A DNA stretch of 64,000 bases. It comes from Bryum argenteum. Lineage: Eukaryota; Streptophyta; Bryopsida; Bryales; Bryaceae. A program made the position numbers and the translations under genes. Positions 1-64,000 of the stretch are shown here, piece after piece. The notes beneath the pieces were generated by a model. That model ran no database searches. It worked only from the letters and a program-made list of their open reading frames with translations, and had not been told where the DNA came from. Within the stretch, counting starts at the first letter, position 1. The number at the start of each line of letters is the position of its first letter. The stretch is taken from contig CM073327.1 in the NCBI GenBank assembly GCA_037043015.1, positions 7,360,727 through 7,424,726 of the forward strand, read 5' to 3'.

Positions 1-804
1 ATTGTGTGATAGAGGGGGTGAACAAGAGGACTGCACAGTAATTGCATTGCTACATAGTTTGCAAGGGCGAGCGAGATGATAGTCCAGATGAAGAGTGTAT
101 ATGCAATACTGATTCAGTTGGGAGTCCGTGAATTCTGGGTAACTGTTTAAGTGTACTATTTAAGTCAATACTCTGTTTCAAGATCAATCGTGTGTCATGT
201 TCTCCAGTTTGCTTGCATTTGATGCATGACTGTCTGAACATCGTGTTTGTTGTTACGACAACCAATGCTTCTTTCCACCCTTTTGTACGTCGTCATGACG
301 TTGCTTATTCGCAACAGTACCTCACCTTAGTCAGTAGAGAGAGCCAAGGGATCGTTGTACTTTTGCGTTAGAATGATCGTGGATGAGCGATGACTGAGAG
401 CCACGTGACTTTCAGAAATTTTTGTTGTTCTGATTGATTCCAAAACCAGGTCCGATACATTCGCGCGGTACCTTGAAATTTACAGTAAGATGTCAATATT
501 CATTTTACTGAGAATTTTATAAGGCGATCATGCACCTCGTACCGCAAAACGTCACAAAATGTCAAATGTGCACTTAAAGGAACACCAATTTAGAGGAATA
601 TTGCCGGTTTCAAGGAATTGTAATAGAAAGTTCTACAGAATGTTGCATCTCACATTCAAATTGGCTATGGCTAATTTGGTATTGCTTCTCCTTGATGTTC
701 GACATATTTTTATTTAGGCAATTAAGGATATCATGGGTTTCATGGACATAAACCATTAGAAGAAGATGATGTCAACAAAATTATTCATCCAAAATCATGT
801 ATAA

Positions 805-1220
805 GAGCTTCTCCAGCGGAGACTCTGGGAGGCAAGAAAACGGGAACCTGCTGTCAAACTCATAAAAATGAATCGCACCGTCAACTCTGCAACGGTACCG
901 TGAAACTCGGACTCGGCCAAGGAGGCATAGGGCACGGCCAAATTTCAAGATATGCAGAGCTCTGTACGCCGCACTTGATAGCTGGTCAAAGCGAATTTTC
1001 CTCGCTTTTGCAGCTGGCAGCCGACGATGGCAGTAGCAGGGGAGCCGTTTAAGCTGTTGGAGCGTCCGATGTCAGCGATGGTGTCGGGAGGATTGTCTAA
1101 TGTCTGAGCTCCGGTGGGTGTGATGGCACTGGCCCGAAAAATATGGCCTCTGCCACTTTCCGCGAGCTCCGAGGGAGGCTCTGGTAGAGCCATTTCCCAG
1201 TGGCACCGTTGGAGATGCTC
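805..1220. mobile_element. PIF/Harbinger-type MITE (416 bp)
   Basis: The ends are inverted: GAGCTTCTCCAGCGGAG on the left and, read from the right end, GAGCATCTCCAACGGTG. TAA stands at both edges (802-804 and 1221-1223), the three-base TWA duplication expected for PIF/Harbinger. The same place in the two other spacers (about 6470 and 50500) reads straight through from ATCATGTA to CAAGCAAGTATG without the insert, which confirms the boundaries. No coding capacity is seen. Confidence 0.88.
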
Positions 1221-2676
1221 TAAGCAAGTATGTTCACGTAATTTTGAATCTTCTTTGCGCCCATCTCTACCTTTTACGCCTTGGCTTAGACCATTCTCAA
1301 TTATCTCGTCACCTCGGACCGCCAATGGCAAAAAGCAGGCATAGGGCTTAAGCTTTGCTCCAATGGCGGTGGGATAGCGGCCTCCAGGCTCCAGCTTCCC
1401 TCTTCATCCAAAGCATAGCATGGTTTAGAAAATAAAATTCAGTTGCCGTGGAATCCAAGCTCCAGATGGACCTCTTCGTCAATGGTGATGATGGCAAACC
1501 TAGATGGGTGGTAGGTTAAGGATCGTTCAGTAGGTGTATTTGGGACAGTGGCCGGGGCTGTTGGCAAGTTGTCCATTGGCCCTTCCTCCCCGTAAAAACT
1601 CACTAGTGCGTATATGTAACATCAATTGATACGGTCTACACTTTAGTATAACCCTTCCCTCTATAATTAGCAATATTTGTGCTCAATGAGTGAGTATAAT
1701 TTGGGCATTTTTGTCAATTACCTTAGTTTAGGATAGAGTGTTAGGTTATAGAGGGCTATTAATCTGCCATATTTTAGTCACTAAAGCATAATTTATAATA
1801 ATCTAGTAATATAGCTACCTAGTGGCGACTTGATAAGGTGGTTTTGGTTTATAAATGTCTTTACTTGTCCCCATTTAGTAATTACTTGTGTTTGTCTTAG
1901 TTTGAGAGAGAATATAAGAGGTATAGGCATTTAGATAGATGATACTTCCGCGTAGACTGATTGATGAAACTTGGAACTAATAAATGGACGTAGCTTTTTA
2001 TGCTAAGGAGAGTGTTTTGACTGTTAAGACTCTCTCTTTTGTGTGTGTGCGCTAGCTTAGATGTTTGTAGGGTTGTAGCTATGGAAGATTGAGTTTTGTT
2101 ATCTAGCATGGAGAAAACATTCAAGTAGGATATGTCGAATTGTTGTACGTGAGTGTGATTGTGGATAGGTAAGGTCGTAAGTTAGTGTAGAAGATAGGAG
2201 AGAGTTGGGTGCTGACTTTGGAGAGTTATGACGTTCAACAAGCGATAAATTTAATAGTGCCCTTTGTAGAAGAGGAGCGTCTTGAAGTCTGCTTTCCAAA
2301 AAGTCCAAGCTTCTAATCATAGGAGTGTGAAAGAGGGATTTATGACGATTCTTCTAAAGGGACTAGACCAACTTGCGGCAAACGGCGAGACTCAACACTA
2401 CTGACTTTGTATAGCACACAATTCCTGGAAGAAGACTTAGTATGTATGCGTGCCTTCAAGCTCGCTTTCTAAAAAGCCTAAGTTTATTGTCGAATAGAGG
2501 AGGGGCAGTCATTTGAGTGGAGATGTGTTTGTTCAAGCGGCACATTGGAAGACGTAATTTCAATTGAGGCGTCATAACTCAAGATCCAGGAGATACCTAG
2601 AGAGGGACTTTTATATCTCACAGCCTCTTTAAGTTTTCTTTCCAAGTGGACCAAGTTCACCTTCAGCAAAAGAAAA

Positions 2677-2860
2677 CACTACTAGAAAAGAGGAGGGTTT
2701 GCAATGTTAGAAACATTGCTTTTTGTGTGCAAACATTGCTTCCTTGGGCAATGTATTGGGGCATGCTTTAGCACCATTTCCAAGAAAATAAGCAATGTCT
2801 TCAACCTAAAATGTACCATTTAATAAATTTGAGGTTGAAACATTGCTTATTTTCTTGACG
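2677..2860. mobile_element. CACTA-like short remnant
   Basis: It begins CACTACTAGAAAAG, a typical plant CACTA end. Subterminal AGCAATGTTT-type motifs occur in both orientations. The right end, TTTTCTTGACGG, is a degraded match to the expected TTTTCTTGTAGTG. The matching spacer near 46030-47130 holds unrelated sequence here, so the right border is approximate. Confidence 0.55.
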
Positions 2861-4877
2861 GTTAACTACTTGTTTGTTGTTAGGATGCGCAATACAAATG
2901 ACTTGCAAATATGAATTGTTCCTCTGAATAAGGATTGTTTTTCACACTAACGACATTTGTATATTGCACTTATAGTTATAAGCAAATATCCAAAATTACT
3001 ATTCTTAAACAATAAACACACACCCAATCAAATGCGTCAAAAAGGAAGAGTTATACTAAGATGATATTTAGTATCCAAAATTCAATTGATATACAACCCC
3101 TAAGACTTTTTACAATTGATTAAAAAAATATTAGCTAAGTTTACAAAATTGCCTACTTGAGAAGTAAAGACGGTACTTTCTTTATAGAAAATGTTCTACT
3201 AGCCCCTACATGCGCCGAATGTAGAGAAGTGACATTTGGGATGGAAGGCAACAACTTTGAAGAGCCATAACTTCTTCATCTCAGGTCCGATTTGGATGAA
3301 ATACTTGGAGTAAGTCCCAAATTTTAGAGTCTAATTTGTTTACGTTGGATGTCTTGATTTGATGAAGCCTTCCTATCAAGAATAGTCTAATTCCTCTTGT
3401 TTCCATCTGATTGACTTAAACATCTATTTTCTACCGCATGATGTAAAAATAGAGTGACTTTAACCCCTCATTGTGCCAACCTCTATTTAGCCGAAAAGCA
3501 CATTCTCAAAAGAAGTGCCGTAGATGAAAATGGAAATAAGATATTCACATTGTACAAACTTTATTTAAACTTGTTGTCGGTCATGTCGAACAAAATCTGA
3601 ATCATGAGGCCTCATAGATTGTGAGGCCGTAACGTATTAGTATGTAAAAAAGGCTACATTTATCATTTTCATCATTTTCACTTTAAAGTGGAAATTCTAC
3701 CAACAAAGCTACTCAATAAGTAAAATTTTCAACTAGAAATTTGTTCCTATTCATTTCGCAAACCTCTAAATAATCTCTGAGTAATCTCAAGTGTTGAATT
3801 TCTCTTTGCAAATTAGTTGAAAAAAATGCATCAATGACTGCAAGGCTCACTGACACCAAACACATACTACAGCTCCAAAACTCGTCCAGCTGCGGATGAC
3901 ATGGCAGCCATGAGCCTGACATTACCAACATTTGGCTAAAACTCCAATCCACATAGACCTCCACGATGCAATAACTCATTGGATACTGTAGAAGTGCTTC
4001 CCTCCGATCAAATTATAGTATCGTTGACATTTAATGAGATCAATTCTGCATGGAAGAACCCAAAAATAACTCGTCAGGACAAGACCATGCTCAGCTGGTC
4101 GCCGATATCTATGAGCCTGTCGCTATATGAGCAAGTCAAATAGACTTGTATAGTGACATCTGTGAAGCTAGAAAAGGCGAAAACGGATTCAAATTCGAAG
4201 CGTGAGTAGGGGACAATCATGGCAATCGAAGGTCAACCAAGTTACTCTGTAGCAGGTGACGATTTATCGCTGCTTTTGAGTTGATGTCATCGAGCAGATG
4301 TTTTTTTTTTTTTTACCACAAATGAAATTACTTTCATTGCATGAGAAAGAATACAACCCCAGCCACAAGTGGCCTGGGAAAAAAAAACAACAGATGTATT
4401 GTATTCAATCAATAATACAAAGAATGTATTGATTTGGGCGCTATTGTCTCCTGGAGATGCTCACCCTAGCAAGTTCATAATGCATCGAGACGTAATTGTT
4501 GGATCCATGCGAGAGACACAAACCATAAAGAGGGTCCGTTATCGACGGTAATCAGCACACTTGGTTGCGATCCATTGCACCATTAATTTCCAGTACCATT
4601 CATGCCAAGCCATGAAAAAGTGGAGGAATTTGTCATCGCCACGACGCCCTACTCAAACATTACAAGCCATTTCCAGTGCACAAAGACGTCGATCGTACCA
4701 CCCAGCATGCATGCCTGTCGATGACTTCTCGTCTTCATGGATCCATTGCATGACCTAGTCCAGGTTCACTCATCCGGGTAATTCTTTCGTTGTATACCAC
4801 GGTATGGTGAAAACTACTCGCTGCCTTGACACTTTTTTCACTCATAAGAGGTCCTTCGAATGTCTCCGACCAGCGCG

Positions 4878-4884
4878 TATAAAG
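4878..4884 (+). promoter_or_regulatory. TATA box of secreted-protein gene copy 1
   Basis: TATAAAG stands 110 bp before the ATG at 4988. The region from about 4560 to the start codon is strongly conserved in the second copy, where TATAAAG lies at 49107. This marks the core promoter and 5' leader of the gene. Confidence 0.7.
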
Positions 4885-4987
4885 CCAGCTGCATTCCGCG
4901 AGCGGATTCATCTTCCCACTCACTCTTCTCCTTCCTGTACGAGCAATCTCCCTAGTACTAACATACCTTGCAAGGCATTCGGGAGTC

Positions 4988-5500
4988 ATGGCGGCCTCGA
5001 CGAGAAGTCTGGTTCTGTTGGGTCTGGTGATGGCCGCGTTCTGCGTGGCTGCTCAGGCCACATCCGTCGAGCCCCTGGGCACCGAGAAGTTGGGGTGTGG
5101 ACTTGGGTGTGGGGCCGGGGGTCTACTGGACTTGAAGGTGGGTGTGAACTTGAAGGTTGCACTGCAGATCAACCTGAAGCTGTGCCCCATCGACGTGAAG
5201 GTGTTCGTGGGCGTGAAGGGCAAGGCCGCGGTTTGTCCTGCCGGAGCTCTGACGGTGCTGAAGCCCGTGACAACGAAGTTGGTGGTGGCGAACGTGGTGT
5301 TGGTGAACTTGGAGCTTCTGGGGAAGAATGTGGTGAAGGTACAAGTGGCGATTGACTTGAACAAGGTGAAGGTGAAGGTGATCGGCAACGTGGCACACAT
5401 TGTGTTGGATGTGGTTGAGGACAAGAAGGAGCTGGTGGTGCTGTGCTTGGGAGTGAAACTGGCAGCCCTCGACATATTGAGCCTCGGCATCAAGCTGTAG
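4988..5500 (+). CDS. Small secreted protein, unknown family (copy 1)
   Basis: A single-exon frame of 170 residues. It starts with a clear signal peptide: a short basic part (residues 1-6), a hydrophobic core (about 7-21) and a likely cut after AQA near residue 24. The mature part holds five cysteines: a CGLGC pair just after the N-terminus and three spaced later. The rest is a run of alternating hydrophobic and Lys/Asp residues (for example VKVQVAIDLNKVKVKV), which suggests a beta-rich fold. I do not recognise the family. The start is chosen for the signal peptide and because the copy at 49218 is identical there. The two proteins differ at one residue (Asn here, Lys there, in LLGKxVVKV). Long frames on the opposite strand come from the GC-rich codon use and are not genes. 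Presumed to be secreted or in the cell wall. Confidence 0.85.
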   Translation: MAASTRSLVLLGLVMAAFCVAAQATSVEPLGTEKLGCGLGCGAGGLLDLKVGVNLKVALQINLKLCPIDVKVFVGVKGKAAVCPAGALTVLKPVTTKLVVANVVLVNLELLGKNVVKVQVAIDLNKVKVKVIGNVAHIVLDVVEDKKELVVLCLGVKLAALDILSLGIKL

Positions 5501-7015
5501 ATGTGAGCGATTGGATTGAATTCCAGGCAGCTTTTCTAGTCAGATCGTGCTGAATGACACTGATGGTGAATGACAAGTGCAAGCGGTTTGAAGAGGCTGG
5601 CTAGCAGAGTGTAGGGAGTGAGGATAGGAAGATTGTGTGATAGAGGGGGGTGAACATGCACAGTAATTGCATTGCTACATAGTTTGCAAGGGCGAGCCAG
5701 ATGATAGTTCAGATGAAGAGTGTATATGCAATACTGATTCAGTTGCGAGTCCGTGAATTCTGGATAGTTGTTTTAAGTGTATCTTTTTAAGTCAATACTC
5801 CGTTTCAAGTTTCAACATCATTCGTGCACAGTCATGTTCTCCAGTTTGCTTATATTTGATGCATGGCTGCCTGAATATTGCATTTGTCGTTTCCACAACG
5901 AAGTTTTGTCCACCTTTTTGTACGTCATCATGATGTTGCCGATTCGCAACAGTTCTTCACCCTGGTCAGTAGAGAGAGGCCTGGGATTGTTGACCATGCA
6001 TTTGTACTTTTGCGTTAGAATGATGGTGGATGAGCGATGGCTTTGGGTCACGTGATATCCAGAAATCTTTGTTGTTCTGAGTGATTCCAAAACCCGCTCC
6101 GACTCATTCTCGCGGTACCATGAATTTCACAGTAAGATGTCAATATTCATTTTACTGAGAATTTTATAAGGCGATCATGCACCTCGTGCCGCAAAATGTC
6201 ACAAAATGTCAAATGTGCCTTTGAAGAAAAACCAATTTAGAGGAATATTGCCAGTTTCAAGGAATTGTAACTAAAAGTTTAGAAAATGTTGCAAATGACA
6301 TTATTAAATTGGCAATGGCTAATTTGGTAGTCTATCAAGTTTGTATGGGCTTGATGTTTGACATATTTAACTTTGAAGAATTTAGGATATCGTGAGTTTC
6401 ATATACATATAAGTACTATTAGAAGAAGATGATGTCAACAAAATTATTCATCCAAAATCATGTACAAGCAAGTATGTTCACATATCTTGGAATCTTGGAA
6501 TCGTCTTTGTGCCCATCTATATCCTTACGGCCTTACCGCCTTGGCTTAGGCCATTTTCAATTGTCTCGTCACCCCGGCCCGCCAAGGGCAAAGAGCGGAC
6601 GTAGGTATAGCGGTGGAATAGCAGCCTCCGACTTCCCTCTCCCTCCAAAGCATAGCATGGTTTAGGAGTTTTTGTCGTGGGGCCCAAGCTCCAGATGGAC
6701 GTCTTAGTGAGACATGATGATGGCACCCTCAGATGCATGGTAGCTTAACCCTTGAACTTCCAAGCATGCCCCTCGAGTTTGGTTTCCAGTGTATTTTCAT
6801 AGGGGCTTGACGTTTAAGGGTTATGGAACGTACAGATGGTGTATTTGAAGAGTTGGCAAGGGCTCTTGGCCATCCGTTTCGGTAAAAACTCACAAGTGCA
6901 TATCTGTGTTAACATCAATATGGTTTATACTCAAGTGAAACCCTTCCCCTTAGAATTAGTTGCGCAATGCATAAGTATAATTTAAGCATTTCTACCAATT
7001 AGCTTAGTTCACGAT
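5501..7015. repeat. Spacer B of the tandem locus, first part
   Basis: 3' untranslated and intergenic sequence homologous to 1-1700 (offset about 5632) and to 49731-50677. It lacks the MITE found at 805-1220. No gene is seen. The spacer continues after the hAT MITE to 7640 and resumes at 44697 beyond the large insertion. Confidence 0.85.
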
Positions 7016-7355
7016 CAAGGTTGTCATACAGGGCGGGCACGCCGCCCGCCTGTCCGTCCGCCTTGTCCGTCCGATTGAGTTGTAGCTCGCCCGATAGGGT
7101 TAAACGGCTGTTGACTTTTAGTTTAGGTAAAAAAACAAAGACGTGGCAAGGGTTTAGGTGAAAACTAAGCCACTTGGCCGCCGCGTACAGGCCGCGTGGA
7201 ACGCCACACATGCTTTTTACTGCAAAGTTTGTTACCCACGAAAAATTACACACCCCCCACAATCAAGGTGGGCGGGCACGCCCGTCCGTCCGAGACAACT
7301 TGTACGCCCGTTTTGTCCGCCCGATTAGCTCAAGACGCCCGATATGACAACCTTG
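7016..7355. mobile_element. hAT-type MITE (340 bp)
   Basis: The ends are near-perfect inverted repeats: CAAGGTTGTCATACAGGGCG and, from the right, CAAGGTTGTCATATCGGGCG (18 of 20 match). The 8-bp target duplication TTCACGAT lies at 7008-7015 and 7356-7363. The homologous spacer near 1730 has one related copy of this octamer (TTTAGGAT) and no insert. Internal CCGTCCGTCCG-rich stretches carry no long frame. An 8-bp duplication and this type of end are typical of hAT. Confidence 0.92.
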
Positions 7356-7640
7356 TTCACGATAGAGTACTAGGTTATAGTAGGTATTAACCTGCCAAAT
7401 TTTGGTGACTAAACCATACTTTATAATAATTTAGTAATATAGCTAGTTAGTAGCAGCTTGATAAGGCGGTTTTGTTTGATAAATGTCTTCACTTGTCCCT
7501 ATTTACTAATTACTTCTCTTTGTCTTAGTTTGACAGTGAATATAAGAGGTTAAGGCCTTTGGAGTTTGGATGGATGATACTTCCATGTAGATTGATGGAT
7601 GAAACTTATAACTTATAGATGGATGTAGTTTGTTGAGGTA

Positions 7641-7747
7641 GAACATGTAATTCGTTATAATGGGAATATTCAAATTATCAAATCGATGACAATTGAGCTT
7701 GAGTTGAATCAAATGTACTCGAGCTAAACAACCCCATATTCGTTATA
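7641..7747 (+). repeat. Left terminal and subterminal repeats of the giant element
   Basis: The terminal repeat covers about 21 bp (7641-7661) and matches the right end at 18 of 21 positions. ATTCGTTATA occurs at 7650-7659 and again at 7738-7747, each followed by AT-rich sequence and GGG. Between them is a partial palindrome half site ending in CTCGAGCTAAAC (about 7711-7729). These repeated motifs are candidate transposase-binding sites. Confidence 0.75.
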
Positions 7748-8025
7748 TTGGGAAATATGCAGGACTTTGGGAGTTTTAAGAGTAGTGAATCATCTTAAAT
7801 ATCTATGAATGTTGAGCATAAAGAACTAGATCATGCATCACACATGATATGAATATATGTAAAAAGAGACATAGCTTTGAACAAACTATAGAAAAAGGAT
7901 GGGAATAAAAGAATATTCCATTTATTCGCTTGTAAGTATCAATCATGATTCACAAAATATGCCATATAAGAGTGATAACTATCAAATCTATACAAAATTA
8001 CTTCTGTAGTTACTAGATGTAACCA

Positions 8026-10111
8026 CTACGGAGTTCCACCATAAGCAACAATACGAGATTGGATGAATGCTCGTTGACGCCGACGTGTCCAGCTAGAATC
8101 ATTGTCTTGCATCAATGGACTATCAAGAAGGCGTTGCAGTCTTTCGCGACGCTGGTCCTCAATGCTTGACTTAGGTAGCGAGTGACAACGGTTTTCTGAC
8201 GAAGGCTTGATTGCTCGTTGTTCCGTAGACTTCAAAGGACATGCCTTTGGACTCTCCAAAACAGGATCCTGAACAAAATGAAACAATGGCATTTCTTATA
8301 AGTGAACGAGCGAAGAGATACATACATGCAATAGTTAGCACATGAGTACAACGTCTAAGAATTGAGTAACGTATAAGAGTGTATAGCACTAGATCTACAA
8401 ATACTTATTTGTTCATGCAAATACTTAACTCAAAAGCACTAAATGCGCAGTGGAACAAACCTTTACAAAAGCTTCATTAGAAATATCCGCATCAATGTCG
8501 TATAACATACGCTTCGTAGGCGTACATGTAATTTGAAGAGGAGAACCATTCTGATTTATTGTTGGAGGCGACACAGGGAAAGCCGATTGCAACACCTTTG
8601 GAGGTGATGACTTAGTGACAGGGCTGTTAACTACTCCATCTTCTACTGCCATTGTCGAAAAATCCATGGTAGATTGAGCCGTTTCAGCAGACTGCAATAA
8701 TCGTCCTCTACTCCGAAGTGAAGGCCCGAAATCCGCAGCATTCATCAGAGAATCCACAGAAGCACGACAATCACCCTGCGTAATCTATTTCAACAATTTT
8801 TCAAACTGAATATTCAGAAACAAATGAAAAGTCCTACAAAGCTACTACGGGAGGCTCACATCGTAAGATACAAATTCAAATTAAAGTCAAAGGGTCGAAA
8901 ATTACTTGACAGTAGAATATAAAATAATTTTTCATTCTATTAATGCCTTTTGTATATCATTATACAGATCTAATGATGCACGATCATCACATATCATGGC
9001 ACGTCCAAATGGTAACGATGACCGAAACTTGCTAAGGGAACCGTCAAACTCATGGAGCTCTAACAGATACGGCAAAACCTCATCTAACAAAATAGAATCC
9101 TCGTGTGCCCTATTGTCCTTGTGAGACCAGGATGGTAGTAAAATAACATTTTCCCGCTGATTAAGCACGTGCTTAACTGGACTATCATCTATGATGAGCG
9201 TATTAGCCTCTGTATAAAAACCATCAAAACTATTGAAGAGATGAGCTGACAAGGTCTTAAGGAAGATAGACTTCTGAGTTCCCGGTTCCTTCATGAACAA
9301 TGGTCTGCTCCCACCAGATTTCAAAGGAATCATGTCACAGTCTTCTTGACCAAGAATTCGTAGTGGCCTTATAGGGTTTATAGGACCGAAGAGAAAATCA
9401 CAAATGGCTTCTGTGGTTGTTCTCATCATCGAACTCCAAACCGTGATGGTAGCAAACGATGCCACCCGAGAGAGGAAGTCCTTACAGTTGGGCCTCACCC
9501 ATACAAGCTTCTTCCCCACCTCGGTTGACAACGTGGCTGAGTGAATACGGAAGTCACAATTTCTGTATCCTTTAGCTTCCCAAAACGGGGAACAACTGCA
9601 GAGGATACCATTGAGGTCGAGAACAACATTTAACCAAGTACCGGAGGATTTGCTTGGAACCCGACCTATGTCTTCTCTAGAAATTAAATCATTGACCGAT
9701 GCTTCGTTGACCTGAAATGAAAACGGCGCACCACGACAAAATTACTGGGGAGCTTTCGTCACTGGTGCGATGAATTCAAGGTCGGAAACATAAAATACAT
9801 CGCAACGATGGCATGGGTGAGAGCAGTGATTGTGGAACAGAAAATACCTGATTATCATAATTGCTCTCCTCTAAGTCAACTTGGACACCCATTGACCCGA
9901 GTGACTGCTCAGTGCAATCTATCTCATCACGAACAGCAACAACATTCTCAGTATGTGAGACATCATGCATTTTGAGTGTGTCCTCCACCGATGGAACCCG
10001 CTCATGGTGATAACATTCAAGCGTGACATCATCCATGACTGGAACATCGATTGCTTCGTCATCCAAATTAACATCTGGCAAGCAATACAAATTCATGGAA
10101 TCAGGGAACAA
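8026..10111 (-). CDS. FCP1/NIF-type HAD phosphatase, multi-exon cargo gene
   Basis: The likely exons on the minus strand are 9848-10111, 8966-9711 (or to a stop near 8932), 8461-8784 and 8026-8273. The second exon carries the catalytic domain. VVLDLNGILC corresponds to HAD motif I (DxxG, with Asn where many relatives have the second Asp, as in plant NIF-like proteins). VWVRPNCKDFL and TVWSSM follow, then LFMKE and NTLIIDDSPVK as motifs III and IV. Such proteins remove phosphate from Ser/Thr, classically on the RNA polymerase II tail. The last two exons join in phase and give a basic, Ser/Pro-rich tail. The junction between the catalytic exon and the tail exons is not resolved: the obvious donor near 8965 does not keep phase, so this could be decay or an unseen exon. 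The gene lies 200 bp downstream of the ParB-like gene on the same strand. Start ATG is probably at 10095 (MNLYCLPD), or the exon is spliced on from upstream. Confidence 0.65.
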
Positions 10112-10165
10112 GATGGAGGAAATAGAATATGGGAGCCATCAAGAAGCAGATAGGAAAAAGGGCAA

Positions 10166-10192
10166 CAGTTTAGCTCGAGTCGAGCTAAACTG
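10166..10192. repeat. 27-bp odd palindrome (single copy)
   Basis: A perfect palindrome with 13-bp arms CAGTTTAGCTCGA around one central G. It lies between the stop of the ParB-like gene (10310) and the first phosphatase exon. Confidence 0.9.
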
Positions 10193-10309
10193 CAAAATAG
10201 TTAAGGCCTGTATTAATTACAAAAAAATGTCTGAGTTTGATACAAAATTTCACATGTATATGTGTTTTCCGGCATTTACAGCTTAAATACTATACACTCA
10301 ATCCAAAAT

Positions 10310-13300
10310 CTAAGTTGAAGGAGGACCTGGAGATTCTTCTTCTTCGTCACCCACAGGTCGTATCTCAGGCATAGGAGAGGAAGGCGCAGGCGCGGGAGGC
10401 TCGGTAGGTGGAGGCGGCAGGGACATGAGTGGTTGCAGAGAAGTGGGTATAGCCTGTGTAGCAGGAGTGGTTGCCATTGCCCGCACCGAAGATAATGCGT
10501 GGCCGGCCGTTAAACTCTCCATCATCTGCATCAAAGTGTCATGGCGTTCTTGTTCCCTCTTTTCGCGTTCCCGCTGCTCAAGGTTCTGCTGTTTGAGGAG
10601 CTCTTCCAACTTTTTCCGGTGTGCCATCTCCTCCTCAACCTTGCGCTGTAGTGCTGCCAATTCAGCACTCTCCTCGGCCTTGAACCTACTTGAGGGTGAG
10701 TCCCTCGACAGGGGATTACGTTTCCGCTTTGCACTCCCTCTGCCGCCTCCTCGCCCAGGAGCGGTATGCGACTCCTGCGGTGTCCGAGGGGTCGTGTCGA
10801 TTTCCATGTATTGCTCTTCGTCATCCCCTCCGGAACCAAGGCTGTAAGTGCTGCCTTCACCGTGAAGTTGCCTTCCACTTGACCCAGAGTCCTCCTGGTC
10901 GGGGACGTCCGCCTCATCGTCGAGGGCCTCGTCATCCAAAGACGCAAGGGCTTTGCGCTTGCCTTTTAAGAGCATGGCGCCAACCTCCGGGAACTCGACT
11001 TTGTCGACAAAATACCCGTTCACGGAGAAGTCAGTTGGATCAAGAGTAAGCCCTTCATTGTACGCCTGGTCGATGTCCTCTCTATCTTCGGCGTCGAATA
11101 TAGCGTAGGCGTCGAGAGACAACATCTACAAAGAAAACACTGCAGCTTAAAAAACTGATTAAAGAACTAACTAAAGCGGAAATGATTTGAAAACAAGCTT
11201 GACAGTTTAGCTCGAGTCGAGCTAAACTGCAATGACAGTTTAGCTCGACTCGAGCTAAACTGTTGGGTTTCCTATGCTACAGCGAAGCTTACCATGCTTG
11301 CGCAGACTGCTTTCCCGCCGGCGTAGACAAGAAAAATGTTTTCTTGCTCAACGCAGAAAAGCTGGATGACCTGCAAATAAAAATCCATCCTTAACTCGAT
11401 CGGGTACATGTGGTACCGTGATTTGTTGTACTTCCGCGGCTTCTCGTAAAGCGCGTGCTTTGGAGCGCGATACTCGGCCTGAGGCATACGCGCGAGGTTC
11501 ACGTTCCCCCTGAGCATGAATAGAAGTCGCACAGGCTCTGAGGCTTGCTTCGCTTTCGCGTTGTATCCAGCGAGCCGTTCGTTCGGGGATGGATAGTACA
11601 TCGACGGGATGAGCTTATAATTCCCTGGGAAGAATGCAGGATTAGTCGCAAACGCCTCAACTTGCGCGTATTCACTCTTACCCCCGCAAATAAATAACCA
11701 GCAGGGAACATCTTTCAGAGCTGGCTTGTTCTGTGACGACAAGATCGCCATGAACATTTCGAAGAATGGGTGTTCAGGCGAGGAATCAGCTGAGGTACTA
11801 CAACTACCCGGAACCAATCTGAAGTCGATAATTCCGACATTCATCTCGGGTGCAGGTTCTGGCCATTTGTTCTCAGGCCAATCTTTTAGCCTCTGTGGTG
11901 TTTTGCGCTCGAAGGAACGGAATATTAGAGTACCAACAGGGCCAGTAAACTTCTCGCGCTTCTCCAGAAACACCTCGAAGAACCTCTTCGCGTAGGGAGA
12001 GAGATCTTCACAGCTGGTATTCCTGTGTTGGGTTTGCCTCTGATCTGCGTAGTACTTATCAGGAATCCCCCATTCCAAGAGTGCGCGCTTTGAGGCCTTC
12101 GTGACGTGGAAGTCTTTCTTGAATTTCTTCCACGCTTCCACGTCGAACTCGTTGTTCTTGAAGATTCCAAGTTGAGGTCTGATCTTGTGGATCTGAAGCT
12201 GGGCGGTCGCCTTACGCTTCAACCATTCAACGTACTCCTTCAGGGAGTAGCAATCTTCAAGAAGGGTTACCGGTTGTTTGAGTGTAACCTTCGGGTACTC
12301 CAGTTTTCGCGACGGACCTGACCTATTCAACATATGTGAACAGAGTTTTCTATGGTCTGACTCGGAAAGGTTACCGAGGTTCTTAAAAAATTCCCTGGAC
12401 AAGGTTTGATCGCTGTCAGGTTTGAACCCTGGCTTGTCACACAGCTGCCTCAAGGAGTAGGGGTCGATAAGGGTCCCCTGGGCGACACTACCAATCAACT
12501 CTACCCACAGGTTCCACAGATCTTCAGGGAAGGTGATAATCTTCAGCTCATTCGTGAGGGACAAGACCTTGTGCTTCACCTCTCCTTGGGCCTTGGCAAC
12601 ATCAATCATGGCAAACCTATGTCGAATGGAGTCCACGAATTTCTGCAGTACCACAAGTAATGTAAGATGCCAGAGTAAAAGACAGCGGTAACTTTAGCTT
12701 TCGTGTGCATCTGGAATACGAGAGCTGAATATATGTTTGGTTTCTCAAGCCACGACAGTTTAGCTCGAGTCGAGCTAAACTGCAATGCCAGTTTAGCTCG
12801 GGTCGAGCTAAACTGCAATGACAGTTTAGCTCGACTCGAGCTAAACTGTCACCGGGAACAATTTGCTAAAATAGAAGGTAGATATGTGATGCAATATGAG
12901 GTAATACTTACGTCAAAATTTGCGAATTGTGACACAACTCGCTTTGTTTGCACACGCTTATCCGCCACCCCAGCTGCTGCATGTCTGTTCGCTGGGCGCC
13001 CGTAGTTCTCCCACACAGTGCGGGCGGCAAGGATGTTCGAAGCCCATGTCGGCTTAAATGGAGTGAAGTGGTTCACCCTGTTGTAGAACGCCGATATCTT
13101 GCGGAGCTTTGCTTCATCCTTTGTCCAAACTACGAAAGCTGACCATACCCGGAAGAACTTGCGAATTGTTTCTGGGACTTTGGACTCAAGCATCTGCTTC
13201 GAGGCTGCAACACTGTGTTGGCCGTTGATGATCCAGAACTCGCAATCCTGCATATCTTCCAGGCCGTTCGGCTTCACATCCAGTTTCGGCATGACGCAGA

Positions 13301-15539
13301 GCGTTTGCTTCTGCGACCTGTCGGGCATATTGATGAGATAATTCATCAAGTCCGTCTTGCCCTTTTTCTCGAAAGCCCGAATGGTCCATTCGGGAGGGGA
13401 CTCGATCATCTTCATCGTGTCGACCTCTATCTTCGTGTCAAGTTTTGGAAAGACGAAGCAGTCCTGACAGTCCGTGAAGAACTTCTGATAGATGAGGTTG
13501 ACGTTCTCGAAGTCGATCTCCTCCACGGTATTAACGTTCTTTGGAATGCATTGAATAGCATCGTTCAAAGCCGTTAAAGCATCATCTTCGGGGATGAGCA
13601 TGCTCTTCTTTTTCTTCCCCACGTCTGACTTTTTCACGGGAGCTTCTCTCTTCATTACAGGCGAGTCAGTAGTCGTTGTGGTTGTTGGGGTAGGCCTTCT
13701 AGCTCGTAACGTGCGTGTTGGGGTCCTGCTCTGTACGCCGCTTCCCGTTGCCGTCAGCCCAGAGCCCTCCAGTGGAGCTTTTCCTTTTAGGTGTATCGTC
13801 TTCGCCAGAATGTCTGCGTGTGTAAGAGCCGAGACTACAGATCGCAGTTTGATTGCGAGCTGCTTGGCCTTGAGATCTCCCCCCTGTTTCGTATGCCATA
13901 CTTTTGTAAGCATATCTTGTTTCAATGTGGTTTTTATTTCATCGAAACTCGACGGCTCTAAACTCTCCACCATCTTGCTCAAGTCAAAACGAGTCTGTTT
14001 GATATCTATCAGTATGGTGTAGTTGTATGCTTGCTCCTTGTCCTTCTCCTTGAAGGTTGTTAATGTGGCTATGATCTCCTTCTCCGATTCGTGGTCGATG
14101 TCAGTGACCTTCGAGTCAATGTCGACGTACATGGGGTCTTCTACATTTCCTTTGTAGGTCACGACGAGGGTGAGGAATGATGTCCAGGGAATCCATCTCG
14201 CAGACCAGGCTACAACTTTGGATGCGTCCTTGAATTCCCAACAGTCCAACTGCTTCGTGTCGTCGCCATCGTCCTCTTCAATATCCGATGGCCGAAGCTT
14301 GAAGAAGTGTTGGAGCGCTTCCTGAACTCTTGCTTTCTCCTGACTGTAATGTGGAAGTGTTAGCTGATTGTAATGGTCTGGGTAAACATGAAGCTTATTT
14401 TATCGTTTCTAGTTTTACTTGCAGTTTAGCTCGAGTCGAGCTAAACTGTAGCATAGCGGTTTCTTAGCTGAATAAATCGATGAGCTAAATCTGACGATTC
14501 AAGCTACCACGGTATCTTTACGTCAAATATTAGCCTAAACCTACATTATTTTTCTGCGTCGGAAGTTTTTGTTTTTCAACTATTTAGTCACATCTATCGG
14601 ATTATCCACAGTTTAGCTCGAGTCGAGCTAAACTGTTGAGACATGTGTCAACTACAGTTTAGCTCGAGTCGAGCTAAACTGTAGGATGATTCATGGTCAA
14701 ATTGCATATTACTGTTATTTAGTTTCGGTTAGCTGAAGTAAAACTATCTTTACGTTGCCAGCAGTTTAGCTCGACTCGAGCTAAACTGTCAAGGCTTGTG
14801 TTAACTACAGTTTAGCTCGAGTCGAGCTAAACTGTAGACTGCTTTTTTGTCAAGTTTCATAGTTCTGTTATTTAGTTTCGGTAAGTCCTAGCCAGTTGTC
14901 TACGTCGTGAAGATAGTTTCCGTTGCCAGCAGTTTAGCTCGAGTCAAGCTAAACTGTCAGGGCGTGTGCCGGATACAGTTTAGCTCGGGTCGAGCTAAAC
15001 TGTCAAGGCTTGTGTTAACTACGTTTAGCTCGAGTCGAGCTAAACTGTAGACTGATTCATTATTTTTGTTATTTAATTTGGGCATGCTTAAGTCCTAGAC
15101 CCTGGACTACGTCGTGAAAATTTTTTTACGTTGCCAGCAGTTTAGCTCGAGCCGAGCTAAACTGTCAAGGCATGTGCCGTCTGCAGTTTAGCTCGACTCG
15201 AGCTAAACTGTCAAGGCTTGTGTTAACTACAGTTTAGCTCGAGTCGAGCTAAACTGTAGACTGATTTATTATTTGAGTTATTTAGTTTCGGCATGCTTAA
15301 GTCCTAGACCCTGGACTACGTTGTGATGTTTTTTTACGTTGCAAGCAGTTTAGCTCGAGCCGAGCTAAAGCTGACCAGCGCGTCGTGCGGATACGATTTT
15401 AGCTCGAGTCGAGCTAAATCGTATCCGCACACGCCGCCCGACGTTTCTCGACTCGAGCTAAACTGAAGTGGGGACCCACGTAATTGTTGGTGAACTAGTA
15501 CTCTGGAAGGATTTTTATTGAGCATCACCTGTCTGCCAT
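10310..15539 (-). CDS. ParB-like / methyltransferase-like protein of the giant element (4 exons)
   Basis: Exons on the minus strand: 15529-15539, 12912-14343, 11293-12642 and 10310-11125. All junctions have GT-AG borders and keep phase, giving about 1202 residues without a stop. The first exon codes MAD and ends in phase with the second (SQEKARVQEALQHFF). The middle of exon 2 is basic and Thr/Pro-rich (a likely nuclear signal). Its end carries CEFWIINGQHSVAAS, like the GQHR-type motif of ParB/DndB-like domains. Exon 3 ends with HALYEKPRKYNKSRYHMYP, then DFYLQVIQLF and IFLVYAGGKAVCASM. This resembles the C-terminal half of N4/N6 DNA methyltransferases (EKP...H, then the FxGxG loop), but no DPPY motif is seen, so catalysis is doubtful. 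Exon 4 is acidic and then coiled-coil (ELAALQRKVEEEMAHRKKLE) with a Pro-rich tail. All three introns are filled with the 27-bp palindrome. The gene model is firm; the domain calls are by eye. Confidence 0.7.
11203..11262. repeat. Two 27-bp palindromes in intron 3
   Basis: Copies at 11203-11229 (centre G) and 11236-11262 (centre C), 33 bp apart start to start with spacer CAATGA. Both lie in the 167-bp intron 11126-11292 of the ParB-like gene. Confidence 0.95.
12756..12848. repeat. Three 27-bp palindromes in intron 2
   Basis: Copies at 12756, 12789 and 12822, spaced exactly 33 bp, with spacers CAATGC and CAATGA. The middle copy has one arm change (CTCGG). All lie in the 269-bp intron 12643-12911. 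Confidence 0.95.
14422..15464. repeat. Palindrome array in intron 1 (14 copies, 46-bp pairs in a longer tandem repeat)
   Basis: Copies begin at 14422, 14609, 14655, 14762, 14808, 14930, 14976, 15022, 15138, 15184, 15230, 15346, 15395 and 15440; the last three are imperfect. Within clusters the step is 46 bp. Clusters repeat every 150-210 bp together with conserved flanks (ACGTTGCCAG before, TTATTTAGTTTCGG after, and the spacer TCAAGGCTTGTGTTAACTA). The copy at 15395 has longer arms (15385-15430). The whole array sits inside intron 1 (14344-15528) of the ParB-like gene. Confidence 0.95.
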
Positions 15540-17402
15540 TTTGCTACTGTACTCGCCAATGGACTTGTTTGATACACTTGTCGGGCTTGACGTGCACAAG
15601 CCAAGGATTGGTTATCTATCGAAGATATTTGAGGAAGTATGTTTGTTTCTGAGCAATTGTGGTGAATTATCGGCTGGAGATTCAAAAAATGGCATGGGGA
15701 TTTGTATTCAGAGTTGAATGCAAGTTTAGCTCGAAGACAAAGCCTGGTTTCCCCATTACGAGACGACTCAATCCAACACATGTTGCATCTACTGTCATCT
15801 TTCTTTCGAAAGCTAAAATTGAAAATCAAACATGTACGAGCCCCAACAACAATGCATCTTCAAAAGGAAATTCTTTTTCAGATAACAAACATCAAGTTTT
15901 ATAGGGCACATACATAAACGGAATGAAGAATGAAATTGCTATTGTAAGATACAGAAAAGAACATGACAAGCAATGCAGAACAACAAAAACAGGATTCAAC
16001 TCGAAACAAATTACCAAACAACATGACGGATTGATTGTAACAAAGGCTATTGTCTTACCTTATCTCACTCTTCTTCAATTTACGCTAATCCCTACGTGCA
16101 GCCACCAATTGAATCTCCTCCCCGTCCAATTCCTACCTGAGATTCAGCAATTGATATCATTTACATGCTCGCTTTCCTCATCAACGTAATCGAATTGCAG
16201 AATTGAACACAATTCATTTGCTAAACCCTAATTTCAAAATGCTTTAATACATTTCTGGCGAGGTACCTCACAAATTAACAATTCAAACATTCTTTCATAA
16301 TCTTTCATAATCTTTCATAATCTTTCATAATCTTTCATAATCTTTCATAATCTGCGGTCGAGCATGTTTCTTACCTGAGAATCGGTAATCGGTGGCGACC
16401 CCAACTGCGGTATTGTCACCAAAAAAAAGAATGTAAACCAACGACGGAACGATCACGAAAAGCAATGGACTGCCGGCGCCCCGCTCCACCGACTCCCGCT
16501 GCGCGAACGAGCAGCTCACACCGCCTCACAAACAACTTGCTGCCGAACGATCACGAAAACTCCAGCCGAAATCCGAAATTGCCAGACAACCACCTCAGAA
16601 AGCACTTGCTGCCGAAGGAGCAGCTCCTTCACCGTCGGTAACGCGACGATGCAAACCTCCTTAGTGTGCGACTAAAACCGCCGGAAACGAGCCCTAAACC
16701 CTAGCCGGTGCACTCCTCTGCTTGAACTCCAGCCGAAATCCCCTCCGCCGAACCCCACGCCGGAGCACTCAGACGAACGGCCCTCCGCAGAACCCCACGC
16801 GGGAGCACTCCTCCGCTTGAGCGCCGGTCACTCCTCCGATACAGCGCCGGTGCAGTCCTCCCCTCCGCCGAACCCGCCGGTGCTCTCCTCCGCTTGAGCG
16901 CCGGTGCAGTCCTCCCCTTCCGCCGAACCCCACGCCGGTGCTCTCCTCCGCTTGAGCGCCGGTGCACTCCTCCGATTCAGCGCCGGTGCAGTCCTCCCCT
17001 CCGCCGAACCCCTACGCCGGTAAACTCCTCGACAGCAGCACACCGCCTGATGCCGCGACATTCATGGCGTGCACTCCCCGACAGCAGCAAACCGCAGACC
17101 ACCTCCACTCCGCCGAACAAGCCAAATGAAAATGGCGGCAAAATGTCGCGCAAAAGAACTCCCGCCGACAAACTCCCCTCCTCCGAACGTGAAATGGCGG
17201 CAAAAAGAGTCGCGCGCCAAACGCAATGGAGGAACTCAGCGAGAGCAGAAAACGGCAAAACACTCAGCAATGGAGGAATGGACTCAGCAAGACCAGAAAA
17301 CGACAAACAAAGCAGCGAGAGCAAATGAGGTGCAACGGAGGAGATAGGAGAGGAAATGGCGGCGGTGATGGTACATCATGACACAATCATGAGGCGCATT
17401 TC
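15540..17402. other. Upstream of the ParB-like gene; low-complexity DNA
   Basis: This stretch holds the presumed 5' leader and promoter of the minus-strand gene (start context GCAAAATGGC at 15539). A 10-bp unit TCTTTCATAA is repeated six times at 16291-16350. A GC-rich minisatellite with CGCCGGTGCA/TCCTCCGCTTGAG units follows at about 16690-17030. Frames through the minisatellite are Arg/Pro/Ser-rich on both strands and look like by-products. No recognisable gene. Confidence 0.6.
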
Positions 17403-17502
17403 CATGCCCATGATCATGTGCATGGGCATGGTTATGTACATGGTCATGCGAACATACATGGCCATGTACATGACCATGCCCATGCACATGATCATGGGCA
17501 TG
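17403..17502. repeat. CATG-rich long hairpin
   Basis: Two 41-bp arms (17403-17443 and 17462-17502) are reverse complements at 40 of 41 positions, separated by an 18-bp loop; the next outer pair also matches. The arms consist of CATG steps. The element could fold as DNA or RNA; no mature small RNA can be inferred from sequence alone. Confidence 0.9.
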
Positions 17503-20500
17503 GCAACTTTTTTAATCCGAAATTCATTTGTGTAAATTTTTTAACATTTTAACTAAATTTTTCACTAATTTTTTGACTAATTTTTTTACATTTTAACTAA
17601 CTTTTTCACTAATTTTGTGACTAATGTTTTTACATTTTAACTAAATTTTTCAGTACTAATGTTTTGACTAATTTTTTCAGTAAGTCTTGGCTAAGTTTTC
17701 ACTAAGATATGACAATTAATACTTTGGTAGAAGTTTTTGGCCAAGTTTTGACTACGTAAACGTGAAGGTTTTCAATACAAGTTTTTGACTAAATTATGAC
17801 TAAGTATAGTACTCTAAAGTACTCTAAATATTTGATTTAGAACACGATAATTTTAGAACTTGTAAACAAAATTCTATCATGTTGGGTTTTTATCACCTAC
17901 TAATGATATGTCTGAAAAACCATTTTAGAGTCTAAATACCTCTATATGAGGCTATTCACTTTCTAATTGTTGTGTTATATTTTGATTACCAGAGTACAGC
18001 TATACTATATTTGTACAACGTACCTTCCCATACATATTAATTTCTTATATTTTTAAAGTATGTACTATCTTCAGATGAGCGATATTTCCAAGTACATGAA
18101 ATAGTCTGACTGTATAAACAAATATAACCATAAATATATAGCAAAAGTTCTTAAATACGAGAATATTCTTCTTGTACTCTAGTCACATAGAGTAAAGTAG
18201 GAAAAGATCTAAGCGTTTAGTACCCAATGAGAACAGTTGCTATTAAACAAGAAATATATATTTTTATTAAATTAGAAATAAAAATAATCACTCTCAATCA
18301 CTACATGTATAGAAAAAAAACACACACACACACACGAGAATAAAATAAGAATCTAATCTTTGGTGAATAGCTTATTTTGGTATTAGTCGCTAATAAACAA
18401 TACACTTTAAATGAATATTTATTTTTTTTGAATAAGAAAATAATACATATATTATTAAATAAATACATTATTCAATACAAACAGTATTTATTTTATGACG
18501 TTTATTTTGGATTTAGTCATTAATACATATATATTCTAAGAAATGATTAGATTCTATATAAATTTATTATTTGAAAATAGGGGTTTAAATTATTTATTAT
18601 TTCGGAATAAGTTATTTAGATACTATTTGTATCAATTAAAAGATTATTGGATACAGGGGCAATGGTAAGCTTGGGGTATCACTTTTTGGACACACTAATT
18701 AGGTTATTTTTATTGAAAGCCTCCAAAGTTTGTCTAATTTATTCATTTTAATCAAGTAAAAAGACCCTAAAATAGAAAATAAAATATCATGCACCTCACT
18801 GAAATCAAAGTATATATGCCTATAGATTTTCTCTTAGATTTTTTATTTTTTTTGGATCCATTCATAGATGAGGGAAAAAGTGCTGAATTTGGGGATTTGC
18901 AGGCATTATAGTGCACAATGAATTAATTTTTTTATTATTAAATAAATTATTTTGTATTCTATACAAGAAGATGTAGGTCATATTCAAAAATCATATTAAA
19001 ATAAAAATGGTTGATATTCCATTTGCTTGGTTCTATGGATTTTAGGTTATTGGGACATGACTTACTTTTTCAACTAAAGAATCAAATAAAATTACTTCAA
19101 AATATTTTTTTTAATTTTTAATTTTTTTTCTTGATACATTATAAGTATAGACAACTAAAACCACATCTAATGAAGTCTTATTGTATTACAGTTTAAAAAT
19201 GGATATGTTTGACACACCAGCATAGAGTGCAATTGTTCATGGGACAACCTTTTTGGGTACCCCAACCAGACCATCACCCACAGATAATTTGAAAGTATTA
19301 GAAATTTTATAGACTATTTATTAAAAATACTAAGGTAAATATAAGTATAAATATTAATATTAATATAGATATAAAAATGACTTGATGAACACAACATACA
19401 ATATCTTATAATTCTAGTATTTAGTAGATAACTATGAATAAACAAATCCTTTAATACACATATTATTTGCTAACAAAAAGCTATTGATTAGAATATTTTA
19501 TATATATATATATGTCATAGTATATTACTTTAAATGAGTTACCTAATAGATTATCTAACAATAGATTATATAATACAGTCACCTGTTATTTGAAAATGTG
19601 TTGATATTGAATAGAGTTTTCATTCAAGAGATACTTTATATATAAATTAGTATGAAATTTTCATATTTTCATATGATTATAAATGAAGTAGTTAAAAGGA
19701 AAGTTGATATTAAAATATTAAGTAGAATAATATTTAAAAAATTAAAGTTTAAGACTATGTGATTCATAAATATTGGATGAAGTGTGAAAGACTGCACAAG
19801 TGCAATTTCAAATTTAAACATGTTAGTTAAAACACTTGAGTGTTGAGAAACTTAACGAACATGCTAGTACTGCTTAAATGAAATTCTAACATTAGTACCT
19901 ATATATAATGGCTATAAAGTTAAATTTACATGCTACAAGATATAAAATGCCAAATCTTAATACATTGATTATCGTTACATTCTGAAAATAAGAAAATTTG
20001 TAGTAGTTTATAATGTTGTTCATGATTAATCAATCCCTGAAATTATTCATTATTCTTCAAACTCATATCAAAATTTTGTTGTTCTTCGATAAACGGGCAA
20101 ATATGTTTATAATTGAGTTAGTAAATTATAAAGAAACTTTATTGTGAATACATAAATACAGCGACGAAGTTCATGATTTTCAAAGAAAAAATCAAGAGTT
20201 TGAATAATATCAATACTTATATTTGAGAATCTCGATCATGTAAATACTGTAAAATATGTTGTGAAAGTAAGAATTCGTAAAGAGTTTTACTACCATTGTC
20301 TTTGATGAATGCACAATGAAAGTACAATAGAGAAGACAACGATTTACAGTGTCAATATTTATTCCGCTAGATATGTTTTCTACTTCCTCTTTACAATGAT
20401 ATGTATGCCAGTTTATATTAATGGTATTAGAAGCAGCTCAACTAAAATGAAATACTTGGTTTTTGATAACCAAAATTCCTTCTCTTCAGCAAACACCTTG

Positions 20501-21235
20501 ATATCTTCTTTGGCGTCGTAGAGAATGATTTGTACGAGAATCTGATACGAACCACTAGAAATGATTGCGTTTAGTGATCAAGGCTTACAATGATTTTTAT
20601 AGTGCAAATGATGATTTGAGACATTGAAAGTGATTTTAGGATAATAATTCATAGGTAGTTTGGAAGTTATCTAGATGTTGCACAACACATACAATTTCAA
20701 TATTACTGATCTTATATGAACGCATTATTAATATTTCATACATGCATATTTGAAAAGAAGAAATGATTGATATTTGCAATTGATTTTCTACATTTCAATA
20801 CAGAATCAACTTGTAATAATGAAAATCTACAAATAAAATTAAATCGCACAAAAGAAATGTTATTTCGGTAAGCTTAATGTTAACAAAATTCAATATTATA
20901 TACATAACAATGAGCGTGTATACATTGACATCAAGTTTAAATACTTAACTTATAAACATCAAAATTTCATATCTTATGTGTTCCAAGGTGAATTTAGCAT
21001 GTTATATAAATAGACTTATCAAATTGTACAAATTGGTCATCCTAAATTACTACGTAGGTTTCTTTAAGAATTCTAAGTTAAAACATCTGATATTATCAAT
21101 GCTATGAATAGCTGAAGCAATTCGATAGTCTAAAGAATATACCATGATTATATTTACATTGTAGGAATTTCTGTTTTGATATATATATATTTCATATATA
21201 AATAAATAGTATATAATGTAATATTTAATAAATCT
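17503..21235. other. AT-rich non-coding DNA
   Basis: Except for the 620-bp element at 18660-19279, this region shows only AT-rich sequence. A diverged tandem ACTAATTTTTT-type stretch lies at 17530-17700. I see no gene, and open frames are short and without recognisable features. Confidence 0.6.
18660..19279 (-). mobile_element. 620-bp inverted-end element, copy 1
   Basis: This matches 45328-45947 in reverse orientation over exactly 620 bp with about 98% identity by eye. The ends are imperfect inverted repeats: CAATGGTAAGCTTGGGGTA and GGGTGATGGTCTGGTTGGGG. No protein is encoded. It is probably a non-autonomous DNA element. A duplication of the target is not clear. Confidence 0.7.
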
Positions 21236-21445
21236 ATATTATATTATATTATATTATATTATATTATATTATATTATATTATATTATATTATATTATATT
21301 ATATTATATTATATTATATTATATTATATTATATTATATTATATTATATTATATTATATTATATTATATTATATTATATTATATTATATTATATTATATT
21401 ATATTATATTATATTATATTATATTATATTATATTATATTATATT
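21236..21445. repeat. ATATT microsatellite, left part
   Basis: About 42 perfect units of ATATT. The array resumes at 39592, on the other side of the nested hAT element, so one original array of about 320 bp was split by the insertion. Confidence 0.95.
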
Positions 21446-21449
21446 CGTG

Positions 21450-22140
21450 GTTGTCGGGACGATAGGACGGACGGCGGCCGGCCGACCATGGTCCTATCGT
21501 CCTCGGCCTAGGACTGTCGGTGTGATATAACGGGTTTTTATAATTTACCTAGGGTAAATTACCAAACAACAGCGGCCGACCGCACTTCGTCCCGTCCGCA
21601 CCGACATTACTTACTTATCCGACCGTTTGACGGCCGACCGCACTCCCGTCCGACTCCGACTGCCGACCGGTCCTGCCGGACCGACGTTCCCGAGGCCGAC
21701 CGGTGTGCGGTCGGGCGAGGTCGGCCGCCGACCGCCCCGAGACCAGAGGTCGGCCGACCGCCCCGAGACCGAGGTCGGCCGCCGACCGCCCCGAGACCGG
21801 CCGAGGTCGGCCGACCGCCCCGAGACTGGCCGAGGTCGGCCGCCGACCGGGCGACGACCGGCGAGGTCGGCCGCCGACCGGGTGACGACCGGTGAGGTCG
21901 GCGGCCGCCGGCCGGGTGACGACCGCGCGACGGCCGCCGACATTGCCGCGATCGGCAGTGTCACCGCCGATCACCAGCTATCGCGACCGCGAGGTCGGGC
22001 CCGACGGCCATGGCGACGGCAAGGTCGGCCGCCGATCACGCGCGACCGCCGAGGTCGGCCGGCTCCGGCTCTCGACCACTTGAATTCAACGGCAGAAATT
22101 CAAATTTCAACGGTCAAATTCGGGGTTGAAGGTATATAAG
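21450..22140 (+). promoter_or_regulatory. GC-rich CGGCCGACCG island and TATA box of the hAT gene
   Basis: Dense CGGCCGACCG/GAGGTCGGCCG repeats run to about 22080. TATATAAG follows at 22133-22140, about 200 bp before the transposase ATG. Frames through the island are low-complexity by-products. Confidence 0.65.
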
Positions 22141-22339
22141 AGAAGAGACACAAGGCCTCATTTCACTTCCGAATTGTGAATGCGACCCAAAGTCTCTCGA
22201 GCCGCATAACTTTATGTTATGTGTCCGTTGCTTGGTACATATTGAGTTCGGAAGTGCGAGTTCGTTTACGAACTCTTGACATTTTTTTCTACATATCTAT
22301 TACCACGTTTGATCATTTTGAGGTGTCCTACCTATCAAA

Positions 22340-25204
22340 ATGGCCAACAAATCATCCTCACCTTGGTTCACCGATGTTCATGAAGTACAAGGCCAACCTA
22401 CCACGACCCCAACTCGTCCAATGCAATCTCGTCATAAGGTTATGAGCAAGAGGCTAGAACGGCACTCGATCACCTTGGTTATGAAGGCAAGCGTGGGGTC
22501 CGCCTTAATACGATTACGCTTTGTCCAAAATTGAACACCCGAGTGATGGATTTATTTCAAGATGTGACGGGCGGTTCCCTCCACATAATGGAGAAATGAG
22601 CGGTTTTCATTCAATACCATCGTCATCGAAGTTCCAAATGTTGGCACGCCAAGGTCCACTGGTGGAGACTCTTGCGTGGGATCTTCCAAGCTACCCTTCG
22701 ATTCCATCAACACCTTTAGTTTGGATCAATCTCCGCCTGTTCCTAACTTTGCGGGACAAGTGAGGGTTGGTGGGCATATCAATAGGGCGATGAAACAATC
22801 GTGATTGAAGATGGTTTCTTTGAAGCGGATAGGCGGGAACTAGACATACTTTGGGCAAAGTTTTTCTATGAAGCAAACGTCACCGTTTCTTTGTAGCACG
22901 GAATCCGATCTTCAAGGAAGCCGTAATGAAAACTGCTTCTTTCCGAAAACCATATGTCCCACCTTCTTACCATGACATTCGGACAAAGTTGTTGGGACAA
23001 GTAAAAAGTGATCTAGAAGGAAAACTAGATAGTAGACTCAAGGAGAGCCTTCGGAAGTTCGGGGAACTTTAGCCATGGATGGATGGTCATCATCTTGAGT
23101 AGTCGCCCTCTTGTAAATGCAATGCTAGTGACTCTGGCCGAGAGCTTTTTCTTGGCGCCGTCGATACTACCGCAAAAGAAAAGACAAAGAATGTATATGG
23201 CCTCTATCATGGTCAAGTTCATCAAACAAGTTGGCCACGAGAACGTTGTCCAAGTCTGCACGGACAACGCTTCTGTAATGATTAATGCCTCTCGATTAGT
23301 CGTTGAGGATTATCCCCATATATTCATTTAGGGATGCGCCACGCATGCGATGGATTTGTTGTTGGAAGATTGGGGAAAGGCGTCATGGGTGAAAGAAACT
23401 TTGGAAAAGGCCAAGGGCTTGGTCAAGTTCATCAAAAATCGTCAAATGCCTTTAGCCGTGTTTCGTAAACATGAGACAAGGTTTAGCCTATTGATGCCTG
23501 GGAAAACAAGATTTGCGTGCAATTTTATAATGATAGATCGCTTATTGCAGTTCGCGATTCTTTGGAGCAAATCGTTGTAGATCCCCGATGGTTGTCATAT
23601 GCCTCGAAGAAGTCTCTATCGGCTAGAGATAAATTACCGGAGTCCCGCAACGTAAGAAAAGTGGTTTTGGATGACGGTTTTTGGCGTTGTGTACAAACTT
23701 CCGAGATATGGTGGCCCCGATGAGTGTATGCTCTTCGGGAATTGACGGCAAGGAGCCTTGTACGGGCAAGGCTTTGCATATCGTTCGTCAGCTCGAGAAG
23801 CATGTACTGACGCTATCTACACAACCATTTTCACTCCCGACGGATTTAGCGGACATTGCAAAGGAGAACTTCTACGCAAGGAAAAAGATGATGACAACAG
23901 ATCTGCTCTGTGCTGGTGCACTTTTGAATCCTTATTTACTACATGACAAAGAGTTAGCGATGATATTGAGGAGGTCGCATGCATGGGTGCGGGCGTGTTC
24001 TAAAAACTCTATGTGCTCCGGGCACTTATCATGATGTGGCGAATGAATATATGGCATTTCGAATGAGGAGTGCACCATTTCATGAGATGTTGGATCCTAC
24101 TGAGTCGAAATGTTCTCCCTTTGTTTGGTGGGAAATTGAAGGGTTTGTTGGAAAACTTCTTGCTCCGATTGCAAAGCGAATCCTAGCTCAAACGGTGTCA
24201 TCGTCGGCGTGCGAACGCAATTGGAGCAGTTACTCTTTCGTTCACGATAGGAAGCGGAATCGGTTGCTACCGGAAAGGGCTGATGACTTGGTCTTTGTAT
24301 ACACCAACTCAAAGTTACTTGCAAACGCAAAGTTAACGGATGAGAAGAGGTGGTACTCGGAGAACTTGGATGTAGAGGATCGTGACGTACGTGACTCCGA
24401 GGATGAAGAAACCCCCCATAACTCAATTGGTGAAGGCTTTTCGGATCACGTTTTGGAGGACCTAGAAGATGACCTCAATAGCATCCCCGCTATGAGCTTG
24501 CAAGATGCTTTGAACGTCCCGAACACCACGTATGACTTTGTTGACGATGAAGCTGAGGCGGATGATCCAGATGAATTGTTGCCCCTAGCTCATTTACCAC
24601 GGTTTCAAAAGGATACCGACAAAGTCACATGTGATAATACCCCTCGTACCGGACTAACTCCAAATACGGACGAAACGTTGTTCGAATGTGAAAATCGTGG
24701 GGGATGATACTCATGGCCGTACTGTTACGTTGGATCCAATAACGATAAATATGACGTCCGCCACTGCGGACGAACCTGCTTTGCCTGCTGTTGCCTCTCG
24801 GTCTCTATTTCAAAAATGTGATTTAGAGTCCCTCTGATGATGGAGAAATCTTCCAAACGTTTGGTGTCACTTTCAAATCAAGTGCGACCTCGAACAAGAC
24901 GTACCAATTCCGCGGAATCTCTAGTGACTCGGATGTACCGCTTCTTCAATTGGGATACAAGAACCTTCCGGGAGGTTCGGGGCTACGGAAGAAGGAGCCT
25001 CCAAGAGTTATGACGAAACGTAAAGCTCCAATGCTTCCGTTTCTTCATGATAAACCGAAGAATCCCCTTGATGCCATTGAGAATGCGGGAAAATTCAAGA
25101 TCATTCATTCGGGAAGTCACAAACGAAGAATCAAACAAGAAGTTAGTAGTGATTTCAAGATGACCCTACGGGATCTAGCGGAGTCAAGTAAAAGGAGACA
25201 ATGA
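22340..25204 (+). pseudogene. hAT transposase (DUF659 and C-terminal dimerisation domains), decayed
   Basis: The frame opens at ATG 22340 (MANKSSSPWF) and shifts several times. Around 23040-23180 the pieces GTLAMDGWSS and PLVNAMLVTLAESFF fit the DUF659 part of plant hAT transposases (the Asp of the catalytic core). From 23979 a 242-residue frame holds the conserved C-terminal hAT dimerisation region: PIAKRILAQTVSSSACERNW, then FVHDRKRNRLLPERADDLVF. An acidic tail follows. A further frame at 24950-25204 (basic, KKEPPRV...HKRRIKQEV) probably belongs to the same gene. Stops and frameshifts occur mainly in the first 1.6 kb, so this copy is unlikely to make a working enzyme. Confidence 0.85.
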
Positions 25205-25510
25205 TTATGCAATTCCTATCGATGTGGATGAATAGACATTAATTACATGCTCAGACACGTAGTAGAGGTCTAGCATACTTCGTGTATGCTAGAGATAGTA
25301 TAGCTCGTGAAACTTTATTACCAAACTGTTGATATGTTCGTACTTTATTTTGTCTGAAAATGTCGGTGAATAGTCAACAAAAGACTATTACATCATAAGA
25401 AATAAAAAACTTCATTATAAAAACCATGCATTACAAATCCAAAATGGTATGCGACCCTATTCCGGGAACTGTAACCCTCCTTAACCGTCTACGCTTCTAC
25501 TGGATTTCTA
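25205..25510. other. Gap between convergent genes
   Basis: About 300 bp between the 3' ends of the hAT transposase and the RING gene. It presumably holds both 3' untranslated ends. Nothing else is seen. Confidence 0.6.
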
Positions 25511-28500
25511 TTACATCGCAACTGAATGCTCTTCTGTATCAATTGTATTTGCTATACTACGAGTCCGGGGTCTTTGGCTTGGTCTAGCAATTCTACCGCC
25601 CTCGTCGTATTCTTGATCCACTGCAGCAATTTCTCTGTTGTTGCCCGACATCCAACTGTCGTTGCTCTCATTGCCATCATCCCTTTTCCGTTTCTTGGGT
25701 GGGTTAGCATTTTTGGAACGGAAGATTTTCATGGCCTCCTCGATTCGTCCCACCACATCCTTCACAAAGGAGTCCTCTGCTGTGATAGACACCAATAACT
25801 CCGGCTTCGGGTCTTTGATCATTGTCGTCCAATGAGTAATGATGTTCTTAATGCGCGACTCAAATTTCTCTACCGCCTCCCAGAAAGTACAGTCTGCGTC
25901 TTTGAAAGATTCCTCCTTCGTTGAAATCCGTAAGTGTGCGGCCTCTTCCAACTTGGCTAGGACTAAAGCCCTTCCAATCGGCCTATCATCGTACTTCTTG
26001 TACTCCTCTCCAAACTCAATGTCACTTGTTACCTCATGCCACAAACCATCTTCTCCCTTCTCCACTCTCTTTGGAGGGAATCGGAAGAAACGATTGTGTT
26101 CGATCTCAATGTCCTCCAAAGTTGCGGCAAAACATCTCTCGTTGCTCATTGTCTTCAATATCTTGCGCCCTAATCTCCACCTCGTAGTCACGTGTCATCC
26201 AAAGCAATGGATCTGTCTCGCCTACATCATGCATGAGGAGCTGGTGTTTTGATGTTGAACTATCCCATTCAAGTGCTTTCCCCCACTCACGAAAGTTGTG
26301 AAGTTTCTTTGGAAGTTGATCCAAAGGGAGATTCCATCGGTTGAACTCGTGCCCAGGTGGCATGACATCGCGCATCCCCATCACTTCGTAGAATCTCGTG
26401 CTAATTGGAGAACGACATATAGGACATGATGATTTTCCCCGGGCAGCGCTTGCTATGCAAGTAACATGAAAGTTATGGCCACATTGGCCTAGTGTGTACG
26501 CTCCTTCTGGACCGAAATGATATCGGCACATGCCACATTTTTCCTTCAGTATTGTCGGTGGGGGGTCGCATGTGTAAACGACATTTCGATTTGATTCCAC
26601 AAAATGCGATGAGAATGAGTTGTATGGCACCCATCCTTCTGCTACTTCCAAACTCCAATCAATATCATCATCTTTTCCCATCCGATTGAAATTTGTTCGC
26701 TCCATCATCTCCTCGACATCACCCCAAATAGTGACCTTAGTAGGTTCGTGTTCTCGTAATCTTTCGTATTTTTTAAATTCCTCCAATGATGTATTCACAT
26801 GTTCACTCGAACCACATGATTTGGCGGCGATCTTCTTCAGATTATGTTGTGCCTTTGAAACCATGGCCTCCCTATCTTGAAGTCGGTGAACCCAAGCCAA
26901 CCAAGGCAATATGTTCTCTTCGCGTGGTGTATAATCCACATTTCTCAATGCCATTCGTATGGATTCTAGTTCAGCTCGTGCCTCATCTCTCTGCTTCATC
27001 ATCGCTTCCAATTGCATTTCCAATGTTTCTTTAGGACATTGATTATGTAGGCAATCTTTTCCCTTCGAATGTGTATCATCCTCTACACGCACGCCCCTCC
27101 TTCCATTGTCCTCCGATTCCGTATCATCGTCCAAATCGATGATTTGTTTTCCTTTCTCCTGCGTACTGAACCGTGCTTCCTTCTCTTGAATGTCCTCTAC
27201 TGCCTCAGTAGGCCCTGGCTCGCATGATGGAGTACCTTTCATCTCCGGGCCATCACTCTTATTATTCCCATCATTATTAGATGGGATAAGATCACCTTCC
27301 CTTTCCGATCCTTTCTCCAATTTTTGAAATTGGAGAATTATCTTTGGATTTACGGGGACATCTTCCACATCACCTTCTTCGGGAGGATTCAAAATGTTCA
27401 TCGCTTGCTCCATGAGATTGCGAGAGTACGGGGATTTTCTCGCGCTCATATCCATTAAGTTTGAAATCATAAACCACCTTGTCAATCACGGTAATTGCTA
27501 CGTTATACTTATCCTCAAGACTTATAAACTCCTCCGTATCCTTTATCCTTGCTTTCACATACGGGAGCCATGCCTCGATATCTTCTCGTAGTCTATAGTC
27601 GCTTCTAGCATTCGAGGCGTCATTATGGCAAGAGTTTGAGCCAATTCTAAAAACCGTGGAACCATAGCAAAGAACAACTTCAACCCCGACTTTCATCTCG
27701 GTCCCAGCTTGCAATATATGGGTTTTTTTGGTGTCTTCCCACTTCATCTTCGTCTCACCATCTGGAATGGTTTCGTCGTATATGACCTTCGCTACTTCGT
27801 CAATAGAAGTGAGATACTCTCAGATTTCTTGTTGCTTGGTACTCCTTCATATAATTCTTGAAATTTGACCACCAATCCTTCTCCATCTGCGGAGTAATGG
27901 AATCTGGCATGGATGTTGTTTCCATTGGTTTACTTGGCCCTGCCTCATTCGATTTTGGATTATTATCGGTCAAATTTAGGCCATTGGGAATAATAGGGTT
28001 ATCTGGAATGAGAGGGGAGAGTACCTCTTCCACTACATTCTCTAAGTCCCCCACCTGATCTTGCACTGCATTCGCCTCTTCCAATGACTGCTCTCCAATG
28101 CGTACATCCCGAAGCCTATCAACCGCAGATTGTTCGTTTGATAGACCATCCGTGGCAAGAGGAATGTCTCAGTATCCTTTGTAACGACATTCTCATCTTC
28201 CGTTGTATCCTCTTGACCTTTGTTTTTTTTTTTTTTTTTTTCAAAAACCTCCAAAATATGCTTTGTCAAGGCAGATTGTGGATCAAAGCAATCCGGGATA
28301 TGCTTCTGCTTCCTTTCAATGCGAAGCGGAAATTGAGTATTAGTTTGGTACGTGCTCCAATTTATCTTCCGCTGTAGTATCAACTCAGCATATACCATTG
28401 CCAACAATTGGTAACAAAAGTACCCTTTTGTTTTGGCACGATCCCGAACAAGGCCCGCCATACTTCCTCCGCACGGTGGATAAAGTGATCATCCTTGCAT

Positions 28501-28786
28501 GTTGCGGGTTGCAACAAAAGTTCTTGGTATGAACTGCATGACATTCTTTAGGCCAAAGCTTGCCAATGTGAAACATCTTCACATATTTCTTGCAAATTTG
28601 AGCGGTCCAATACTCCGTCACCTCCAGTTCCCAACCGCGTTCCGCTTTAATGTCTTCATTCTCTAAAATCTCCCAATTCAGCCCATGAGTTGCACCTTTT
28701 TGTTTATTCCTCTTCTTAGGCGCCTCTGCTGATATCATCGAATTCTCCACCTCCATACTCGTGTTCACGTTCTCAGTCGACGTCAT
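25511..28786 (-). pseudogene. RING-H2 protein gene of the nested element, frame-shifted
   Basis: The minus-strand start is MTSTENVNTSMEVENS at 28786. The N-terminal part has WTAQICKKYVKMFHIGKLWP and, in another frame, LAMVYAELILQRKINWST. Both resemble the start of the gene at 34746, so the two are paralogous at this end. The middle is acidic with coiled coil (LEMQLEAMMKQRDEARAELE). At about 26400-26560 is a full RING-H2 pattern: CGMC, QCGHNFHVTC, then CPIC, with eight ligands in C-C-C-H-H-C-C-C order. RING-H2 proteins usually act as ubiquitin ligases. A C-terminal frame (25511 to about 26160) ends with a basic stretch PPKKRKRDDG. At least four frame changes separate the pieces. The role in the element is unknown. 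Confidence 0.7.
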
Positions 28787-28956
28787 CGTGCAAGTATCAC
28801 CGAAGGATCCACGGGACGAAGCAGCCGCAACAAATGTGAAAAAAACCGACCCCTTCTCCTCTCCAACTAGAATGCAAAGAGCGCCTTAGCAAATCGGAGG
28901 CAATTCAATTGGGTTACCATGAGGAGAGGAAGTGGTGGAAAATGAAGCCGACGGCC

Positions 28957-29345
28957 CTTTATAGTGCCCTCATGCCGACCGGCCGACCGACCAACCGACC
29001 GGCCAAGCCTAGCCGTCAAAGCCCCGAGCGGCCGATCGCTGCTGGGCCGGACCGCCGTCCGTCCCGGACCGACCGACCCCCCTGACCGCCGACCGCCCCG
29101 GACTGCGCGACCGCCCCGGACTGCCGACCGCCCCGACTGCCGACCGCCCCGGACCTGCCGACCGCCCCGACCCTGCCGACCCGCCCCCGGACTGCCGACC
29201 GCCCCCCGACACCCCGCCCCGGACCGGCCGTGGGGCCATCGGGACCGTCCGATTGATCGCCCGGACCGCCCGGGCCTGGCCGACCGACCCTGACGGCCGA
29301 ACCTTCGCAGGCCGGGCCTGGCGGAGCGGCCGCCGGCCGCCCCTC
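28957..29345 (-). promoter_or_regulatory. GC-rich island and TATA box of the RING gene
   Basis: A CCGACCGCCCCGGA-type island lies at about 28965-29345. On the minus strand TATAAAG (28957-28963) stands about 170 bp before the ATG at 28786. Confidence 0.65.
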
Positions 29346-32084
29346 TAAACCCTAACCCCAAAATTTGTTGTGCCCCTTTACAAACCCTAGGCATCAACCA
29401 ATGAAGATCTATCTATCTCTAAAATATTAAATTTGGGCCCTCGAAGTGGGCATTAGGACTTTATATTGCAAGATCCACTCTATGACCCACTTTGTAAAGT
29501 AGAGCTAAAGTTAAGGCACACTTTAAGTCCAAGTGGGCTCAACTCCAAATGGGCCCAACTTCAAATGGCCTCTAGTATAAAGTAGCCGTAAAAAGTGCCA
29601 AAACCCCTCAAAACCAACTTGTTATGAATTTCACTTCAATCCGAAAATGATGAAATTTAGTAGATTCTCTTGTGCACTAATAAATTATCATCTCGCAATC
29701 TATGAGGCTCTATGAATCAAACTTTTATGCACATGACTTACAAGAGTATGTTTTTTAGGGCATCCTCAATGGAGACTAAATAACCGCCCTTTGTACCAAA
29801 TTCTATGTTTTGAGTGATTTTGAATTAAAAATACAATTACCAACGTAAGAAGCGCATGTAAAAAACGTGAGATAGATCTCAAGAAATAAGAAATGTGGAT
29901 AAAATTTTATTCCCAAATTGTGTAAACTTTCCCTACAAATTTAAAGTTGTTTTATTTAAATTTGTTTTAGGTTTTTTTAAAAAATTAGACCTAGTCGCTT
30001 AAAAGTTTCTACTTAACCGTCTCCCTTGCAACGAATTTCTTATACTAATAGGATAATTATAAACTGTAATTATCTTTCTTCAAGAAGATAGATAGATACA
30101 AACTCCAATTTTCATATCGAATATAACAATTGTATATAAATATAACCAAAGAACTCACGACAAAAAATAGTCTCTTCCATCTTACCCATGAGTTTATATA
30201 TCCACCTAAAAGTCTTTCTATAGTCTTTTACTTTCCAATTTCTAAAAACAAATCTTATTAATAGATCAATTATAGAAATCTAACTCTTCATGTATGTAAA
30301 CCATTTATATTTAAAGTAGGATATGTATATTTACGTATATACTATGTATTAATAAATTAGAATATGTATATTTATGTATGTACTTTATGTTTCATAGTAT
30401 AATATGTATATGAAGGTATATATTATATGTAATATATATTATAATTGTATCGTATTATTGTTGAATTTATTATAAATATAATATTTCCTGTATACATCAA
30501 TACATGTATAGTATATATACTTATGTATGTACTTTTTGATTTATAGTTCTCGCACACAAAGTAGAATTGATTTGCTTTACCTCTAAATATGTATTTAAGT
30601 AGAACCACTATTTATATAGAACTTGTTTACCTCTAAATAAAATCTTAGCATTAAATCGCTATTTATGTAGAGTGACTTTACCTCTAAATATGTTTTTAGC
30701 AAAACCGCTCTATCTTTACCGTATAGTGTATATATATTATTTATTTTATTATTTTCATTTTAGAGGGGACCCCAGTTAAGAACCAACATCCCGGATGAGA
30801 CTATAACATGTCCAATATATAATAAAGGAATTAGCCTACAAAGGTTTGTAAAATAATGTATTGGATATGGAAAAATAAAAATATTAGCTAGGGAAATTAA
30901 TAAATCCTAGACCATGAACCTTATATCCTATGCTCAAGTGATTTCATCCACAATATACTCTAAATGAAAAAGCAATGGCTATTCAAATCATTCTATTCCC
31001 TAATCAATCCATCAAAGTTTCTAATATAAGAATAATCAACTTCATTTAACATAAAATAGAAGTACTATACGTGTACAAGATCAAATATGATTATAACTTT
31101 ATAAGTTAATGCCGTTATTGCCATATGTTAAAAACTTATAGGGTGCGATATTTTTATTAATTTATTTGTAACGCTTTTTACTTCTCTTAATTTATGATCA
31201 CAATATAGAAAACAATAGAACTGTATATCAATTACCTTTACAAGAGGTAAATAAATAATTACTCAAATTAATACACAACGATGAAATTATTTCTAAATGC
31301 ACATGAAATAATATAGACCATAAAATGTGGACAACTTAAGGGCTAAATAGGAAGTTTAAATATTGACTAATACGGTAATACCAAAGTTATGAAAACAAAA
31401 TACTCACACATGCTCACCTACATTTAATATATACTTAGATCTCTCCAATGTTAGACATAAGTATACTCTCATCAAGGAATAGGTAAAAAGTCCGGAAAGT
31501 GATATGAGAGGATTTAGGGCCACCTCAAAGTGCACAATAGGGGCCAAGCCATTAATGGGGCCAATACATGAAAACATCTCCTTGTGAGAATGGATCAATA
31601 TTTGACAAAAGTTGGGACATTCAAGAAATGAATGAAAATTCATGGCCTAAAAGCGTTCTCTTCATTCAAATTAAGAAAGAATATTTGTAAGAAATAAAAT
31701 CAATGAGAACAAATCTAAAACATGGACTCTCGCTAATAATAAGAATTGGCCCCATAACCTTCGTTTTCCTTCTAGAAAAAATGGGCACCAACTCCCAACA
31801 CCTTCACTAATGGGGAATAGGCATGGGAGATATGTTGGCCTTGACTCCTCTTGCAAGGAGTCCCTTATTATAGAATTATTTGGAGCCTAGAGTATCTTTG
31901 TCATAAAACATTCTTGTTTCTGACAAAGAGATCTTCCCGACATTCCCTTGTCAGAACATTCCCTACCCCGATTTAGACGCCACGTGTACGCGAGACGCTA
32001 AATATAGAAATGCAAATATGCAATGCGGGAAGTGAGAGAAGTTGAGGAAACGGGAGTTCGGCCTTCCGGGAGAGGCAAGAAGAG

Positions 32085-32310
32085 GAGGGGGAGGGAGGTC
32101 GCGCGGCCGACCGACGGATAGCCGACCGGTCGGTCGGCGGCAGCCGACCGCAGCCGCCGCCGGCGGCCGATCTCGGGCGGTCCCGGTCGCCGCTCGCCCG
32201 TCCGCGTCGCCGGGCCGGTCGGTAGGCCGGTCATGCGGTCGATCCCCATCGGTCGGCCGGGCACGAGCGGCCCGTTTGACCGATCGTACATCGCCATCGC
32301 CCGCTTCGGT
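32085..32310. repeat. Orphan GC-rich island in the nested element
   Basis: The same CGGCCGACCG/CGGTCGGTCGG composition as the four promoter islands, but no long coding frame starts on either side. It may be a promoter that lost its gene. Confidence 0.5.
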
Positions 32311-32516
32311 TTTTCTTTTTTTTTTTTTTTCTTAGTTTCCATTGTGTTCTCGAATCTTTCAAAATTACATAGGATCCTTTTTAAATTTTAATCCCTCTCG
32401 ATTTCATTATTAGATTCTCAAAGATTATTACACAATGAAAAAAGGAATCCTATGTTGATTTGTGAAATGCTATATATTCTTTATTCACGGATATTGGTTT
32501 AGTGGTTTAGGGTTCC

Positions 32517-32552
32517 GGGTTTAGGGTTTAGGGTTTAGGGTTTAGGGTTTAG
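32517..32552. repeat. Interstitial TTTAGGG repeat
   Basis: Four to five nearly perfect TTTAGGG units. This is the plant telomere motif, here inside a transposon. A second run, reading CCCTAAA, is at about 40125-40156. Confidence 0.85.
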
Positions 32553-34261
32553 GTTTATGGTTTACTTAGAGATTTCATGATTGCGGTAGCTTTGTTATAT
32601 GAAATTTTCACTTCAATCTAGAAGTGATGAAATTTCGTAAATTCTCTTGTGTACTAACATATTATGATCTCGTAGTGTATGAGGTTATATGACTCAACTT
32701 TGGGGCACATGACCTACAACTATAACTCTATTTCAATATTGCATGGTTGAGAATGTAAGTTGAGGATCCTCATTTTAATATAGGACCCTTATTTTGGAAA
32801 TGCGACATTTGGTAAAAAATGGACATTAGGTTTGGGGAGTCTATAATCTTAGATGCTATGTTGAATGTTGAAAATACTATCAATATATTCCTTGCAACAA
32901 ACTCGTGATTTATTCCATGTCAATAATAATAACAATGCGATGGAGAAAAGTGGCATTCTAATTGATTAAAAATATAAATCAATACTACACCATGCATACA
33001 CGAATCCCTTATTTTCATTCCACACACAATTGAGTTTCCAAAGATTTCCAACACCAATCTTTATAAGTTGATGCGATATGTTAAAAACTTTTAGAGTTGG
33101 ATATTTTCAAAAATTTATTTGTCTCCCTTTTTACTTCTCTTTATTTGTGATTGCGAAATAGAAAACAATAGAGTCCTCTTTCTATTACCTTTGTAAGAGG
33201 TAAATAAATAATTATTCAAATAAATACAATAAAAAAATGGTACTAATAAATATGGAAAAAGAATATGTGCAAATTAAGTACAATGATATGTACTACATTA
33301 TAAATATACTCCTACCTTAGTTCAAGGGTGTCAAACAAAAATAGCCAATAATAGAATGAGTTGTTTAGGCATAATGTTTTTTCAGTTAAGCCTATTCTTA
33401 TGTCTAAATGTGGTCAATGTAAGGCCTAACACGGTAATACCAAAGTTATGAAACTAAATGGTCACACATGCTCTATAAGTCTATTACAATATTACATGTT
33501 TGAGAATGTAAATTGTGCATCTTCATTTCAATATAGGACCCTTCATTTGATAATGCGTCATTTGGTTAAAAATAGGCACTACGTTTGGGGAGTATATAAT
33601 CTTAGATCCAATTGGCAAAAAAAAAAACTTATTTTGTTCCTTTAAGTCATTTTGAAGTATTCTAATTATAATGTGAATAAGAATGAAATTAGAAAATACG
33701 AGTAATTATTATATACGGTATAAATAAAACCACGTCTATTTACATAAAACCTACTGTTGACATGGAAGACACAAATTAGGATACAGTAGATTCTATCATC
33801 CCTGGTTCTAAATTTGGGACGCATGTATGTATAATGAAATTTATATGTTATATGTTTTATACGTACACATATTTTCATGAACGCCAATAGCCTTCTATTA
33901 TAGTTCATGAGAAAATATATTTTTAAGCTAATACATGTTCATTGTAAGTTTGTAACCCTTAACCTCAAATGCCCAAGGGGTGTAGACTCTAGAGCCTAGA
34001 AACACACGTTTTGCAAAGTGCAAGAGATGAAAATAAAGGTTAGCAATCTAGATCCCAACCGTACAACATTGTAGAAGACTTGGTTTAGGTCATGTGGAGG
34101 AAATTTGGACTCCAAGACTAGAACTATTAAAAAAAAAAATTTCTTTGTGGGCCATGGGAAAGCATGCCTCATGTTTGAAAAAAATCAAAAAACAAGACTT
34201 GGTTCTCCATCGACGTTCATTTTCTTCTCCCTATGGAAACCCAACAGTTGTTTAATAAAAA

Positions 34262-34295
<34 letters not shown>

Positions 34296-34304
34296 AAACA
34301 ACAA

Positions 34305-34609
34305 AGCCCCGCCGACCGGACGGGGACGGGCGGCCGACCGCATCGGACGGCGGCCGACCGCTCGCGCGACCGTCGGACGGCGGCCGTCGGATCCGTCGGC
34401 CGCGACGGATCGGATCGGTCGGCGCGATGGCCCGGCCGATCCGGCGGCCGCGACGGATCTGTCGACCGACGGGCGGCTGCGACGGTCGCCAATGCGGCCA
34501 TCGGATTGGCCGACCGATCCCGCCCGACCGATGGCGGAATCGACCGCGGCCGACGGAGATCGGACGGCCGGGAACGGGCGAATGCCGACCGCCGCGATTG
34601 GTATAAATA
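34305..34609 (+). promoter_or_regulatory. GC-rich island and TATA box of the repeat-rich gene
   Basis: A CGGCCGACCG-rich island ends in TATAAATA at 34602-34609, 137 bp before the ATG at 34746. Confidence 0.65.
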
Positions 34610-34745
34610 GCCGACCGGGCTCATTTCTTCTCACTCACAGTGCGCCCGTCGCTGTGGTTTTCCATGTCGATTGCGCTCCTCGAGTCCCCTCTCTTGATAA
34701 TCGACGCCATTTTTTTGCGCTTTTTTTTTTGTTGTGGTGAACAAT

Positions 34746-36104
34746 ATGCCGAGGGAACGACGTACTAGTGCACCCAAGGGCAAGGCCCCGGAGATGGACT
34801 GGGAAGCAACTGACGATCCAAATTGTGTTGCCAAAGATGGATGGGAAGATGAACCGGCGAGAATTTGGAATTGCACCATGTGCAAGCGATATGTGAAGAT
34901 GAAACACCTCATGAAGTTATGGCCAAGAAATCAAGCGATTATATCGGGGCCACGACGCGAAGGACTAGCCAGCAGTTGCACAAGTCAACATTTCACACTT
35001 CGTTATCATGAAGTGACCATTGCCGTTGGAGACGGAATACTAGGCCGAAATCATGTTATATTCCAACATGGCTATGGTTTGGGCAGAAATCGTTCTACAT
35101 AAGAACGTGAATTGGAGCACCGTAACAGGTTTGAATGTTGCCGAATTGGATCGGAGCCATGATTTCATACCAACTAGTTGGCTTGGACCCAGTGATTGTA
35201 TGCCCCTTTGGTCAAATCGGACATATACGGAGATGTCGGAAGTTCAAGATGAAGAAAGTACACCTCCAAGGAGATATGGAGGTCAGACACGAATTTCTCA
35301 AGATACACCTCCGAGGGGATACGAGGGTCAAACACAACATCAACAAGACACACCTCCGAGGGGATACGAATGTCAATCTGAACATCAACAACATACACCT
35401 CCGAGGGGATATGGGGGTCACACAGCAGATAATTATAATCGCAGCAATAACAGGGGTATGGTACCAATCTCTTTTGGCATAGGAAGTGGTGGGTATTATC
35501 CCGGTAGCAATATATACGGTCCAGGAACCACTACTCCTGAGACATATAGGCCAGAGCATCCAAGGGATACGTACCAATCCGCAGGCCAACACGATACAAG
35601 TCCGAATCTTTGGAGGAAGATATATGCCAACATATCCTCGGGATACATACGAGTCGAGGCCGATACGGTGGAATGAGTGCTCCGGAGAGCTATACGCCAA
35701 CATATCCTCGGGAATTTAACGATGTTCCCGGCCAATATGGTAGAGGACCAAAGTCCAGTACCATATCCCAACACATCCAAGGGACACATATGAGTCTCGA
35801 GGCCGGTATGGGAGAGGACCTAACATTCGAGAAAGGTACCCCACAACGTATCCTCTTGGATCATACGATGCTCACAACCAATACGGTAGAAGACCCGAGG
35901 TTCCGGATAGCTTTAGACCAACGTATTCAAGAGATACGCATGATCATCACGGCGAGTACGGTAGAGCTATTACCAATCCCGAGTACCGTACTCCAAGTCA
36001 AGCAAGAGATGAATACGAGCCCGTTGGAATTACCGAACAAGCATCGTGAAGAGCATATCACTCGAGATCCATATCCGGTATGGCCAACATGCATATGGGA
36101 GTAA
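34746..36104 (+). pseudogene. Repeat-rich protein gene, paralogue of the RING gene's N-terminus, frame-shifted
   Basis: The start MPRERRTSAPKGKAPE leads into RIWNCTMCKRYVKMKHLMKL. After a frame change comes NMAMVWAEIVLHKNVNWST. Both motifs match the RING gene at 28786 (ICKKYVKM...KLWP; LAMVYAEL...INWST). A four-fold tandem repeat of about 17 residues follows (core TPPRGYEGQ; DNA 35258-35420). Further Tyr/Pro/Gly-rich units (PETYxPxxPRxTY) run to 36104 across two more frame changes. There is no RING domain. The composition suggests a disordered protein; the function is unknown. It faces the kinase-like gene. Confidence 0.6.
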
Positions 36105-37279
36105 CAACACTCCCCGCCACCATTCCGAACTCGTGAAGAAGAAGATGCGAGTTTGAAAGACAACTACGAGAGGCAACAATTCAAAGTCAAGCGGAGTACA
36201 TCCATAAGCTTGAAAATGATGGTATTTACGACGAGCAGCGCTTGTATGATGCTTATTCGCGAGGGCGGTACTCAGACCAAGCAGGGCCAAGTGGAACACA
36301 ATATGATAAGTACTAGGATGCAAAGTAGTTATACATTTACATATAGGCATGTTGTAATGTCTTTGTACGTACATGTAGTATTTGGATGAGAACTCTATTC
36401 TCCATATGGTAGAGGTCATTTTTTAAGACCTTCTTAACCATGTTTTGTTGGTAAACGGACATCATATGAATGATATACGGAATGTAGAACCATAACCTAT
36501 ATTACACATTTATTTGAGTAAATATGTTATGATTCCATTTATTAACCAGTTTGTTTAAAACTTTATTTGGGATTTGCTTCGGAGGCAGTGTCTCCACGGT
36601 GCAAAGGGGGAGTTGGCGATTGTTACCAACAAAATTTTGGACATATTTTTTCCCTATATGTAATCAAATGTAGTAAATTCATGCAAAATTTGGGAGGCTC
36701 ATTCCTCTTGATTGACATTCTTACAAGTTATTTTCTAAAAGCAGGTCCGAACAATACTATAGTAAAACATGCACGTCATTACGTATATTTCGTATTATAA
36801 AGAACTTAGAGTGGGGTATGTGAGTGTAGGAGTTTGTGATTTTTGAGGTAACTTAGTTCTAACAGTTTTCCATAATCTAGAATTTTGACAAATTAAAATA
36901 TGTAATTCAAATTTACTAATACATTTTGAGCTTGTGTTGGTAAGTTACGAGGTCGCATCAGAAATTGGTAAATATTATGACTTAAATAATATTGGAATTT
37001 CAGTAGTGATTCGCTTATAAACATATGAGAAGAAAAATAGAAGATAAATCGCTAAATTTGAATTACCCAACCAACACTTAAAAATTGAATCAATAGGTTT
37101 TCCGGCTTTACCCTAAAGGCCTCATCCAAATGGTGCAAAGGGGCAAAATATTATAATAAACATAAGTATACTTGGTGGGCCAAAATTTGAAAGGCATGCA
37201 ATGCATTTGAAACAAAGAGTATTGTTGCAATCGAAAATAGAACAAACATACTAATTCATAAACTATAATAAAACCGATA
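36105..37279. other. Gap between convergent genes
   Basis: About 1.2 kb between the repeat-rich gene and the kinase-like gene. It is AT-rich, has no long frame and shows no recognised motif. Confidence 0.55.
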
Positions 37280-38789
37280 TGCGTAAAACAAATTCTACGT
37301 TCTCCTATTCGTAATTCGTCCGAAAATGCTCACGAGGCGTAGGCCAATGAAACATATCGCTAAACCGTGAGATGATATGGGACAACCCTCCAGCGCCGTC
37401 ACGACTCTCGTTGCATACTCTATCCATGTAAAGATGGAAAGCTTGTGCAAGGTCTTCATTGGAGAATACCGAAGTATTTCGGTTTCCACGTTGCAAGCTC
37501 GTCTGCCGTAGACATGGTCATCCCATTAATTCTTTGTGCTATACGGGCCGTGGCAAACTCCTCCGAAGCAATCGAGTATTTTGGAATAACCTGTAAATCC
37601 TCACCCGCTTTGTACAAGAACGCCACTCGTGGATCTACCCAATAACGTTTTCGCAGGGTCTCCACCATCTCCTCACGTTTTGTAAATGTATAAAGGGATT
37701 GCATTGGTTCCTGAACCGTTGTGGAGAACCCCCAATCGCATACTCCGATATACACTCGTGATTCATCGGCGGGGAAGTGGAGAAGGATATTATCTGGAGA
37801 TATATCATTATGGAGGTGGTGGCTCTTGTGGACCTCGTTCATGATATGCAACAACGCCCAAGCAAGCTCTGTCCGTTTTTTTTTACGAATCGAATCAGTT
37901 GATGCGCCCGAATAACTTCGTCGTCAGGGTAATTCCCAAAGTTCAAATGTACAAAGACATCGTCACCATAATCCATATCGCGGTTCAGCATCTCTCGAAT
38001 AGTCCCGCCATTCCACCAAAACGCATAGCCTTGATTCTTCACTGGATGAATGGCCACAAAGCGGATCACACCCGGGTGTCCAATCCTTATCGCCATAGAC
38101 CTCATTCATATGCTCCAATTTTGCCAACTCCGGTCGTGTCAAGTGGTGAATGGAAGTTTTTGCAAAGAAATTCCCAAAATGGTTCAATGCCTGCAACACC
38201 TTCGAGCGAACTTTGACAATAGTACCATACCGTCCCTTCAACCTCGTGTCGTCAACTCGTATGATTTGAGTCATATCCGGAATGGTAACCAAATGAGTCA
38301 ATCGCATGGTTTGAGTTTGTCGTCCCTCTAGCGATTGCCACCATGTTCCGAGCCTCGACGGTGTGAATTCTTTGAAAATGCCCTCATTTGGGCGGAAAAA
38401 ACAATCACCCCTATTCACCACGTCAACGAAATCCTCATCACCCTCCCGAAATATCCTCCCATATTTGGCTATTACAACCTTGGGATTCCAGTGCATCCTT
38501 CACCCTATTCTCCAAAAACCACATGAACCCTCGTTTCTCTGTCTCTGCTACCCACTTCGGATGCTGAAGCACTTCTATCATGAGATCTCTCATTTCAATC
38601 TTGAACTTCTGGATGCCCTCCTCCTGATATCTCACATATTTGCTTTCCAATGCTCAAGATCATTGGCCTCATAGAATTTGACGGTAAATTCTATCAAGAA
38701 TACCTTACAAGCGTCGCCGGGACCTCATGAGGCTCAAACTTCTCAAAGAAGTTCGCAACACCCTTCTTCTTCTTCTTCTTCTTCGGCAT
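37280..38789 (-). pseudogene. Protein-kinase-like gene of the nested element, frame-shifted
   Basis: The minus-strand start MPKKKKKKGVANFFEKF is at 38789. Pieces in different frames give a kinase fold in order. RLKGRYGTIVKVRS fits a glycine-rich loop and FFAKTS fits the beta-3 lysine. HHLHNDISPDNILLHF fits the catalytic loop (HxD...N with Asp kept). VCDWGFS fits the metal-binding DxG (DWG instead of DFG). The HND/DWG variant resembles the unusual kinases found in some mobile elements more than standard plant kinases, but I cannot assign a family. Several frame changes make this copy unlikely to be functional. Confidence 0.65.
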
Positions 38790-38994
38790 CTTGATCCCAA
38801 AAAGGAAATATGTAAAGTGTGAAGTTTTTAAAAAAATTTCAAAAAAAGAGCAAAAACTCCCCGTATAACAAGTGACTTCCTTCCTCCAAAAGACAAGGAG
38901 CCAGGTGGGCGAGAATCACAAAGAATTCCCGACCAGAGAAACTCCGCATCCTCTCTTCGTGAGAATGGAGGAAAGAAGTGAGAAAAAGGAGGCC

Positions 38995-39445
38995 GGTCGG
39001 CCTTTTATAGCGGCCGACGGCCCGCCCTCGATCGGACGGCCGATCGGTCGCTGGCCGACCGACGGACGGCCCCCCGGATGGCCGACGCGCGGCGACCGGG
39101 CCGGACCGGCCCGACCGCTGGCGACCGCCCTCAGGCCGACCGACCGCCCGCCAGCCGACCGACCGCCCGCCAGAGCCGACCGACCGCTGGCCGACCGGCC
39201 GCCCGGTTTTGCCGACCGATCCGTCCGACGGACGGCGGCCGACCACCGCCGACCGACGTCGGTCGGCCGCGCCGATCCGGCGGCCGTCGGGCATGCGGAC
39301 GGCGCCCCAATCCAACGGCCCGCAACGTTCCATCTTGATCCGACGGCCGGATTTGATGCGGTCGGCGGCCGTCCGATCGACGGACGCGGCGACGGGTCGG
39401 TCGGCCGGCATCGGGGATCAAGAATCGACGGCCGAGATCTTTGCC
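38995..39445 (-). promoter_or_regulatory. GC-rich island and TATA box of the kinase-like gene
   Basis: The island of CGGCCGACCG-type repeats abuts TATAAAA on the minus strand (39003-39009), about 215 bp before the ATG at 38789. It mirrors the arrangement at the left end of the nested element. Confidence 0.65.
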
Positions 39446-39591
39446 AGTGGATGATCCAACGGCCCCAGTTACCAGCACCGGGTAACTCCCATTTACCCCG
39501 GACCATGGTCCGGACTATGGTCCCGGTCGACATAGTCCGGACTACGTCCGCGACTAGGTTTACCCCAATGTCGACCGATTTGACAACCCCG

Positions 39592-39700
39592 ATTATATTA
39601 TATTATATTATATTATATTATATTATATTATATTATATTATATTATATTATATTATATTATATTATATTATATTATATTATATTATATTATATTATATTA
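39592..39700. repeat. ATATT microsatellite, right part
   Basis: A perfect ATATT-type array that continues the one ending at 21445. It flanks the right end of the nested hAT element. Confidence 0.95.
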
Positions 39701-40164
39701 TCATATATATTTCGTTTATACAAATAATTTAAAAACTATGAATTTAAACACTATGTATATAATAATCAACATTTAACTATGAATTGTTAACAAGTGTATC
39801 CACATAATTAACTTAGTATTTAGTAAAATTATAGCTAAGATAATAGCTTAATACTTAATAAGACTTCACCTTAAGTTCATTATTCCAGCAAATTTAATTT
39901 GTAAATACTTTATGAAAAAAAAAGTTTTAATGTTAAACATACTTGATTTACAAAAATATGAAATTCTGAGTTGTATCCATTGTAATGCTTCCAAGTACTT
40001 TAATTAAGATTTTATTTTGTTATCGAGTGTTCACAGACATAGAATACCTCACAGTAGGTGCATGAAGATAAACGTTTTTTAGGCCAATTACAATTATCAC
40101 ACACCTTTAATCGGAAACCCTGTACCCTAAATCCTAAACCCTAAACCCTAAACCCTATAACCCC
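39701..40164. other. AT-rich DNA upstream of the transposase promoter
   Basis: No gene is seen. It ends with a short CCCTAAA run at about 40125-40156. Confidence 0.6.
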
Positions 40165-40292
40165 AATCCCGCCAATTTTCAAATGCCGGCACTTCTGTTC
40201 CCGCCCTTTCTAAACGGATGACACTTCAGTTCGCGCCACTTTTCATTTGTTGAGACTTCGGTTCCCGCCTATTTTCAATTATCCAAAAGTCA
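40165..40292 (+). promoter_or_regulatory. Four 32-bp tandem units with E2F-like TTCCCGCC motifs
   Basis: GCC-ending motifs recur exactly every 32 bp: AATCCCGCC (40165), GTTCCCGCC (40197), GTTCGCGCC (40229) and GTTCCCGCC (40261). Each is followed by a TTTTC/CTTTC stretch and CACTTC or GACTTC. TTCCCGCC and TTCGCGCC fit the E2F/DP consensus TTTSSCGC at its core. TAGCGCAAAA near 40319 is another possible site. They lie about 1.2 kb upstream of the transposase start, just before the presumed 5' leader. Confidence 0.5.
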
Positions 40293-40817
40293 TTCCCTCC
40301 CATTTTCTGTTTTTGGGATAGCGCAAAAACGGTATTGCGCTACGCAATGACCTTCGAAATCCAAGACATAATGATTCTTTTCTTCTCAATCTCTGAGGGT
40401 GCTGAACTCCGTCGACATACTTGAGTTCTCCGCGCTTCTTCGAGCTCCTTCTCTGCCTTCGCGTACGTGTTTCGCGATTGCATATATGCATGATTATACG
40501 TTAAAATTGCTTTGCACAGCTTATCACATTTTCTATTTCATTGTTCCTCATAGTTCTCTCTTTATCTTGAGGAGTAGTTGTTGAATATTCGGTTGAACGT
40601 TTGTAATTTTGTTCCTTGTAGTTAGCTTTTGTGCATTCGGAGCCGTTGTTGTTGACAAATTCTTATGATTTGACGATTTCGTTGGTACTGGGGTGGGTCT
40701 TGATACCTGAGTGTGACGATGGATTGGGAGGGCCCTGGTTGTAACTGATTTTCAAATTGTTAATGACTCCCGTAAAATACGCCGCGATTTACGGGATTAT
40801 TCATGCATCATGACATA

Positions 40818-41439
40818 CAGTTTAGCTCGACTCGAGCTAAACTGCTAGCCAGGACACTCCTGCATTTTAGCTCGAGTCGAGCTAAACTGCTAGCCAGTAC
40901 ACTCCTGCAGTTTAGCTCGAGTCGAGCTAAACTGCAGTACGTCTTCGGTCGAACAGTTTAGCTCGAGTCGAGCTAAATTGCACCACGTCTTCGGTGGGAC
41001 AGTTTAGCTCGAGTCGAGCTAAACTGTTCGGTTGAATACATACTGCAGTTTAGCTCGACTCGAGCTAAACTGTTCGTCCGAAGACTTGCTGCAGTTTAGC
41101 TCGACTCGAGCTAAACTGCAGGAGTGTGCTGGATAGCAGTTTAGCTCAACTCGAGCTAAACTGCAGTATGTATTCAATCGAACAGTTTAGCTCGTCTCGA
41201 GGTAAACTGCAGTATGTGTACCACCAATCAGTTTATATCGCGTGGGGCGAATTCGAAGCGTGGTAGTGAACATATTAAACTTCTCGAGTCTAGCATCATT
41301 GCAAGGCGGTAGAGGATACACAGTTTAGCTTGACTCGAGCTAAACTGTCCGATAGAGAACAAACTGCTGTTTACCTCAAGTTCACCGAAAGTGTAGAATA
41401 TATTCTCTGAGACAGTTTAGCTCGAGTCGAGCTAAACTG
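40818..41439. repeat. Palindrome array before the transposase (11 copies, 45-46 bp step)
   Basis: Copies start at 40818, 40863, 40908, 40954, 41000, 41046, 41092, 41137 and 41183 (steps 45-46 bp), with two more at 41321 and 41413 and degenerate ones near 41228 and 41362. The spacers are of three types that recur in both orientations. An acceptor TTTGGCAG just before the ATG at 41525 and a possible donor GTACGT near 40462 would place the array in a 5' leader intron. Confidence 0.92.
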
Positions 41440-41524
41440 CATGTGATCGCTTTTCATAGTTTCATGATGCTGTGTCACTGTTTTCATTCATATCTTCTTT
41501 TGAGTTTGTGAAAATCTTTGGCAG

Positions 41525-44162
41525 GATGGATTTCTCCTCAGACGATGACGCTTTTGCCGATGCACCTCTGAATCCTGGTTTACTTGCTGCTCAAGTTGTT
41601 CCTCCACGGCTCTGGACAGGGAGGACTGCTGCATTGCTCGATTCCGAGGGACTCAGAATTGCTGAGGGTTTACTTCGAAACCTACGATCTGGCGCTGTAC
41701 CTGATTGTAATGGCTTACTTGGTGACTCTCGAGTTGTGGTACAAGTTTCAACTTTGTTTGTTGAGGTCGAGGATCCTGACGACTGGATATTCTCTTTCAA
41801 GTCATGGCCCATCCAACAAGTCCTCCTAGATGGTGTTACTCTTTTTGACCATAGTCAGCAAGATGTTTACAACAGATGGGTCCGGGAACGTAGTCGGCGG
41901 CAGGGGTCATCTCGAACTCGATCGTATGATAATTCTTCAAGGAATGAGTCTACTCCAGTCTCGCGCAAAGCACAGTTTCTGATGACAGCGGAGTCAATCA
42001 ATGCGGTCGCATGTAATACCTGCTGTAAACACAACTGTGTTCAACTATACCCAAGGGAGAAGATTAAGGTTCTCAGGTGTCGAATGTACGACAAGACAAC
42101 TGTGCAGTTCAAGAATCACGTCAAACTTGATGTCCATAGGCAGTTTCACAGAAGTGCTGAAAGGCGAAATGTAGTCACTTTAGAGGGTATTGATGTTTGT
42201 GCAATTGCGTGGATGAAGATAATGGGCGTGAGCAACGGTACATTTTATCGCAACGCCCAGAGTGCAGCTGATGGGCATGAGGCCCAGTTACACGGGAACA
42301 CGGGCTTGCGAAAGCCTAGGAGGCATACGATTGTTGCTTCTGCCGTCTTAGGGGCAATACTTGATAGACATGCCGATCACATGCCTCACAAGTCCCGGAG
42401 CCTTCCATCAGGGGAGAAGGTCGTTGCCAAGGTACTTCCTTCAAGTTTTAAGTGGAAGGACCAAATTCCTCTTCTTGATCATCACCTTGAAGAGTGTGGG
42501 CTCCCGCCGGTGTCAACTTCAAACCTTAGTAAGATTCGCCGCCTCAGCTATCCAGAATACTATGCCAAAAGATCGGGGGACAATTTCGCGCGTTGTTCCA
42601 AGTGTGATGAGTTACAATGACTGATGAAGCTCACTCTTCCTGGGACACAATCATCGCTTATATGGTCGAGGAAGTTGAATGTGCACTTAGATTCCGCATA
42701 TGCGCATAGAGACTTGTACTACCTCAACCGCTTTAGGTCGAAGGAGTTGCCTCAAGATGTTTTGACCATTATGCATGACAAGATGGACCACTCAAAAACA
42801 GCATCACCTGCCTTGTCTCATAAGGTGAAGAACTTAGACGGACTTATGAAGTTACCTCTTGCAGTTACGGGAATTCTTGCTCATGGTCATGTAGACCAGC
42901 GATACGCTCATTACGGACTAGATGTTTACTCACATGATGCCAATTATACAGTTGGCTCGTTTGCAAAACTTCTGCGGGATCTCGAAGCTGCACCTAAATC
43001 CTCTTCTAGACAACTCTTTACAGAGCCTCCATCGCATCCACTGTATACTGCTCTTTTACGAGGTTCAGAGGTGTGTATGGATTCATTAGGCCCAATTCCT
43101 GACATCCTAGTTCCAGGAAAGCCTCTGCCTCCGATTTTGAATGTCTAAATGGATAATGCTGTGAGTGATAACAAGAATAGATTCGTCTTCAGTTTCTGGT
43201 CTCTTTTGGTAGCAAAACGAGTATTCCGAGAGATATATGTAAATTTCATGCTCTTCGGTCACACGCATGATGACATAGATGCGTTATTTGGGCGTTGGAG
43301 CATGGCATTGCGAAAGGAGGATCATGCTGGTATTAAGTTGTGGAAGGAGGATTCTCAAGGAAGATCATTATGGCCACGTGGTGAACCGGATGCAATGCGT
43401 CCAAACGAGATGCGTCATTTGCCTGAGGTGGTGAAAGGGATTTCAGGCTTTGTCGATCATTGGGAACGATTATCACGTGAGTCAATTGAATCACGGAGAT
43501 TGTACGAGCCTCTCTCATATTACTGGAGCGCCGTTAAAGATGCTCTTTGTATACCCATGGACGTACTTGCATCGTCGCAAAATGGGATTCCGTCAAGTTT
43601 GGAGGAACCATTACCGTTACAACATGGATTTTGGCCATCAATTCGACTTGCTCATGCTATGGAAGATGAGTTTACTTTAGAAGGGAATGTACGCGAAGAG
43701 TACGATGACGATGATCATTTTGTTGGCCACAGACGTGATCGTCCTGCTCCGTCATTTCGAGTTGGACGTGACCTTTATAAGGGTTATTTTGTTGCACTAC
43801 GTCCATGCGGCACTGATGGTCGGCCTTTTTGGCTCGGACGAGCAATGTCTGATCCAAATTCAAACCCAGACTTACCCAATACGGTCGACATCCAGTTCTT
43901 CCGTCCAATGTCACGCTCCAAAGAAATTCTGAAGTATTACACAGATTGGGATACAAATAGAAAGCTTCGTTGGACTGTTGAGAAAGGTGTAGATGTATGT
44001 TCGCAACCAACAGATGCTATTTTCACTGCTTGGAAATCAAGAATTACGCATTCTGACGAGGATAGCAGTGAAGGTTTAGACGCTATTATTACAATACCCA
44101 AGAAGCAGGTCGAAATCATCAAGGCTTCTTTACGGGAGCTTGCTTCATCTTCTCAAGAGTAG
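41525..44162 (+). pseudogene. DDE-like (DUF7869-type) transposase of the giant element
   Basis: One reading frame runs from MDFSSDDDAF at 41525 to the stop at 44162, interrupted only by TGA at 42618-42620 and TAA at 43146-43148. The N-terminal part has a Cys/His cluster (CNTCCKHNC...KVLRC) and VCAIAWMKIMGVSNGTFY. The middle has FARCSKCDEL. The core has MDNAVSDNKNRF and VNFMLFGHTHDDIDALFGRW, the acidic signature of DUF7869-type proteins thought to be transposases with an RNase H fold. Both stops can come from single C-to-T changes (CGA and CAA), typical of methylated, silenced DNA. The acceptor CTTTGGCAG directly before the ATG suggests a 5' leader intron. The family name is from memory of motifs; the transposase role is inferred from motifs and position. 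Confidence 0.75.
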
Positions 44163-44589
44163 TCTTCTAGTATATAGTATTTATTATGGAAGTACTTGTG
44201 ATAGTCCTTAAACTTGGTATTGACATATATTACTTTGATATTTAGTTTATAGAGTATTATATATTTGTACTATTTACTATCGATATTCAATATATTAATT
44301 TTGTATAAGAAGATTGTTTATGTTGACTCCATCATTATTATCAATTGAAAGAAAATTATTTTTTGTTAGTATGTTAATCTTGACATGTATCGTATCATAT
44401 GTATGTATGGTTGGAAACCCTTTTTAAGATAAACATTGTTTTTAAGATTCAAGAGGTCTCATATCATCTCCAAATATAATGGAAATTAGTAAATTCCGAG
44501 TACATATGCATACGGTGAAACCCCTCTAATTGTTGATTTTTGCTTCATCCGTTGTCTTGTTTTAATTTGGGAGATAAAAATGTTCCAAA
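44163..44589. other. 3' region of the transposase gene
   Basis: AT-rich sequence between the transposase stop and the right subterminal repeats. It presumably includes the 3' untranslated region. No other feature is seen. Confidence 0.6.
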
Positions 44590-44696
44590 TATAACGAATA
44601 TGGGGTTAAACGCTGTGGGTACATTTAGCTTGACTCGAGCTAAACGCCCATTTCTCAAAATCAGTGAATGTTACTATTATAATGAATTACGTGTTG
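44590..44696 (-). repeat. Right terminal and subterminal repeats of the giant element
   Basis: The inverted terminal repeat is 44676-44696. An inverted ATTCGTTATA lies at 44590-44599. A nearly complete palindrome copy (TTTAGCTTGACTCGAGCTAA) lies at 44624-44645. The layout mirrors the left end. Confidence 0.75.
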
Positions 44697-45327
44697 TAAG
44701 GAAAGTATTTGGACTATTAAGACTCTCTCTTGTGTGTGTGCTAGCTTAGATGTTTCTAGGGTTGTAGCTATGGATGATTGAGTTTTTTTATCTAACATGG
44801 AGAAAACATGCAAACTTGTAGATATGTCGAATTGTTGTACATGAGTGTGAGTGTGGGTAGGTAAGGGTAGAAGATAGGAGAATTGGAGTTTGCACCCTAA
44901 AAGTTGGGTGCTGACTTTGGAGAGGCATGGCGTTCAAAAAATAGATGAATGTAATAGTGTCCTTTGCATGAGAGGAGCGTCTCGAAGTCTGCTTTCGAAC
45001 AAGTCTTAGCCTGTAGTCATTGGAGCGGGAAACAGGGGGATATGGCGATTCTTGTGAAGAGACTTCATCGCCTTTCGGCGCACGGCGAGACTCAATAAGT
45101 GAACATTGTTGACTCTTGATAGGAGACTGAGGATTCATGGGAAAAAATTTGGTGGGCATGTGTGCCTTCAGGCTCACTTTCTAGGAAGCCTGGGTTTATT
45201 GTCGACGGATCAAGAATAGAGGAGAAGCAGCTGTTTGAGTGGAGATGTGTCTGATGTGGTGGACTGGTGTCACATTGGTCATTGGAAGACCCAACTTTGA
45301 GGCGTCATAACTCAAGATTTAAGAGAT

Positions 45328-45947
45328 GGGTGATGGTCTGGTTGGGGTACCCAAAAAGGTTGTCCCATGAACAATTGCACTCTATGCTGGTGTGACAAAC
45401 ATATCCATTTTTAAACTGTAATACAATAAGACTTCATTAGATGTGGTTTTAGTTGTCTATACTTATAATGTATCGGGAAAAAAAATTAAAAATTAAAAAA
45501 AAAAAATTGAAGTAATTTTATTTGATTTTTTAGTTGAAAAAGTAAGTCATGTCCCAATAACCTAAAATCCATAGAATCAAGCAAATGGAATATCAACCAT
45601 TTTTATTTTAATATAATTTTTGAATATGACCTACATCTTCTTGTATAGAATACAAAATAATTTATTTGATAATAAAAAAATTAATTCATTGTGCACTATA
45701 ATGCCTGCAAATCCCCAAATTCAACACTTTTTCCCTCATCTATGAATGGATCCAAAAAAAATAAAAAATCTAAAAGAAAATCTATAGGCATATATACTTT
45801 GATTTCAGTGAGGTGCATGATATTTTATTTTCTATTTTAGGGTCTTTTTACTTGATTAAAATGACTAAATTAGACAAACTTTGGAGGCTTTCAATAAAAA
45901 TAACCTAATTAGTGTGTCCAAAAAGTGATACCCCAAGCTTACCATTG
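45328..45947 (+). mobile_element. 620-bp inverted-end element, copy 2
   Basis: Same length as 18660-19279 and about 98% identical, in opposite orientation. Spacer A near 2590-2605 lacks it and reads GAGATACCTAG across the site, which confirms that this is an insertion. Ends as described for copy 1. Non-coding. Confidence 0.78.
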
Positions 45948-47658
45948 TATCTATACCTAGACAGGGACTTCTAAGATTTGAAAGCGTCTCTAAATTTTCT
46001 TTCTAAGCGGACCAAGTTTGCCTTCAGAAAATAAAAGACGAAGAACCGATGGCCGTTTCCGTGACCACGAGTCTAGCAACAACAAGCAAGTTAGAATTTT
46101 GGTGATGATATTAGGAAGGATCGACACAGGATATTACGGAGTAGACCTCCTAGCCCAGACCATTTGTTTGTTAGTTGTTTGTGCTCTACGTTGTATGAGT
46201 AGGAGCATAAATTAGTAAGTTAACAAAAATTTTACTTGGAATGGCCAAAGCCCCAAAACTGCCAAAACTTCTGAATACCACCTTCTTTCCATGCATGATG
46301 AAAATTTTCAACTTTTGACGTAATATCAAGTATGTATCCCTAAGATCCTATACCTAACTTGTCCATGTATGTGTGCACCAAAGCTTGGTTCCAAATGCCT
46401 TACTAATTGCGAGATTATAATATTCAAAAGAAAAAGAAAAAATATAAAATTTCCTTGTTTCAAAATGAGTTTGAAGTTTTCTGTGAGCCCATAGAACCAA
46501 TTCTAACTTCTAAGAGTAGATTTGAACTATAACTCTTCAAATTCTTATTCCTAATTGAGTTAGCAACATGTCTATGCAATTTTTACCCTTGTGCAACCTA
46601 TAAAACCTAAAGATATGTTTGAATTTTCACATGAAGGTATGCTGAAATTCAACTTCCAAGGCCCCCATTTGATAACAATAATGGTATGTGAAGAATAATT
46701 GGATGAAAGGTCCAAACATTAAAATCATGCCTTAAAACCTCATTTCAAAGTACAAAAAACCGAACTTGAAAAAAAGTATACTCTCAATTATTGCTGAGTT
46801 TTTGAAGTTCCTGCAATTTTATTTATTTTGGCTAGATTTTGAGAATTAACAAGCATATACAGTATTTTGGGCAGTATTGGGCCGACCACGTGAAATAATG
46901 CATGGTATTGGGAAGTTGTTTCACCTTCATTCACCGCTGGATTTCAACTTTCTTTGCTAGTTGGGATTCCAATTTGGATCTAGCTTTTGTGGTGGAAACC
47001 TTGATTCCATCAAATTTTGTGAAAAGGTGCACGGGTTTAGTTTAGGACATTTTTTACTTTGTAAATATTGGGGTTGTTTTCTCCAATGCAAGGATTTTAT
47101 TTATAAATACGTGTTTTTGGCTAAAGTATTAGCCGAGACGTTTAAGGGTTTACTACTTGTTTGTTGTTAGGATGCTCAATACAAATAACTTTCAAATATG
47201 AAGTGTTCTTATGAATAGGAACTATTTTTCACAGTGACAACATTTGTATCTTGCACTTACAAGTAGTTATATAAACAAATATCCGATATTACTATCCTTG
47301 AACACATACCCAATCAAATGCGTAAAATAAAAAAGAAGTTATACTAAGATGATATTTAGTATCCAAAATTCAATTGATATACAATTGTTGTGACTTTTTA
47401 CTATTGGTCAAAAAAAGTACCAGCTAAGTTTACAAAATTGCCTTCTTAAGAAGTAAAGACGGTTCTTTCTTTATAGAAGATGTTCTATTAGCCCCTAAAG
47501 GCATCAATGTAGAAAAATGACATCCCGGATTGAAGGCAACAACTTTGAAGAGCTTGAACTTCTTCATTGGAGGTCCAATTTGGATAAAATCACTTGCATT
47601 AGGTCCCAAATTAAGTCTAATTTGTTTATGTTGTATGTCTTGATCCTATGGAGCCCTA

Positions 47659-47756
47659 AAGAAGAAGAAGAAGAAGAACACCAGACCCGTAAGGGTTGGC
47701 GTGAATAAAGTGTCCGTTCGACCTACCCTTGATGATATGCCCACAGGACCTAACAA
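47659..47756 (-). mobile_element. Short retroposed insert (SINE or truncated LINE)
   Basis: Flanked by the 13-bp direct repeat CTATGGAGCCCTA (47646-47658 and 47757-47769). Read on the minus strand the insert ends in about six TTC units, like the simple tail of a non-LTR retroposon. Spacer A near 3365 lacks it. It is too short to classify further. Confidence 0.65.
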
Positions 47757-49106
47757 CTATGGAGCCCTACTATCAAGAAGGGTTAGATTCCCTTCATTTT
47801 CATTTTATCAACTTAAACATCTACTTTCTATTGTATGAATAGATGTAAAAACAGAGTATGTGACTTTAACCCCTCTTTGTACCATCCTCTTTTTAGCCAA
47901 TAAACACATTTTGAAAAGAAGTGTCATGAATGAAAATGAAATTAAGATAATTATTTAGATCTCAACCGTTCAAACTTTTGTTAACTTGTTGTTGGTCATG
48001 TAGAGCAAAATCTGAATTATGAGACCTCATCTAGATTATTAGATTGTGGGATCATAACGTATTAGTATGTAAAAAAGACTGTACTTATTATCTTCATCAT
48101 TAATTTTTTCACTTTAGAGTGGAAATTTTACTAACAAAGCTTCTCCAATGAGAAAAGTTTCCAAGTAGAAGATTGTTCATATTCATTTTTTAAACCTCTA
48201 AGTAATCTCTAGGTAATCTCAAGTGTTGAATTTCTCTTTACGATTTACTTGGTGTCAGTGGATACTGTAGAAGTGCTCCCCCCTCCTCCGATTAAATAAT
48301 ATTATCGTTGACATTTAATGAGATCAATTGTGCATAAAAGAACCCACCAAACTGGACAAGAATAGGCACAGCTCCTCGCCGATATCTATGAGCCTGTCGC
48401 TATATGAGCAAGTCAAACAGACTCGTGTAGTGACATCTGTGAAGCTAGAAAAGGCAAAAAGGGGTTCAATTTCGAAGCTTGTCTGTAGGGGACAATCATG
48501 CAATCGAAGGTCAACCAAGTTAATCTGTTACAGATGACGATTGATCGCTGCTTTTAGCAGCTGATGGTAAAAATTAATGGATCGCACTAGTACCGTACAT
48601 GAAAACAGTGAGCAACATGTCATTAACAGGACGCTTTGATTTGCGCGCTATTGTCTCCTGGAGATGCTCACTCTAGCAAGTTCATCATGCATCTCGTAAT
48701 TGTTGGATCGATGCGACGGACACAAACCATAAAAGGTCCGATATCAACGGTAATCAGCACACTTGTTTGCGATCCATTGCACCATTAATTTCCAGTACCA
48801 TTCATGCCAAGCCACGAAAAAGTGGAGGAATTTGTCATCGCCACGACGCCCCACTCAAACATTACAAGCCATTTCTAGTGCACAGAGACGGCGGCGAAAT
48901 GGACGTCGATCGGACCACCCAGCATGCATGCCTGTCGATGACTTCTCGTCTTCATGGATCCATTGCATGACCTAGTCCAGGTTCACTCATCCGGGTAATT
49001 CTTTTCGTTGTACACCACATTACCACGGTATGGTGATCGAAATCTACTCGCCGCCTTGACATTTTTTCACTCATAAGAGGTCCTTCGAATGTCTCCGACC
49101 AGCGAG

Positions 49107-49113
49107 TATAAAG
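49107..49113 (+). promoter_or_regulatory. TATA box of secreted-protein gene copy 2
   Basis: TATAAAG lies 111 bp before the ATG at 49218, in the same position as in copy 1. Confidence 0.7.
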
Positions 49114-49217
49114 CCAGCTGCATTCCGCGAGCGGATTCATCTTCCCACTCACTCTTCTCCTTCCTGTACGAGCAATCTCCCCTAGTACTAACATACCTTG
49201 CAAGGCATTCGGGAGTC

Positions 49218-49730
49218 ATGGCGGCCTCGACGAGAAGTCTGGTTCTGTTGGGTCTGGTGATGGCCGCGTTCTGCGTGGCTGCTCAGGCCACATCCGTCGA
49301 GCCCCTGGGCACCGAGAAGTTGGGGTGTGGACTTGGGTGTGGGGCCGGGGGTCTACTGGACTTGAAGGTGGGTGTGAACTTGAAGGTTGCACTGCAGATC
49401 AACCTGAAGCTGTGCCCCATCGACGTGAAGGTGTTCGTGGGCGTGAAGGGCAAGGCCGCGGTTTGTCCTGCCGGAGCTCTGACGGTGCTGAAGCCCGTGA
49501 CAACGAAGTTGGTGGTGGCGAACGTGGTGTTGGTGAACTTGGAGCTTCTGGGGAAGAAGGTGGTGAAGGTACAAGTGGCGATTGACTTGAACAAGGTGAA
49601 GGTGAAGGTGATCGGCAACGTGGCACACATTGTGTTGGATGTGGTTGAGGACAAGAAGGAGCTGGTGGTGCTGTGCTTGGGAGTGAAACTGGCAGCCCTC
49701 GACATATTGAGCCTCGGCATCAAGCTGTAA
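49218..49730 (+). CDS. Small secreted protein, unknown family (copy 2)
   Basis: A 170-residue protein with the same signal peptide and Val/Leu/Lys-rich mature part as the copy at 4988; they differ only by Lys for Asn in LLGKxVVKV. At DNA level the coding parts differ at about two bases including the stop (TAA here, TAG there), clearly less than the surrounding spacers. The frame is open further upstream to 49089, but the ATG at 49218 is chosen for the signal peptide and the match with copy 1. About 200 bp of 3' leader found after copy 1 (5501-5698) is missing directly after the stop here. The function is unknown. Confidence 0.85.
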   Translation: MAASTRSLVLLGLVMAAFCVAAQATSVEPLGTEKLGCGLGCGAGGLLDLKVGVNLKVALQINLKLCPIDVKVFVGVKGKAAVCPAGALTVLKPVTTKLVVANVVLVNLELLGKKVVKVQVAIDLNKVKVKVIGNVAHIVLDVVEDKKELVVLCLGVKLAALDILSLGIKL

Positions 49731-50677
49731 ATGATAGTCCAGATGTAGAGTGTATATGCAACACTGATTCAGTTGTGAGTCGGAGAAGTCTGAACGACTT
49801 TTTTAAGTGTACTTTTTGAGTCAATACTCCGTTTCGAAATCACCCGTGTGTCATGTGTTCCATTTTGCTTAAAATTGATTCATGACTGTCTGAACATCGC
49901 GTTTGTCATTACGACAGCGAATGCTCCTTAAGTTTCACATTTTTGTACGTCATCACGACATTGCTTATTCGCCACAGTACCTCACCCTGTCAACAAATGG
50001 TCAATAGAGAGAGCCTAGAGTCGCCGATCGTTGACCATGGAGTTGGTTGTTCTATTGCGTTAGAATGATCGTGCATGAGCGATGGCTTTGAGTCACGTAC
50101 TTTTTAGAAATCGTTTTTGTCCTGATTGATTTCAAAATCAGCTCCGATATATTGGCGCGGTACTATGATTTTCACAGTAAGATGTCAATATTCATTATAC
50201 TGAGAACTTCATCAACTTATGAGGACATCGTGCACCTCGTACCACAAATGTCACACATTGTCAAATGTGCACTAGAAGTAATACCAATTTAGAAGAATAT
50301 TGCCTGTTTCAAGAAATTGTAATTAAAAGTCGTACAAAATGTTGCATCTCACATGCAAATTGGCTATGGCTAATCTGGTAGTCTATCAAGGTTACTTGGG
50401 CTATATATCTCACTTTAGGTAAATTTACATATCATGAGTTTCATGTACATGAACTAGTAGAAGAAGATGTTGTCAACAAAATTATTCATTCAAAATCATG
50501 TACAAGCAAGTATGTTCATGTAATTTCAAATTGTCTCTGTGTCCATCTCTACTTGTTACATATGCCTTCACTTGGGTTGTTTTCAATTGGCTCATCACCC
50601 CGCCAACCAACGGCAGAGAGCGGGCATGTCCAAAGCTTGAGCTCTGCTCCAATGGCGGTGGGATTGCAGCCTCCAAA
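49731..50677. repeat. Spacer C of the tandem locus (partial)
   Basis: Matches 5699-6630 and 60-1390. The homology ends at about 50677, after GCAGCCTCCA. This is the right border of the tandem locus. Confidence 0.8.
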
Positions 50678-52034
50678 AGTGCAACATGTTCAGCATGTAA
50701 AGGTGCTCTCTTTGACCGTATAATTTATTGTGTACTTTGCAACTTGATTTTTACTGAATTTAAGCATTCTGTGACAGTTTTGGAAAAACAAGAAGTGAGA
50801 GAACTACGTGTTTGTATTGATTCCGAAAACATTGGTCGAGTGATTTGCACATTCATCATCTTTCTACCTGAATACACTAAAAATAGTACTTTAGGATGTG
50901 ATGGGGTCAAGAACGGTCATTGAATAAGCAAATTTACAAAAAGTAGAGAACCTAACGTATGTATTGATCCATCCTTGTATGCTTTCACCTTGTTGTCATT
51001 TTTGATGGATTACTTAGGTGTACAAAAATATTCTCAAAACATTCTTATAATTCTAAAACACTTTAGATCTTCAAACTGGGACCATTTTAGAGAAAATTAC
51101 ATTATTCTAAAATTACGCATGTTGGAACCATCACTTTCTAGTTCACTTCTTTAACGTATTATTCGTTACTTGCGGGACCGTCATTCTTTCAATCATAATG
51201 TACTTGTAGATGTACTCTGCACGTAATAGCAAGAAAAAAATTGTATTCATCTACCATGGTAATATGTATTATGCAGAATTTACATGGTCACCACGGTATT
51301 TACATACTTACCCATAAAATTGAATTATGTTGGGAAGCCTCAGATTTGTTGTGCTTGACATTAGTGGCATAAGAATTCACTTAGCAGAAATTAATACAAA
51401 ATTTTCAAGTACGTGTTATGAAATAGTCAATTCTCATGTCACGAATTAATAAAATAATTGTTGAATTACGGCTTTGTTGAATCATGTACTCCAAGTCACT
51501 TTGTAATAGATCTAGGCTCTAGATAGTAACATTTGCAATGTATTATGCAATGCAATATATAAGAACTATCAGTTTTTGAAAAAATGATTCTCATTCTCTC
51601 CACTCTATGCTCCAAAAGTCATTATCACAACCACAATGGCACAATCACTCTAAAGTTCAAAGACATTCCTACAAAACTTTTACAAACTATAGCACAATAA
51701 CGGTCCATCTATATTCCTCACATATAATAAAAACCCTAAATTCGTATATAATAAGAATGAGTTTTATATAAAAGCCCAATACGATAAGCAATTACAAAAG
51801 TTTGTGAGAAAGATGCACTCCTTCGTATGATCACCAACATCCATATACTCCACTATGAAATCTTCTATACCTAGGAAGCAGTAAACCAGTAATAGAACAT
51901 CCTCCACTCGCAAGAAACCCCGTTTTCAGTGGAACTCAGACTCCCAAGTTCTTAACATTCTTCTAGTGCTTCGTCATGGAACTCAGACTCCCAAGTTCTT
52001 AACATTCTTCCAATGCTTCCTCATGTAGATTTGA
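50678..52034. other. Intergenic, no gene seen
   Basis: AT-rich sequence between the tandem locus and the next element. It includes a 47-bp unit present twice in tandem (51930-51976 and 51977-52023). Confidence 0.6.
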
Positions 52035-52267
52035 CCCCAATTCCGTCAAAATGGCAGTATGTCATGTGCCATTTTGTCACACTAGATCTTATATTTGTGC
52101 TCAAAATGGAGTTAGTATTGTGTAATGTCACAATTTTTTTGTAATACCACTTCTTTATATACACTGTCACTCATTTTCCCTAATATCACCTTAAATTTCT
52201 ATTATATCACATGGTTTTTGAACTGCAGTTCAAGAAGTTAAAGTGTGCCATTTTAACGGAATTGGGG
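52035..52267. mobile_element. Inverted-repeat MITE (233 bp)
   Basis: The ends CCCCAATTCCGTCAAAATGG and, from the right, CCCCAATTCCGTTAAAATGG differ at one of 20 bases. The inside is non-coding. No clear target duplication is seen, so the superfamily is not assigned. Confidence 0.78.
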
Positions 52268-52535
52268 ATATGTGCTATCGCTATCATCAACATTCGTCTT
52301 TGAAGTGAAGGTGACAATCGAACTTCTTAATACGTATCAAGTCGTCCCACCTGCAAACCATCTACAGCAATCACATGAAGACCCCGGATTTCCTCAACCA
52401 ACATCAATCATATTTAGTTACAGAACTAGCAAAGCTTGCAATCAACATTCATGCTTTAAAGCTTACTGTACGGTGCCGGTTGCTACTGTCATGTCGTCAT
52501 GCTCCTCGGCTCGCCTGCTGGTATGCTTTCTCTTA

Positions 52536-53561
52536 CTAGAGACATGGACTTCGCCTCCCCCGAAGACTTCTTTTCTTCCTTGTTGTAGGATCCTGTTGCT
52601 CTTCGAAGTCCTCCCGGAGGATTCGATCACCACTTTCCGGCTCACTTGATGACTCCTCGGGATCGGATTTGCTCAATGGCACTCTAGGAGCGGTATTTTC
52701 GTCTGATGGCTCCACAAATATATCCTCAGCACGAACACGAGGACCTGGAATCTCCCCATACTCAAACTCCGGTATAACCTGCACATTGCTCCCATCCCAA
52801 ACCGTAAGTACAATTCAGATTCTGCCTGAGTAACATGACATTGTTGATGATTGTATGCATTGCACCTGTTGTAAGCGACGTGGTCTTCCCCTTGGGCGCT
52901 TCCCCCTTGCCGACTGATGATGCGGTTTACCCGTGATGCTGGTTGCTTGAGCCTATGCCACTCAAGTGTTGGTCACTGGAATGTATACCACTTGACTCCT
53001 CCTTGTTCAAAGTGATATGCGGATCGACGTAGGCATCTGGTATCTCGACATGAGGATTAATGTAAGCCGCTTGTACCTGTATAGTACATCAGACAATAAT
53101 ATCAAACTTCAACTAAGAGTGATAGAGTCATCATGATCTTAGTGGTAGTACATACACAACCCATTGTTACATTAAACTAGTATAGCTGAATGGAGCCCGT
53201 TTTGGGTCAATTTGACTTTGGTCCTGGGTTGTCTTACATGACACACTTTCGGTACTGTCTCTGTAAATTATTTTGTTTGGATTCCAGACATTCCAAAACA
53301 ATCATAGTTACAAATAACACACAAAAGTAAGCGATGAGTGCAGGTAGGGGAAACTCTAAACTTAAATAATACATTATGAGTGATCAACAAAAAGCAAGAA
53401 GTTCTAGCATGAGCAGTGATTATGCATCGTACCGCCTCTGCAATGTTGTCGATTCTATGCTCATTCAATAAAAAGCCCATATCTTTGGAAAGGCGTGTAG
53501 CATGAATTGGCCCTCCATCCAAGGTCTCCTTGTGCATAGTTTTGCTGCGATTGTTATCCAT
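52536..53561 (-). CDS. Putative small gene with AT-hook-like motif, unknown
   Basis: Likely exons on the minus strand: 53433-53561 (MDNNRSKTMHKETLDGG...NIAEA), about 52930-53077 (VQAAYINPHVEIPDAYVDPH) and 52536-52779 (VIPEFEYGEIPGPR... to a stop). The first two join in phase across GT-AG borders. In the second exon a frame shift or a further small intron is needed to reach KRPRGRPRRLQQ, an AT-hook-type RGRP motif, just before a donor at 52864. The last exon is acidic and ends basic (RKKRSLRGRR). Upstream exons may exist, since AG precedes the first ATG. I do not recognise the family; it may be a degraded gene. Confidence 0.35.
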
Positions 53562-56213
53562 TTCTGAAAGATGGAAGCATATTTATTGAGAAAAGGGTAA
53601 TTATTCTTATGAATCACTGAGCGATTGTTATTCAAACTAGGTAGTCTTTAGTCTAAATAGGTTGGAGTCTCTCTTCTCTCTTCCAGTCTTCTATATGCAT
53701 AAACATGAAATGATTTGCAACTTACACACAAAAAGCAAAAGCTTACCAAAAAGAGGTTTCACCACGAAAATGTGCAAAGTAAATAAAATAATTTGCTTTT
53801 ATGTTAAGTTTCCTAAAATTGAACTTGGTCATAAGATTAAGATATGAAAAGTCGAGTCTCATGAGGTGAAATATAGTTAAGAATTTTCTCAATTTAATGA
53901 AAGGAGTAAGAGCTAACTTAAAGTGATAAAAAGATGTAAAAGTAGCTTGTTATGTAAATTTATTTGAGTAATCTCTTTCTTACTTCTAAACAGTTTGAGT
54001 ATTCCATGACAGGGTTCCGGAAATAATTTCATCCTTACTCGCTAATATCCTATAGTTCCCTTGTCCAACCAGTTTTCGGTATAACTATCTCGGCGATTAA
54101 CTAATTTTATACTGAGAATAGCAATTTTCTTGTAATTTTCATCGGTTTTTAGCCAATGTTTTCAAGAATCACCCATTTAATAGGTTATTTCCATCGGCTC
54201 ATAATGGACTAGCCGTTGGTCTTTACCGATCATTGTTCCATGAAATCTTGTACTTGGTCTCTTAAATGTTTTGATAAATTTCAATGCATGTATTAGTTAA
54301 GCATAAAACATCACATTGATATATGGGGAGAATTTCACAAAATTAAAACCTACAAACAATAACCTATTAAAACAAGTGCAGTGTGACCAACCGAACTAGT
54401 CGCAAGTGCCCATCTTTTGTGATGGTAGTGAGTGAATAGGCTCACGTATATATAAATAAAACAAATGAATACCATTTATTAAAACACATCCTTTTGATTG
54501 ATTGTATTTAGTTATTATCAAATAGCCTACTTCACTCGCTAAGTTGAATTCAAAATCTACCCCCAAATAGAATCATGATAAGACTGAGGTAGATGAAGTG
54601 TAACATCCACTATCTTGAAAAGAAAATGTTGATAATCATATTATTTCTATTAACAAAATTGTATAATTGTGTGTACAATTCTTTAGATTATGTATTAATA
54701 TAGAATTTTGTAATTTAATTGTACCTCTACAATTTTCTACCTCTATGCACTCCCCAAAGAACAAAAAAATTACAATTTTAGACTTCCCACAATCAGATCC
54801 CATAGTTATAGCTAGTTTTGATCAATATTTCAAAATATCGAATGTTTATCATTTGCAAGATTATAACACTCAAAGTTTGTGCAAAAGTTATTACTAAAAT
54901 TTCTAAAAACTTTGAAGCTTGCTCTTACAGATTTTGAAGACTGCCTCTATAAAATTGGTAAATTTTTTGACTTGGGGCGAGCCTTTGGAACTCAAATAGT
55001 GTTATGGTTGTGAACATGATTCTAAAAGAAATCTCAAAAAAATCTTTTAAAGAAAAAGTTTCTTCTGACTCACCTTAGATGTAAAACCTAAAATTTGTAT
55101 TTAAAACTCCAAAATTGGAATTTGACTTAGCAATTTGTTGCACACACACCTTATAGTATGGGAAACCCTTACTAAAAATCTTAGTCAAAAATATTGGTAT
55201 TAACCTACGTTGTACTAAATGGCAAAAGGCCTTTTTGGTCTACATGGAAAGTTAGAGGTTAGTAACGTTTACTTTGTGATAAATAAGCTAAAATTACATC
55301 TTCTTGAGAATGTGAACATTGCTTCAAGCACTTCAATAGCCCTAAGCATAAGAAATGGGAGATCAAAGATGAGGACCCAATAGAGGTGGGCAAACCTTTT
55401 TGTAGGACTATTGAACTCCAAGATTTGATTTTAGTTTTGAATGATCCTTTGTAAATGTATGAGTATATGGTTGTGTATTGAGTGACTTTAAGGCACAGAC
55501 TACCTTTCAATGGATGTATTTCAAAAACCTTTACTCAATTGAAGATTTGTAAGCAGCTACCATCTTCCTAGATACCCTATTTGGTTTTCCCAAAGCCTCA
55601 TCCTCCAGATTTGTTCGTCAAACTTCAACTCCTTGACTTGAATATTGATTCCTAAAAAAATTAAAAATTAAACCTAATCTTTCCCTAGAAGATGATGATG
55701 GATGACATTTACACTGACCAGGCACCAAGTCGTCTCTCCACAGTCTGATACATCTTTCATGTTGAATGTTGTCTTGAAATATTAAAAAATCAACTTCTAA
55801 TTGTTATTATTAGATCGAAAACTAAAAATACTCAATAATAAAAAACATAATCATGTACAATGATGCATATAATCTGTACTAGATTACTTCATGGATCATC
55901 ACTCTAACAAAGTGAACTGATTTAGATGATTTTCAACAAGAAAGTGAATTATGTATAACTAGTGTCTTGAAGGACCATCACGACCTCCAATTTAATCGAT
56001 GCGATAAGCTAATGCTTACTCCTACATGAAACTATTTTAACAAAATGGATGCCTATGCTCTCCAAACAGCATCTTTCAAGCCCAACAAGCTTATATTAGT
56101 CCACAAAAGTCACCCATTGTCATTCGGGACTTCTAACTAGGCTATGAATTCTTTCCTGAAAGAGAAGTAGGGTATACGGTACAGTAGTGAGAACAGATCA
56201 TACATTTACTCCT
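53562..56213. other. Intergenic, no gene seen
   Basis: AT-rich sequence with only short open frames. It contains the 3' flank of the BLTP-like gene and the 5' flank of the small AT-hook-like gene. Confidence 0.6.
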
Positions 56214-59200
56214 TCAGTTGCTGTGACTCTTGATGTTGGCCAGGAGTGTTTTCATCCGAAGCAGCTGATTCTGCAATCTCGTCAATTCGTTGGTGGGAGC
56301 ATTGTCTCGAACTTTAGTCCCCCAACACATAAACTTCGGCTCTTCTTTGATCCACGCCATGTGGTTACCAATTTTTGTACAAAGTCCTTGCGACGTAAGA
56401 ATGGCAGCTTCCAATTCTGCATATTCTTTTTCAAGCTTCGTCTCCAACCTTTTCACAGGTGCAGCGGAAGGAGCAACCTCGTCTGGCAGTTTTTCCTCTT
56501 GTTTCTTCTCTTCTGAGGGGAGCACTTTTCTCTTCTCATCTGCAAAATGTACTCAAGACCAGAACTTTGGTTAGTGCTGCCAAATGCTCCATTTCTTATC
56601 CTCGAAGACAAATCAGAAAATGATGCAACCATAATTGATCTCGGGCCCTGTTTTTGTGCAGGTATGTCGGCAGTGTTATTGGGTACGAAGGATGAGGGGA
56701 GTCTCTGCACACTCTTCGCCGATGCGTGTAATCAACATACAAAGTCTGCGTTCACTGAATTATTCATAGTTCACGGAAGAGCTCACCTATCTTATCAGCA
56801 CGCTTGACAGCAGCGGGAGGAACGGGAGGCGGAGCCTGAAATAATTTTACCACCGCAGAAGCCATATGCCTTGCTGCTTCAATCTCAGCTTTGCAAATTT
56901 CTCGCAGATCCTCCAGCTCTTGTCTAGTTCCTACGACCTCAAGCTGCAAAATCACAAGCCCGTTAGTGAATGAAAAGCTCGCTCGCAGAGACTTAGTTAA
57001 TGTTTCGGAGGTTCATGGTGAAAGCACCATACCGGTTCCCCAAGACCAAGACGGAAGCTATCCATCAACCAATTCCCCATGCCAAAATCTGTCTCAAGAT
57101 CATGTCCTCGTTCAACCAAGGATACTTCAAGATCGCATCCGCTTTTGCAGGTAACATTGGGCAATAAATCCAGCAGTCTTTTCGTTCTCTTCATGGGTGC
57201 TTCTTCAGTCCCTGGCACTCTATCAGTTGTGGAGTTCGAGTGCAGACTATCAATATGAGGTAATCGACTCGATTTGTTTCCCACCACTTGAAGCCCCTCA
57301 ATCCGCATCTGATGAACATCATGAAGTAATCAGAATGTGAGAAAATGAAATAATTAGGTTCACTACCTTGTGACAGAATACAAATTCTCTGATAGGCACT
57401 CACCGTTACATTTTGCGCTGGATGTGAATTTTTTTTCAAATCCATCCTGGAATCATCTGACAACACCTTGCCAGTTCCACGACCAACGAATTGTAAACGT
57501 CGGAATGTAGCGTACCAACCAACGTCAGCCCCGGCACTCCCGAATCCCTGGTTCGAAGTCTTCCTGCTTGGAGTAACGCCAACTGTAACGCCCTCAAGAG
57601 AAAAAAGCCAATCTAGAAACTGAAGGTCTAGATCCACAATTTCGAACATGTCCATGAGCCCCACGGTCTCGGTGCTGGTGAGCATGGCAACTACACCTGC
57701 ACCTGCGTCCATTGATCATCTCTCAGATACTGATCAACATGATCCAGTACACCCACCAGCAGTCTTTCCCCTAATTCTAGAAATTATTGCAAGCCCAAGG
57801 AGCTAGCCTAGCAGGAATCACGAGTGGCCAAAGTGTATGATAGGTTTCCTGCTTAGTCTCAGGAAATGCAAAAAATGCAGGAAATTTAAGTAATGAGAAC
57901 TAAATACCTGCAGTAGATGGCTTCAGTGCACTCGCGAAAGGTCCATTGGAGATGAATTTCATTAGCTTCTTCATATTGCGCCCTGGTGCGCCTCCGGGAC
58001 CAACAAAATGATGCCTCTGCAGGAGTGACTCAACCTGACACATGCTCCCTCCTAACCTCACTCCCCCAATCCTAGCGATTACTTGCAGCTTGCTACTGTC
58101 GGCATCTTCTTTTCTGAATGGTATGATGGTCTCCACATTTATATACAGAAAGGGAGTATTAGGAGAACCCTGCTTTTCATTTTCTCTTTCCACTGCTGCC
58201 ATACTCCCTCTCTCCTTCCCAATCCAAATCACAGGAGACAACTCATACGAAGTCGATGCGAAACTTTCGATAAGTGGATCCTTCCTGGCGGTATCTAAAC
58301 GTGGCCTCTCCGGGCTGGAACTAGAGCTTGAGATGCTTGAGCTGCTGTCGTGGCTTCTTGAAAATGAGTCACTGGATGGGACATGCTTAGGTTCTCTTTC
58401 TGATGCAACGGATTCTTCAGATTCAGCGCACTCGATCCGAATATCTTGCCAGTCCAGTTTCGAGGAGATCATTACTGCCCCAGCCAATTTCTTTTGAGAG
58501 ACGCTCAAAAGAACATCCCAACTCAGAAGCTTTGCTAAGATCGGGGTTGCATCCTCGCTAAGTCGCTCAGGCGCTAGTAACCTTAATTCAGCGGAGCTCA
58601 AAGTCAATACTACCCCCGTGTCAGCAGGCACCATATCGAGCAATTTTGTTGTGTTGGCATCGCCATAATTCATTTCGATCTCTTTCCGAGTAATCGACTT
58701 GCTCATTTCGCTGATCGCCTCTACAGCCCTCCCAGCAAGTCGATACATTCTGAGAGCAAAAGTGTACTGCTCCTGTGACATGTGGGCGACACAATTTTTG
58801 CAAGATAATCCGAGCCGGACAGTTCCTCCTGAGGGTAAGAAGGTCATCAAAGGTCGCCCGTCACCTGATAGCATTGCAGCTTCGGCATTAAGGTCAGTGG
58901 TTTCAACACAATACCGTAATCCTGCCACCCCATCGCTTCTTGTGGGAGCATTCTTCCCCGAGTCGCTCAGATTTTCGGTTTCTAGTGCAATTGCTGCAGT
59001 TGATATTCGAAGTATCCACCTTCAGCATCAAAACTCACAGTAAGTGTTACAGCATTCGCAGCAGTGAATTCAATGAGCTAGAGTTTTTAATAGATCTATA
59101 CTTTTGATGGTTGGATTCCGCTGGCTGGCCCTTCCATATGCTGCTACAAGCAGGATCATCCTCGAGATCCAACACCCGGAAGCTCAAAAACGGGCTGTTA

Positions 59201-59595
59201 GCCAATGTGACGCCTGCAGAACGAACTCGTATACCAGTGAAAGGCCCTCCTTTGTCTGTTTCGTCCATCAATGCTTCATTGACAGGAACAATGAGGTCGA
59301 ATTCCTTGAGAGTTACATAGACGGCATGCAATGATCTGTCGGGAAGTTTCACTGCAGACTCCAAGACAACTGACTCCGCAAACAGTAATGCGAGTCGAAT
59401 GCATGTCGCTTCCTGGAGAAGAATCTGTTCGTACCATATTCACTTCAATCAGCGTCCCACAAACAGGACCAATGAAACTTTCTTCGTGTATTTAGTGAAA
59501 CATAGTGAACATGACTCTCTACCTGGTTAAGGATACATTTCGGGAGAGCAGTCGAGCTAAGCATCGGCAGTAACCGACATATAAAACTTAATATT

Positions 59596-59662
<67 letters not shown>

Positions 59663-62600
59663 CCATGTCCTCAGATAAGCTACTTGAACCGCCAACTGCC
59701 ACACTATGGCGTGAAAATGACTGCTTCCAGAATCCCGAAATGCAAGTTTACCTTCATAGGTTGGCCTTGAACTACCAGCTGTGTGGCCAAGGCTGGAGGC
59801 ATAGGTGATGGTGTAACTTGAGAAGAGTAAATGCATAACATTGACGGTCTTTCCCGCCTGGTGGTCAGCCAGCTCTCGAAAGGGTGAACTTTGGGCCATA
59901 ACTTCTCATTAGCTGCACGATACAAAACAAAAACTCGATGCCTTATATATCATCAAAGTTCACACAACACAAAAAATGCCAAAAGTTTAGGTTTATCATC
60001 AAACCAAACGCAGGAACGGGAGCTTTGATGTTCGGATCAGGAGCCTTGACGCTTGGTTGCACGAGTGTGCATGAGGGTTGCACTGAAATGTCTCTGCAGA
60101 ATCAAGATGCATCTGTTCAGATGTAATCTTAAAAAAATTGGTTCTCTCTAGACACAACATGCGACTTAAACTCCGAATTAATCTATAGTCTACATGAAAT
60201 GCTCCCCTTCGCGTCGAATCCTTGTAACTTGTACAGCATTCGACCATCAAATCTGATTGTCTCACTCAGTAATGTCGCAGAAAGAATAGACGGTGATGAA
60301 CAAGATCACTTTGCTATGAAGAGGGAAGTCCATGTCATACAAAGCCGTGCTACTCGATATGAGAATCGCTTTGTCACAGCGACGAAGGAATACGCTTTCA
60401 CCGAAGGGCATACCTGAGAATGAGGGACCCCAGCAGGATCCGTGTCATAGCCCTGATGCTTCTTTGCTCAACCAGACTTGCCTGCAAATTAGCACCAAAA
60501 ATGACAACAAAATCAGAAAGTAATTGGTAATTGACTAATCATCAGTACTTTTATCTCGGGTATGATAACATCCTGGGATCCAAACAGCCTAAATTCAACC
60601 TTCAGGATTTAAACTACTGACTTGCAGTTTTAATCAAAAACAGATCGATACCAGATAAGAAGATTCTACGCAGGCCAAGCACCCATCTCAATAATGTGTA
60701 AGTTCCTCCACTCAATCTTGAAGAAGCAATACACGGCCAGAATAAAACCACACCGACAGGCATGCGGACTTACTCGAACATATTGAAAGTGCTCCATCAG
60801 AAGTTCCAGCTGAAAGTCTGCAATATCAGGTAAATTGATTAACTCACCAGTCTCAAAATGTGCAGGTCTTACTAACAAGTAACGATTATCTAATAAAGCA
60901 GCTTGATTACACAACCCTGAAACTTATGAAAGTCTCTTGCGGGGAAAAAGTCAACAAGCTTACCGACATCCTTGATATTTAAGAACAGATAATCCACTTT
61001 CAGGCCGAAGACTGTTCGACCTGCTTCATCTGCAGACTGCAAGTACACCATGCGATTTGCTAAATGCGTTGCAATTTTCGAATTGTGATCATTAAACGTG
61101 TGGGGATAACAGCAACTTAGACTTCTCCATACTTACAATGCCAAAAATCTAAAATACTCCATGAACTCATCAGGACAAATACATTGCCGCTCCTGGAACT
61201 TCCTCACAATTAAATGTGTATGATGAAGGCAGATAATTACAGCAAGCGTCTACTGACCTTCAAACTTCGTACATTCGCCTCTTCGCGGCTCAAACATATT
61301 GTGATACCAGTCAGAAACCGTAGCAGAGCCTGCAGACCTGCATTTTAAGGAACACCAAGGTAATCCACGTTACAATCTTTGGCGTATTGATGAGTTTACA
61401 TGATGATGCTCACTACTTTCTTATCACGGAGAGAGAGATGTAGGCATATGAGGTGATGCCATCGAGTAGGAGACCAAGGACAGTCACAGGATACCTGCTT
61501 CACTTAGTCGGGAAGACAAGATTTCTGGTATATGCAGCTGGAACTCCAGTCCAAAAGGGCGATTCATATCTGTTCTTTGTATGGTGATCTGCAAGTGTCA
61601 AAATAGCTACTGAGATTACGCACAATAGAATCTATATTCAGAAGATTATCGGATGAGGAGAGGATCATTGATGAGACGAAAGATACATAGATCATCGTGG
61701 CAAACAAGATACCAAAGAGGAACTAAACGAAGCTCATAATTTTCTTGATTACAAAGAGTTTATACTGATATTCAAAATTCGTGGACATCAAGACTCCAAA
61801 ATTCACCTTGCGGACCTCGGTAGATATTTACTAACAATAGATTCCATAATCCAGAAACCTGATTTTACTCGAATAGAAGCTCAACCTATCGCATGTTTTC
61901 TAAAGCATTCGTTCCACATGAAATTATAGTATATGAGGAATCTTACAAACCCACATCCTGAGACATTGTCCAGTATCCGCTCCCCTCTCCGCATTGTCCC
62001 GCCCTCATAATCCATTCGGTCATTGCTTCCCATATGACCAGGTCTTGGTGGAAGCAGCTCAAGAGACAGAGACTCCCAAACAAGTTTCTGATAGAGAAAA
62101 ACAAGTCAACAATGAGAAATGTACGATTGCGATCACCATTCAAAGTGCTCAGTCAAAAGAGAAGTTGCGCTCGAGAATATTGGCACTTGAGTACTTCAAG
62201 AAGAAATTTCAGCAATATAGGAAGCATTACATTTTACAAAAAAAAAATGTCAATCATTCACTCTAGATTAATCACCTTGAAGACATAAATGGCTCCTTTG
62301 TTCACAGAGAAATCCCTCGCTTGAGTAAGCGGAACTATCTGATCATCCAATCAGCCCAGATTCAGCGAGAAGAAACCAACGAACTAATAACTTTGTCTGA
62401 GCCTTTCAATAGATCACACCTTGAGTTCGTATACTTCGAGGTTCATTGCTGCCCCATTTCAAAAACAAAAAAAATACACCACAAATGAATCCTGTAGCCA
62501 GAATCACCTGCCATTTATCGTCGGTGGTGTATAATTCCAGGTTCGTGATAGTAATGGAGGCCACTTCAGGGGTTCTACAAGGAACAAGGAGAAGTCTCAG

Positions 62601-63773
62601 CTGTCAATCCATAAACGTCGACGTTATTGAGCAAGGTACTCTTTCTTCGACATTGGATATTGCTATGAACAATCCAAGAATCAAGAGAACAAATCCCGTT
62701 TGATTTTCCTACCAAAGCATTCGCCACAACATACAGATTACTGATACCTAATAGACCAAAGGTCATATTCAGTATCTAGATCAATAGATTAAACAACAGG
62801 AAGGTATAGCTTCAAGAGCCACTCACTTTGTTGCCGTTCCCTCACGAGGTGTTCCTCCTTTCGTCTCAAGCATGATGTGAATCCTTCCTATCTTTATAGT
62901 CATCCCATCTGCAAGCTGGAGACGAAGTAGAAATAAGACAAGTGACTTGCGGCCGTACAGTGCCCAGCCTAAGACTACATCACAACATCGAGAAGTGTCA
63001 CAAAAGAGAACTGCTATGTGAATCTATAGAACATCACAGAAACGACCATGAATCGTAAAAGTTGGACAAATTCGATGTTCATATCCACTTAAGACGCCAG
63101 TCAAGAACATGATTCAAGAAATGATCACCTTGTCGGAGTACCCGTAGCCATTTCCATCAGCCGAGGAATCTGAGGGTAAGGTCCTGGATAAAATCACCGT
63201 GAACAAAATTGAGAGCAAACCGAAATTACCAGATAAAAGAATGGTATACAAGAGGCGATCAGTGGTGAAGGTATGATTAACATTATTACCCTGGAATGTA
63301 GCCAAGGTCACTGTATAATTTTTCAGATATTACCAGATCCAGCACGTCAATGTCAACAACAATGGGCTCTCTATGCACATTCGTGATGGACGCGACCTGC
63401 AGCGCCAATCACACCCCAAATGACCTCAGAGCAGAATCGCAAACGGATGCGAAGAGCGATGCAACTAAAAGTAACTCATCACCTTCAAAATTCAAATTAA
63501 AACATGAGCTTAAAACTTGCAAGAGGATTACAAAGCAGCAACTCAATGCTTTGTATGTTGATGTGGCCACTGAACTAATTTTTTAAGGCATGTCATAAAA
63601 CTGCAATTACACTTCTGATTCTTTCCTTTCCTCGTAAAGGTACAGCTTACTGAGTAGAGATTCTTGGCCAGAATGGAAACATACCCTCAGCTCCAAATTG
63701 CGAATCCGAGCTTCGGTTACCCGTAGAGTTGGTGGCAACCCTAAGCTCGTATGGATAGCATCGCCATCAACAT
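56214..63773 (-). CDS. Chorein-N / BLTP-like lipid-transfer protein (plant UHRF1BP1-like), 3' part of gene
   Basis: About 20 exons on the minus strand spell the plant homologue of bridge-like lipid transfer proteins with a VPS13-type (chorein) N-terminus. Clear exons: 63685-63773 (VDGDAIHTSLGLPPTLRVTE), 63335-63396 (REPIVVDIDVLDL), 63129-63183, 62827-62908 (DGMTIKIGRIHIMLETKGG), 62508-62563, 62276-62338, 61947-62087, 61495-61588, 61258-61337, 60772-60817 (FQLELLMEHFQ), 60414-60481, 60005-60093, 59752-59912, 59102-59424, 57908-58993, 57404-57702, 57033-57308 and 56787-56943. The last exon, 56214-56539, is a coiled coil ending at the stop. Most junctions keep phase; those near 61137, 59102 and 56704 are not resolved. 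The first exon, with the usual start, lies beyond 64000. Known relatives form hydrophobic grooves that move lipids between membranes. The gene looks intact and is the ordinary host gene here. Confidence 0.78.
59600..59658. repeat. AT dinucleotide microsatellite
   Basis: About 29 AT units, inside an intron of the BLTP-like gene. Confidence 0.95.
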
Positions 63774-64000
63774 CTGACAAAATTTTCAATTCGAACTTAA
63801 TCTTATGTTGAACATTCTCATAGTACTCTAACCATTCTTAAAGAAGCCTATCGCTTGCTCAACTTCTATCCTGGCACAAGCACCGTAGAAGAAAGAAAAG
63901 ATGAGGTGTTACAAGCTAAAGCTGGAAAGGAGAGAAAATTTGAGCATACGACGATCTGAAACGTGAAAAAGTTAACCAACTATTCTGTAAGGTGTGCTCT

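Follow-up and report, generated by a model that had tools for sequence, protein, structure and literature searches.

In the moss Bryum argenteum, a tandem spacer on contig C7 is interrupted by about 37 kb of DNA. What is this insert, where does it begin and end, and do the genes that it carries belong to it? The window analysed here is the whole stretch of 64,000 nucleotides around the insert (C7:7360727-7424726). The original prediction for it was one giant DNA transposon with TA-flanked inverted ends at 7641 and 44696, carrying a ParB/methyltransferase-like gene and a phosphatase besides its transposase, and dated by its own empty site. We searched the genome (258.8 Mb, 25 contigs) for related copies; those compared within the same subfamily (subfamily 1) lie at 10.3 Mb on C3, 19.3 Mb on C4 and 15.3 Mb on C8. 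The features of the window are collected in Table 1.

Table 1. Features identified in the window, with positions counted from its first letter
Feature	Position	Strand	Remarks
MITE TSD, left copy GTAG	7638..7641	.	Right copy GTAA, 44696-44699; sister empty site CTAA
MITE left half	7642..7729	+	Last 4 bases are the giant's TSD AAAC
Giant transposon	7730..44607	.	36.9 kb in the window; ~18.1 kb minus the two later insertions found
Left TIR AACCCCATATTCGTTATATTGGGAA	7730..7754	+	
NIF/FCP-like phosphatase homologue, main exon	8932..9741	-	Matches PF03031 of Pfam at 6e-15; DLNGI in place of the active-site motif
Palindrome between phosphatase gene and ParB-like gene	10166..10192	.	
ParB-like gene, third exon	10310..11125	-	Coiled-coil, acidic C-terminus
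Intron with two palindromes	11126..11292	-	Splice sites identified by eye
ParB-like gene, second exon (G3)	11293..12642	-	Putatively methyltransferase-like, by motif order; expected DPPY position reads DFRL
Intron with three palindromes	12643..12911	-	Splice sites identified by eye (GTAAGT donor, CTGCAG acceptor)
ParB-like gene, first long exon (G4)	12912..14399	-	Motif INGQHSVAAS; coordinates cover the exon as read
Left palindrome array	14422..15421	.	Palindromes often 45-46 bp apart
621-bp later insertion	18660..19280	-	Inverted relative to 45327-45947, with 97.9% identity; flanked by ACAG at each end; missing from the C4 copy
18.1-kb later insertion	21446..39591	.	Inside an ATTAT microsatellite; borders approximate
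Right palindrome array, upstream of transposase	40818..41439	.	
DUF7869 transposase, broken	41460..44162	+	Stops at 42618-42620 and 43146-43148
Right TIR	44583..44607	-	One mismatch relative to the left TIR; TIRs of 25 bp
MITE right half	44608..44695	+	First 4 bases are the giant's TSD AAAC

A giant transposon inserted into a MITE

The tandem spacer is indeed broken at 7640/44697, positions 1720-1999 corresponding to 7350-7634 (81.5%) and 2004-2594 to 44697-45327 (74%), and it is continuous in the sister copy near position 2000. Inverted ends with common ATTCGTTATA-type subterminal motifs are likewise present at 7641/44696. When the left end was used to search the genome (best 40 of 927 candidates scored), its outer part (query ~30-120) and its inner part (126/130-201) matched at different loci, the window excepted. 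The outer part belongs to a MITE with TIRs AACA[C/T]GTAATTCG. Six complete copies were read at other loci, five of 161 bp and one of 151 bp; their 4-bp flanks are identical in four copies and agree at three of four bases in the other two.

In the C3, C4 and C8 copies, homology with the window sets in at 7726-7730 and breaks off at 44607-44615. The ends of the giant read AACCCCATATTCGTTATATT[G/T]GGAA, with at most two mismatches in 18 scored bases, and those of subfamily 2 read AACCTCGTATTCG. Both ends could be located in 21 of the 22 copies tried, including the window, and all 21 are flanked by identical 4-bp sequences, of 18 different kinds. Given these shared ends and identical flanks, the element extends from 7730 to 44607, with the TSD AAAC/AAAC at 7726-7729 and 44608-44611. 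The window copy is thus inserted into a MITE whose TIRs are related to its own. The giant of the original prediction stands, with its ends moved inwards, those at 7641/44696 being the ends of the MITE. The predicted TA target site is part of the MITE's GTAG/GTAA; TA duplications, the mark of Tc1/mariner-type elements, were not found at the giant's ends, where the duplications are of 4 bp. The dating also falls, since the empty site in the sister copy is that of the MITE alone. As for the expectation that the ends should recur together elsewhere, the outer ones do so ~161 bp apart, as MITEs, and those of the giant 18.4-22.6 kb apart in four copies.

We therefore give a negligible probability to a single composite, TA-flanked transposon running from 7641 to 44696. 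The inverted ends and the empty sister site at exactly these points are what speaks for it, but the outer ends and the inner ones turn up at different places in the genome, the outer halves make up a 161-bp MITE found elsewhere, and the AACC/GGTT ends of the giant come with a 4-bp TSD in 21/21 copies with both ends.

The other copies measure 18.4 kb (C3), 19.9 kb (C2), 20.3 kb (C8) and 22.6 kb (C4, which includes a stretch of its own), and the core of the family is ~18-20 kb. Later insertions in the middle of the window copy had been predicted at about 24 kb; we found two, both absent from the C4 copy, totalling ~18.8 kb. The C4 and C8 copies are continuous across the site of the 18.1-kb insertion, whose left end is a dispersed repeat (39 other matches at 75-81% among 40 scored). 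Of the two most divergent phosphatase loci tried, L079 has a decayed, subfamily-2-like end that was recognized by eye and missed by the exact pattern, and no giant ends were seen at L078.

Gene content

The element is organized as two divergent arms, with the phosphatase and ParB-like genes on the left, the DUF7869 gene on the right and a non-coding centre between them. It is longer than 10 kb, has TIRs and a TSD, and carries accessory genes common to its copies, as expected of giant multi-gene transposons. All five frames are open in the C3, C8 and C2 copies, but not in the window copy.

The protein of the right arm matches DUF7869 (4e-43 for the C3 copy and 2e-41 for the C2 copy), the only family that Pfam returned; our literature search found no papers on this domain. 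Its longest open copies have ~970 to 1036 codons. Relative to other copies, that of the window has two in-frame nonsense codons and a 79-residue in-frame deletion. A genome scan gave at least 197 matches, at least 119 of them of the main kind (119 of 1804 candidates scored). This is the most conserved protein of the element, with 76-78% identity between the two subfamilies that share a palindrome (see below). Its predicted role as the transposase of a giant DNA transposon is supported, and from the TIRs, TSDs and MITEs we infer that it moves the element by cut and paste. What appears to be a single-gene DUF7869 element bears an array too, made of a different inverted repeat.

The phosphatase homologue passes the curated cut-off of PF03031 (6e-15 for the window, 1e-14 for C3 and 6e-14 for C2), and it matches NCBIfam TIGR02251 at 6e-8, below the cut-off of that model. 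We found at least 144 matches to it in the genome (143 of 888 candidates scored). NIF/FCP phosphatases have the active-site motif DxDx(T/V). In its place, DLNGI was read in 15 of the 20 loci L009-L028, as well as in the C2 copy; in the other five loci, the motif pattern matched nothing or another frame.

The coiled-coil exon, G3 and G4 were joined into one gene via splice sites read by eye. The sequence (N/D)GQHSVxAS is invariant in four aligned sequences from three families or subfamilies and forms, with ISAFYN and PTW, the block of G4 that varies least among the families aligned. The usual form of this motif is GQHR, the R being replaced by S in G4. Similarly, the (D/N/S)PP(Y/F) motif of N4/N6 methyltransferases was not found in G3, where its probable position reads DFRL or DLRD. 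Neither a ParB/Srx or DGQHR domain nor a methyltransferase domain was convincingly matched in Pfam, NCBIfam, PHROGs, PADLOC or the PDB. We do not give credence to the weak profile matches obtained with NCBIfam (0.06-0.13), PHROGs (0.15) and Pfam DUF4422 (0.07). The PADLOC matches (E 0.007 and 0.012) are weak too, concern other things and are not common to the relatives scanned; sequence searches of the PDB gave one chance match (E 0.9) and nothing else. The ParB-like block matched four phage and one plasmid protein records, all with E of at least 2. AlphaFold modelling was worthless for both the transposase and the ParB-like gene's first exon, with too few relatives and pLDDT values of 27 and 33. 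The predicted cargo gene is thus present, and we keep its ParB/methyltransferase-like label on the strength of its motifs and an algal parallel (see below), with no convincing profile match. Should these readings be right, selection maintains three proteins of enzymatic descent that no longer have the usual catalytic residues, and a binding or scaffolding role would suit them better than catalysis.

Association of the genes and selection

We next looked at whether these genes occur together. More than 100 dispersed matches each to the phosphatase and the transposase place the element far above chance. A phosphatase gene is found within 45 kb and in the expected orientation for 92 of the 119 main transposase matches (median spacing 17.1 kb), against a mean of 5.0 and a maximum of 11 when random positions were used instead (500 runs). 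Among the rest, 22 have no phosphatase match within 45 kb and five have one in another orientation. The phosphatase, also predicted as cargo, therefore does travel with the transposase. The at least 85 G4 matches behave similarly: 69 have a phosphatase gene within 15 kb, in 68 cases on their own strand, and 61 have a transposase gene within 45 kb, in 59 cases on the other strand, so that 78 are near one or the other and 52 near both. The gene order is the same in a subfamily whose transposase is 77% identical and in a single copy from a family whose transposase is 38% identical.

The dN/dS ratios of the cargo genes, taken as point estimates, are well below 1. Within subfamily 1, Nei-Gojobori estimates are 0.09-0.15 for the transposase, 0.11-0.42 for the phosphatase, 0.10-0.19 for G3, 0.09-0.25 for G4 and 0.09-0.22 for the coiled-coil exon, leaving aside the broken transposase of the window and the coiled-coil exon of C4, whose frame is short. 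Between subfamilies they are 0.10-0.11 for the transposase, 0.22-0.26 for the phosphatase and 0.34-0.40 for the coiled-coil exon; G3 and G4 give no ratio at this distance because dS is saturated. Decay following insertion would be expected to raise these ratios and not to lower them. As the accessory genes accompany the transposase through three degrees of divergence with ratios well below 1, they belong to the element itself and are not passengers.

A family-specific palindrome

The non-coding parts of the element harbour many copies of a 25-bp palindrome, CAGTTTAGCTCGA-G/C-TCGAGCTAAACTG, found as 1256 exact 27-mers in the genome, whereas the reversed control gave none. Five copies of the element contain 22 to 49 palindromes each (at most four mismatches): one between the phosphatase and ParB-like genes, between one and six per intron, and an array on either side of the non-coding centre. 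The palindrome nearest to an element end is ~2.4 kb inside in the five copies mapped. The first 100 palindromes listed all come from C1. Neighbourhoods reaching 20 kb from the listed element genes make up 17% of that stretch and contain 96 of these palindromes; the remaining four form one cluster. The palindrome is also present in all six MITE copies read for it, in one of them with a mismatch. That a MITE keeps one palindrome suggests a requirement for the site in cis.

The information content is ~2 bits per base inside the palindrome, lower at the free central base, and falls off within one or two bases outside; the picking of sites by similarity inflates the inside value, but not the edge. 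Omitting the outermost pair, 79 changes in the arms are one-sided, seven are compensatory and three are of other kinds. This predominance of one-sided changes indicates that the sequence matters and not a hairpin, and the palindrome as an RNA hairpin is thereby ruled out. The commonest spacing is 45-46 bp in four copies of the first family and at locus L081, 55/59 bp in the C2 copy, and 43 and 61 bp in what appears to be another copy of the third family described below. This variation rules out a constant helical spacing.

A third family with its own palindrome

A genome scan with PF03031 revealed further multicopy phosphatase families (best 150 of 566 candidates scored). For two of them we predicted beforehand that a DUF7869 transposase would be found ~16 kb downstream. 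This was borne out at C4:25.25 Mb, with a DUF7869 transposase of 38% identity (3e-153) in an interrupted frame. The prediction failed at C3:12.69 Mb, where an LTR-retrotransposon-like stretch takes the place of the transposase. In this third family, G3 (27% identity, 1e-44) and G4 (30%, 3e-24) have the same order and the same two introns as in the first.

The first palindrome is absent from the 11.5 kb read of the one third-family copy. Another palindrome, of 23 bp, GTTATCCCCGG-S-CCGGGGATAAC, is present there in 21 copies upstream of the transposase, once in the intron between G3 and the coiled-coil exon and twice in that between G4 and G3. Its 21-bp core occurs at 661 places in the genome, compared with none for the reversed control, and it was not found in five first-family copies. 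The occurrence of different palindromes at the same positions, seen in one third-family copy, is the strongest argument that the protein reading them is the element's own and evolves together with it.

We also considered a positional link between all phosphatase families and all DUF7869 families. Among the matches listed, 4 of 103 phosphatase genes of other families lie near other DUF7869 matches, against a random mean of 3.9, and this idea was rejected for want of any excess.

What might read the palindromes?

The locus probably represents a multi-gene transposon family with conserved cargo, in which the palindromes are candidate sites of an element-encoded reader. By analogy with VANC proteins, they are most likely binding sites of a self-recognition protein. 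The transposase would cut and paste the element, and the palindromes would serve as dimeric binding sites. ParB-type proteins bind palindromes; this, with the constant block in G4, makes the ParB-like protein the first-choice reader, the transposase being the second; each of the three genes has diverged from one family to the other, which singles out no one product. Binding would mark the control regions and introns of the element, might shield them from host silencing or coordinate their expression, and would render the element's DNA competent to move. As a more tentative proposal, a ParB-methyltransferase protein may have lost its signature residues and become a parS-like self-recognition system. 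Each family would then encode a reader of its own, disperse the corresponding palindrome over its promoters and introns, mark its own copies, MITEs included, and tell itself apart from sister families within the genome.

Alternatively, the palindromes could be transposase-binding or enhancer sites, as are the subterminal repeats of CACTA elements, the accessory genes doing something unrelated. The arrays upstream of the transposase, the most conserved protein, the palindrome kept by the MITE beside its TIRs and the array of the apparently single-gene DUF7869 element all agree with this. We nevertheless find it rather unlikely, given that the two ParB-like introns and the spaces between left-arm genes contain palindromes too, and that even the closest lie ~2.4 kb from an element end in five copies. 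The recruitment of a host transcription factor, by which the element would hijack host regulation, appears less probable still. The two subfamilies do share a palindrome although their G3 and G4 are only ~50-59% identical; however, 96 of the 100 listed sites are near element genes with a reversed control of zero, and a fixed host factor does not explain why the third family changed its palindrome at the same positions. Finally, the accessory genes might be captured fragments of host genes, as in Pack-type elements. PF03031 is a cellular family, as this would have it, but the same gene order in two subfamilies and one third-family copy, the dN/dS ratios and the open frames in many copies make capture very improbable. 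We thus retain an element-encoded reader as the preferred explanation.

Relation to known systems

Sola1 elements generate TSDs of 4 bp, the length found in 21/21 copies here; the proposed likeness to Sola1 is drawn from this TSD and from published descriptions. Among published elements, the closest that we came across is Sola1-1_Ec32 of the brown alga Ectocarpus, a giant Sola-1 element of 21.5 kb. On the strand opposite its transposase lies a gene whose 1104-aa product is described as ParB-like and as a DNA methyltransferase (PMC12477816). The moss element resembles that description in its size of ~20 kb and in its transposase and opposite-strand ParB/methyltransferase-like gene. It differs by its NIF-type phosphatase gene, the word 'phosphatase' being absent from the main text of that article (PMC12477816), and by the altered signature motifs GQHS, DFRL and DLNGI; it also bears family-specific arrays of palindromes within introns and promoter regions. 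Among mosses, Physcomitrella has an entry for Sola1 transposons that gives neither a giant size nor cargo (PMC9033089), and our literature search found no giant moss transposon of this kind among the papers listed. Sola2 elements, described with AT-rich 4-bp TSDs and sometimes an accessory Fanzor1 gene (PMC3627910), share the TSD length, whereas the TSDs of the moss element are mixed and its accessory genes are others.

The closest parallel for the arrays is VANC21 of VANDAL21/Hiun, for which binding to a non-palindromic 9-bp motif and loss of methylation have been shown (PMC5735166). As in that description, family-specific motif arrays are found in accessory-gene introns and upstream of the transposase, and motif and element change together between families. 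The moss sites differ in being palindromes, of 25 and 23 bp, and are candidate binding sites. Giant Sola1 elements with ParB-methyltransferase genes are already known in algae, and the arrays of the 25-bp palindrome are the new observation.

How large cargo transposons escape silencing and recognize themselves is an open general question. The moss family would extend ParB-methyltransferase giant transposons from algae to a land plant, and it brings in a phosphatase-like gene as a stable companion of such elements. As two families in one genome have the same genes and intron positions with a differing 23-25-bp site, their reader should be findable by a binding swap.

Insertions within the giant transposon and related gene families

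The 18.1-kb insertion in the window's giant DNA transposon looks like another large element. Its left end is a repeat dispersed across the genome, and it contains tandem arrays rich in G+C, together with a RING-H2 protein and a hAT remnant (see table). The 621-bp repeat is one more small transposon family; ACAG (4 bp) is found on both flanks of its copy within the giant. The two copies in the window lie in inverted relative orientation and share 97.9% identity.

DUF7869 genes also occur in another element, found at two loci and apparently carrying a single gene. This gene has 986 codons and is adjoined by an array of a different inverted repeat with a 61-bp period. The matches listed in the genome-wide PF03031 scan include several additional multicopy families of NIF phosphatases that appear to be mobile; their reading frames comprise 221/222, 291 and 296 codons. 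Another NIF phosphatase family from the same scan, with 277 codons, adjoins the third giant family.

Locations of the elements and genes discussed
Feature	Location	Context
18.1-kb insertion	window 21446-39591	in the giant
hAT remnant	window 23970-24704	inside 18.1-kb insertion
RING-H2 protein	window 26109-27485	inside 18.1-kb insertion
621-bp repeat, ACAG-flanked copy	window 18660-19280	in the giant
621-bp repeat, other copy	window 45327-45947	
DUF7869 element, L076/L077	C3:4.17 Mb, C9:12.41 Mb	
Giant copy L014	C1:1.32 Mb	
Giant copy L024	C1:4.29 Mb	

Chromosomal distribution of giant copies

Contig C1 (44.09 Mb) represents 17% of the host genome assembly. Among the matches listed in the genome scans, it carries 109 of the 144 phosphatase and 89 of the 119 transposase matches. 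Two of its giant copies, L014 and L024, have an identical 30-base left flank; therefore, one of them may stem from duplication of a chromosomal stretch instead of transposition. When the listed phosphatase matches were divided by score, C1 accounted for 7 of the 20 top-scoring copies versus 102 of the remaining 124 (Fisher p 3e-5). We infer that young giant copies are present genome-wide and that older ones have been retained on C1, which is possibly a sex chromosome or another chromosome with low recombination.
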